From assembly GCF_963675165.1 (NCBI RefSeq), contig NC_087382.1, positions 3,449,963 through 3,513,962 of the forward strand: a stretch of 64,000 nucleotides of DNA, read 5' to 3'. Below are positions 1-64,000 of this stretch, piece by piece. Below the pieces are notes generated by a model, which was not told the DNA's origin, searched no databases, and saw nothing but the letters and a program-made list of their open reading frames with translations. The position numbers and the translations under genes are program-made. The stretch is from Halichondria panicea (taxonomy: Eukaryota > Porifera > Demospongiae > Suberitida > Halichondriidae). The first letter of the stretch is position 1, and every line of letters starts with the position of its first letter.

Positions 1-3000
1 ACAACCAGGCAAGTTATGAAAAAACATTTCACCGGCATCCTAAATAATTGGCATAGCTATACATTATAAAGAGATTAGTGGTGTGCATAATGTTATGTTT
101 ACACGACTCAACAACTGTTACTCATGGCAACCAGGCACGACGTTATGAACATATTTAACCGAAATTGTTATCACGAGGAATTCCTAGTAAATTGTTATCT
201 GAGTACATTTTCCTCAATGAAGTAAAAAAATGTCATGCCAGCAAAGGCTTCGCCATGCATACAGTAATTATAACTATACCATAGCTATATATTATTTATA
301 GTCAGTCACATTTACTTCCTTGTACATTCAGGAAAAGATGGTATTGGGAGTCAAACAGCTGTTCCACTCACACAAGACGAGGCTGATGCTCTGCAGAAGC
401 TTCTCGAGGGAGCACAAGTCACCATTGTTCATCCCATTGTTGCTGGCACAATCACTCTGGAGGATGTTCAGCAGCTGCTTACTCAGAGAGGACTGGAGAT
501 TATGGCCGACGACCTCAGGACAAGACTCAGACTAAGTAAGCTTAAAATTACTATTTTTAGTGCTTATCACATGATCTCCAGTCAATCAGTTTAGCTTAAA
601 GTAGTCACACGACCGTGATTTGTAATCTCCACACTTAACTGATTACTTGCCAAATGGTTCTCGCTAAAATTTCAATGTTTTGTTATTTTTCATATGATCA
701 AAGTAACTTAATCTCTACTAATTTCTCCATAATTATAGTTATGACTGAGCAACAAAGAAACCTCGAGATACTCAACAATCTAATGACAGATGAAGACACT
801 ATCGATGTTTGTTACCCAAGGCTATTTCTTGTTGGGCCGCCATCTGTTGGCAAGACGACCACACTCAATCGACTGCTGGGGGAGTTTGAGAACATTGACT
901 CTGCTGGAGACAAAGCCAAGCTTAGAAGCACACTGCTTGCTAACTGCAAACAAATACTTGCCTTCGTTAATGAAAACACAGCAAAATGGTTGTCATCCAA
1001 AGATGTTGACGAAGAAACAAAGCTCTTGTTTGGCTACTTGCGTGAATCTAAGTCTGAAACCACTCCTAACAAAAAGAGAAGCATCGCAACCTCAACCGAT
1101 TCTCCTGTATTAATACCCAAGCAAAAAACTCGATCTAGACATCCCACAAAAGTGTTTCCGAAAGAAAGCAGATCACCACTACACCAAGCCACAGCTACTC
1201 AGCGTACAACAATGAGTCATCCAAGAAGCAAACTACTACCAATAAAATCAAAATTACAACAGCTAATAAAGAATGCTGACTATTCCAAAATGGCCGATTT
1301 CCTTGGCGATATTTTACTGAACATTCACGACATCGGAGGTCAGCCAGGCTTTTTGGAAATGCTACCAGCCCTGAGCACTGGTCCGGCCATGTATCTAGTG
1401 TTCTTAGATCTCAGTAAGGAACTTGACAAGCTGTACAAAATACCTTTCAGTCGAGATGGTATGGAAATTATTCCCTTCAATTCTGTTCACACTACAGAAG
1501 CCACAATCTCTCAAATCCTCACCTCTATTGCCAGTGTCCATTGCATCTCAAGAGATCCCACTCCTCTTATTGATGTTGACAGAGCTAGTGATGCTCTTAA
1601 AGAAAGAATTAAAACATTTAAACAAGTTAAACCGGTAGCAGCCTTGATAGGCACACACAAAGACAAGCTGACCGACCCCGAGAGACAAATCAGCGAGAAA
1701 AATGAGGCACTTACAAAAGTTATCAATAAATTCCCCGAAATTATTATTTCTCCAAGATCAAAACAGCAGAATATTGAGCACAGCGAACCTATAGACGGAG
1801 CCCATACACAATCAGGTTCAAAATCTTGTTTCTTCTCAGTAGATAACCTCAATGGAACTGAAGTGTCTGACATCGGCCCCGTTCGTAATTTCTTAAGTCG
1901 AATAATTTTGTCTCGCTTCAAAAATGCTTCTCTTCCGATTCGACCGAAATGGCTCATTTTTGGGTTGCTTCTTCGAAAACAATTTCAAATAGCTACAATT
2001 GAAGATTGCTTCGAATTAGGAGAAATGCTAGAAATGCAGAAAGAAGAAGTAAAAGTGTGTCTCTGGTATCTTCACAATTGTGTTGGTACGATCCTCCATT
2101 ACACCAACGTACCTGGTGATGACGGTTGGCTCAAGGGTCACGTGATCTGCACTCTTCAAGCTATCTTTGATAGTATCAGCCAGTTTATTCTTCTTTCTAT
2201 GCGAACGCTTCACTCAGGAGGTCCAGTTACCGACTACGAGCAAGCCGAGTTGGTTAAGAAGGGACAGTTCTCGATCAAATCCATTGAGATGTGTTGCAGA
2301 AACGTGGAAATGTCTGAACTTATTCCCGCAAAGCATCTCATTAAGTTATTGGAGCACGTCAAACTTCTGTCCCCGATATCTCATAAGGATAAATCATCAG
2401 TGGAAGTTGTTCGCACTACCTACTTAATGCCGGCTGTTTTGGAATGTGCTTCACAAGAGGAGCTGGCGAACCCACCTCCACCAGACACCAATAACCCAGA
2501 ACCACTCCACATCACGTTCAGCTTTGGTTACGTACCAACAGGAGTCTTCTGTGGGCTCATCACTCGACTAGTTTCCCAAGGCCGCCATGGAATACTCGGA
2601 TTGACGTGGAAGTTGGTGGAAGATGGTGTCAAGAGAAACTGCGTCTCTTTTCTGATTGCGAAATCAAATAAGATAACGTTAATATCGCATGAAAGAAGTT
2701 ACGAAATACGAGTTACTCGAAATCACGCCCGTCTCTCCCTGCACGACCTTTGCACCTATGTTCTCTCAGTAGTTCTCTACACTCTCACGAGCATGTACGA
2801 GCAGCTAGTCCCACAAGTGGCGTTCCAGTGCCCATGTCCTGGTCACAGCTCAAGCAGGGATAGAAATTCCTTGTGTATTCTGACGGAAGATGTATGGATT
2901 CAGTTTCTGTGTGGCAGTAATCCCGTTACCTTGAGGAAGGAGCAGACAGTTTGGCTTGGAAAGGTGTGTGTACAGTTAGCGTACGTAGAATTATGTTCAT

Positions 3001-4263
3001 GTGTTCTTGCGGTGCTATTTGCAGTGTGTCAATCTTATAATTAGTCACGATAATGTTTCCATTCATTCTACAGACCAAGAAGGTTGGTGAGGAAACTAAA
3101 CTAGAGGTGCTAAAGTTTTCTAAAGATAGTTTCTCCTTTCACTGGATTAAAGAGGGTCAGATCAAGACAACTGACGATCAGCCCAACACTCTGAGTTTCC
3201 CGAGTGTGAAAGAGGAGGACTTTGGTCACTACCAGTGTGAGGTGAAGGATGCAGCTGCTGGGAAAGTGCTCCTCACTCTCTACAGAGCTCTCTACAAAGA
3301 GAAGACAAGTCAGTTAACTGAGTATGATTAAGGATGTACTTACTTTTAACATCACATTTACTTTAGATGAAATCTCTACTAAAAGGAATGAAGAGCCAAA
3401 AAGCTATGACACTACCAGTACATCTATTGTAAAGACGCCATCATCAGGTTTGATTGTTTCTACGAACTGTTCGACAAACACTGTTGTTCACTGATCACTC
3501 CTATATAGATGAGGGGTCCCTGTCATCAGAAAGGCTCCAATACTCAGCAGATCCAGTCCAGAGAGTTGGAACTATATCAGCTGGTGAAGACAATCAAGTC
3601 CGTACTAGAAGAGGTAAATTCACTGCTAAATAAAACAATTATTATATTATTATGTATTTTCATCAATGTTAATTTATTTCCTCTCTATAATTATAGAATC
3701 ACCCGCTAATCGAGCCACTCTCCAAGGACTAATAAATCATTACAATCTGATTGACGAGCAACTCAACAGTGAAATCAAGAAAGCTGATACTCCCTTTATA
3801 GCTGAATATTTCGATAATGCGGAACTTTATTCGAGTGCAATGGGACTAACTACTGCTGAAGAAGCTGACGTGAAAGAATCACGTGGAAATCAAGTAGCCA
3901 TGATGAAATGCCTGCAAATCTGGAAAGAACGTTATCCTTCACAAGCAACTTACAGAGCTCTACTGGATATCGTACTGAGATTGGGGAAAGGAGAAACAGC
4001 TGATAAAATATGTCGGCAATTGACCCAACGTAAGTACATGTGTATCAGTGCCCCTCCCCCTTTTCCTCTCCCCTCTAGAAAGCAACTGAGTAGCTATCTT
4101 GCTCATGTCGAGTTGTATAGAGCATATTTATATCCACTTTGTTGGTGTCTTATATAATTTTAGCTAGACTGCACAGCCGCTCTCAGTGCACTGTGATAAT
4201 GACAACCTGTAGTTTATCAAAATGATCTGTTTCTATTATTGTACAGATCGTACACTGGACTGA
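1..4263 (+). CDS. Gene A: ankyrin-Roc-COR-Ig-Death protein, 5' end outside window
   Basis: Exons inferred from splice signals, phase and agreement with the sister copies: 1-8 (end of the last ankyrin exon), 332-535, 739-2963, 3074-3310, 3367-3447, 3509-3613, 3697-4029, 4247-4263 (stop TGA). The 739-2963 exon is open throughout and carries P-loop GPPSVGKTT, switch motif DIGGQP and base-recognition motif THKD, followed by a COR-like half (YLHNCVGTILHY, KGHVICTLQAIF). The next exon is an Ig-like domain with a W core and DFGHYQCEV. Two short linker exons lead to a Death-domain exon (about 111 aa) ending in a tiny HRTLD exon. The first intron uses a GC donor at 9-10. No disabling change is visible, so it is probably functional. 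Its COR C-terminal portion matches gene D rather than gene B. The Roc-COR assignment is from motifs; the signalling role is inferred. Confidence 0.82.
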
Positions 4264-4466
4264 TGAAGTGATTACACATGCAGTGTGTTGGATTGTACAA
4301 ACACTCATTAGAACAGATAGTGACATGTAGCTATATAATTGTATGCCGCTTCATTTATAGGTAAAATAGCTATCCATTTTTAGTACTGGATAACCGCTGA
4401 TTTCCACTAGTCATTAGAGACGTTGATATTGCGTGATGTTTCATTTTAGGTTACTTAATACATTTT

Positions 4467-4840
4467 TGTTACCTTAATTTACTATTATAGACGGGTACTT
4501 ATTTTAGCGTTTTCAGATTTTTCTCTGTTTTTAGGGTACTAATTTTGGCTGATTTGTAGCAAATTCATTACCACTCAAAGATGTACAAGTATATGAGTTT
4601 TAAGGTTGAATGGAAAGTTTTGAGTCAGATACAGATGAAAAAAGGGCTAGCTTGCTTAGCGTACTCTCAAAAGTACATTACATTATACAAAAAAACATTA
4701 GAAAAAAAAAGAAACTTTTTTTAATGAGATTCATAATTTTTTAATTGCCTTTTATTATTAGCGCGTACTTAATTTAGCGTTAATTACAAATTCGCTAAAA
4801 TTCGCTAAAATTATAGTACCCGTTTACAATAAGGTAACAA
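4467..4840. mobile_element. MITE-like element with imperfect terminal inverted repeats (copy 1)
   Basis: The ends are inverted relative to each other: TTGTTACCTTA then ACGGGTACT and TTTTAGCG on the left, and CGCTAAAATTATAGTACCCGT then TAAGGTAACAA on the right. There is no coding capacity. The same element sits at 61570-61950 inside a duplicated block, so the two are probably copies of one insertion. The rest of 4264-5337 is non-coding and also repeats at 61367-62455. Confidence 0.55.
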
Positions 4841-5339
4841 GGTTTTGATACATAATTATAGCGAATGACCACTACAGCTGAACCTTTATTTCGTAACAAC
4901 TATATAAATTAATTGCCTCTTCTTGACGTTAACTCAAAACATGTCTTAGCACAGCGGAGCTTGCAACGTACATTCATTACAGTAGTGCTACAACACATGA
5001 CATCATTGAATCAGTGTGCTGGTGGTTTTGTTAACAATGGCTGTGATAGTGAAGGATCACTACAGCTGTTGGATGGTGCACCACGATTAGAGCAGCTCTT
5101 TAGCTCTGACCACATGTACACCAAACACAATACAGAACAATGTGCAGTACATGCAGACAGTAGACTAGTGGCATGGAAACTGGTATTATATATGAATGTA
5201 TACAGGGTGAGAAGTATAAAGCAGCCAAATGTCTCCACTCTCCTGTTATCAGGCATGGTGGTTTTGTAATCTTCACCATGCATGAAAACAGAGTATTTGA
5301 TCTCTCTTATACTGTGTATGCACTGCATTAATGTCAGTC

Positions 5340-6212
5340 AGGGGTCTCTGTCATCAGAAAGGCTCCAATACTCAGCAGCTCCAGTCCAGAGAGTAGGAAC
5401 TCCATCAGCTGGTGAAGACAATCAAGTCTGTACTACAATAATATTAGGTATATTTCCTGAAGTAGCTAGTTATGTATCTATGTATGGTTATTTAATGTTT
5501 GTCCCTCTACAGGATCACCTGCTAATCAAGTCGCTCTCCAAGAACTAATGAGGCGATACAATCTGACTGACGAGCAACTCAACCGTGAAATAGTGGACTC
5601 CGATACTCCCGTAATGGCCTTAAATTTTGATGACGTGGAAATGTATTCAACTGCAATGGGGCTAGCTATTGCTAAACAAGCTGATGTGAAGAAGGTGTAC
5701 CATTGCGAAGGAACTCAAGCAGCCATGATGAAGTGCCTGCAAGTTTGGAAAGAACGTGATTCTTTTCAAGCAACTTACAGAGCTCTACTGGATATTGCAC
5801 TGAGTTTGGGGAAAGGAGACACAGCTGATAAAATCTGTCATCAATTGACCCAACGTAAGTACATGTGTATCAGTGCCCCTCCCCTTTTTTCCTCTCCCCT
5901 CTAACAAGCAACTGAGCCGGTAGCTATCCAACTCATGCATGTAACTGAACTCACACCAGAGAAGTATTTCATAATGAGTACATAGCTAGTAGGTTGTACA
6001 AGTATAGGATTGACAGTGCAATTGTGTGTTTTCAATTATTGCACAAATTATCACTCTGTTCATAATTATATACATTTCCACTTGTTGGTGTCTATATAGC
6101 TAGACTGCACTCTCAGCTAGTGCACTGTTGATATGACAACCTATAGTTTATCAAAATGATCTACATATTGTTTCTATATTATTGTACAGATCGTACACTG
6201 GACATGAAGTGA
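5340..6212 (+). CDS. Extra linker + Death-domain cassette downstream of gene A
   Basis: A linker stretch (about 5340-5447), a Death-domain exon (5513-5854, 342 nt, phase 1-1) and a terminal exon (6190-6212, encoding HRTLDMK then TGA) repeat the 3' end of the ROCO-like gene. The Death exon has a full reading frame with the family core (FDDVEMYSTAMGL, LQVWKERDSFQATYRALLDIAL). The linker has lost the normal acceptor: the usual ...tatag/ATGAG is replaced by unrelated sequence at a recombination junction near 5338. Gene A exons 3613 or 4029 end in phase 1 and could splice directly to 5513, giving an alternative or second Death domain as in gene C. Otherwise it is a relic without a promoter. Confidence 0.6.
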
Positions 6213-6532
6213 CTACACATGCAGTGTGTCGGATTGTACAAAATACTGTAGAAATTGCATGTTACATAGATTCACCCCTACTGGATGATAGATTTGATCA
6301 TACGAAGAAGACTGACTGAACAATAAAATTATATATAGCCATTTTCATAGATACAATTACATTCAAATGTTCTCATGCAAATGTACAGTGGAATTGTTAG
6401 ATCACAATAACAACTATTCAGTAATAACAACTTTTCTGTTACATAATTGTACATGAATAGATTGTATTATAAAAATAATTATAACATGTACGCCAGAATA
6501 ACAACTGAAACCAAAAAACAATTATAATATAA
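6213..6532. other. Non-coding 3' flank shared between units I and II
   Basis: AT-rich sequence between the convergent 3' ends of the Death cassette and the GET1-like gene. It is nearly identical to the sequence after gene B (about 18648-18976). No gene or clear regulatory site is visible. Confidence 0.5.
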
Positions 6533-7324
6533 TTATGAAAGTATATACAATAATAAAACTAGACAACGTTCAGACATTGCATGACAGTATCTAAACTGAG
6601 AGCAGGCTACAGCCCACAGAGGACAGCCGATACCACCTGCAGAGAAAGAGAAACACTCAATAAGGTACCACACACTTGGAGGTATGGATATATACACCTC
6701 ACCTGGTTGTCCAGTGGGGAAGGCCAGGAGTGGAGACACTGGATGGAACAGTTCAGTGGGGAAAATGGCAACTGGTCTCGAACGATTCAACATGACGACA
6801 CCAATACGCATTATCAACTACGAAACGGCATGACAACAATTAGCAATGGTAGAGAGGGATGTATGTGCTCTCACTATTAACAATGAACTCCCTCCACTCA
6901 ACACGGCACTCAGCTTTGTCAACCGTGACTTGACCCTTCTCTAAGGGAATGTTTTGTTAATGGTAGCTAGCTATAGTTACAATAGCACAGACCTTTCACC
7001 TGAAGCTCTCCGTCCTTCTGATTGATTCTCCTCTGAAGTCTGGCATGATCTGCAAAATTGTCCTGTCAGATATAATCGATAGTGGTATCCATACATAAGT
7101 TTCATCTCACCATCATATTAACATGCTGCAACTGTTGCTTTATATCTGATACTTCTCTCTTCAGGCTAACCAAGTCAGGAGTCTCAGAGGCGTACCAATA
7201 CACCAACTAGATACGTGTGTTAAAACTGTATTCCAGCATCTAGACCAGTATAATTATAGTAAACTTACTTTGTTAGATAGCTTGGGACTCCATAATCTGA
7301 GCAGCTTGGTGAGCAGCACTGTTC
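6533..7324 (-). CDS. GET1: GET1/WRB-like tail-anchored protein insertion receptor (unit I copy, first exon not found)
   Basis: Six minus-strand exons join in frame: 7269-7324, 7111-7206, 7000-7062, 6875-6940, 6703-6817 and 6533-6636 with stop. The product includes SLKREVSDIKQQLQHVNMM, then DNFADHARLQRRINQKDGEL, then PVAIFPTELF, LLAFPTG and GGIGCPLWAVACSQF. This matches the coiled coil and C-terminal membrane segments of metazoan WRB/GET1, the ER receptor that with CAMLG takes tail-anchored proteins from GET3. All splice sites are canonical and no stop interrupts. The hydrophobic N-terminal exon could not be placed; it should lie in the roughly 220 bp between this gene and the head-to-head APEX1 copy. 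The gene may be functional, or 5'-truncated. Confidence 0.75.
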
Positions 7325-7804
7325 CTAAGACAAGACAAGACACAGGAGGTTCCAGTTGATCACAACATACACTCTCCATGGCAGTAAGAATGAAGGGATA
7401 TTCCCTAACAGTAGTTCTACACTGCACTATACAGGTAGGGTTTTTCCCTATGCAATGTGGCCACCATTGATTGTTGTGCCACTGTCTAGTCTACGTCTGT
7501 TTCCAAGAGCTCTCTCACTATCTGCAGTCAAGTGTCCAAGTTATGCCAAAAGAAAGAAAAAGAAAGGTTCTACTTTAAAATAGAAATCTAGTGTAGAACT
7601 TACTTTGATAGCCTGTTGCTAGCTAGCTGTAGAGATGTATTTGTTTATATATCTACCTATATAGCTACTGAGTACTGTGCTATTTTACCTCATACCAACA
7701 CCCACATAACCAGGAGACTCCTGCTGCTGTAGGAGGAGGTTCTGGCTCCACCATTGAGGAGGTACGTCACTGACACACACACCTCACACAGTGTGTCCAC
7801 GTAG

Positions 7805-8283
7805 TCTCATGAATCAGCCGCACTAGGAATGTCCGTCTGAGCACCACTTTAGTCTAGAGGTCATTGCACAATGGAATTTTAATTGTCATTACGTCAGTGT
7901 CAAAACCAATTAGTTTCAACGCATGCAAAAGGTCAACCGCGAACGCTTGACTTAGCAGCTATGAATTTTGTTTGGCTTGCTCCAAGAACTTGCTAAAAGA
8001 TCAAGAAAAGGTTGCACAGCACTAGTGCAGTCAACATAGCTCCTTGACTGGCTAACAGTAGCGTTGACTAGTGCAGTCAACATAGCTCCTTGACTGGCTA
8101 ACAGTAGCACTGACTAGCGCTATAATATGAATGCGTCCTGCTGCATACACTTTTTGTCATTCTTTATTTCCTTTAATTTTGTCAATCCTTGATCTGATTA
8201 GTCAGGTCGGAATTCTGACCTGACCAAAAAAGTTTGTACTAAAGTGCTCAGAAGGACATTCCTAGTGCGGCTGATTCATGAGA
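7805..8283. mobile_element. Foldback (long inverted repeat) element in APEX1 pseudogene intron, unit I
   Basis: About 55 bp at the left (TCTCATGAATCAGCCGCACT and onward) reappear inverted at the right end (about 8232-8283). The motif GTGTCCACGTA occurs on both outer sides, consistent with a target duplication. The interior carries a 46-bp tandem repeat at about 8031-8116. The element lies between two APEX1 exons. It recurs at 20228-20743, and as one arm at 47724-47780. Confidence 0.6.
8031..8116. repeat. 46-bp minisatellite, two units
   Basis: Two units containing AGTGCAGTCAACATAGCTCC and TTGACTGGCTAACAGTAGC lie inside the foldback element. The sister locus (20447-20580) has three units, so copy number has changed since duplication. 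Confidence 0.7.
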
Positions 8284-8710
8284 CTAGTGTCCACGTACGT
8301 ACGTATATATCCCCAGGCACTTCCTGTGAAGAAAATCAAAACGACAGAAGCTACTGATGGAGAGGCTGTGAGCAAAGGGAAGGGCAAGGAAAACAAGACG
8401 AACTGGGATGGTATCGAATTGGGACAAACTAAACACTGGAGGTATACATTCCAACTATGTTATCAACTGATACTGGTCACATGTACTCAGACCATGGACC
8501 AGCTCATGGAATGTGAATGGAATCAGAGCGTGGATAAAGGTATCGTTTCCTCTGTCCTCAATAATTACAATTTTATTAACCAACCGCATTTTATACACTG
8601 TGTACAGAATGGTGGTCTGGAGTACATTGCACGAGAAGACCCAGACTTATTCTGTGTACAAGAAACCAAGTGTATTGAGAAAGAGCTTCCTATGGTACGG
8701 CAGCCACTGT

Positions 8711-8796
8711 ACACACACCCTCACCCCCCCCCCACACACACTCACACACACACTCACCCCCCCACACACACACACTCACACAACCCCCCCTCCCCC

Positions 8797-8833
<37 letters not shown>

Positions 8834-9131
8834 CCCCCCCCACACACACACACACTCACCCCCCCCACACACACAACCACCCCCACACTCACACTCTCAC
8901 ATAACCCCCCCACACACACACACTCACCCCCCCCCCACACACACAACTCCCCCCCCCCACACACACACACACACACTCACCCCCCCCCCCCACACACACA
9001 CACACACTCACCCCCCCCACACACACAACCACCCCCACACTCACACTCTCACATAACCCCCCCACACACACACACACTCACCCCCCCCACACACACACAA
9101 CCCCCCCCACACACACACACACACACTCACA
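8711..9131. repeat. Mixed (CA)n / C-tract array, unit I
   Basis: Dozens of alternations of CACACA runs with TCA followed by 6 to 11 consecutive C fill this APEX1 intron. The minus strand has regularly spaced G-tracts (G-quadruplex potential); the plus strand could form i-motifs, and the CA runs Z-DNA. Open frames reading THTHTHPPPP or CVCVCVGGG here are artefacts. Arrays of other lengths lie at 21163-21566 and 48150-48385. Confidence 0.85.
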
Positions 9132-10867
9132 GAACCAGCTCGGTATTCCTGGCTACCACGTCTACTGGCACTCCGCAGAGAAGAGGCTACAGCGGTGTGG
9201 GGTGAGGCATATTCACCAACTGTTGTGTGGTTAGTTACAAGTATTGTGCAGGCTGTACTCCAAAGAGAAGCCAATTTCAGTTACCAATGGTTTGGGAATT
9301 GAGAAGTTTGATTGTGAGGGTAGGATCATCACTGCTGAATATGAGCACTTCTATTTCCTTACATCTTGTAAGTTGGTTCTGATTTTATTTAGATTCCTAA
9401 TGTCACTGTTATGTTGTGCCCTGTGTATATAGATGTGCCCAATGCTGGTGATGGCCTCAAGAGGCTCTCGTACAAGCAAGACTGGGATAGGGACCTCAGA
9501 GAGTACATGAAGAAACTAGATCTCAGTCCTTCTCTGTGGTGACCTCAATGTGGCCTATAAAGAGATAGGTACCTTCAGAGTTTGCCTTGACTTTGTGTAC
9601 ATGCATGTATGTATCTACGTGTAGATTTAAAGAACCCCAAGACAAACACAAAGACAGCTGGTTTCACGCCCGAGGAGAGACAGGACTGCACAGAGCTACT
9701 GGAGGAGGGTTTCGTGGACACCTTCCGTCACCTGTATCCCGACCTCTCTGGAGCGTACACTTACTAGTCATACCGGCTCAACGCCAGAGCCAAGAACACT
9801 GGCTGGTTAGTGCTCCCGCATTACTCTAGCAATAGAGCGTATCTGTGTTATCATGTCCACGATCCTGCTACTAATACCCAACACATTCACACACTGTCTT
9901 AGTTATCCACCCCCACCACCCACACACACCACACACACTAGATGACGAGGCAAAGAAGGTAGCCTCACAGGCACAAGCAGACGCTCGCTGGATCATAAGA
10001 AACACAAAGCCTTGTCCACACTGCAGGTACGTTGGAATAGAGTATAGAACAATAATATTTAGAGTTACTGTACATAATTATACGTTTCATTGTTGTCTGA
10101 TTTCAATATTTCCTTATAGAGCTCCAATTCAGAAGAACGACGGATGCAATCACATGACTTGTAAACAGGTACGGGCTTAACATAATTATTAGACTGGAAA
10201 CGGCTGCACCTAGTTTATCTTTTGTTGCCTCTAGTGTCGCCATGATTTCTGCTGGGTGTGTCTTGATCCCTAGAGTCTACACAATTACAGAACTGGGGGA
10301 TACTTTACGTAAGTCGTACATTGCCAATTAACACATTCAGAAAAGCGTGGCCATATAATGCTCTTACAACATGATTGTCTACTATCAGAGTTATACGTGT
10401 ACTATGGTACCTATAGCCTCTTACACAGGCCTGTTGAGAAAAGGAGGCATGTGCAAGATATTTTCTACGTGTATGTATACTATCTACTCAGTTGCCCATT
10501 GATATCCCTCCTCCCCCGTCCTCCCTTTATAGCTGCAGCTGATTTTCTAAGCCCCACTACTCATACATGTATCACCATAGTGCTTTCACATGTACAATGT
10601 ATTTACTATCTACTCAGTTGTCCATTGACCCCTCTCCTTCGTAACTGCAATTGGTTCACGGCTCAGGAGAAGGCCAACACGACGGTGGAGGGGTCCAGAG
10701 GAGACATGGAGGCTGCCTATGTTAAGAAAGCTACAGAGGACCTTCAGTTGCACACTAAGAGATTCCAGCATTATTATGACAGATACAACAATCATCTACA
10801 CAGTCTGGATGTAAGTGGTGGAGCGTGAAAAATCTCTCGACAATTCTAGCAAGTTTAGTTTTGATTT

Positions 10868-10965
10868 TGCTAGTTTTAAGTGCCCATAACTTGACTTTGG
10901 AAGGTCCAATTTCATGTAGGATGCGTTCTGTAGCTCTAAGGGAGGTCTATTTATCAAAATGGGGT
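10868..10965. repeat. Dispersed repeat with 'GTAGCTCTAAGGGAGGTCTAT' core
   Basis: An intronic copy of a roughly 90-bp repeat: CCATAACTTGACTTTGGAAG, then TTCTGTAGCTCTAAGGGAGG and TCTAT. Diverged relatives occur at about 40990-41050, 46390-46480 and 46565-46655, outside the duplicated unit, so this is a real dispersed family. Confidence 0.5.
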
Positions 10966-11390
10966 GTGTTTAAATCATGTAGGCCAATTTTTTTTCTCCT
11001 TGTCAGATTGAAATGAAGTTGCTTCAAGAGTCGACTGGTAAGATGAGAGAACTGGAAAGACTCGGACTGGCTCTCGACAAGAAAGGTACGATGTTTGTGT
11101 GCATGTATTATAATAGCTGCTTAGTAATATTGAAATATGTCCTTAATTTGGAAGTTCGTACTGTACATATAACACTACATATTTTTCTTTATAGTGGCTC
11201 GGGTCAAAGGTCAATCTGATGCCACCATTGGGGTGAACTCTCCTCTCACTCCACAAAAGAAAATCAGTGTTTTCACAACTGGAGAAGCAAAAAACTTTCT
11301 CGACGATATTTTCCGAATTCTGCTGAGAGCAAGGAGAATCCTGTCAGCCTCGTATTGCATTGGATACTTCATCCCTTATACAGATGAGGA

Positions 11391-11610
11391 GCGCGAAATT
11401 TTCGAGGGGCTTAATTTTCGTGGATTTCGTGGGTTAGCAATCCTACACGAAAATTAAGTCCACGAAAATCGTTCTTTACCTGCTATAACGTGCAAGATTT
11501 AAAGGCGTGGCTTCCGGTAAGCAGTCATTCCGCGAACATTGTGCAACGAAAATACTTTTAGAGGCCAATCCACGAAATATAAGTGCCTCGAAAATTTCGC
11601 GCTATACGGT
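11391..11610. mobile_element. MITE (CGCTATACGG family) disrupting the ANKIB1 pseudogene
   Basis: A perfect 17-bp terminal inverted repeat (GCGCGAAATTTTCGAGG and its reverse complement) encloses about 190 bp rich in CGTGGATTTCG and CCACGAAAA motifs; the right end continues into CTATACGGT. The unit II and IV copies have normal exon and intron sequence here, so the insertion and accompanying deletion post-date duplication. Confidence 0.75.
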
Positions 11611-11714
11611 ATTCCATTTTGGTAGAATTTACTACGTGTACCATTGCATTGTCGAGTGTAGCAGCGTTGTCTAACAGCCTACTGTAATAACTAATTTGGT
11701 GTGTCACTTTCCAA

Positions 11715-11812
11715 CACACACTTACACACACACACGCACACCCACACACACACACACTCACACACACCCACTCACACTCACACACACACACACACACACA
11801 CACCCCACACCC
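11715..11812. repeat. (CA)n repeat in ANKIB1 pseudogene intron
   Basis: A CA/CACTCA-rich run sits just before the last ANKIB1 exon. It is present with different lengths at 24020-24112 and 50884-51000. Confidence 0.85.
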
Positions 11813-12213
11813 CTCAGGGCAAACTAGAGGAAGCAGTGGAGGTTGTCTCGGAGATGGTCAATAGACAATACCTCCAAACACCACGCTCTAAAATGAACGA
11901 AGCCGCTGGAAACGTCGACTACCTTTGCAGCGAATATCTCACCGAAATGTTCGTGGTTGCGACAATCGCCGATCTGGCAGTAAAAGAAGCAGAAAAGCCT
12001 CCACCTCCGCGTGCTACCCCGCCCACTCCACGGGAGGACAGCCCACCCCCTCGTATGGGGGTGATTCCCCTCGGCTTTGGACCAGACGTTCCCGACCAAC
12101 CGGATGGAGAGAGGCGCTTCCGTTTGATTGGTCTATTGAATCCCGATGGAACATTGCATATTTTACGAGTACCAGAAGAGGAGTTTCAATTTCTTAGGGC
12201 CCCAGCAGACTAA

Positions 12214-12901
12214 TTAGCGTTATGTGAATGTACTTGTGAACTACATGTATATAATAATTATGAGTATTCTGTTCAACAATTTAGCTGTGTGTGTGTATGT
12301 ATAAACATGTTATTTTTCATGTTGTTTGCACAGTCGTCATTAATATTTTCTTATTAATTAAAAGGCACCTCTGCCCCGAAGCAACCATTGTGATCAAACT
12401 CTGCAGATCCACCCCCTTTCTATGGTTCGTAACACGCTGACCGTTTCATATTTTAAAGACAGAATAATCACTATTATTTATGATAATAATTATGCTAGAC
12501 TAGCCAATTAGTGTTAATTGCAATGGTATCTCATACCCCCCCCCCCACTCAAATGTATACCCGAAGCATTTGAACACTAAAAGCTAGCTGCAAACAAAGC
12601 ACTGCATGTCAGTCGTCACTAGCCTGTTTTACCATAATATTATAGTTAGAGAACAGGCATTTTTAGATGCTGATAATACCCCCTGCATGCATGTACATGT
12701 ACCCTATGATTTATTCATGAACATGCATGCAGTCACATGTGTAATGGAATTCCCCTTACACACAATACAGGGTGTGTCTGGCATGTCTGTGGTGAGGGTA
12801 TTCATATCATTCCAAGAATACCAGCTAGTGAATATAATCAGTGAACCAATTCTCTGCAGTCTACACACATCTCTGAGTTCCTAGCAGAAACTATAATAAT
12901 T
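12214..12901. promoter_or_regulatory. Intergenic 5' flank of gene B, probable promoter region
   Basis: Non-coding sequence between the ANKIB1 remnant and the gene B start codon, conserved before genes C (24497-25194) and D (51403-52052). It contains a C-run (about 12536-12546), a TGCATGCATGTACATGTACC motif and AT-rich stretches. No TATA box or initiator can be assigned with confidence; the promoter role is inferred from position and conservation. Confidence 0.4.
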
Positions 12902-15900
12902 ATGGGACAGGAACAGTCTGCTGAGTAAGTGATCGTCTTACAGCCTAACATTTTTATTGCTTTTAAACAGGAAACAGGCCAAGGAGTTATGGTTTGCTGC
13001 TGGGAATGGTAATGTCAGTAAATTGAAGTCCCTGCTGGCATGTGGGGCCAACCCTAACCACCCCAAGTATTATCGATTATGCAACTATCCATTACACATT
13101 GCTTGTGGGAATGGTCACCTGGAGATAGTGAAGGCACTTGTTGAGGCTGGAGCAGACACTGAGAGAAGGGATTCTTCCGGCATCTCTCCAGTTCATTATG
13201 CAGCCATGTGTTATAAGAAGGTGTTGGTTTACTTGATCAGGGATTGCAAGTGCAGCGCTGGTGAGTAGTTTTCCATTCACTAGCAGTTGCTACATAACTC
13301 CCCCGGCCAACCCTATATATAGCAATTTTTCACATTGCAAATATTTTTGTGGGACTTTAATATCAGTTTAATTTGTAACGAATACGGAATACATGCATGG
13401 CTTGGGCTTCTTAATTTTGAATGAGTTGGTTATGTACACGAACTATGCGTTCGAGGCCTTGAGGGCCTGGCTTAGGGATGGACATTTAGTTCCTTTACAA
13501 ATGCACCAGTCCTGTAATATTTAAATATTTGTGATACCAACATTCACTTTGTGTATAGATGCCAGGGACGAGGACAACAATACTCCACTCCACTATGCAT
13601 GCTGTGGTGGTAACCTAGATGTGGTGCAGTACTTGGTGGAGGAGGCCCACTGTGACATCAGTGAGTGTATCATAATTTTGTCTGTCCCTGTGTACACATT
13701 TGTTGTTATGAACACTTTCAGATGTACGTAACAACAACAACAAGACTGTACTTCATACAGCCTGCCGTCCCTACCTACGTATAATTCGTGAGTCGAAGTA
13801 ATTAGAGATTATAGTAACTACATAGCCCTAAAAGTACTTGTTTGTAACAAACCAGAAATAAGAGTATATGCATGTAATAGATATAGCATGGGAGACCGAG
13901 TGTTTTATGGAATATACAGGTACAAGCATAAGGGTGAAGCTCCGAGGGCGAGTTGCTTGCATATTTCAATAAAACACGAGGATTCTCATGTTATAATATT
14001 ATGCAGGACGACCCCTTACCAAAACGTGTAATAAGAACACGGAAGGAACTGTATGACTTTTATTACATCCTTGTAACCTATATAAAATTATAAGATCCTT
14101 ACAATACAGTGCATGTATTATTATAACCAACTGCATTCCCGTTCAATATTGTAACTTTAGGTGCGACATCGCCTTCCCGTCAGCTTGCAGTGGTGAAGTA
14201 CTTGGTTGAGAAGGCTAACTGTGACATCAGTGAGTTTATTTAAATGTAATGTGTATACAATCTCTTGACCATTAACACATGTATGCAGATGCTACCGATA
14301 ATGAAGGCAAAACACCCCTTGACATAGTTAAAGGGAGGAGTCGTTACGAGGACATTGTTGACTACCTCAAGACTCGACAAGAATCATTTAGACAACCAGG
14401 CAAGTTATGAAAAAACATTTCACCGGCATCCTAAATAATTGACATAGCTATACATTATAAAGAGATTAGTGATGTGCATAATGTTATGTTTACACGACTC
14501 AACAACTGTTACTCATGGCAACCAGGCACGACATTATGAACATATTTAACCGAAGTTGTTATCACGAGGAATTCCTAGTAAATTGTTATCTGAGTACTTT
14601 TTCCTCAATGAAGTAAAAAATGTCTTGCCAGCAAAGGCTTCGCCATGCATACAGTAATTATAACTATACTTTACCATAGCTATATATAATTTTATAGTCA
14701 GTCACATTTACTTCCTTGTACATTCATGCAGGAAAAGATGGTGTTGGGAGTCAAACAGCTGTTCCACTCACACAAGACGAGGCTGATGCTCTGCAGAAGC
14801 TTCTCGAGGGAGCACAAGTCACCATTGGTCATCCCATTGTTGCTGGCACAACCACTCTGGAGGATGTTCAGCAGCTGCTTACTCAGAGAGGACTGGAGAT
14901 TATGGCCGACGACCTCAGGACAAGACTCAGACTAAGTAAGCTTAAAATTACTATTTTTAGTGCTTATCACATGATCTCCAGTCAATCAGTTTAGCTTAAA
15001 GTAGTCACACGACCGTGATTTGTAATCTCCACACTTAACTGATTACTTGCCGAATGGTTCTCGCTAAAATTTCAATGTTTGTTATTTTTCATATGATCAA
15101 AGTAACTTAATCTCTACTAATTTCTCCATAATTATAGTTATGACTGAGCAACGAAGAAACCTCGAGATACTCAACAATCTAATGACAGATGAAGACACTA
15201 TCGATGTTTGCTACCCAAGGCTATTTCTTGTTGGGCCGCCATCTGTTGGCAAGACGACCACACTCAACCGACTGCTGGGGGAGTTTGAGAACATTGACTC
15301 TGCTGGAGACAAAGCCAAGCTTAGAAGCACACTGCTTGCTAACTGCAAACAAATACTTGCCTTCGTTAATGAAAACACAGCAAAATGGTTGTCATCCAAA
15401 GATGTTGACGAGGAAACAAAGCTCTTGTTTGGCTACTTGCGTGAATCTAAGTCTGAAACCACTCCTAACAAAAAGATAAGCATCGCAACCTCAACCGATT
15501 CTCCTGTATTAATACGCAAACAAAGAACTCGATCTAAAAATGCGACAAAACAAGAAAGCAGATCACCACTACACCAAGCCACAGCTGCTCAGCGTACGAC
15601 AATGAGTCATCCAAGAAGCAAACTATTACCAATAAAATCAGAATTACAACAGCTAATAAGGAATGCAGACTATTCCAAAATGGCTGATTTCCTTGGCGAT
15701 ATTTTACTGAACATTCACGACATCGGAGGTCAGCCAGGCTTTTTGGAAATGCTACCAGCCCTGAGCACTGGTCCGGCCATGTATCTAGTGTTCTTAGATC
15801 TCAGTAAGGAACTTGACAAGCTGTACAAAATACCTTTCAGTCGAGATGGTATGGAAATTATTCCCTTCAATTCTGTTCACACTACAGAAGCCACAATCTC

Positions 15901-18647
15901 TCAAATCCTCACCTCTATTGCCAGTGTCCATTGCATCTCAAGAGATCCCACTCCTCTTATTGATGTTGGCAGAGCTAGTGATGCTCTTAAAGAAAGAATT
16001 AAAACATTTAAACAAGTTAAACCGGTAGCAGCCTTGATAGGCACACACAAAGACAAGCTGACCGACCCCGAGAGACAAATCAGCGAGAAAAATGAGGCAC
16101 TTAAAAAAGTTATCCAAAAATTCCCCGAAATTATTATTTCTCCAGGATCAGAACAGCAGAATATTGAGCACAGCGAACCTCTAGACGGAGCCCGTACACA
16201 ATCAGGTTCAAAATCTTGTTTCTTCTCAGTTGATAACCTCAATGGAACTGAAGTGTCTGACATCGGCCCCGTTCGTAATTTCTTAAGTCGAATAATTTTG
16301 TCTCGTTTCAAAAATGCTTCTCTTCCAATTCGACCGAAATGGCTTATTTTTGGGTTGCTTCTTCGAAAACAATTTCAAATAGCTACAATTGAAGATTGCT
16401 TTGAATTAGGAGAAATGCTAGAAATGCAGAAAGAAGAAGTAAAAGTGTGTCTCTGGTATCTTCACAACTGTGTTGGTACGATCCTCCATTACACCAACGT
16501 ACCTGGTGATGACGGTTGGCTCAAGGGTCACGTGATCTGCACTCTTCAAGCTATCTTTGATAGCATCAGCCAGTTTATTCTCCTTTCTATGCGAACGCTT
16601 CACTCAGGAGGTCCAGTTACCGACTACGAGCAGGCCGAGTTGGTTAAGAAGGGACAGTTTTCGATCAAATCCATTGAAATGTGTTGCAGAAACGTGGAAA
16701 TGTCTGAACTTATTCCCGCAAAGCATCTCATTAAGTTATTGGAGCACGTCAAACTTCTGTCCCCGATATCTCATAAGGATAAATCATCAGCGGAAGTTGT
16801 TCGCACTACCTACTTAATGCCGGCTGTTTTGGAGTGTGCTTCACAAGAGGAGCTGGCGAACCCACCTCCACCAGACACCAACAACCCAGAACCACTCCAC
16901 ATCACATTCAGCTTTGGTTACGTACCAACAGGAGTCTTCTGTGGGCTCATCACTCGACTAGTTTCCCAAGGCCCCCATAAAATCCTCGGATTGACGTGGA
17001 AGTTGGTGGAAGACAGTGTCAAGAGAAACTGCATCTCTTTCTATGTAGATGGTATTCACAAGGTGACTCTGCTCTCGCACGAAAAGAGCTACGAAATTCT
17101 AGTTTCCCGTGAGGATCCAGAATCTTCTCTGCACGACCTTTGCGCTCATGCACTCTCTGTCGTTCTGTATTTCCTCAAAACCTTGTATGAGAATTTGGTT
17201 CCATTAATCGCATTCCAGTGTCCCTGTTCCAATCACAAAACCAAACGAGACGTCACTAATTTATGTACTATTTCCGATGGTTCAAAAGTTCGATTTCTTT
17301 GTAACGATTCTATGAAGCTCGTTAAATTAAAACCGGAACAACGGATCTGGCTTGGAAAGGTAAGTATTTTTGTAACCATTAACTGTATTAATGATGCGAA
17401 TTAATTCGCTACAGACCAAGAAGGTTGGTGAGGAAGCTGAACTAAAGGTGCTAAAGTTAGCTGAGGATGGTTTTTTCTTCCACTGGACCAAAGAGGGCTC
17501 CAGACGTCAGATCAAGACCACTGATGATCGGCCCAACACTCTGAGCTTCCCGAATGTGAGAGAGGAGGACTTTGGTCACTACCAGTGTGAGGTGAAGGAT
17601 GCAGCTGCTGGGAAAGTGCTCCTCACTCTCTACACAGCTCTCTACAAAGAGGAGACAAGTCAGTTAGCATTGAGGTGTATGCCACACTTACGTTCAATCT
17701 TTTTACATCACATTATATTTTAGCCGAATTCTCTACTGAAAGGAATGAAGAGCCAAAAAGCAATGACACTAAATCTATTGTAAAGACGCCATCATCAGGT
17801 TTGATTGTTTCTACGAACTATTCTACAAACACTGTTGTTCACTGATCACTCCTATAGATGAGAGGTCCCTGTTATCAGAAAGGCTCCGATACTCAGCAGC
17901 TCCAGTCCAGAGAGTAGGAACTCCATCAGCTGGTGAAGATAATCAAGTCCGTACTAGAATATTAGGTATATTTCCTGAAGTAGCTAGTTATGTATGTTGC
18001 ATGGTTTTAATGTCTGTCCCTCTACAGGATCATCCGCTAATCAAGTCGCTCTACAAGAACTAATGAGGCGATACAATCTGACTGACGAGCAACTCAACCG
18101 TAAAATAAGGAGCTCCGATTGTTCGTACCTGGCCATATATTTCGATGATGTGGAAATTTATTCAAATGTCATGGAACTAGCTTCGGCTGAACAAGCTGAC
18201 GTGAAGAGGTTATACCATAGCGAAGGAACTCGAGCAGCCATGATGAAGTGCTTGAAAATCTGGAAAGAACACAATTCTTCTCAAGCAACTTACAGAGCTC
18301 TACTGGATATTACACTGAGTTTGGGGAAAGGAGACACAGCTGATAAAATCTGTCATCAATTGACCCAACGTAAGTACATGTGTATCAGTGCCCCTCCCCT
18401 TTTCCTTGCCCCTCTAACAAGCAACTGAGCCGGTAGCTATCCGACTCATGCATGTAACTGAAATCACACCAGAGAACTATTTCATAATGAGTATACATAG
18501 GATTGACAGTCACAGTGCAATTGTGTGTGTTTTCAATTATTGCACAAATGATCTCAGCTAGTGCACTGTTGCTATGACAACCTATAGCTTATCAAAATGA
18601 TCTACATATTGTTTCTATATTATTGTACAGATCGTACACTGGACTGA
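12902..18647 (+). CDS. Gene B: complete ankyrin-Roc-COR-Ig-Death protein (1290 aa predicted)
   Basis: Thirteen exons add up exactly in frame: 12902-12924, 12971-13260, 13559-13660, 13722-13787, 14161-14229, 14289-14399, 14732-14935, 15138-17359, 17415-17658, 17724-17798, 17858-17965, 18028-18369, 18631-18647. The start MGQEQSAE fits the N-myristoylation pattern (Gly2, Ser6). Ankyrin repeats fill about residues 9-220 (YPLHIACGNGHLEIVKALVEA, NTPLHYACCGGNLDVVQYLV). A roughly 68-aa linker precedes the GTPase: GPPSVGKTT near 321, DIGGQP near 482, THKD near 590. A COR-like region with a CPC...C cluster runs to about 1029, an Ig-like domain to about 1110, Ser/Thr linkers to about 1171 and a Death domain to about 1285. 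Likely a GTP-regulated scaffold recruiting death-fold partners; this role is inferred. The intron after 14399 has a GC donor. Confidence 0.85.
14400..14405 (+). other. GC splice donor (GCAAGT) of gene B, after the last ankyrin exon
   Basis: The exon ends CCAG at 14399 and is followed by GCAAGT, the typical strong GC-AG donor. Genes A (9-14) and D (53726-53731) have the same donor; gene C has GTAAGT at 26831-26836. Confidence 0.75.
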
Positions 18648-18976
18648 TGCAGTGATTACACATGCAGTGTGTCGGATTGTACAAAATACTCTAGAAATTG
18701 CATGTTACATAGATTCACCCCTACTGGATGATCGATTTGATCATACGAAGAAGACTATACTGACTGAACAATAAAATTATAGCCATTTTCATAGATACAA
18801 TTACATTCAAATTTTCTCATGCAAATGTACAGTGGAATTGTTAGATCACAATAACAACTATTCAGTAATAACAACTTTTCTGTTACATAATTGTACATGA
18901 ATAGATTGTATTATAAAAATAATTATAACATGTACGCCAGAATAACAACTGAAACCAAAAAACAATTATAATATAA

Positions 18977-19768
18977 TTATGAAAGTATATACAATAATAA
19001 AACTAGACAACGTTCAGACATTGCATGACAGTATCTAAACTGAGAGCAGGCTACAGCCCACAGAGGACAGCCGATACCACCTGCAGAGAAAGAGAAACAC
19101 TCAATAAGGTACCACACACTTGGAGGTATGGATATATACACCTCACCTGGTTGTCCAGTGGGGAAGGCCAGGAGTGGAGACACTGGATGGAACAGTTCAG
19201 TGGGGAAAATGGCAACTGGTTTCCGACGATTCAACATGACGACACCAATACGCATTATCAACTACGAAACGGCATGACAACAATTAGCAATGGTAGAGAG
19301 GGATGTATGTGCTCTCACTATTAACACTGAACTCCCTCCACTCAACACGGCACTCAGCTTTGTCAACCGTGACTTGACCCTTCTCTAAGGGAATGTTTTG
19401 TTAATGGTAGCTAGCTATAGTTACAATAGCACAGACCTTTCACCTGAAGCTCTCCGTCCTTCTGATTGATTCTCCTCTGAAGTCTGGCATGATCTGCAAA
19501 ATTGTCCTGTCAGATATAATGGATAGTGGTATCCATACATAAGTTTCATCTCACCATCATATTAACGTGCTGCAACTGTTGCTTTATATCTGATACTTCT
19601 CTCTTCAGGCTAACCGAGTCAGGAGTCTCAGAGGCGTACCAATACACCAACTAGATACGTGTGTTAAAACTGTATTCCAGCATCTAGACCAGTATAATTA
19701 TAGTAAACTGACTTTGTTAGATAGCTTGGGACTCCATAATCTGAGCAGCTTGGTGAGCAGCACTGTTC
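18977..19768 (-). CDS. GET1: GET1/WRB-like gene (unit II copy, first exon not found)
   Basis: Nearly identical to the unit I copy, with the same six-exon structure and open frames; the last exon ends at 18977 and the first recognised exon is 19713-19768. It differs by a few substitutions (for example NRRKPVAIFP) and by a GTCAGT rather than GTAAGT donor after its first recognised exon. It encodes the coiled coil that binds GET3 and the C-terminal membrane segments. Intact over the visible part; the N-terminal transmembrane exon was not identified. Confidence 0.7.
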
Positions 19769-20227
19769 CTAAGACAAGACAAGACACAGGAGGTTAAGGT
19801 TCCAGTTGATCACAACACTCTCCATGGCTGTAAGAATAAAGGGATATTCCCTAACAGTAGTTCTACACTGCACTTACAGGTAGGGTTTTTCCCTATGCAA
19901 TGTGGCCACCATTGAATTGTTGTGCCACTGTCTAGTCTACGTCTGTTTCCAAGAGCTCTCTCACTATCTGCAGTCCAAGTTATGTCAAAAGAAAGAAAAA
20001 GAAAGGTTCTAGAATCTAGTGTAGAACTTACTGTTGCTAGCTAGCTGAGAAGCTGAGAAGATGTAGTTTATATATCTACCTATATAGCTACTGAGTACTG
20101 TGCTATTTTACCTCATACCAACACCCACATAACCAGGAGACTCCTGCTGCTGTAGGAGGAGGTTCTGGCTCCACCATTGAGGAGGTACGTCACTGACACA
20201 CACACCTCACACATTGTGTCCACGTAG

Positions 20228-20743
20228 TCTCATGAATCAGCCGCACTAGGAATGTCCGTCTGAGCACCACTTTAGTCTAGAGGTCATTTCACAATGGAAT
20301 TTTAATTATCATTATGTCAGTGTTAAAACCAATTAGTTCCAACGCATGCAAAAGGTCAACCGCGAACGCTTGACTTAGCAGCTATGAATTTTTGTTTGGC
20401 TTGCTCCAAGAACGTTGCTAAAAGATCAAGAAAAAGGTTGTACAGCACTAGTGCAGTCAACATAGCTCCTTGACTGGCTAACAGTAGCGCTGACTAGTGC
20501 AGTCAACATAGCTCCTTGACTGGCTAACAGCACTAGTGCAGTCAACATAGCTCCTTGACTGGCTAACAGTAACGCTGCGCTGACTAGCGCTATAATATAA
20601 AGTGTCCTGCTGCATACGCTTCTTGTCATTCTTTATTTCCTTTAATGTTGTCAATCCTTGGCCAGGTCAAAATTCTGACCTGGCCAAAAAAGTTTGTACT
20701 AAAGTGCTCAGACGGACATTCCTAGTACGGCTGATTCATGAGA
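20228..20743. mobile_element. Foldback element in APEX1 pseudogene intron, unit II
   Basis: Second copy of the long inverted-repeat element, same position in the APEX1 intron. The left arm starts TCTCATGAATCAGCCGCACT and the right arm ends near 20743. The internal 46-bp minisatellite has three units (about 20447-20580). Confidence 0.6.
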
Positions 20744-21162
20744 CTAGTGTCTACGTACGTACGTATATATCCCCAGGCACTTCCTGTGAAGAAAATCAAA
20801 ACGACAGAAGCTACTGATGGAGAGGCTGTGAGCAAAGGGAAGGGCAAGGAAAACAAGACGAACTGGGATGGTATCGAATTGGGACAAACTAAAGACTGGA
20901 GGTATACATTCCAACTATGTTATCAACTGATACTGATCACATGTACTCAGACCATGGACCAGCTCATGGAATGTGAACGGAATCAGAGCGTGGATAAAGG
21001 TATCGTTTCCTCCGTATTACAATTATTAACCAACCGCATTTTATACACTGTGTATACAGAATGGTGGTCTGGAGTACATTGCACGAGGATACCCAGACAT
21101 ATTCTGTGTACAAGAAACCAAGTGTATTGAGAAAGAGCTTCCTATGGTAGGACAGCCACTGT

Positions 21163-21536
21163 ACACACCCCCCCCCACACACACACACACACTCACCCCC
21201 CCCCCCACACACACACACACACACACTCACCCCCCCCACACACACACACACTCACCCCCCCCCACACACACACACAACCCCCCCACACACACACTCCCCC
21301 CCCACACACACACACAACCCCCCACACACACACACACACACTCACCCCCCACACACACACACACACACACACTCACCCCCCACACACACACACACACACA
21401 ACCCCCCCCACACACACACACACACTCACCCCCCCACACACACACAACCCCCCCACACACACACACTCTCACATAACCCCCCCCACACACACACACACTC
21501 ACCCCCCCACACACACACACACACACACAACCCCCC

Positions 21537-21566
<30 letters not shown>
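21163..21566. repeat. Mixed (CA)n / C-tract array, unit II
   Basis: Alternating CACACA runs and C-tracts of 6 to 10, mostly spaced by TCA or AA. Length and order differ from the unit I and IV arrays, indicating rapid change. Confidence 0.85.
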
Positions 21567-21568
<2 letters not shown>

Positions 21569-22386
21569 GAACCAGCTCGGTATTCCTGGCTACCACGTCT
21601 ACTGGCACTCCGCTGAGAAGAAAGGCTACAGCGGTGTGGGGTGAGGCATATTCACCAACTGTTGTGTGGTTAGTTACAAGTATTGTGCAGGCTGTACTCC
21701 AAAGAGAAGCCAATTTCAGTGACCAATGGTTTGGGAATTGAGAAGTTTGATTGTGAAGGTAGGATCATCACTGCTGAATATGAGCACTTCTATTTCCTTA
21801 CATCTTGTAAGTTGGTTCTGATTTTATTTAGATTCCTATTGTCACTGTTATGTTGTGCCCTGTGTATATAGATGTGCCCAATGCTGGTGATGGCCTCAAG
21901 AGGCTCTCGTACAGTACAAGCAAGACTGGGATAGGGACCTCAGAGAGTACATGAAGAAACTAGATCTCAGTCCTTCTCTGTGGGGACCTCAATGTGGCCC
22001 ATAAAGAGATAGGTACCTTCAGAGTTTGCCTTGACTTTGTGTACATACATGTATGTATCTACGTGTAGATTTAAAGAACCCCAAGACAAACACAAAGACA
22101 GCTGGTTTCACGCCTGAGGAGAGACAGGACTTCACAGAGCTACTGGAGGAGGGTTTCGTGGACACCTTCCGTCACCTGTATCCCGACCTCGCTGGAGCGT
22201 ACACTTACTAGTCATACAGGTTCAACGCCAGAGCCAAGAACACTGGCTGGTGAGTGCTCCCGCATTACTCTAGCAATAGAGTGTATCTGTGTTATCGTGT
22301 CCACGATCCTGCTACTAATACCCAACACATGCACACTGTCTTAGTTATCCACCCACCCCACCACCCACACACACCACACACACTAG

Positions 22387-24496
22387 ATGACGAGGCAAAG
22401 AAGGTAGCCTCACAGGCACAAGCAGACACTCGCTGGATCATAAGAAACACAAAGCCTTGTCCACACTGCAGGTACGTTGGAATAGAGTATAAAATCAATA
22501 GATATTTAGAGTTACTGTACATAATTATACGTTTCATTATTGTCTGATTTCAATATTTCCTTATAGAGATCCAATTCAGAAGAACAATGGATGCAATCAC
22601 ATGACTTGTAAACAGGTACGGGCTTAACATAATTATTAGACTGGGAACGGCTGCATTTAGTTCATCTTTTGTTGCCTCTAGTGTCGCCATGATTTCTGCT
22701 GGGTGTGTCTTGATCCCTGGAGTCTACATAACCACAGAACTGGGGGATACTTTACGTAAATCGTACATTGCCAATTTACATTCAAAAACGCTCTTACAAC
22801 TGATTGTCATCTATAGCTAGCTATGTGTACTAGCTTTGCTGTTCTCATAACTTTTTCAGTTCATATTTCACACAAATGTCACAAATGATATGGGCAACAG
22901 ATATCATTCTTGTCTATTGACCTAGCTCCCTCCTTTTCCTTCGTAGTGTGAATCGGTACCGTTGCTGTTTCAACAAATACTTTTAGAGGCCATTCCATGA
23001 AATTCAGTTGTCTATTGACCTCCCTCCCCTTTGTAGCTGTAACCGGTTCACGGCTCAGGAGAAGGCCAACACGACTGTGGAGAGGTCCAGAGGAGACATG
23101 GAGGCTGCCTATGTTAAAAAAGCTACAGAGGACCTTCAGTCGCACACTAAGAGATTCCAGCATTATTATGACAGATACAACAATCATCTACACAGTCTGG
23201 ATGTAAGTGGTGGAGCGGGAAAAATCTCTAGACAATTCTAGCAAGTTTAGTTTTGATTTTGCTAGCTAGTTTTAAGTGCCCATAACTTGACTTTGGAAGG
23301 TCCAATTTCATGTAGGATGCGTTCTGTAGCTCTAAGGGAGGTCTATTTATCAAAATGGGGTGTGTTTAAATCATGTAGGCCAATTTTTTTTCTCCTTGTC
23401 AGATTGAAATGAAGTTGCTTCAAGAGTCGACTGGTAAGATGAGAGAACTGGAAAGACTCGGACTGGCTCTCGACAAGAAAGGTACGATGTTTGTGTGCAT
23501 GTATTATAATAGCTGCTTAGTAATATTGAAATATGACCTTAATTTGGAAGTTCGTACTGTACATATAACACTACATATTTTTCTTTATAGTGGCTCAGGT
23601 CAAAGGTCAATCTGAGGCCACCATTGGGTGTGAACTCTCCTCTCACTCCACAAAAGAAAATCAGTGTTTTCACAACTGGAGAAGCGAAAAACTTTCTCGA
23701 CGATATTTTCCGAATTCTGCTGAGAGCGAGGAGAATCCTGTCAGCCTCGTATTGCATTGGATACTTCATCCCTGATACAGATGAGGAGGCCCTGGGGGCA
23801 CATGAAGTATTGCAGGTGAGGGCAGGTGGCTAATTTTGACAGCAGATTATAGTGTATGGAGAAATATATTTCTTTAAACGATCACAACTTAAATGTTTAT
23901 CTACTTGCGTGAAGTATTCCATTTTGGTAGAATTTACTACGTGTACCATTGCATTGTCGAGTGTAGCAGCGTTGTCTAACAGCCTACTGTAATAGCTAAT
24001 TTGGTATGTCACTTTCCAACACACACTCACACACACCCACACACACACACACACCCACACACATACCCACTCACTCACACACCCACTCATACACACACAC
24101 ACCCCACACCCCTCAGGGCAAACTAGAGGAAGCAGTGGAGGTTGTCTCGGAGATGGTCAATAGACAACACCTCCAAACACCACGCTCTAAAATGAACAAA
24201 GCCGCTAGAAACGTAAATATCTCACCGAAATGTCCGTGATTGCGACAATCGCCGATCTGGCAGTAAAAGAAGCGGAAAAGCCTCCACCTCCGCGTGCCAC
24301 CCCGCCCACTCCACGGGAGGACATCCCGCCCCCTCGTATGGGGGTGATTCCCCTCGGCTTTGGACCAGACGTTCCCGACCAACCGGATGGAGAGAGGCGC
24401 TTCCGTTTGATTGGTCTATTGAATCCCGATGGAACATTGCATATTTTACGAGTACCAGAAGAGGAGTTTCAATTTCTTAGGGCCCCAGCAGACTAA
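22387..24496 (+). pseudogene. ANKIB1: ANKIB1-like 3' half, pseudogene (unit II)
   Basis: Same exon order as unit I. RING2 is intact here (CWVCLDPWSLHNHRTGGYF) and the acceptor before CNRF is normal (gtag). It is broken later: a one-base insertion at ATTGGGTGTGAAC (about 23627-23632) shifts the frame, and a deletion near 24213 removes the sequence encoding DYLCSEY. The proline-rich tail remains readable (PPPPRATPPTPRED). The disabling changes differ from those in units I and IV, so decay was independent. Confidence 0.78.
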
Positions 24497-25194
24497 TTAG
24501 CGTTATGTGAATGTACTTGTGAACTACATGTATATAATAATTATGAGTATTCTGTTCAACAATTTAGCTGTGTGTGTGTATGTATAAACATGTTATTTTT
24601 CATGTTGTTTGCACAGTCGTCATTAATATTTTGTTATTAATTAAAAGGCACCTCTGCCCCGAAGCAGCCATTGTGATCAAACTCTGCAGATCCACCCCCT
24701 TTCTATGGTTCGTAACACGCCGACCATTTCATATTTTAAAGACAGAATAATCACTATTATTTATGATAATAATTATATGCTAGACTAGCCAATTAGCGTT
24801 AATTGCAATGGTATCTCATACCCCCCCCCCACTCAAATATATACCTGAAGCATTTGAACACTAAAAGCTAGCTGCAAACAAAGCAATGCATGTCAGTCGT
24901 CACTAGCCTGTTTTACCATAATATTATAGTTAGCTATATAGAGAACAGTCATTTTTAGATGTTTGATAATACGTACCCACTGCATGCATGTACATGTACC
25001 CTATGATTTATTCATGAACATGCATGCAGTCACATGTGTAATGGAATTCCCCTTACACACAATAGAGGGTGTGTCTGGCATGTCTGTGGTGAGGGTATTC
25101 ATATCATTCCAAGAATACCAGCTAGTGAATATAATCAGTGAACCAATTCTCTGCAGTCTACACACATCTCTGAGTTCCTAGCAAAAACTATAAT

Positions 25195-28100
25195 ATGGGA
25201 CAGGAACAGTCTGCTGATCAGTAAGTGATCGTCTTACAGCCTAACATTTTTATTGCTTTTAAACAGGAAACAGGCCGAGGAGTTATTGGTTGCTGCTGGG
25301 AATGGTAATGTCAGCAAAGTGAAGTCCCTGCTGGCACATGGGGCCAACCCCAACCACCCCGAGTACTATCCATTACACATTGCTTGTGAGAATGGTCACC
25401 TGGAGACAGTGAAGGCACTTGTTGAGGCTGGAGCAGACACTGAGAGAAGGAGTACTTGGGGCAGGTCTCCAGTTCAATGTGCAGCCTGTAATGGTCATAA
25501 GGAGGTGTTGGTTTACTTGATCAGGGATTGCAAGTGCAGTGCTGGTGAGTAGTTTTCCATTCACTAGCAGTTGCTACATAACTCCCCCGGCCAACCCTAT
25601 ATATAGCAATTTTCACATTGCAAATATTTTTGTGGGACTTTAATATCAGTTTAATTTGTAACGAATACGGAATACATGCATGGCTTGGGCTTCTTAATTT
25701 TGAATGAGTTGGTTATGTACACAAACTATGCGTTCGAGGCCTTGAGGGCCTGGCCTAGGGATGGACATTTAGTTCCTTACAAATGCACCAGTCCTGTAAT
25801 ATTTAAATATTAGTGATACCAACATTCACTTGTGTATAGATACCAGGGACAATGACAACGATACTCCACTCCACGATGCATGCTTTAGTGGTAACCAAGG
25901 TGTGGTGCAGTACTTGGTGGAGGAGGCCCACTGTGACATTAGTGAGTGTATCATAATTTTGTCTGTCCTTGTGTACAAATTTGTTGTTATGAACACTTTC
26001 AGATGTACGGAACAACTTCAACCAGACTGTACTTCATACAGCCTGCGGTGTCTTCACTATAAGTGGTGAGTCGAAGTAATTAGAGATTATAGTAACTACA
26101 TAGCCCTAAAAGTACTTGTTTGTACAAATCAGAAATAAGAGTATATGCATGTAATAGATATAGCATGGGAGACCGAGTGTTTTATGAAATATACAGGTAC
26201 AAGCACAAGGGTGAAGCTCCGAGGGCGAGTTGCTTGTATATTTCAATAAAACACGAGGATTCTCATGCTATAATAATTATTATGCAGGACGACCCCTTAA
26301 TTACCAAAACTAATAATAAAACACGGAGGGGACTGTATGACTTTTATTACACCCTTGTAACCGATATAAAGTTATAAGATCCTTACAATACAGTGCATGT
26401 ATTATTATAACCAACTGCATTCCCGTTCAATATTGTAACTTTAGGTATGACATGGACGCTTTCTTGTGTGCAATAACAAGTGTACAATAATACTTCCGGG
26501 TGTGCGATATGGAAAAATATCTGCACACTTGGTGATGAGTCGCTTCCTGTGCAATTTGAATGTAAAACGCTGATGTCAGCACTATTGATTAATGCAATCC
26601 CAACTTTAGGTAGATCCAGACAGCTTGCAGTGGTGCAGTACTTGGTTGAGAAGGCTAACTGTGACATCAGTGAGTTTATTTAAATGTAATGTGTACAATC
26701 ACTTGACCATTAACACATGCAGATGCAACTGATAATGAAGGCAGGACACCACTTGACATAGCTAAAGGGAGTAGTTACAAGGACATTGTTAACTACCTCA
26801 AGACTCGACAAGAATCATCTACACAACCAGGTAAGTTATGAAAACATTTCACCGGCATCCTAAATAATTGACACAGCTATACATTATAAAGAGATTAGTG
26901 ATGTGCATAATGTTATGTTTACACGACTCAACAACTGTTACTCATGACAACCAGGCACGACGTTATGAACATATTTAACTGAAATTGTTATCACGAGGAA
27001 TTCCTAGTAAATTGTTATCTGAGTAAATTTCCTCAATGAAGTAAAAAATGTCATGCCAGCAAATTAAGGCTTCGCCATGCATACAGTAATTATAACTATA
27101 CTTTACCATAGCTATATATAATTTTATAGTCAGTCACATTTACTTCCTTGTACATTCAGGAAAAGATGGTGTTGGGAGTAAAACAGCTGTTCCACTCACA
27201 CAAGACGAGGCTGATGCTCTGCAGAAGCTTCTCGAGGGAGCACAAGTCACCATTGGTCATCCCATTGTTGCTGGCACGACCACTCTGGAGGAAGTTCAGC
27301 AGCTGCTTACTCAGAGAGGACTGGAGGATATGGCCACCAACCTCAGGACAAGACTCAGACAAAGTAAGCTTAGATAACCATCCATTATTGCTGTCAGCGC
27401 TAGGTTGGGTGGGGCTCATTGCTGATTCAGCGTTTTTTTAACGGGCATAAAGAACAGCTCTAACCCATACTAGTACACCAGCATTGATTTTGGCTAGACT
27501 ATATAGCTAGTGCTGTCACGTGATCGGGTACAGCCTATCATTTCAGTAAAGCTGGACCTGTTAAACCCCAGTTTTCTACCTGGCTACATTTGAATCCATG
27601 TCTCGAATTGTTATTCCATGAAAAAAGTAACTTAATCTCTGGCTAGGTATGTTGTAAATTTCTGGTGTATAATTATAGTTATGACTGAGCAACAAAGAAA
27701 CCTCACGTTACTAATGACAGATGAAAACACTATCGATGTTTGCTACCCACGGCTATTTCTTGTTGGGCCGCCATCTGTTGGCAAGACGACCACACTCAAT
27801 CGACTGCTTGGGGGAGTTGAGAACATTGACTCTGCTGGAGACAAAGCCAAGCTTAGAAGCACACTGCTGCAAACAAATACTTGCCTTTGTTAATGAAAAT
27901 ACAGCAAAATGGTTGTCATCCAAAGATGTTGACGAAGAAACAAAGCTCTTGTTTGGCTACTTGCGTGAATCTAAGTCTGAAACCACTTCTAACAAAAAGA
28001 GAAGCATCGCAACCTCAACCGATTCTCCAGTAATAACTTGATCTAAAAATTCTGCAAATTTAATTCCTAATATTAAAAAGTGTATCACATGCAAGCAAAC

Positions 28101-31100
28101 TCCAATGAAAAAAATTGCTCTGGCTCATCGAAAGTTTTCAATTTCAATGATCCCAAAATGAATATCATGCGTCACAATAGAACAGAACACCAAACACTTT
28201 TGCCTTTATGTAAGTGTTTCTATAACCAGCCTAGTTGTAATCAGCTGTGTTTGTACTATAAGGGACAGTTTTTTCAGTATAATTTATACTTTCAAGTTGT
28301 TTTATTGTATAATTATACGCTTTCTCTTTGCTGGTGTCAAAGTCAGTCGTATCATCATAATTATCGCTCTAACTCTCTAAATACTGCAGGGTCACCATTT
28401 AAGATTACGACTCAACCCAACGATATTTGCTGTAAACCTGGGGAGCAAGCTAAACTAACGATATGGACATCACCATCTGCTACTACATATCAGTGGTATT
28501 TTAGAAATCAAGCAATATCAAATCCTGACTACAAAGGACAAACATCTGAATGCCTCCTCATATCAAAGTTCCTTCCTAAGCATAAAGGTGTTTACTGGTG
28601 TGTTGCTGAAGATGGATCAGGCACACGGACCACCTCACGTCATGCAATACTCACTGCAGGTAACTTGTTTGCTTTATTACTAACTGTAATTTTGCTAAGC
28701 ATAATTGTGCATGGTGAGAATGTTATATTGGAGGCGTTTGCTTTCCAAATTAGGGGCCATGCAGAGCCTAGGGACCGGTGAGTCAATGAGGTTCCATACA
28801 CAGGATTGTAGATAGTGGGGGGCAGGGGGGAAGTTGCCCCCCTGGCATTCTAGGATCTGCAAGAATTACTGTGAAACATTAAATAGATCTGCACATGTCC
28901 AATGCATTTACATGTAACGAAATTGAAATGTGCATGGGCAGGGTTATATATATCTGATGCGCATGCTTACTGCAGAGAAAAGGTGCATGATGATCGACCA
29001 TGCAGGTAAAATTCAGAGCTCCACTATGCCTCTGGGAAGTATATAGCATTAGCCATTAGGAGAATCTTCTTAGTATACAAGCTACCTTGTTTTTGTTGCT
29101 CCATGAATAGCTAAGTTGGTGCCACAGCAAGTTTCAAGTTGCAATACTCAGAGGATATGAAATAACAGTTGACCTTTTTTTAGTTTGCCACCCCTGCAAA
29201 CCTAAACTATCTACGGCCCCAGGAGTGCAGCCCTGGCCTGATACAGCATTAGTGATCACTATGTCTATTCAGTAGTAACAAGTCAATAATAGACATAACT
29301 GCATGAAGAGCATCATCACCATGAAAGTATAGAAGAGTCCGAGAGCAGCCCTACCTTGGACCATCTCCAAGATATAACAGCTAACGGCTTTTGGGGAGGC
29401 ATTTTAAAGAACATACTTCGACGTTCTCCTTGACCCCGTCGAACAGACATACCCAACTCTCCTCTGCGTACAGAAAACATGAACGCATAATTCAGAATCA
29501 AACATGAACAATTTTTATAATAGTATATCATTTGCCTTTTCTTCTTTACATTAATTTTGTCTCTTACAACGTTTTGTCTCTCTAGCTAGCTACCGTGGCT
29601 CTCTGATCGAGGGTCAAAGATCAATTGCGTAGGCAATGTTATATATACGCTCTTTTTAGCATGTAGTATAGCTTTATGTGTGTATACCTCCACCGAGGCG
29701 TGGCATCAGCACCCGCAGTGCTAATAGCTATACTGCTTTTCACACAGAGGGAGAGAATATTGAAAAGCAAGAACTACAATTCATAGGGAAAATGTTGGAA
29801 AAATCTGCAATTGACTTTGGCAACTACGGGATTGAGAAGGAGCACCTACTCAATGGTGAGAGTGATGTGACTTATGAAGAGATGGAGTTTGTAATGAAAT
29901 TGAATCCAAGTACACAAGTCCTGTCCATCAACCTAAAGCAGGAAATCACATCAAGTAAGCATATCGTATAGCAGGTAATTTTCGCGGGGTAAAAAATTCG
30001 TTATTTTCGTGGGCAAGCTGACCTCCACGGAATCCGGAACGTATGAATGCAGTGCAGGCAACAAGACTAAACGAACTTTTTACTCACAAAAACCACTGTT
30101 TTCCAGATAAACAAATTTTTTACCCCACAAAAATTACCCGCTATATGGTAGTGGGAATATCTGTGGATTGCTAAATTACATGTCCCTCTACAATTCATGT
30201 CTCACATGCACAGTATGAATTAGACGTGATAGGGAAAGTGCCTCACAAGAGGGGAAGACGGGTTTTAAGCCTATAAAGTTCGTTCTGCTGCAGAAAATCA
30301 TGCAGCACCAATCAGATTGCAGACTGCTTACGCAATGCATTTCAGCACCAATCAGATTGTATAATTCTTCCAGCCCTAGTCTCCTTCACTGACCTCCCCT
30401 GAAGAGAAGGCCTACTGCTGACTGCTTGTGCATGCGCAAAATTATTGGATATTTTTTCCCGTAAATATTTCCTGAATTTATCAGAGAAAATGTCCTGACA
30501 AAGTAGTTACAATCATACAGAGCTATATAGCTAGCTAGCTAGAGACAGAGCTGTAGGTTTGTTGAACAGCTATTTTCTTTCTGATAGAGTCATTAGCAGT
30601 AGTATAGTAGACTTTCATCAAAGTTAGTATAATATGGGCGTGGTTTGTTTCTATAGGCTAGTATTAGCTTTCACTCTGTTCAGACGACAATTGTCATCCA
30701 CACTGTTGCAGGCTGTGGGTCTTTTGAGCATAGCAGGCTACGGGTAGCTACTGTATAGCGGGTATATTTTGATGAGGGTATAAATGTTCATGGTTTTCGC
30801 GGATTAAGAATGAACCGCGAACATTTATAACCACGAATTTAATATTGCATGCATGCATGCTCCAAAAAGGCACTATTCCACGAACATTAAATCCACGAAA
30901 ACCTTTCTAAAGGTATTTCCGCGAAAATTTATACCCTCGAAATAAAGCTAGAATGCTATCAGATAGGCTAGAAACCTTCAATCGTATCTACTTCCTTCAA
31001 TCCACTTCCATTCGTTGTGACGTCATTGTTTTACTGAACATATACGATGTTATCCAAAGCCCCCAGATACCGGGGTGAGATTAGCGTATGCGCAAGCAGT

Positions 31101-34100
31101 CGTTACCAGGCCCACTCTCAGAATAAGTGCGGCCTGGGATCGAGGCTATTCTAGCCCTTCCACAATGCATTTATTGGCTTCCCAACTATTCCCCTTCTCT
31201 ACAGCAAGCTGAGCTCTGTGCATAGTTAGTAAAATTGCTGCAACACTAGAAAAACAGTTAACCTTATTTTAGCAATGGTGATTAGCCCTTTAAATATTCC
31301 TGTATCCGCCCCTGCAGCCACTTGTAGTACCCTCGCTATGTTCGGGATACTAAATCAGTGCCATAGACAACTCCAAACCAGTGTCTAACTATGCATTATT
31401 TTGTACACAGGACTGAAAGAGGAGCAACTCTATGCCAAAGCCATAAAAGAGAAGGTCTCCCTTACCTACACCAAAATCCTTGCACTGGGCCCAGGCCAGG
31501 TTGGAAAGTCTACTTTTGTTCGCAGATTGTTGGGAATAATGAAAGGAAACATCCAAACATCTCTTCCAGAAACACAGCCTCAATCTAGCACCGGTATTTC
31601 AGAGTCGAGAGAAGCTTGTATACAGTATACAAGAGTAACTTGTGCTGTTACTAAGGAAAGAAAGTGGGGTGCTTTACAACATGAGCTACACGATCAACTA
31701 AGTGGCCTAATGTCACTAATAGTGAAGCAGTCTCAGCAAAGCCCACAACATGAAACTACTCAATCATCTAAAAATAATTGGCAAATAGCCAGCAAGATTG
31801 AAACTGTAGCTAAAGAATCACTGGTTCAAGTGATTAAAGACAAGAAACATGATCTAGTATTATCCCCTGGTAATGAAGGTGCTGGAATTCAAACCTTGGA
31901 ATCATTGCCAGTTACTACTACTCCGCAAGAGCCAATTGCTGGCAGACAAATTCAAAAATTGTTGCCAGTTACTATTCAAGAGCCAATTGCTACCAGACAA
32001 AGTGCATTGATGCCTAGGGAATCAGATATTGATAAAACAATTAGAGAATTCAAAGAACTAAAACATGAATCCAGTCATAGACTAGATCCGGTGGAATATG
32101 AAATGCTGTTTAATATAGTTGACATTGGTGGCCAACCAGCATTTCTTGAAATGCTACCATCTTTAACTATAGGGCCAGCTCTGTACCTTTTGTTTATTAA
32201 CCTTAAACAAGATCTAAGTTCAAGATACAGTGTGCCGTTCAAATGTAAAGACTCAAAAACAAATCTTTGTAAAGATTACTCCTATACTTCAGAAGAAGTA
32301 TTATTTTCGGCACTTTCAAGCATTGCTTGCTTTGGACACCCAGATGAGCAAGTGGAAAAGTATGTTCAGAAACCAGAATCAGGTGATAAGGAACGGAAAA
32401 ATTCTCTTGCATTACTTGTGGGAACTTTTCTTGATAAAGTTAAAAATAAAGAAATAGAATTAACTAACCAGCAGCTGAATGAACGACTTAAAGGCACAGC
32501 ATTTTATACAGAAGGGCTCGTTCACAGCAAAAGCTTCAGCTTACTAGTGAACAATATGAGTGCAGACGATAGTGAAATAGAAGATCACAGAAAAACACTA
32601 GAAACAATACTTACCGAAAAGTTTCGAAAGTATCAAATTCCAACACAATGGTTAATGCTCAGCATCTGTCTTAAGCTTCTTGCTAGAAACCAAAACAAGT
32701 ATCATGTTTCCTTTAATGATTGCGTCAAGTTGGGGAAGTATTTGGAAATGGACGAAGAGATGGTGAGTGTTGCCTTGCAGTTTCTCCACAAATACATTGG
32801 GCTTGTTATGTATTTTCCTCGGCATGAAAACCTGAAAAAAATCGTAATATGTAATCCCCAAGTAGTATTTTCAACTATCAGTGAACTAATCTTTAATGTT
32901 TACGATCACAACAAGAATCAAGTTAGCGAGGCACAGTATGACCGCTTTGTGGAAACTGGATGCTTTTCACCCCAAGATATCATGCTAACACATGTGAAAA
33001 AAGATAAGAAGCTTCTTTCTATTACCACTTTAGTTGATCTACTAGCGTACTTAAGCATAGCTGCTAAAGTTCCCGTATCTTCTGGTAAGGACGAGGTGTT
33101 GTATTTTCTGCCTGCGGTTCTTCAAACTGCTGAAACAGATTCTATTAAAAGAAAGCAAAAAGGAGGAAATGACGAATTGCTTCCAGAACCAATCTGCATT
33201 CGATTCAAAACAGGATATATACCTTTAGGATTTATCTGTGCTTTAATTGCAAATCTTACCGCTGAAAAAAAATTCGATCTACTTTTTGATGAAAGCAACA
33301 AGATCTACAAGAATATGATTCAATTTAGATTCCAAGGTATAATCAATGTCACTATAATTTCTTTGCCAAGATATTGTGAGTTCCGTGTCACTAGGCAGCT
33401 CACAAATGATGATGTCATTGAGTTTTGGAGTGAGGATGGTTGTCCTCTTATCATGGAAACTATACGTACAGTTGCCAATAAAGTTAATCAATCTTTGCAG
33501 CATGGCTTGCGTTCAGTGAAAAATGATTCTGAAATATATGATTTTGCTTTCCATGCGCATTGCCAAAGGAATTCCGATGCTGACTTCGGACAGGAATGTC
33601 TTGCTAAACTTAACTATAATGATTCCTATCAAGAGATTGACTCAGACAAAAATATTCCGGATAAGGTTATATGCACAAAATGTAAAACTGCTATTCCACT
33701 AACTCCCGAAATGATGGTATGGTTTGGTAAGGTAAGTGAAACGTAATACCTAAACTGTGTCAGTAGATGATTCCTATATGAATTATGTTTACAGGTTCCA
33801 AGCACTCCTCTAAGAATTTGCGAGCAACCTGCTCGAAAAGGAAATCACATAAGTATACGTGCTGATGGAGTACGACCACTAACATATGAATGGCTTGTAG
33901 GTGGAATAAAGCGCTGTGATGGTGACAACCACGACTATGACGGCTATACAACAGACAGTCTTATCATTATGGATACCGATTTACTGTCGGAAGGTCTTTT
34001 TAAATGCCAAGTAAAAGACAGATTTGGCATCTGTGTTGAATCTGATGAGCTTGGTAAACATTTTAAGTTCGTATATGCAGCAATAATGATCCCTATTTTT

Positions 34101-36779
34101 AACAGATCTCTTTGAAGATCAGCTCAGAAGAACTTGGAAATTAAAAAAATCAGAAATCAAAAAATTAATGAGTGAGTAAACATATATAAACTTGATGATT
34201 TTATTCCATTTTGACTATTTCTAAAGAAAAAGGATTTACAAGTATCAGAGAACTGAAACGTCTCCAGCTTGACACGCTGGACTTTAACGAGGGTGAGAAG
34301 GAAAGGATGAGACCACTCCTCGCTTCTCTTCAGACAAACAAATCTGACAGTTCTTCAGGTACACATGCTATAATAATTTTCATCAGTGTTACTTGCTGAT
34401 AAAGTACTTATACTTATGATCATACCTGATGTAAACGTTTGAGACATTCATTTAACAATGTACATTTGAAGGGTAATGGTCAATTGGAAAGCCTTAACCA
34501 ATAATACTCAGTCTACCAATCCAGTTATTGTTGACGTGACTGTTTGTTGTTAAGCTTTCAGTGAGTTATCTTGTACCATTGTGCATGTTTGTGTGCATTT
34601 AATATATACAACCAAAGATATCATATTGTTCTCAGCTTCAGGTAAATTATCTGCTGGAACAAGTAAAGAGTTAAAATGCAATAGTACCGAATTCATTGTG
34701 AAGACGCCATCATTAGGTTTGGTTGTTTCAACGAACTATAACACTGTTATTAATTGAACATGCACTCCTATAGATGAGGGGTCCCTGTCATCAGAAAGGC
34801 TTCAACACTCAGCAGCTCCAGTCCAGAGAGTTGGAACTACAATATCATCATTAGCAGGTGGGGACAGTCAAGTCCGTAATTGTATATATTTCCAGATAAG
34901 TAAATAACCTCACTGCTGAAACAGATAGCTATTTTATATGTATGACATCACATTGGTCTTCAGGTGAATTACGTACTACAAGGAGGAAGCGTAAAAACAT
35001 CGAATCCATTGTGAAGACACCATCATCAGGTTTGTTTCAACTAACTGTGACACACTGTTTTAACTGAACACTATAGATGAGTCAACGAAAAGGCGCAAGA
35101 GCACGGCTTCAGCTAGTGACAAAGTCATTACTACTCAAGGAGGTAAATGTACTGCTGAATCAGATAAGTATGAATAATTGTTCACGCCATGCATATATTT
35201 CCAGATAAGTAAATAACCTCACTGCTGAAACAGATAGCTATTTTATATGTATGACATCACATTGGGCTTCAGGTGAATTACGTACTACAAGGAGGAAGCG
35301 TAAAAACACCGAATCCATTGTGAAGACACCATCATCAGGTTTGTTTCAACTAACTGTGACACACTGTTTTAACTGAACACTATAGATGAGTCAACGAAAA
35401 GGCGCAAGATCACGGCTTCAGCTAGTGACAAAGTCATTACTACTCAAGGAGGTAAATGTACTGCTGAATCAGATAAGTATGAATAATTGTTCACGCCCAC
35501 TAATCAATGCTCTTCCCCCCTCTACAGGATCACCTGCTAATCGAGTCTCTCTCCAAGAACTAATGAGGCAATACAGTCTGACTGACAAGCAGCTCAACCG
35601 TGAAATAATTAACTCTGAATTTTCCTACCTGGCCAAATATTTCGATGATGTAGAAATTTATTCGAATGCCATGGAACTAGATCCTGCCGAACAAGCCGAT
35701 GTGAAGAGGTTGCACCATAGCGAAGGTTCTCAAGCAGCCATGATGAAATGTTTGAAAACCTGGAAACAACATAATTCTTCACGAGCAACTTACAGAGCTC
35801 TACTGGATATCGTACTAAGCTTGGGGAAAGGAGACACAGCTGATCGTATTTGTCGACAATTGACCCAACGTATAAGTACATGTGTATCAGTGCCCGCCCC
35901 TCCCCCTTTTCCTCTCCCCTCAGCAGCTCCAGTCCAGAGAGTAGAAACTACACCAGCTAGTGAAGACAGTCAAGTCCGTACTAGAATATTAGGTATATTT
36001 CCTGAAGCAGCAATGTATGTATATGTATATGGGTGTTTAATGTTTGCCCCTCTACAGGACCACCTGCTAATCGAGTCACTCTTCAAGAACTAATGAGGCG
36101 ATACAATCTGACTGACGAGCAACTCAACCGTGAAATAGTGGACTCCGATACTCCCGTAATGGCCTTAAATTTTGATGATGTGGAAATGTATTCAACTGCA
36201 ATGGGGCTAGCTATTGCTGAACAAGCCGATGTGAAAGAATCACGTGGAAATCAAGCAGCCATGATGAAGTGCCTGCAAGTCTGGAAAGAACGTGATCCTT
36301 TTCAAGCAACTTACAGAGCTTTGCTGGATATTGCACTGAGTTTAGGGAAAGGAGAAACAGCTGATAAAATCTGTCAGCAATTGACCCAACGTAAGTACAT
36401 GTGTATCAGTGCCCCTCCCCTTTTCCTCTCCTCTCTAGAAAGCAACGAGTATAGCTATCCAAACAGTTGGACTGCAATCACACCTTCTATATAATTAATT
36501 TTTACAAAACGCCTGCATACATACCGTATAGCGTGTAATTTTCGTGGGGCAAAATGTTCGTGGTTTTCGTGGTTGGAGGTCTGACCACGAATATTTTACC
36601 CACGAATGAAGCGACTTTGCCTACCTTTACCTGCAGTGAAAGCTCCAACCATGAAAATATTACCCACGAAATGTCTCAATATTGCTGAACCACGAATATT
36701 TTGTCCCCCGAAAATTACCCGCTATACCATGATTATTTAATTTCCACTTTTCCTGATTGCAGATCATACACTGGACTGA
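25195..36779 (+). CDS. Gene C: divergent ankyrin-Ig-Roc-COR-Ig protein with two Death domains (1767 aa by this model)
   Basis: Model exons: 25195-25220, 25267-25544, 25840-25941, 26003-26065, 26610-26669, 26723-26830, 27160-27363, 28390-28659, 29748-29954, 31411-33731, 33795-34053, 34106-34171, 34227-34358, 34642-34716, 34774-34881, 34964-35029, 35077-35142, 35273-35338, 35386-35451, 35528-35869, 35924-35992, 36058-36390, 36763-36779. The lengths total a multiple of three. It starts MGQEQSADQ; ankyrins follow. An extra Ig exon (ISKFLPKHKGVYWCVAEDG) precedes a diverged Roc-COR with GPGQVGKST and DIGGQP, a second Ig (LFKCQVKD), basic linkers and two Death exons. The model skips a broken Roc exon at 27679. 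Alternatively 25195-28041 is a truncated gene and the rest a separate gene with its own start. Confidence 0.6.
27679..28041 (+). pseudogene. Broken Roc exon remnant inside gene C
   Basis: It starts like the gene A/B GTPase exon (MTEQQRNL, then GPPSVGKTT) but an 8-bp deletion near 27868 shifts the frame, giving stops at 27891-27893 in one frame and near 28039 in the other. Homology to genes A/B ends soon after. The flanking exons are both phase 1, so the transcript could skip it. Confidence 0.75.
28660..29747. other. Intron of gene C with possible degenerate insertion
   Basis: No coding exon is seen. Sequence near 28803-28850 (GTAGATAGTGGGGGGCAGG) is loosely inverted near 29190-29230 (AAACTATCTACGGCCCCAGG), suggesting an old non-autonomous element of about 420 bp. 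The pairing is imperfect. Confidence 0.3.
29965..30148. mobile_element. MITE of the TATAGCGGGTAATTTTCG family, gene C intron
   Basis: Left end CGTATAGCAGGTAATTTTCG, then CGGGGTA; right end TACCCCACAAAAATTACCCG, then CTATATGG. The inverted ends match with a few differences. About 180 bp, no coding capacity. Confidence 0.75.
30752..30947. mobile_element. MITE of a related TATAGCGGG family, gene C intron
   Basis: Left end TGTATAGCGGGTATATTTTG, then GAGGGTATAAATG; right end CGCGAAAATTTATACCCTCG, then AAAT. Inner motifs (CGCGGATTAAG, CCACGAAAACC) resemble the copy at 38893-39054. Confidence 0.65.
34884..35501. repeat. 309-bp tandem duplication carrying two linker exons of gene C
   Basis: Units 34884-35192 and 35193-35501 are almost identical. 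Each contains a 66-nt exon encoding ELRTTRRKRKN... and a 66-nt exon encoding DESTKRRKSTASASDKV. All four exons are phase 1-1 and the frame is kept. Confidence 0.85.
36526..36728. mobile_element. MITE of the TATAGCGGGTAATTTTCG family, last intron of gene C
   Basis: Left end CGTATAGCGTGTAATTTTCG, then TGGGGC; right end CCCCCGAAAATTACCCGCTA, then TA. The interior has repeated CCACGAATATTTT motifs. About 200 bp, non-coding, and just upstream of the terminal exon at 36763. Confidence 0.8.
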
Positions 36780-37233
36780 TGAAGTGATTACACATGCAGA
36801 GTGTCGGATTGTACAAACACTGATTATGATAGATAGTTTATTGACATGTAATATAATTGTGTGCTTCATTTTTATAGTTGACTGTTATATAGCTCTCCAT
36901 TTTTAGTACTTGATACACCAATTTTTCCAGAGATGTTGATATAAAATTGCATATGATAAGGTGTAAAAAGCTATTCATTTTTAGTAATTCTAGATCTTAT
37001 GCCACAAACTTTAATATGTGCTATAATTATTATAGACTCATAATATTATCAGAATATACAATACTGAGGAAATTATAGGTTTACGCATGATTAGTTCACT
37101 TATTTGTTTGTACGTTTATAAAAAAAATGGTTTGGAGATTCTCTGAATTTTAATTTGAACGACTCGTCTGCAAATTAATTTTTCTCTTAGCTTCGGATCC
37201 ATAATTGCAGCAGTATACATTAATTTAATATTA

Positions 37234-37525
37234 CAGTGGAACCTCGCTGTTAACAACCACCTCCGAATAAAGGCCAGTTGCTATATAACGGCCAGGCACC
37301 CAGGTCCCAAATGAACAGTTTGTGTATAAAACAACCTCTTAACAAAGGCCACCTCTGTATAAGAGCCGACACATTGTTCCCCAATTCAAGTAGCTGCTGT
37401 CAGAGAGGAGTTGAGGCAAATAGTAGTACACTGTATATGTATGTATGTCTGGACTGCAGGTATTTTGACTAAGTTGGAGCATGCATGTAATGTACCAAAA
37501 GTGTCCATTATAGAGGGTTCCACTG
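37234..37525. mobile_element. MITE with CAGTGGAACC terminal inverted repeats and TA target duplication
   Basis: It starts CAGTGGAACCTCGCTGTTAA and ends GGGTTCCACTG, flanked by TA on both sides; 292 bp, non-coding. Interior text such as CAGGTCCCAAATGAACAGTT recurs at about 46270-46375 in a truncated copy. The TA duplication suggests mobilisation by a Tc1/mariner-type transposase (inference). Confidence 0.8.
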
Positions 37526-37767
37526 TATTATGACACCTTTATAATTATACCAACCAAATTAAACTCAATCTATAGCAATTACACTTTCATACTGTGACTA
37601 TAATACCATGCAGGAAAACTAATGGTTGATAACAGCACTTTTCTGAGCAAAATTGGCCAAAATAAACTTGTTCCATTACAATAAGTATTATGCTAACTAA
37701 CTAGCCAACTAACTCTACAGCCTCCTATGAAGTCCAGTCTCTTCTGTACAGTATTATATACAGACGG

Positions 37768-40522
37768 TTACCATGCCAACACGCTGTGTGCTAACATGCC
37801 TAAAACATGTTTCAGTGTGAAATTGTTTTTTTCCACTCTCAACGGAATGTTGTAGTCCCACAGTTCCGATGCCGTAACCATGGGAATGGTTTCTATGACA
37901 ACCACAGGGGATTGATATTCTTTCCAATTCTGCGATGGTTGCCCGGAAATATCGATATTAGGGTCGTTATGACGAAAGTGCTCCTTAGGTCCAATGTAGT
38001 TAGTTTCTATTTCACGATCAGGTTGCTCTACACGAGGATATTGAGGAAAAGTGGGGTTAAAATATCCGTGGTCGGAGGTCAAATTCCAATTATCTTGTTT
38101 ATTAATTTTAGCGTTAACTCTTGTAGCATTCGAAATGACGTCTTTGGTAGCTACATCGATACGAGAGTTAAACTGATTATTCCGAGCCTGCTGCTCGTCA
38201 GGATGAATTAATAAAGAGACCAGAGGATTAAATTTTCCGGGAGACGAAATAGCGCTTGAGTGGTTGTCAGGGGTCAAAAGTTCAGGCAATGTAAGAACAG
38301 CTGTTAGATTGAATAACAAAAACAGTCCAGGGTCCAAATATCCGTTGCTAAGCACGTTGCTAGGCACAATTGGTTCGTTTGATGTGATATTCAAGATCTC
38401 TGATTTGCGAGAAATTTCTTCAGTTTGAATTTTTGAATATTCGTCAAAAATGGGATGTCCAAAATCTTTCTTGGTTATAGATTTTAGAGAGGAATTTTCA
38501 GGGAAATATTTCTTTTGATCGGAACTCAAAGAAGTTTTCAGTAATGGCTCCAAATTTGACAGATCAGATGGTAGCTTTGAGTGGTTGTTAAACGAAACAG
38601 GTGGGGTCGCTTGGGGGTCAAAAATGGCCACGTTCGTAGAGAGTTCGTTAGAAAGGTCGTTGCCGGGAGACATCAGGGGACAAAGGTCGTTGCCAGGTGG
38701 TGTGGGGGTGGAGGCAAAGAGGGTAGCAACACACATCAGATAGAGCAGAGCACTTCCACAGGCAACCTGGAGTGTGGGAGTTATTGTGATGATCTTTACC
38801 ACACTAACAAAATGCTAACAAAAAATGCCTAAGTCAAAATGATTTTGTAGGTATGATGATCTTTACTCGAATAAATCAAAGTATGGACAGGTATTTTTTT
38901 AGGGTATAAACTTTCGCAGATTTAATTTTAATTTTCACGGAATAGCAGCCTTGTTGCAGCATGCATGCATGCGATATTAGATTCGTGGGTGCATGCTTAA
39001 TCAGTGAAAACCACGAACATAAATTATACCCTCGAAATATCCCGCTATACGGTAATTACGGCCAAAATGGTTATGTAACATTGCTATGGAAACACATTAT
39101 TTTTTATGGTATGTACGTAGCTTCGTTACTATACCTTAGCAGTGGTCTTGGAAGTGGTGGCCATGTTATCTGACGCCCCCCACACAGCGCAAAGGTCAGT
39201 GTACGAGAACCACCCCCTCTGACACGCCTCGTTAAGTGCAACTCTGTGAGTGGGCGGGACAAATAGCAATGGTAGCAATAAATTTAATACAGAATAATTG
39301 TTACCTACTTCACTTCTCACACACCACCCACACACTCCACACACACCACCCACACCCACACACACGTACCTCCCTTCCACACTTCTGACAAACTGATAAT
39401 ACTCATCCATAGATACGAACAGCCTCCAATCCTGCACGATAAAACAACAGCAGATCACATGACACAAGCTCGCATACCCATTGGTCCATCAAACTACAAG
39501 CGCAACTTATGACAAGCCATATACATGTAGATCATTCTCTTTCTATGCTTTTAGAAAATCAAAACATAAATTTTTTGAATTTGATACTAAAGTTATGGCT
39601 GTTCAACTACCCCCTGCCCCTCCCCCTCTTCCAGCTGCCATAACTCGAATTCCGTGGATCCAATTTCAACGATTTTATGGAAAGAGACCTTTCAAATGGT
39701 GTCCTCAAAATTCATATTTGAGAGATAAAAATATTCGCCAATTTGGCCGTACCATGGTCCAAGGCCAAAAAATGACAAATTATGGCTCTGATGAAATTTT
39801 GGATTTAGAAAGGTCTCTTTCTTAGCTTTCAGAAAATCATAACACATTTGAAATTGGATCAACGGTACTCAAGTTATGGCAGCTGGAAGATTACACCCCC
39901 CCCCCCGCTTATCATCTCTTTTTCTCTGTACACTCTAATGTGAAATTCATTTGATGTACTTATTGAATTAGTATTTGTAAAGATGATCATGTCATAATAA
40001 CGAATGTTTCACATTTCTCTCCCAGATGCACGCATGCTATCGCTAAGTAACAGCGCTAGTTATAGTGATAAAAGATTAAGAATTAGAGACCACACAAAGA
40101 AAAGAATTCAATGAAAGAATATAGCAAAATGTTAATTGGATAGTTTATTTTACACATCTGCCGTACACGTACGCGTTACCAGGCAACAATCCCACTGTGG
40201 AAATCATTATAATAATTTGCAACATGTTTTCAAACAAACGTCAACATAACGAAAGGATTTCACACATTAAAAATGTGATTTGAATATTTGAATTGAGAGG
40301 AATATGAAGTTATGCGCAAGGCTTAAGGCAAAAACACGGAAATAACAAGTCATAAATAGTAATAATGATCAAAGAAAACGTGACTAGAAGCTCTTATAGT
40401 TGCATTTTATTGATCCTTGAGCAACCGTATATGTAGCAGTCTACACACACACACACAACGCACTGATTTTCTACATAAAAGCTTAAAAAAGCAAGCAAAA
40501 GCCAAGAAGCTTGAACTTGCAA

Positions 40523-40558
<36 letters not shown>

Positions 40559-43500
40559 CCGTATGCGCACACAGAAGCATAACAACACAAGCTCCAGTAT
40601 AAACGTATCACATGTCCTGTACATGTATTTAGCTTCAGATAGAGAATGAACCACCACGACTGAATAAAGAATTTTTCTTAATGGGTAAGAATGCCACAAC
40701 AAAATAAATACAGGAGTGTTGTGAAAGCATGCATTACCGTGGCGACACTACAAGTGAATGGGCCACCCTCAATGTGTACGTACTGATGATACAAACACGG
40801 AGATCACAAGACTTGCGTACAAGCAACAATAGTTAGTTGATAGAAGTTTTTGGTCATGCAATAAACAAACAATGGATCTATTATGGCAACAAGTTTAAAT
40901 GGCGGACATGCCTCCCTCTCCTAACTTAGATGTAGTTTACCTGAACTAAGATCCGGTTATGGCGAACTTCTTTTATATAATTATTGTACTAGTTTGGAAG
41001 TTCTGAAGTAAGAAATAAATTTTGCAGTGCTCTGAGGGAAGTCTATATATCAAATGAGGTCAGAAAAGAGGACAAATTAGACGCTTAGTTTGATGGTTTT
41101 AATACGGTGGCCCAGCATTAATTTGCCGAAATAGTAAGTCTATAATAGTCCTAGTATGGCTTCATGCATGCACTGTGCACACATGCACATGTCTGCTATT
41201 ACACTGAGACAACACATGTCGTATATCGGGTTTCGAACGTGAGGTTAATTGATTGCGAATGACACTGTACAAGCATTGATTGATTGCATTTCTAACTATT
41301 GTCATGAATTGCATGTAAAGTATGGGAAATTGCATGCACTTTGCTCACTCTTTGCGAGTCTTTCGCTTGTGATTTATGCGAAAAGTCGCAATTTGAGAAC
41401 CACGCAATGGAAACACGATATACAATACTACACTGAAACAACCAACACACACACCTTCTAAATGACAAACAACGACAGGTTAGTGTTACAGTATAGTCTG
41501 CCCCACTCCACCCTGCCGTGTATTGCCTGGGGCTATCTGAGCATGCACCGACTATACACATGATCGCACAACACAACACAGCCGATACTGACAACAAAAC
41601 CAGATTACATTTCATCACATTTGGGCCTACTTATAATAATAGGCTCAAACAAGACCGTGTATAGACAATATTATTGTACCGGTACTATTCTAATTAAAGG
41701 AGGGGCTATTAAATTTCAGAGACGCACCAATACTAGGCACATTCTTTTGAGGGCAAAGATAAGAGGCATGATATGATATCCATGAACCCAATAGTCTGTG
41801 CAAAAAAATATATCAGAAAATGGTTTCGATCCATTAACCTCTGGGTTATGGGCCCAGCACGCTTCCACTGCGCCACTCTGCTATATGAATGTACATATTG
41901 GAGATAGGGAGAGCTAGCTAAGTGCGATCAAACCTAGTGAACTACGAATGCGCAGAATTTGACCTTTGTTAATCAGTTGGGAAGGAGTACAATACATGTT
42001 TGAACACAAACAACAACTTCCTAGAAAATTGAAATCCAATCGCCACATTCTCCCAACAATGGTAGTAGAGACATGCCTCTCAGTACATTGCAACGTATGT
42101 ACGTGTATGGAGATCAGTGATGCCTGTCTGTTGTGGTGTCCTGTAAGCAGGAATGGCCTCAAAGTCTCTCCATGGAATGTGTTTGGACCTGTGTTAGCAG
42201 GCCACCCTCTATAATACAGCCACTGTTGGTCTACCCAAGGAGCTACCACTATGACAATACTACAGTTGGCCTAAAACTACGAGAGGCACTTAAGAGGTCA
42301 TGACCAGAAATATGCAGAACGATTGAATCATCACTATAGCTACATACAATAATGAACGGATATGGAAGTAAATATCGGGACAACCTCCACACGTAATGTT
42401 GATTCAAGAATGGACGGTATATAGCTCCCAGCTGCACTAATAATGACGTTCAGCATGTACTACGGTCTTATAATATTATCATGATTATTGAGAATGTGAG
42501 TGAAACATACCAGAAGATGCCCACTTGCGTAGGTAGCTAAATGGTCACCGTAATTGACCTTACGAATCAGATAGGCTACTCAAAAACATGTCAAAAATAT
42601 TTAAAAAATGTTCGCCCTCCCCCCCACACACGCACACACGCAGAGCAAATTATGATAATTACGCACAATGGCATGTATGCATGTATGCATGTTATAAAAT
42701 TATATCTATAGTTTAAATATCATGGGTAGTTGTACTAATAGCGTAAATCAGTGGCCTCAATAGTGGACCTAGTGTGTGTGTGTGTGTAATGGTGTGTGAA
42801 ATTGGCCGATAGCAGCATCATTAAAGGTTATGGATAATGATGATAGCATCATCGATAGCAGCCTCGTTAAAGGTTATGGATAATGATGCTATATCATCAT
42901 TATCCATAACCTTTAACGAGGCTGCTATCGGTCAATTTCAATTATCACAATGAACTGTATAATTGGACAATTGGTGAATGAGCCTTTTGAAATTTGAACT
43001 GACTTAGCGGTTTTTAATTTGGTGTCTCAAGCGTCTATACTACAGCAATGACGTTGTGTCCACTGGAAAACTTTAATTTGGCCAAATATCTCCAATCGTC
43101 AAATTTTTCGTTCAAGAGTGGAAATGGTAAAAGATTATGACGGTTTATTATGTAATGTAAAATTAGTATTAAAATGGAGTAATTGATTGGACCATCTGAA
43201 AAAATTCCCACTGAAAAATATATCGTATTTTGAACGAGTTGCTATAGAAACAAGAACATAATTAGGCCATACTACATAGACACGGAGATTATCGTGAATA
43301 TCTAATTACACGCAATTAACGAAAACAAAATATGAAAATGTGGGAAAACATTCGCCATACAAATTACTCAACTATAAATGGAAGTCAACAAAGAAACAAG
43401 AGATGGGAAAAGGAATAATTTCAACGATCATATTTCAGTACTTAAGATCATGGGGTTTTAATGAAGTATTTTGATTGGACGACTACAAAACCACACACCT

Positions 43501-45162
43501 GTCGCCAGAGTGGCTACACACAGGAACGTATATTACTCATTAATAACATTCACAGCACGTACAGATAATTAAATCAATCAATTCTCTAACATTTTTGAGT
43601 GTAGTCTAGTTATTGTCCATCAGACTTTATGGCAGTACACCTCCGAGGCCAAAGACGAACAAATTAATTTGAATGTAGTTGACAATAACTGTTATAACAG
43701 CCACTGGAATGAAAACTGCCTGCTACCTAAGCTATCTCACCTACTAGCTAACAGTCTCATAAACTATTGAAAAGAAAAGCTTGTCCGTATACAGCATGTA
43801 GCCAGTGCTAAGCTTCTAGCTCTACGCTGCTAACTTGTCCATGTCCAAGCAGTGAGCCCCACCCTTCCTCCAGCCTTCCTGGTGTTTAACAAGCCCCACC
43901 CATCTGTTCTGCCCTTGTCAACAAGTGTCTATATCTAGTATAAAATTAGTGCGCCCTCAACGCTTTTTGTTGATGTTGCAAAGATTCGCCAAAACCCTGT
44001 TGTTAAACCCCACCCAGTTGGTACGATACAGACCCTTACGTGAGGTACATTACAGCATAAAATAATCATACGCACTCTAGTTACGCTTGAGTAAATGACA
44101 CTTAATTCACAATAATTGTTTTTTAATTGGAGAATTAATAAATTGCGTGTTTAGGCAATTCCTGTAGTTTACAGAATCTATGACACGTAATGTACATCGT
44201 ACTTCCCTAAAAATTAATTGCTGACTGTACCCCCCTCCACACACACACCCACCCACTCACACCACCACATACACACACACACACACACACAACACCACCA
44301 CCCACACACCCACACACACACACAATCATGGTTCACTGCAACACAAACTGAAAGTCCGCTGAAATCATATAAACAAGACAAACATGCAGAGTGCATTCTC
44401 AGACTAACAACAATAGTCTAATAGGATCAGCAATTAGCCAGTCTGGACAATGGACCACCACCTTACAACACACACCTTGATGAGGTAATAGCATATCAGT
44501 ACACAACTGCCCACGCTACAGTATTAGCAGGCCACCCTCTGGAATACAGCCAGGTTAATGGGCCCCAAAGTACTATAGAAGGTAATTTTCGTGGGGTAAA
44601 ATATTTGTGGTTTTCGTGGTTGAAGCACTGACCACAAATATTTTACCCACGAATGAAGCGACCTTGTCTACCTTTACCTGCAGTGCAAGCAGCAACCACA
44701 AAAATATTATCCACGAAATGACTAAATACTGCTCAACCACAAATATTTTGTCCCCCGAAAATTACCTGCTATACGGTATCCATAGCATGTGTTCGGACCT
44801 GTGTTAGCAGGCCACCCTCTTATATCAATATCAGCATTAACTCACAATTGCTTGCAAGAATCTGATTTCCAAGTGATCCAGTCGATTGCGTGGGGTGGAA
44901 CCTGTGTGTGGGCGAATACATCAAAGGGAATAAACCACACCCACTACAACACATCAAAGTGAGTGTGCTAAAGCTAGCTATGTACAAGAGTGCTGTGATG
45001 TGATTGAGAGTGAAAATTAACAAAATAGACAAAATAATAATTATTGTAAACATCAGACGCTTCATCTCGTCATGTACACATTAACGAACCGATGGTGGAA
45101 AAATCCGTGTTAGTGAGAGCTTCCATTTCCCCTTCATCGTTGAGGAACTTTGATGCCACCAG
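37768..45162 (-). CDS. CNPPD1: CNPPD1-like cyclin-fold protein, 3' exons; 5' exons not found
   Basis: Minus-strand exons join in phase: 45090-45162 (LVASKFLNDEGEMEALTNTD), 44846-44901 (STPRNRLDHLEIRFLQAI), 39370-39431 (DWRLFVSMDEYYQFVRSVEG), 39135-39243 (ALNEACQRGWFSYTDLCAVW) and 37768-38814 (hydrophobic VVKIITITPTLQVACGSALL, then a long Asn/Ser-rich tail). The order and motifs fit the cyclin-box part of animal CNPPD1 (VASKYLYDEGE, DWHLYTDP, RGWYTYTDLC) followed by its hydrophobic segment. The 5.4-kb intron holds tRNA-Met and MITEs. The upstream cyclin-box exons were not found between 45163 and the duplication junction near 47085, so the 5' half may have been displaced. The donor after 45090 (GTTCGT) is weak. 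Confidence 0.72.
38893..39054. mobile_element. MITE, ATAGCGGG family, in CNPPD1-like intron
   Basis: Left end TTTTTTTAGGGTATAAACTT; right end AATTATACCCTCGAAATATC, then CCGCTATACGG. The inner part is non-coding with GCATGCATGC. The left end looks eroded. Confidence 0.6.
39628..39890. repeat. Imperfect inverted repeat in CNPPD1-like intron
   Basis: CTTCCAGCTGCCATAACTCG, then GATCCAATTTCAA near 39628-39672, is the reverse complement, with a few mismatches, of 39846-39890 (TTGAAATTGGATCAACGG, then GTTATGGCAGCTGGAAG). It could be a hairpin-forming MITE. Confidence 0.55.
39891..41810. other. Non-coding intron sequence with CA microsatellites
   Basis: AT-rich and inside the long CNPPD1-like intron. 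It holds short (CA)n runs at about 40441-40456 and 40526-40556 and a diverged copy of the dispersed GCTCTAAGGGAG repeat near 40990-41050. No exon or RNA gene is recognised. Confidence 0.4.
41811..41882 (-). tRNA. Initiator tRNA-Met (CAT)
   Basis: Reading the minus strand, the 5' part AGCAGAGTGGCGCAGTGGAA, the anticodon stem and loop CTGGGCCCATAACCCAG (anticodon CAT) and the T-arm AATGGATCGAAACCATT match the eukaryotic initiator tRNA-Met, 72 nt. The acceptor stem has one mismatch (G2 opposite A) and a G-U pair, so it may be weakened or a recent pseudogene. It sits in an intron of the CNPPD1-like gene on the same strand. Confidence 0.8.
42796..42950. repeat. Long hairpin (inverted repeat) element
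   Basis: The left arm starts GGCCGATAGCAGC (with a partial internal repeat), continuing CTCGTTAAAGGTTATGGATAATGATG. It pairs with CATCATTATCCATAACCTTT, then AACGAGGCTGCTATCGG. The two arms are separated by only a few bases. A short (TG)n run lies just before it. Probably a foldback MITE. Confidence 0.75.
42951..44570. other. Non-coding intron sequence
   Basis: AT-rich CNPPD1-like intron with CA-rich runs at about 44235-44325. Nothing else can be assigned. Confidence 0.4.
44574..44778. mobile_element. MITE of the TATAGCGGGTAATTTTCG family
   Basis: Left end TATAGAAGGTAATTTTCGTG; right end CCGAAAATTACCTGCTATAC. Interior motifs match the copy at 36526-36728, including ACCCACGAATGAAGCGAC. Confidence 0.78.
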
Positions 45163-45203
45163 CTGCGAGGAAAATAGATGGATATTTAGTGACACACACA
45201 CAC

Positions 45204-45251
45204 GTTAGAATGAAGATCTAAAGGTCCCTGGTTCGATCCCGGGTTTTGGCA
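45204..45251 (+). pseudogene. 3' two-thirds of a tRNA-Phe (GAA)
   Basis: GTTAGAATGAAGATCTAAAG, then GTCCCTGGTTCGATCCCGGG and TTTTGGCA, corresponds to the anticodon arm (anticodon GAA), variable loop, T-arm and 3' acceptor strand of tRNA-Phe. The acceptor 5' strand and D-arm are replaced by a (CA)n run, so this cannot fold as a tRNA. It may derive from a tRNA fragment. Confidence 0.7.
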
Positions 45252-47085
45252 TTTTTTATATCTCTGGGTTGACACGCACGCACGCACACGCACACGCACA
45301 TGCACACACACACACACACACTAAAACAGGACACAAACAGTCTACCTAGATAATATGATCAACCTTACAGCACACACAGCGATTAGTAACAGACACACAG
45401 ACATAACTGAGCAAGTTTTGTTTTTATTAGCACTTGCCAAGACAATAGCTAAGGTTACCAAAGGTTAGGCTCGCTACTGTTTCAGACTCCACACACAGAT
45501 TGGAATGTACCCCCCCTCTAGAAACATTGACATCACTAATTAGTACGCTACCATGTAGGAGGTTGCATCATCAGCACTACGGTAAACAACATTGGTCATT
45601 CATTACCCAGGGCAATGCGTGCAGGGATGTGCCTCCACTGGTCAGTGGTGGTGGTGGTTGGTACTAACCACCTCTAGACACAATCAACCACCTCCTAGGC
45701 AAGTTTACCACATAATAAGCTATAAAAATGCTGAATTGAGATTGAGGTTTGAAAATAGCACTTCGAATATTCCAGGCACACACATCCAGCTGCTCATTTT
45801 AAGTGATTGAATGCCGATAAAAATACACACATAAGACTGTGATTGTGTGTATCCATCTATTGTGTACAACGTGTGTATAAGTAACCACATCCATTTCCCA
45901 CGTTACATCTTTACTTACTTAAGTTGCTCCACAAGACCATTACAACAGTGAAGCCTTATTATTAATTGGTTAATTTGCAGCAGTAACGAACGTGTCAGCT
46001 CATTTAACACTGAACATACCTCGTCAGTCAGTCAGTGGAGTGATAGTCACTACAAACATTCCTAAAATGTACTGTGTCTCATGACATGGGGAAATATTAG
46101 CAAGTGTTAGAAGCACAGCCTTCAACAAACAATGACCTCATCTAAACACTGTACCCATCCAAACACTGTACTCATCCAAACACTGTACTCATGCAAACAC
46201 GGTACCTACCTACTGGTGGAGCCCACTTTAATGGCCACTCATGAAGAGAGGCTAACTGCGATACCAAGGCCAGGTCCCAAATGAACAGTTTGTGTACAAA
46301 ACAACCCCTCAACAAAGGTCACCTCTGTATAAAGGCCGACACATTGTTCCCAAAGGTGTTCGTTATAGAGGTACTATGTATGTTTACTTTGACTGCTCGT
46401 AACTTGTGTCGGGAAGATCCGATTTCAGAAATAAAAAATGCATTCTGTAGCTCTAAGGGAGGTCTATCTAATTATGGGTTTAACTTGAGGCTTTTAATCG
46501 GGCCCAAATTTGCTGACACAGCACAGGTGTATCGTCTTCAAATTTTAGCCGATTTTTTGCTAGCTAACTGGCCATAATTTAAGTTTGGAAGGTTCGCTTC
46601 CAGAAAGAAAAGATGTATTATGTAGCTCTAAGGGAGATCTATCTAATGGTGTGTTTAGATCCATGATTGCTAATTGACCAAAATAAATACATCCCTTCCA
46701 CTAAATTAGGCTATCAATTAAAACACACATTACCAGCATGTACACAAACATTCGCTCGTTAACTGGCTAATCATCACAAGACAATTGCTCATCAAATACC
46801 AGCTAGGAAAACAAGTTGTAAAGGCTTCATATTTCCCAGAGCTACTGTAATTGAACTGCGAAGGTTTCTTAGCAATGAGGGGACTATGAATTTTAGAATA
46901 ATGTGCAGCGTCAATAGATACTTGTTAAGCAAGTTAGTGCTGACAATGCCAATAACAGGATACACTCAGCATGAACACTAGAGTAGGGGTACACACATTC
47001 ATCTTGCAAACATAGTATTGTAATGAAGGGCCCCTCCTCCAATCAACAGTCCAGTAGACTACACACATGAAGACTAGAGCTAGTA
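45252..47085. other. Non-coding stretch before the unit IV junction
   Basis: Holds a (CA)n run (about 45270-45321), a CACTGTACTCATCCAAA-type triplicate near 46146-46200, a truncated CAGTGGAACC-family MITE (about 46265-46375) and two tandem copies of the dispersed GCTCTAAGGGAG repeat (46390-46480, 46565-46655). Homology to the repeated unit begins sharply near 47086. Confidence 0.45.
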
Positions 47086-47215
47086 CCAATACACCAACTA
47101 GATACGTGTGTTAAAACTATATTCCAGCATCTAGACCAGTATAATTATAGTAAACTGACTTTGTTAGATAGCTTGGGACTCCAAAATCTGAGCAGCTTGG
47201 TGAGCAGCACTGTTC
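47086..47215 (-). pseudogene. GET1: GET1/WRB-like fragment at the unit IV edge
   Basis: Only the first recognised exon (about 47160-47214, TVLLTKLLRLWSPKL-like, with a change at CCAAAATC) and the edge of the next one remain. The downstream four exons present in units I and II are replaced by unrelated sequence, so the segmental duplication broke inside this gene. Confidence 0.65.
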
Positions 47216-47723
47216 CTAAGACAAGACAAGACACAGGAGGTTCCAGTTGATCACAACACTCTCCATGGCAGTAAGAATGAAGGGATATTCCCTAACAGTA
47301 GTTCTACACTGCACTATACAGGTAGGGTTTTTCCCTATGCAATGTGGCCACCATTGATTGTTGTGCCACTGTCTAGTCTACGTCTGTTTCCAAGAGCTCT
47401 CTCACTATCTGCAGTCCAAGTTATGCCAAAAGAAAGAAAAAGAAAGGTTCTACTTTAATAGAAATCTAGTGTAGAACTTACTTTGATAGCCTGTTGCTAG
47501 CTAGCTGTAGAGATGTATTTGTTTATATATCTACCTATATAGCTACTGAGTACTGTGCTATTTTACCTCATACCAACACCCACATAACCAGGAGACTCCT
47601 GCTGCTGTAGGAGGAGGCTCTGGCTCCACCATTGAGGAGGTACGTCACTGACACACACACTTCACACATTGTGTCCACGTAGTCTGCTCTTCGCTCCCAC
47701 CTTGTTCAGGTATTCGGTCGTTT

Positions 47724-47780
47724 TCTCATGAATCAGCCGCACTAGGAATGTCCGTCTGAGCACCACTTTAGTCTAGAGGT
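47724..47780. mobile_element. Remnant arm of the foldback element, unit IV
   Basis: Only the TCTCATGAATCAGCCGCACT arm remains; the minisatellite and the right arm are deleted. An extra roughly 35 bp (CTCTTCGCTCCCACC and onward) outside this arm is absent from units I and II. Confidence 0.55.
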
Positions 47781-48149
47781 TATTGCACAATAAAGAAGCT
47801 ACTGATAGAGAGGCTGTGAGCAAAGGGAAGGGCAAGGAAAACAATGGGATGGTATCGAATTGGGACAAACTAAAGACTGGAGGTATATATTCCAACTATG
47901 TTATCAACTGATACTGATCACATGTACTCAGACCATGGACCAGCTCATGGAATGTGAATGGAATCAGAACGTGGATAAAGGTATCGTTTCCTCTGTCCTC
48001 AATAATTACAATTATTAACCAACCGCATTTTATACACTGTGTACAGAATGGTGGTCTGGAGTACATTGCACGAGAATACCCAGACATATTCTGTGTACAA
48101 GAAACCAAGTGTATTGAGAAAGAGCTTCCTATGGTAGGACAGCCACTGT

Positions 48150-48325
48150 ACACACACACTCACCCCCCCCACACACACACACCCCCCCACACACACACAC
48201 TCACACTCCCCCCCCCACACACACACACACACTCACCCCCCCCCACACACACACACTCTCACATAACCCCCCCCCACACACACACACTCACCCCCCCCCA
48301 CACACACACACACACACAACCCCCC

Positions 48326-48362
<37 letters not shown>

Positions 48363-48385
48363 CCCCCCCCCCCCACACACACACA
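48150..48385. repeat. Mixed (CA)n / C-tract array, unit IV
   Basis: Shorter version of the arrays at 8711 and 21163, again filling the APEX1 intron, with C-tracts of 7 to 12. Confidence 0.85.
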
Positions 48386-49200
48386 GAACCAGCTCGGTAT
48401 TCCTGGCTACCACGTCTACTGGCACTCCGCAGAGAAGAGGCTACAGCGGTGTGGGGTGAGGCATATTCACCAACTGTTGTGTGGTTAGTTACAAGTATTG
48501 TGCAGGCTGTACTCCAAAGAGAAGCCAATTTCAGTGACCAATGGTTTGGGAATTGAGAAGTTTGATTGTGAGGGTAGGATCATCACTGCTGAAGATGAGC
48601 ACTTCTATTTCCTTACATCTTGTAAGTTGGTTCTGATTTTATTTAGATTCCTATTGTCACTGTTATGTTGTGCCCTGTGTATATAGATGTGCCCAATGCT
48701 GGTGATGGCCTCAAGAGGCTCTCGTACAGTACAAGCAAGACTGGGATAGGGACCTCAGAGAGTACATGAAGAAACTAGATCTCAGTCCTTCTCTGTGGGG
48801 ACCTCAATGTGGCCCATAAAGAGATAGGTACCTTCAGAGTTTGCCTTGACTTTGTGTACATGCATGTGTGTATCTACGTGTAGATTTAAAGAACCCCAAG
48901 ACAAACACAAAGACAGCTGGTTTCACGCCCGAGGAGAGACAGGATTTCACAGAGCTACTGGAGGAGGGTTTCGTGGACACCTTCCGTCACCTGTATCCCG
49001 ACCTCTCTGGAGCGTACACTTACTAGTCATACCGGTTCAAGGCCAGAGCCAAGAACACTGGCTGGTGAGTGCTCCCGCATTACTCTAGCAATAGAGTGTA
49101 TCTGTGTTATCATGTCCACGATCCTGCTACTAATACCCAACACATGCACACACTGTCTTAGTTATCCACCCCCACCACCCACACACACCACACACACTAG

Positions 49201-51402
49201 ATGACGAGGCAAAGAAGGTAGCCTCACAGGCACAAGCAGACGCTCGCTGGATCATAAGAAACACAAAGCCTTGTCCACACTGCAGGTACGTTGGAATAGA
49301 GTATAGAACAATAATATTTAGAGTTACTGTACATAATTATACGTTTCATTGTTGTCTGATTTCAATATTTCCTTATAGAGCTCCAATTCAGAAGAACGAC
49401 GGATGCAATCACATGACTTGTAAACAGGTACGGGCTTAACATAATTATTAGACTGGAAACGGCTGCACCTAGTTTATCTTTTGTTGCCTCTAGTGTCGCC
49501 ATGATTTCTGCTGGGTGTGTCTTGATCCCTAGAGTCTACACAATTACAGAACTGGGGGATACTTTACGTAAGTCGTACATTGCCAATTAACACATTCAGA
49601 AAAGCGTGGCCATATAATGCTCTAACAACATGATTGTCTACTATCAGAGTTATACGTGTACTGTGGTACCTATAGCCTCTTACACAGGCCTGTTGAGAAA
49701 AGGAGGCATGTGCAAGATATTTTCTACGTGTATGTATACTATCTACTCAGTTGCCCATTGATATCCCTCCTCCCCGTCCTCCCTTTATAGCTGCAGCTGA
49801 TTTTCTAAGCCCCACTACTCATACATGTATCACCATAGTGCTTTCACATGTACAATGTATTTACTATCTACTCAGTTGTCCATTGACCCCTCTCCTTCGT
49901 AACTGCAATTGGTTCACGGCTCAGGAGAAGGCCAACACGACGGTGGAGGGGTCCAGAGGAGACATGGAGGCTGCCTATGTTAAGAAAGCTACAGAGGACC
50001 TTCAGTTGCACACTAAGAGATTCCAGCATTATTATGACAGATACAACAATCATCTACACAGTCTGGATGTGAGTGGTAGAGCGGGAAAAATCTCTCGACA
50101 ATTCTAGCAAGTTTAGTTTTGATTTTGCTAGCTAGAGTGCCCATAACTTGACTTTGGAAGGTCCAATTTCATGTAGGATGCGTTCTGTAGCTCTAAGGGA
50201 GGTCTATTTATCAAAATGGGGTGTGTTTAAATCATGTAGGCCAATTTTTTTTCTCCTTGTCAGATTGAAATGAAGTTGCTTCAAGAGTCGACTGGTAAGA
50301 TGAGAGAACTGGAAAGACTCGGACTGGCTCTCGACAAGAAAGGTACGATGTTTGTGTGCATGTATTATAATAGCTGCTTAGTAATATTGAAATATGACCT
50401 TAATTCGGAAGTTCATACTATACATATAACACTACATATTTTTCTTTATAGTGGCTCGGGTCAAAGGTCAATCTGATGCCACCATTGGGGTGAACTCTCC
50501 TCTCACTCCACAAAAGAAAATCAGTGTTTTCACAACTAGAGAAGCGAAAAACTTTCTCGACGATATTTTCCGAATTCTGCTGAGAGCGAGGAGAATCCTG
50601 TCAGCCTCGTATTGCATTGGATACTTCATCCCTGATACAGATGAGGAGGCCCTGGGGGCACATAAAGTATTGCAGGTGAGGGCAGGTGGCTCATCGTGAC
50701 AGCAGATTATGGTGTATGGAGAAATAGTGAAGTATTTCTTTAAAGGATCACAACTTAAATGTTTATCTACTTGCGTGAAGTATTCCATTTTGGTAGAATT
50801 TACTACGTGTACCATTGCATTGTCGAGTGTAGCAGCGTTGTCTAACAGCCTACTGTAATAGCTAATTTGGTATGTCACTTTCCAACACACACACACACAC
50901 ACGCACACCCACACCCACTCACACTCACACACCCACTCACACACACACACCCACTCACACTCACACACCCACTCACACACACCCACACACACACCCCACA
51001 CCCCTCAGGGCAAACTAGAAGAAGCAGTGGAGGTTGTCTCGGAGATGGTCAATAGACAATACCTCCAAACACCACGCTCTAAAATGAACGAAGCCGCTGG
51101 AAACGTCGACTACCTTTGTAGCGAATATCTCACCGAAATGTTCGTGGTTGCGACAATCGCCGATCTGGCAGTAAAAGAAGCAGAAAAGCCTCCACCTCCG
51201 CGTGCCACCCTGCCCACTCCACGGGAGGACAGCCCGCCCCCTCGTATGGGGGTGATTCCCCTCGGCTTTGGACCAGACGTTCCCGACCAACCGGAGAGAG
51301 AGGCGCTTCCGTTTGATTGGTCTATTGAATCCCGATGGAACATTGCATATTTTACGAGTACCAGAAGAGGAGTTTCAATTTCTTAGGGCCCCAGCAGACT
51401 AA
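49201..51402 (+). pseudogene. ANKIB1: ANKIB1-like 3' half, pseudogene (unit IV)
   Basis: Shares with unit I the RING2 nonsense codon (TAG at 49530-49532) and the lost acceptor (gtaa near 49899), but lacks the unit I MITE. It has its own 2-bp deletion in the last exon near 51293, so the tail is read out of frame to a stop at 51384-51386. The shared and private lesions give a duplication order. Confidence 0.78.
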
Positions 51403-52052
51403 TTAGCGTTATGTGAATGTACTTGTGAACTACATGTATATAATAATTATGAGTAATTTGTTCAACAATTTAGCTGTGTGTGTGTATGTATAAACATGTT
51501 ATTTTTCATGTTGTTTGCACAGTCATCATTTGTCATTAAAAAGGCACCTCTCCCCGAAGCAGCCATTGTGATCAAACTCTGCATGCAGAACCACCCCCTT
51601 TCTATGGTTCGTAACACGCCGACCGTTTCATATTTTAAAGACAGAATAATCACTATTATTTATGATAATAATTATGCTAGACTAGCCAATTAGCGTTAAT
51701 TGCAATGGTGTCTCATACCCCCCCCCACTCAAATATATACCCGAATCATTTGAACACTAAAAGCTAGCTGCAAACAAAGCACTGCATGTCAGTCGTCACT
51801 AGCCTGTTTTACCATAATATTATAGTTAGAGAACAGGCATTTTTTTATATGTCTGATAGTACCCCTGCATGCATGTACATGTACCCTATGATTTATTCAT
51901 GAACATGCATGCAGTCACATGTGTAATGGAATTCCCCTTACACACAATAGAGGGTGTGTCTGGAATGTCTGTGGTGAGGGTATTCATATCATTCCAAGCT
52001 TCCATTCTCAATATTAAACTGCAGCCTACACACATCTCTGGTTCCTATAATA

Positions 52053-55000
52053 ATGGGACAGGAACAGTCCAAAAGTATGGGACAGGAACAGTCCAAAAGT
52101 ATGGGACAGAAACAGTCTGCTGAGTAAGTGATCGTCTTACAGCCTAACATTTTTATTGTTGTTTTTTAAACAGGAAACAGGCCAAGGAGTTATTGGTTGC
52201 TGCTTGGAATGGTAATGTAAGCAAAGTGAAGTCCCTGCTGGCACGTGGGGCCAACCCTAACCACCCCGGGTACTATCCATTACGCATCTATCTATTACGC
52301 ACTGCTTGTGGGAATGGTCACCTGGAGATAGTGAAGGCACTTGTTGAGGCTGGAGCAGACACTGAGAGACGGGATGGTTTGGGCAGGTCTCCAGTTCATT
52401 TTGCAGCCTTTAATGGTCATAAGGAGGTGTTGGTTTACTTGATCAGGGATTGCAAGTGCAGCGCTGGTGAGTAGTTTTCCATTCACTAGCAGATGCTACA
52501 TAACTCCCCCGGCCAACCCTATATATAGCAATTTTTCACATTGCAAATATTTTTGTGGGACTTTAATATCAGTTTAATTTGTAACGAATACGGAATACAT
52601 GCATGGCTTGGGCTTCTTAATTTTGAATGAGTTGGTTATGTACACGAACTATGCGTTCGAGGCCTTGAGGGCCTGGCTTAGGGATGGACATTTAGTTCCT
52701 TACAAATGCACCAGTCCTGTAATATTTAAATATTAGTGATACCAACATTCACTTGTGTATAGATACCAGGGACAAGAACAGCGATACTCCACTCCACCAT
52801 GCATGCTATCGTGGTCACCTAGATGTGGTGCAGTACTTGGTGGAGGAGGCCCACTGTGACATCAGTGAGTGTATCATAATTTTGTCTGTCCCTGTGTACA
52901 CATTTGTTGTTATGAACACTTTCAGATGTACGGAACAACAACAACCAGACTGTACTTCATTTAGCCTGCAGTCGTCGCACCGGCCTAAGTATAAGTATAA
53001 GTGGTGAGTCGAAGTAATTAGAGATTATAGTAACTACATAGCCCTAAAAGTACTTGTTTGTCAAACCAGAAATAAGAGTATATGCAGATATAGTATGAGA
53101 CCGAGTGTTTTATGAGGTACAAGCACAAGGGTGAAGCTCCGAGGGCGAGTTGCTTGTATATTTCAATAAAACACGAGGATTCTCATGCTATAATATTATG
53201 CAGGACGACCCCTTACCAATGTGTAATAAAATAATAGAACACGGAGGGGACTGTATCACTTTTATTACACCCCTTGTAACCGATATAAATTTATAAGATT
53301 CTTGCATACAGTGCATGTATTATTATAACCAACTGCATTCCCGTTCAATATTGTAACTTTAGGTATGAAGTCGATGCATTCCAATCAGCATGCATGCACC
53401 TTGCCCCCTCTCTCTCGCCCACCACGATCATCATCTGTAGCCATAGCAACAAATCATCATAATGAATAGCATGTCCATTCTAATTATAACACCTTTAGGA
53501 TCCGATATGCTTGCAGTAGTGCAGTACTTGGTTGAGAAGGCTAACTGTGACATCAGTGAGTTTATTTAAATGTAATGTGTATACAATCTCTTGACCATTA
53601 ACATGCACATGCAGATGCAACTGATAATGAAGGCAGGACACCACTTGACGCAGCTAAAAGGTGGAGTGGTTATGAGCCCATTATTGACTACCTCAAGACT
53701 CGACAAGAATCATCTAGACAACCAGGCAAGTTATGAAAAAACATTTCACCGGCATCCTAGATAATTGGCATAGCTATACATTATGAAGAGATTAGTGATG
53801 TGCATAATGTTATGTTTACACGACTCAACAACTGTTACTCATGGCAACCAGGCACGTTATAAACATATTTAACCGAAATTGTTATCACGAGGAATTCCTA
53901 GTAAATTGTTATCTCAGTGCATTTTCCTCAATGAATAATTAAGTAAAAACTTTCCTGCCAGTAAAGGCTGAACCATGCATTCAGTAATTATAAGTATACT
54001 TATACCATAGATATATATAATTTTATAGTCAGTTATATTTACTTCCTCACACATTCAGGAAAAGATGGTGTTGGGAGTCGACCAGCTGCTCTACTCACAC
54101 AGGACGAGGCTGATGCTCTGCAGAAGCTTCTCGAGGGAGCACAAGTCACCATTGGTCATCCCATTGTTGCTGGCACCACCACTCTGGAGGAAGTTCAGCA
54201 GCTGCTTACTCAGAGAGGACTGGAGGATATGGCCGCCAACCTCAGGACAAGACTCAGTTACAGTAAGCACCCTTAATCGAATGGAAATTATTTATTTTTG
54301 GTTGATACAGTTCTCGCAGCTCAGCAAAGAAACTTGGAGATACTTGATAGTCTTATGAAGTCGACAAATTCTATCACTCTTTGTTACCTAAAGCTCTTTC
54401 TTGTTGGGCCACCATTTGTTGGCAAGACGACCACACTCAATCGACTGCTAAAATATTTCAAGAATATTCATTTAGAACCTGAGAAGGCAAAGCTTAGGAG
54501 TACTCTTCTTGCTAACTGTTTTCAGGTATTTGCTTTAGTAAGCAATGATGGAACCGAATGGTTGTCTTCTAAGGATCTGAATGAAGAAGCTGCACTGTTG
54601 TTCAGATATTTCTGTGGCAGTGATCTTGAATTTGTAAGAAATAGTTACTCTGAGACTGTTGGAATTAGTGATTCTGAATCTGTAGGAGGAAGTAGTGATT
54701 CAGTAGATAGTGACTCTGAATCTGTAGAAAGCAGTGACACTGAAAACTTGAATTTTGAAACTAGATACGAATCCACTACACCACCTACTCATTTTGCCAA
54801 AAAGACAAGAGAAGTGGGAGATGACACCACAGACGAACGGCTAGCTCGAGTACGAGACTGTATATCACGATTACAAAATGTGATTAAAAATAAAGATCAG
54901 TCTAAAGAACTGCTTAAACACATAGAGGGTAGCACACTGCTAAACATTAACGATATAGGAGGGCAACCTGCATTCCTAGAGATGCTACCAGCCCTGAGCA

Positions 55001-58000
55001 ATGGTCCTGCCATGTATCTAGTATTTGCTGACTTGAGCAAAGAGCTCAATAAACCGTACAAAATTCCTTTCAGTCGAGATGACATAACCATCACTCCTTA
55101 CGACGCCATGCATTCCGTTGAATCCACTGTTTCTCAGATCCTGTCTTCAATTGCTAGCATTCATCGCATCTCTCAAGAACCAGTTCCGTTTAAACTCGAC
55201 AGATCAACTGCTTTTGGTCAGCAATTTAAGAAGCTCCAGGAAGTGCGTCCAATGGCAACACTAATAGGCACACACAAAGACAAGTTGGAAGAACCAGTTG
55301 ACCAGAAAATTTCAGAGTTTGATTCAGTTCTTACAAAAGTTACTTCTAATTATAAGAACATTATTGCTAACCCTTCACCAAACCACACAATTTTTGCAGT
55401 TGATAACTTTTCAGGAACAGATACAGAAGATATAGCACCAATCCGAGGTTTTTTGAGTGACATATTTGAGAAACAATTTAAAGATTCTTCTATTCCCATT
55501 CAACCAAATTGGCTCTGGTTTAGTTTGATACTGCGACGAGAATACTGCATTGCTCCGATGGATGATTGTGTTATCATTGCTAGAGATCTTGGCATCAAAG
55601 AAGATGAGCTGGAGCTTTGCCTTTGGTATCTTCACTATTGCACTGGAACCATTATGTATTATCCCAATATACCCGGGAAATACTTCAAAGGACATGTGAT
55701 CTGCACTCCTCAAGTTGTGTTTGATAGCATTAGTGAATTTATTGTGGCTTCTCTGCGCACTATCCATGGTGATGGGGCGGTTATTGAATCAGAACGAGTT
55801 GAACTGATTAAAAAGGGACAATTTTCGATGAAATCCATTGAAAAATACTGCAAATGTCCTCAAGTTAAAGAAAAGCTGGAAGAAAGAAAGCTCATCCCAG
55901 CAAAGCATCTTGTAAAACTCCTCGAATATGTTCACCTTCTATCACCAATAGTCCATACGCAATCCGACAAGGAAGAAATTACCTATATAATGCCGGCTGT
56001 TTTGGAGTGTGCTTCACAAGACGAGCTGACCAACCCACCTCCACCAGACACCAACAACCCAGAACCACTCCACATTACATTCAGTTTTGGTTACGTACCA
56101 ACAGGAGTCTTCTGTGGGCTCATCACTCGACTAGTTTCCCAAGGCCGCCATGGAATACTCGGATTGACGTGGAAGTTGGTGGAAGATTGTGTCAAGAGAA
56201 ACTGCGTCTCTTTTCTGATTGCGAAATCAAATAAGATAACGTTAATATCTCATGAAAGAAGTTACGAAATACGAGTTACTCTAAATCACGCCTATCTCTC
56301 CCTGCACGACCTTTGCACCTATGTTCTCTCGGTAGTTCTCTACACTCTCATGAGCATGTACAAGCAGCTAGTCCCACAAGTGGCGTTCCAGTGCCCATGT
56401 CCTAGTCACAGCTCAAGCAGGGATAGAAATTCCTTGTGTATTTTGACAGAAGATGTATGGATTCAGTTTCTGTGTGGCAGTAATCCCGTTACCTTGAGGA
56501 AGGAGCAGACAGTTTGGCTTGGAAAGGTGTGTGTACAGTTAGCGTACGTAGAATTATGTTCATGTATTCTACTTGCCTGTCTTACTATTTGCCGCATGTT
56601 AGTCACATGCATCCCTTATTTTCAACAGACCAAGAAGGTTGGTGAGAAAGCTGAACTAGAGGTGCTAAAGTTTGCTGAGGAAGGTTTCTCCTTCCACTGG
56701 ACCAAAGAGGGCTCCAGACGTCAGATCAAGACAACTGATGATCAGCCCAACACTCTGAGCTTCCCGAGTGTGAGAGAGGAGGACTTTGGTCACTACCAGT
56801 GTGAGGTGAAGGATGCAGCTGCTGAGAAAGTGCTCCTCACTCTCTACAGAGCTCTCTACAAAGAGGAGTCAAGTCAGTTAGCATATATTGAGAGTATAAT
56901 TATATATGTGTGCCAATTGTCACGGTATGCCACACTTACATTCAATATTTTAACTGCTTCAGGTGAATTCTCTACTGAAAGGATTGAAGAGCCAAAAAGC
57001 AATAGCACTAAATCTATTGTAAAGACGCCATCATCAGGTTTGATTGTTTCTACGAACTATTCTACAAACACTGTTATTCACTGATCACTCGTATAGATGA
57101 GGGGTCCCTGTCACCAGAAAGGCTCCAACCCTCAGCAGCTCCAGTCCAGAGAGCAGAAACTCCATCAGCTGGTGGTGACAGTCAATTCCGTACTCAAAAA
57201 GGTATATTTCTTTATACACATGTAGCTGTGTATGATATTGTCACATCATCAATCAATGATTTATGCCCTCTACAGGACCACCCGCTAATCGAGTCGCTCT
57301 CCAAGAACTAATGGGACGATACAATCTGACTAACGAGCAACTTAACCGTGAAATAAGTAACCCTAATTTTTCCTACCTGGCCATATATTTCGATGATGTG
57401 GAAATTTATTCGAATGCCATGGGACTAGCTTCTGCTGAACAAGCCGATGTGAAGAGGTTATACCATAGCGAAGGTTCCCAAGCAGCCATGTTAAAGTGTT
57501 TGAAAATCTGGAAACAACACAATTCTTCTCAAGCAAGTTACAGAGCTCTACTGGATATCATACTGAGATTGGGGAAAGGAGACACAGCTGATAAAATCTG
57601 TCAGCAATTGACCCAACGTAAGTACATGTATATCAGTGCCCCTCCCCGTTTCCTCGCCCCTCTAACAAGCAACTGAGCCGGTAGCTATGCAACTCATGCA
57701 TGTAACTGAACTCACACCAGAGAAGTATTTCATAATGAGTACATAGCTAGTAGGTTGTACATAATTATAGGATTGACAGTGCAATTGTGTGTTTTCAATC
57801 ATATTTCACCGCGTTTCGTCTGACTGACTAAGTAAGTAAGTATGTAAGTAAGTAAGTAAGTAAGTAAGTAATATTCTTGGAAAGCATTTCCTCCTTGTAC
57901 AGACATGTTCAGAAGATTCTAGATACAGCCTCTAGTCGACTAGAACCCGGACCATGGGCGTTTTTCTCAGAATTGCGTCCGCTTCCAAGAGGCAGATGAC

Positions 58001-58970
58001 CTCTCAGGCTCCACTTTTCTTACCTACGCAATTCCGCCATCTTTAAATGACTGCCACAGCAACGCACATGGCAACTTATGAGGTGGGCGTGGCTGTGACA
58101 TCGATAAACACAAAACCTCCTTTCTTCAGCTCAGCTCTCCATTCACTCACTTCATGTATGCTATTTATCCTAGATGCATGCACTAAAAAACATTTGCAAT
58201 GTGAACGTTGCTAGGATTGCCAGGAAAAGAAAAGCACGAAAAAGCGAAGAAACAAGAAATTCGGCGAGTGCATAACTCCAATCCGTTACAACGTCATGAA
58301 CATGTACAGTCGAGTGGCCTACTGTTGATAAGGAATTTTAAAATCGAAATATAGATTGGATAAACACACAGTCATTGGTCTTTATCTGCTGGTCATGAAT
58401 ATAACTTGGAATACTCCCATCCACACATCCAACACTTGCGTGTTTGCTCAACACTGTAAGGGAGTCATAAACACATAACTATAGCCTGCAAAAAATGTAC
58501 ATAATTAACATCACTATAATTATTACTTGCAATGTGAAAGGATTGGCCAGGAAAAGTACCAAAACAAAAATAATAATTATTAATAACTTATTGAAACAGT
58601 ACATGTTCATGACGTTGTAACGGATTGGAGTTATGCACTCGCCGAATTTCTTGTTTCTTCGCTTTTTCGCGCTTTTCTTTTCCTGGCAATCCTAGCAACG
58701 TTCACATTGCAAATGTTTTTTAGTTTTGATAATTATAGGATTGACAGTGCAATTGTGTGTTTTCAATTATTGCACAAATTATCACTCTGTTCATAATTAT
58801 ATACATTTCCACTTGTTGGTGTCTATATAGCTAGACTGCACTCTCAGCTAGTGCACTGTTGACATGACAACCTATAGTTTATCAAAATGATCTACATAAT
58901 ATGTAGATCATTTTGATAAACTATATAATTATTGTTTCTATATTATTGTACAGATCGTACATTGGACTGA
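52053..58970 (+). CDS. Gene D: complete ankyrin-Roc-COR-Ig-Death protein (1304 aa predicted)
   Basis: Exons: 52053-52123, 52174-52466, 52763-52864, 52926-53003, 53499-53555, 53615-53725, 54059-54262, 54311-56526, 56629-56872, 56963-57037, 57097-57201, 57276-57617, 58954-58970; the total is in frame. The start repeats the myristoylation-like motif three times (MGQEQSKS, MGQEQSKS, MGQKQSAE). Ankyrins follow; the fourth exon has a short AGTATA repeat encoding LSISIS. The GTPase has GPPFVGKTT, DIGGQP and THKD and is clearly diverged from A and B, with a unique Ser/Asp/Glu-rich insert (about 54640-54760). The COR C-terminal part is almost identical to gene A. An Ig-like exon, two linkers and a Death domain close the protein. 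The donor at 53726 is GC. The last intron is enlarged by a roughly 960-bp insertion and a perfect palindrome. Confidence 0.85.
57764..58766. repeat. Insertion flanked by about 35-bp direct repeats in the last intron of gene D
   Basis: The sequence ATAATTATAGGATTGACAGT, then GCAATTGTGTGTTTTCAAT, occurs at 57762-57799 and again at 58730-58767. Other copies have it once. Between them lie a (TAAG)n run (about 57830-57869), unique sequence and a foldback element. The direct repeats suggest local duplication or repair-mediated insertion. Confidence 0.65.
58188..58721. mobile_element. Foldback element with about 120-bp inverted arms
   Basis: The left arm (58188-58307; AAAACATTTGCAATGTGAAC, then GTTGCTAGGATTGCCAGG...) and the right arm (about 58602-58721) are nearly exact reverse complements, with TA on both outer sides. 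The middle, about 290 bp, has no coding capacity. Confidence 0.8.
58873..58925. repeat. Perfect 53-bp palindrome
   Basis: Arms of 26 bp (TATAGTTTATCAAAATGATC, then TACATA) around a single central A. It lies 28 bp upstream of the terminal exon of gene D. The sister copies have only the left arm at this point. Confidence 0.9.
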
Positions 58971-59223
58971 TGCAGTGATTACACATGCAGTGTGTCGGAT
59001 TGTACAAAATACTCTAGAAATTGCATGTGACATGTATTTATAGCTAGTTGAAAATAGTTGAAAATAGTTGTCCATTTTTAGAAGTTTAATTATTCTTATG
59101 GCACAAAGGTGTTGGACTAGCTGTGTAGCTATAATTATATTTTATGTGTATTAGTACATGGCGAGAGATTTAGTATAGAAATGAGAACACTCAAATAAGA
59201 ATTGGATTTAACTGGAACGCTAG
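58971..59223. other. Non-coding 3' flank of gene D
   Basis: AT-rich, initially similar to other copies, then unique with a duplicated GTTGAAAATA. Homology switches abruptly to an ANKIB1 RING2 exon at about 59222. Confidence 0.4.
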
Positions 59224-59732
59224 TGTCGCCATGATTTCTGCTGGGTGTGTCTTGAAACCTGGAGTCTACACAATCACAGGACTGGGGGATACTTTACGTA
59301 AGTCGTACATTGCCAATTTACATTCAAAAACGCTCTTCAGAAAAGCGTGGCCATATAAATAATAATGCTCTTATACAACATGATTGTCTACTATCAGAGT
59401 TATACGTGTACTATGGTACCTATAGCCTCTTACACAGGCCTGTTGAGAAAAGGAGGCATGTGCAAGATATTTTCTACATGTATGTATATACTATCTACTC
59501 AGTTGCCCATTGATATCCCTCCTCCCCCGTCCTCCCTTTATAGCTGCAGCTGATTTTCTAAGCCCCACCACTAATATATTTACTATCTTCTTGACATGCA
59601 GTTGTCCATTGACCCCCTCTCCTTCGTAGCCGTTTAACCGGTTCAGGGCTCAGGAGAAGGCCAACACGACAGTGGAGAGGTCCAGAGGAGACATGGAGGC
59701 TGCCTATGTTAAGAAAGCTACAGAGGAGCTGG
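59224..59732 (+). pseudogene. ANKIB1: ANKIB1-like fragment (RING2 and start of helical region)
   Basis: It holds CRHDFCWVCLETWSLHNHRTGG (59224 on, Trp intact) and FRAQEKANTTVERSRGDMEA up to AAYVKKATEE. Two extra bases after the acceptor (CCGTTTAACCGG) shift the frame. It runs without a break into ROCO-family COR sequence at about 59730. Confidence 0.7.
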
Positions 59733-61366
59733 TGAACCCACCTCCACCAGACACCAACAACCCAGAACCACTCCACATCACATTTAGCTTTGGTTACGTA
59801 CCAACAGGAGTCTTCTGTGGGCTCATCACTCGACTAGTTTCCCAAGGCCCCCATAAAATCCTCGGATTTAAGTGGAAGTTGGTGGAAGACAGTGTCAAGA
59901 GAAACTGCGTCTCTTTCTATGTAGATGGTGTTCACAAGGTGACTCTGCTCTCGCACGAAAAGAGCTACGAAATTCGAGTTTCCCGTGAGGATCCAGAATC
60001 TTCTCTGCACGACCTACGGATCTGGCTTGGAAAGGTAAGTATTTTTGTAACCATTAATTGTATTAATGATGCCAATTAATTCGCTACAGACCAAGAAGGT
60101 TGGTGAGGAAGCTGAACTAGAGGTACTAAAGTTTGCTGAGGATGGTTTTTTCTTCCACTGGACCAAAGAGGGCTACAGACGTCAGATCAAGACAACTGAT
60201 GATCGGCCCAACACTCTGAGTTTCCCGGGTGTGAGAGAGGAGGACTTTGGTCACTACCAGTGTGAGGTGAAGGATGCAGCTGCTGGGAAAGTGCTCCTCA
60301 CTCTCTACACAGCTCTCTACAAAGAAGACACAAGTCAGTTAGCATTGAGATGTATGCCACATTTATACGTTCAATCTTTTTTTATGCTTTTAGAAGAATT
60401 TTCTACTAAAAGGAATGAAGAGCCAAAAAACAATAGCACTATAAAGACGCCATCATCAGGTTTGATTGTTTCTACGAACTATTCTACAAACACTGTTGTT
60501 CACGTTCAATCTTTTACTGGTACAGGTGAATTCTCTACTGAAAGGAATGAAGAACCAAAACACAATGACACTAAATCTATTGTAAAGACACCATCATCAG
60601 GTTTGATTGTTTCAACTATATTCTACAAACACTGTTGTTCACTAATCACTCCTATAGATGAGGGATCCCTGTCATCAGAAAGGCTCCAATACTCAGCAGC
60701 TCCAGTCCAGAGAGTAGGAACTCCATCAGCTGGTGAAGACAGTCAAGTCCGTACTAGAAGAGGTAAATTCACTGCTAAATAACTATTATTATGATATTTT
60801 GTATTTTCATCAATGTTAATTCATTTCCTCTCTAATTATAGGATCACCCGCTAATCGAGCCCCTCTCCAAGGACTAATAAATCATTACAGTCTGATTGAC
60901 GAGCAACTCAACAGTGAAATCAAGAAAGCTGATTCTCCCAATATAGCTAAAAATTTCGATAATGCGGAACTTTATTCGAGTGCAATGGGACTAACTCCTG
61001 CTGAACAAGCTGATGTGAAGAGGTTGTACCATAGGGAAGGAGTTCAAACGGCCATGATGAAGTGCCTGCAAGTTTAGAAACAGCATAATTCTTCACGATC
61101 AACTTACAGAGCTCTACTAGATATCGTACTGAGATTAGGGAAAGGAGACACAGCTGATAAAATATGTCAGCAATTTACCGAATGTAAGTACATGTGAAGC
61201 TCATGGCGAGTTGTATAGAGCATATTTATATCCACTTTGTTGGTGTCTTATATAATTTTAGCTAGACTGCACAGCCGCTCTCAGTGCACTGTGATAATGA
61301 CAACCTATAGTTTATCAAAATGATCTGTTCTATAATTATTATTGTACAGATCGTACACTGGACTGA
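59672..61366 (+). pseudogene. Gene E: ANKIB1-COR-Ig-Death chimeric remnant
   Basis: ANKIB1 codons (KKATEE) join in frame to the COR end (LVNPPPPDTNNPEPLHITF). An in-frame deletion of about 200 bp then joins SSLHDL to RIWLGK, removing the Cys-rich segment; exon end 60034. Intact exons follow: Ig 60090-60333, linkers 60394-60459, 60526-60600 and 60658-60762. The Death exon 60842-61183 has TAG at 61075-61077 in place of the Trp codon. Terminal exon 61350-61366. There is no Roc domain, ankyrin repeat or recognisable start, so this is a pseudogene. Its COR sequence is of the gene B type. Confidence 0.75.
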
Positions 61367-61569
61367 TGAAGTGATTACACATGCAGTGTGTCGGATTGTA
61401 CAAACACTCATTAGAACAGATAGTGACATGTTGCTATATAATTGTATGCCGCTTCATTTATAGTTAAATAGCTATCCATTTTTAGTACTGGATAACCGCT
61501 GATTTCCACTAGTCATTATAGAGACGTTGATATTGCGTGATGTTTCATTTTAGGTTACTTAATACATTT

Positions 61570-61950
61570 TTGTTACCTTAATTTTACTATTATAGACGGG
61601 TACTTATTTTAGCCTTTTCAGATTTTTCTCTGTTTTTAGGGTACTAATTTTGGCTGATTTGTAGCAAATTCATTACCACTCAAAGATGTACAAGTATATG
61701 AGTTGTAAGGTTGAATGGAAAGTTTGGAGTCAAATACAGATGAAAAAAGGGCTAGCTTGCTTAGCGTACTCTCAAAAGTACATTACATTATACAAAAAAA
61801 CATTAGAAAAAAAGAAAAAAAAACTTTTTTTTAATGAGATTCATACTTTTTTAATTGCCTTTTATTATTAGCGCGTATTTAATTTAGCGTTAATTATATA
61901 TTCGCTAAAATTCGCTAAAATTATAGTACCCGTTTACAATAAGGTAACAA
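61570..61950. mobile_element. MITE-like element with imperfect terminal inverted repeats (copy 2)
   Basis: Matches 4467-4840, including the ends TTGTTACCTTA and TAAGGTAACAA. It lies in the duplicated block 60842-62455, which corresponds to 3697-5337. Confidence 0.55.
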
Positions 61951-63002
61951 GGTTTTGATACATAATTATAGCAAATGACCACTACAGCTGAGCCTTTATT
62001 TCGTAACATTTATATACAACAAGTTATAAATTAATTGCCTCTTCTTAACGTTAACTCAAAACATGTCTTAGCACAGCGGAGCTTGCAACGTACATTCATT
62101 ACAGTAGTGCTACAACACATGACATCATTGAATCAGTGTGCTGGTGGTTTTGTTAACAATGGCTGTGATAGTGAAGGATCACTACAGCTGTTGGATGGTG
62201 CACCACGATTAGAGCAGCTCTTTAGCTCTGACCACATGTACACCAAACACAATACAGAACAATGTGCAGTACATGCAGACAGTAGGCTAGTGGCATGGAA
62301 ACTGGTATTATATATGTATACAGGGTGAGAAGTATAAAGCAGCCAAATGCCTCCACTCTCCTGTTATTAGGTGAGGTGGTTTTGTAATCTTCACCATGCA
62401 TGAAAACAGAGCATTTGATCTCTCTTATACTGTGTATGCACTGCATTAATGTCAGTGGATTGATCTGTGTTGTATAGCCTCCACGATTCCAGGCCTCTTG
62501 ACAATTCAAGCAGCTAGTGTTGACAGAGGTACCACAATAGTACAGAATTTTAATTAAGTGAGTGCCAAATGTTTGTATTGGGTATATCTGTTAAAATGTG
62601 TACATGCCGACTGTTTAATTTATACACAGAATAATCACTAATTATAATTTACTATGTGAAAGTTCAGATAAAAATGATGTTGGAGTAAACCAACTATCTG
62701 AGTGCAATGGTGTTTCCTAATACCTGAACCAGAACACTAAATGCTAGCATTAGCTGCAACAAAGCACTGTCACTAGAAATGTTTTTGCTTACATGCAAAG
62801 CCTATAATTATATCGCTATTGACCATTATTATAGTATAGTTATAGTGAACAGTAATTTCAGAGCTCCTCAAGATAATCGCTGCAAGACGACAGAGGTGGG
62901 TCAGAACATTTGTAATACTCCCTGCATGCATGTACATGTACTCTAATATCATGAACATGCATGCAGTCACATGTGTAATGGAATTCCCCTTACACACAAT
63001 AG
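61951..63002. other. Non-coding block: duplicate of the gene A downstream region, then ankyrin-gene 5' flank
   Basis: Positions up to about 62455 match the region after gene A. About 62890-63003 matches the flank before genes B, C and D (TGCATGCATGTACATGTAC). The stretch between is unassigned. The short open frames here are not supported as genes. Confidence 0.45.
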
Positions 63003-63126
63003 AGGACTTCACAGAGCTACTGGAGGAGGGTTTCGTGGACACCTTCCGTCACCTGTATCCCGACCTCGCTGGAGCGTACACTTACTAGTCATACCGGTTC
63101 AACGCCAGAGCCAAGAACACTGGCTG
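63003..63126 (+). pseudogene. APEX1: APEX1-like exon fragment (fourth copy)
   Basis: Only the penultimate APEX1 exon remains: [20 protein letters not shown], then LAGAYTY, TAG at 63086-63088, then SYRFNARAKNTGW. It joins directly to ankyrin-gene 5' flank on its left side. Confidence 0.75.
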
Positions 63127-63164
63127 GTGAGTGCTCCCACATTACTCTAGCAATAGAGTGTATC

Positions 63165-63778
63165 CAGGGGCGTAGCTACCATTGTTTCCTGGTTGCCCAG
63201 AAACCCCCCCAGGAGCTGCTGAGAAAATTGGGCAGGGCTCCCTATAATTGAAATCATGCAGCCCTGCCCATCTTTTCACACGTGGCTGCAAATCAATAAT
63301 CAGAGCAGCACCGTGAAGCGTTTCACTTTGGCTTTGTCTCAGCTAGTTAGTCTCACAGCTAGCTAGCTACCTCAAACAAAGAAGACCAAGACTTAAGTTC
63401 TAGATCTAGTATCAATCCTGAATGCTCCAGTATTCTCAGACTCAGCTCTAAGCACAACTTTATTCAGGAAGTGTACAAGTTTAGAACAATCTCAGCCACA
63501 TGAAACCTCTCAGGTAAATGACATTTAATTGTTGCTCAGCTAGACTAGCAATACACAATTGGCACCTGCATGCCTAGTATGTTACGTCTATAGCTAGCTA
63601 GCTTCTCACAAACATGTAAAAAAAGTCATGAACAATAGATAGTCAATAACAGTAGGTGTGCCCCAATCAAGAGGGTGTGGTACCGGAAGTGGGCGTGACC
63701 AAAAAATTTCGCGGCGCTATCGCGCCCGCTGATTTTTCTGCAGAAAACCCCTGTCTCAAAAGTCTGGTTACGCCCCTG
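63165..63778. mobile_element. Non-autonomous DNA transposon, CAGGGGCGTA ends, 5-bp target duplication
   Basis: The 614-bp insert starts CAGGGGCGTAGCTACC and ends GGTTACGCCCCTG, with GTATC on both sides (63160-63164 and 63779-63783). The other unit copies lack it at this spot, giving the empty site. It has no transposase frame. The ends resemble hAT-type elements with short target duplications; family assignment is tentative. Confidence 0.75.
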
Positions 63779-63892
63779 GTATCAGTGTTATCGTGTCCAC
63801 GATCCTGCTACTAATACCCAACACATGCACACTGTCTTAGTTATCCACCACCCCCACCACCCACACACACCACACACACTAGATGACAAGGC

Positions 63893-63967
63893 AAAGAAGG
63901 TAGCCTCACAGGCACAAGCAGACGCTCGCTGGATCATAAGAAACACAAAGCCTTGTCCATATTGCAG
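63893..63967 (+). pseudogene. ANKIB1: ANKIB1-like exon fragment at the window edge
   Basis: Encodes DDKAKKVASQAQADARWIIR, then NTKPCPYC, followed by a GTACG donor, matching the first exon of the other ANKIB1 halves. More of the copy presumably continues beyond the window. Confidence 0.65.
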
Positions 63968-64000
63968 GTACGTTGGAATAGAGTATAGAACAATAATATT

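Follow-up and report, generated by a model that had tools for sequence, protein, structure and literature searches.

A one-strand tandem array of ankyrin-Roc-COR genes with diversified ankyrin surfaces in the sponge Halichondria panicea, a candidate family of intracellular receptors

Among animal receptors for intracellular recognition, those best known are the NACHT-based NLRs. According to parts of PMC12909245, animal NLRs (NACHT-LRR proteins, some of them with Death or CARD) are expanded in a sponge. Roc-COR proteins have also been linked to recognition: the LRR-ROCO proteins of brown algae are candidate immune receptors whose LRRs lie in separate in-phase exons and undergo shuffling, with sites of positive selection on their concave ligand face (parts of PMC11378527). 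Immune domains have been united with Roc-COR in Actiniaria (Cnidaria) too, where the novel genes NG1 and NG3 fuse GTPase/Roc-COR to LRR and TIR, or to kinase, SH3, TIR and Death, at least as described in the relevant passages of PMC5094078. DAPK1, a metazoan protein of the third Roco group, has the order kinase-Ank-Roc-COR-Death and no LRR (parts of PMC4917528 and PMC6337361). The open-licence papers searched did not describe any family of Roco receptors from a sponge. A sequence-only reading of the DNA considered here knew of no named family with its exact domain order and did not mention DAPK1, whose order is the nearest among named proteins.

In Halichondria panicea, the window (the whole stretch of 64,000 nucleotides that was analysed) is part of a one-strand tandem array of ~313 kb, running far past both window edges. 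Within the 334 kb surveyed around the window, exons of the family span -95,742 to +217,358 (window coordinates) with no minus-strand match, and self-comparison gives repeat units of ~12-14 kb. The five related loci reported earlier are present in the window, all on the plus strand (Table 1). Genes B and D had been said to assemble in frame from start to stop; they do so, and gene C also has a complete frame. The end-to-end models are those of B, C and D, while locus A, cut by the window start, is known by its parts: its Roc-COR exon is open over 741 aa, a second Death exon lies at 5518-5853, and an ankyrin exon and a start exon are found upstream at -1396 and -1497, respectively. In B and D all acceptors are AG, each gene having 11 GT donors and one GC donor, and the last exon (HRTLD or HHTLD followed by the stop) was placed from RefSeq protein ends. 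A further Death exon (36060-36389), within the span of gene C, is left out of its model. Introns are mostly in phase 1, which allows exon exchange. In fragment E, the ORF opens Ariadne-like and then turns into COR-B, and the Death exon has an in-frame TAG; a spacer ORF read as Ariadne-like gave no match when searched, the sole support for that label being a nearby sub-cut-off match to IBR_1.

Table 1. Features of the array within the window (window coordinates)
Feature	Position	Strand	Parts and remarks
Locus A, 3' part of gene	332..4028	+	Linker 332-535; Roc-COR 739-2963; Ig 3074-3308; Death 3702-4028
Gene B, 13 exons, 1290 aa	12902..18647	+	In-frame model without internal stop; MGQEQS start; ankyrin exons 12971-14399; linker 14732-14935; Roc-COR 15138-17359; Ig 17415-17658; Death 18028-18369; last exon 18631-18647
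Hypervariable ankyrin exons 2 and 3 (gene B example)	12971..13660	+	dN>dS; surface clustering
Gene C, 21 exons, 1633 aa	25195..36779	+	In-frame model without internal stop; MGQEQS start; ankyrin exons 25267-26830; linker 27160-27363; Ig 28390-28659; second-class Roc-COR 31411-33731; Ig-like 33795-34053; Death 35528-35869
B-type Roc exon remnant in gene C intron	27669..28036	+	Truncated and frame-broken; DNA match; two-piece tblastn match
Gene D, 13 exons, 1301 aa	52053..58970	+	In-frame model without internal stop; start exon with three MGQ-type repeats; ankyrin exons 52174-53725; linker 54059-54262; Roc-COR 54320-56526; Ig 56629-56872; Death 57276-57617; last exon 58954-58970
Fragment E	59630..61182	+	Ariadne-like/COR-B junction ORF; Ig 60090-60332; Death 60847-61182

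Across the array, near-full matches to ankyrin exon 2 number 19 (18 of them stop-free), beside 18 linker exons, 19 Ig exons and 24 Death exons (23 stop-free), and some Death and Ig exons are protein-identical between distant units. Fourteen Roc-COR exons match that of D at near-full length and all are stop-free, a class from which fragmented copies are excluded by definition; two more exons, of the C class (at 31428 and 129976), bring the total to at least 16, and split or partial copies lie at 27.7, 59.7, 93, 100, 122 and 137 kb. Nine contigs of the 131-Mb genome together bear at least 75 matches (E<=1e-10) to the Roc-COR exon of D, a lower bound given by the 61 of 345 candidates that were scored. 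The start exon (ATGGGACAG) occurs in 16 of the 19 units, reading MGQEQS in 13 and MGQF[LQ]S in three, and the start pattern is unmatched in the three outer ankyrin units. We take this MGQxxS start to fit the N-myristoylation rule. Pieces resembling APEX1 and IBR are carried along within the array.

The proposal that ankyrin, Roc, COR, Ig and Death modules belong to one protein is borne out by the in-frame models, by the same order in the RefSeq models P0003 and P0005-P0007 of the family, and by a fold match of Roc-COR. The Pfam check suggested at the time gave a mixed outcome: ankyrin is clear in gene D (Ank_2, E 1.1e-32), while Roc (15.9 bits vs a cut-off of 27), Ig_3 (26.0 bits vs a curated cut-off of 30) and the Death exon taken alone (20.8 bits vs 22.6) fall below their cut-offs, and COR-A in gene D has no Pfam match. 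In gene C, Ig_3 stands above its cut-off (34.6 bits vs 30, E 2.7e-8), a second Ig-like domain reaches E 0.022, and COR-A (8.3e-7) is below the Pfam cut-off. In each of the six exons examined, the Death profile gave a match at E<=1 (6.4e-5 at best); it lies above cut-off in the relatives P0078 (1.6e-25), P0018 (4.6e-8) and P0023 (7e-8), and a profile search of the Death exons against solved structures found no Death domain. As Pfam by itself could not establish Roc, COR and Ig in gene D, the fold was predicted instead: an AlphaFold2 model of its Roc-COR exon (54322-56526) matches LRRK2, LRRK1 and prokaryotic (bacterial/archaeal) Roco, the LRRK2 match covering model residues 17-735, that is Roc and COR. 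The Roc part is collinear with the Roc of LRRK2 at weak sequence similarity, and key G1/G3/G4 residues are invariant across 79 sequences. By predicted fold and by motifs, the array proteins are Roco; the Roc-COR call follows from the fold match, the Ig call from the gene C domain above cut-off, and the Death call from the relatives above cut-off. No LRR, kinase, WD40 or NACHT match was obtained in gene D (Pfam, E<=10), nor a kinase match in P0117, the RefSeq protein with the order of gene C.

Relatives in H. panicea carry further modules: kinase-Ank-TIR ahead of the same Roc-COR body in P0021, SH3 in P0031 (precomputed annotation), several Death domains in P0078, and an apparent second Roc-COR module in P0123 (read from its sequence), all of which fits a modular signalling family. 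One protein search found 138 matches. Of the 126 distinct proteins listed from it and from a C-type query, the 26 that bear an organism name are all from H. panicea; among the listed matches of the C-type query, too, no other species is named. Exons of the RefSeq models match array units at 99.7-100% identity in some cases and at 95-98% in others, the latter including some exons of P0003, which starts MGQEQS, where its otherwise matching unit at +109 kb reads MGQFLS.

Nei-Gojobori-type counting among paralogues places dN above dS in two ankyrin exons: 0.148 against 0.083 in exon 2, with dN>dS in 59 of 66 pairs (12 copies, the pattern having left out four of 16 units, and one copy kept, at 90743, being a shortened exon), and 0.126 against 0.051 in exon 3, with dN>dS in 102 of 120 pairs (16 copies). 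As the paralogues recombine, such pairs are not independent. Where the same counting is restricted to near-full matches that lack stops and reach 50% identity or more, dN is below dS in Roc-COR, Ig and Death exons, at ratios of 0.29 (0.38 among B-type copies), 0.46 and 0.61, respectively, and ankyrin exon 6, treated likewise, has a ratio of 1.29 that is not clear of 1 (dN<=dS in 57 of 300 bootstraps). A set of 21 exon-3-like exons, mixing several ankyrin exons per unit, gives 1.37 (dN<=dS in 45 of 300). That ankyrin exons 2 and 3 diversify at the surface while Roc-COR, Ig and Death exons keep dN below dS is new here. The linker exon, filtered in the same way, has dN>dS (0.069 vs 0.030, ratio 2.3 at low divergence), which the idea of a diversifying ankyrin surface does not predict and which counts against the best explanation.

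The differences in exons 2 and 3 cluster at turn and inner-helix positions of the ankyrin repeats. These variable sites are, for the most part, the surface positions randomised in designed ankyrin binders. Surface columns were set by the ankyrin consensus, for exon 2 (12 columns, all but four of 15 copies) after the variable positions had been seen and so not blindly, and for exon 3 (seven columns, one of which proved invariant; all but the three outermost upstream units of 15) after the exon-3 sequences had been seen. In 13 of the 16 units, the difference amounts to 27.7% at surface codons of exon 3, 4.1% at its framework codons and 3.1% over the first 60 nt of the next intron; the 60 nt of intron preceding exon 3 show 13.3% (ungapped count). 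High surface change beside low intron change after exon 3 is as expected under selection for new binding surfaces. Does selection account for all of it? In the same 13 of 16 units, positions 1 and 2 of the surface codons differ by 34% and position 3 by 15%. In the copies used for the column comparison, synonymous differences are raised at surface columns as well (for exon 2, pS 0.317 vs 0.051; for exon 3, 0.126 vs 0.030), and over the 16 copies of exon 3 framework codons lean towards dN>dS (85 of 120 pairs; dN<=dS in 143 of 1000 bootstraps). Given the raised third positions, exchange among repeats is a probable contributor to the surface diversity, and local mutation may be another. The ankyrin surface shows replacement-biased diversity, and by counting methods the sponge genes appear to have what is described for the brown-algal receptors, namely diversifying selection on the putative ligand face.

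Blocks have also been swapped between array units. Locus A follows B across Roc and COR-A (DNA identity 93-99%, 12 windows) and then D across COR-B (96-97% in three windows, then 85%), where its identity to B falls to 57-65%. Gene C shares its ankyrin and linker end with B and D and continues with an extra Ig and a distant Roc-COR class, whose identity to their Roc-COR is only ~25-28%; given the B-type Roc remnant in its intron, gene C looks like a module replacement, and its order recurs in P0117, which maps onto other array units. The RefSeq isoforms X3 and X7 of LOC135337431 have common ankyrin exons at +109 kb followed by different Roc-COR units, cross-unit joins that may be alignment artefacts of the repetitive array. 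With block exchange and a replacement-biased ankyrin surface, the array is fast-changing, as the sequence-only reading had held. A combinatorial Roco receptor class, in which ankyrin cassettes would be mixed with at least three Roc-COR classes and several Death tails by unit recombination, and perhaps by cross-unit splicing, to give a large recognition repertoire, is conceivable and rather doubtful.

Taken together, the products of the array are probably intracellular receptors of Roco type, diversified in the germline and sensing microbes or foreign tissue, and the family is a candidate early-animal counterpart of NLR immune receptors. From the observed anatomy and selection pattern, we infer every step of a mechanism in which the hypervariable surface of the ankyrin end would serve to bind a ligand that itself varies, and in which this binding would shift the nucleotide or dimer state of the predicted Roc-COR, as in other Roco proteins. 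Predicted Death domains, thus exposed, would recruit a death-fold adaptor and signal towards inflammation or cell death. The MGQxxS start may be N-myristoylated and tether the protein to a membrane, and microbes or non-self tissue may be the source of selection.

The immune or allorecognition role that we infer for the array could be allorecognition and not antimicrobial defence, the variable ankyrin surfaces then reading self-type proteins in fused or contacting cells. Such a role would suit a tandem array with block exchange and a diversified surface, in a group counted among the animals with allo-incompatibility (a part of PMC8195603 names sponges), but the MGQxxS start resembles a cytosolic lipidation signal, and we consider it unlikely. 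Next in plausibility, and also improbable, is a duplicated DAPK1-like housekeeping regulator of cell death or the cytoskeleton, with ankyrin ends varying for different endogenous partners: Ank-Roc-COR-Death is the extracatalytic order of DAPK1 (parts of PMC4917528) and the Roc-COR, Ig and Death exons have dN<dS, yet the kinase is unmatched in D and P0117, the relative P0021 has kinase and TIR, and 19 ankyrin units with a replacement-biased surface beside a little-changed intron would be unusual for a scaffold with a housekeeping role. Fragment E, the Roc remnant in gene C, the split or partial Roc-COR copies at +93, +100, +122 and +137 kb, the three outer ankyrin units without a start-pattern match, and the APEX1-like and IBR-like pieces would all fit a decaying birth-and-death array with few working genes, its variability being largely relaxed constraint and recombination. 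Such decay is quite improbable, given stop-free frames in 18 of 19 ankyrin exons 2 and in 14 of 14 near-full Roc-COR exons (as which fragments cannot count), dN<dS in Roc-COR, Ig and Death, and change concentrated at ankyrin surface positions. Diversification of surface codons by directed mutation or repeat conversion, and not by selection on ordinary mutations, is very improbable, for although third positions differ by 15% against 3.1% in the following intron and other 102-nt ankyrin exons of the array are possible donors, the change at positions 1 and 2 is over twice that at position 3 (34% vs 15%), which makes it mainly replacement change.

If the products are recognition receptors, an early-branching animal would have a second chassis for such receptors, combining Roco, ankyrin and Death, the GTPase family of LRRK2 and DAPK1 would be tied to ancestral recognition in parallel to the brown-algal ROCO receptors, and the variable columns would supply concrete, testable ligand-binding positions.

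Like DAPK1, the array proteins have ankyrin before Roc-COR, a C-terminal Death and no LRR; unlike DAPK1, whose N-terminal calmodulin-dependent kinase has no match in D or P0117, they have an Ig between COR and Death, an MGQxxS start and a large diversified array. The Roc-COR fold of gene D is common to LRRK1, LRRK2 and bacterial/archaeal Roco, but the LRR before Roc and the kinase after COR of the LRRK group have no match in D (E<=10), and the distance from G1 to G3 in the array Roc exceeds that in LRRK2 by ~112 residues. With NLRs, the likeness lies in a repeat sensor, an NTPase switch and a death-fold domain; the NTPase is Roc-COR and not NACHT, and the sensor is ankyrin, so that the array proteins are not NLR members. 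For NG1 and NG3, no ankyrin or Ig is named in the relevant passages of PMC5094078, and the sponge relative P0021 is nearest to them in make-up. Closest in mode are the brown-algal LRR-ROCO proteins, which likewise couple a Roc-COR switch to a repeat sensor, whereas the sponge proteins are animal, use ankyrin in place of LRR, add Ig and Death, and are arranged as a tandem array of whole genes.

The linker exon, which lies between the ankyrin exons and the Roc-COR exon (54059-54262 in gene D), gave no match in a Pfam scan with its copies, and dN exceeded dS for this exon and its copies in 85 of the 91 pairs. The region also harbors other repeated pieces (Table), among them an APEX1-like exon fragment that matched solved AP endonucleases in a search of solved structures (best E 1.4e-17) and whose reading frame is closed by a stop; it is a bit of an adjoining gene, dragged along with the duplications. 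The IBR/Ariadne-like pieces lie in the spacers between the units; a match to IBR_1 (E 0.0014) was too weak to reach the Pfam cut-off, and in the broken fragment E, COR-B is entered in frame from a related piece. The ORF of the second repeated block had no match in a Pfam scan. Long microsatellites of the CCCCACACAC type were also observed in the spacers, at about 8.7-9.1, 21.2-21.5 and 48.2-48.4 kb of the window.

Other repeated features (window coordinates; negative or + values lie outside the window)
Feature	Position	Strand	Remark
Second repeated block	37759-42222		contains 348-aa ORF
Other copies of this block	-27981 and +76606		
348-aa ORF of this block	37771-38814	minus	
IBR/Ariadne-like piece	49134-49436		IBR_1 match below cut-off
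Similar IBR/Ariadne-like pieces	near 9.9 and 63.8 kb		
APEX1-like exon fragment	48850-49023		similarity to solved AP endonucleases
Further copy of this fragment	~62990-63130		

Two related H. panicea proteins differ in domain make-up. P0123 (LOC135337779), annotated in precomputed Pfam data with Roc, G-alpha, COR-A and Ig, seems from its sequence to combine two Roc-COR modules within a single polypeptide, and had no match of at least 95% in the 254 kb compared. In P0021 (LOC135347138), in which Pfam Ig and Death were not found at E<=0.05, Kinase-Ank-TIR is joined to the Roc-COR body of the array family: this protein is the array family fused with classical immune signalling domains.
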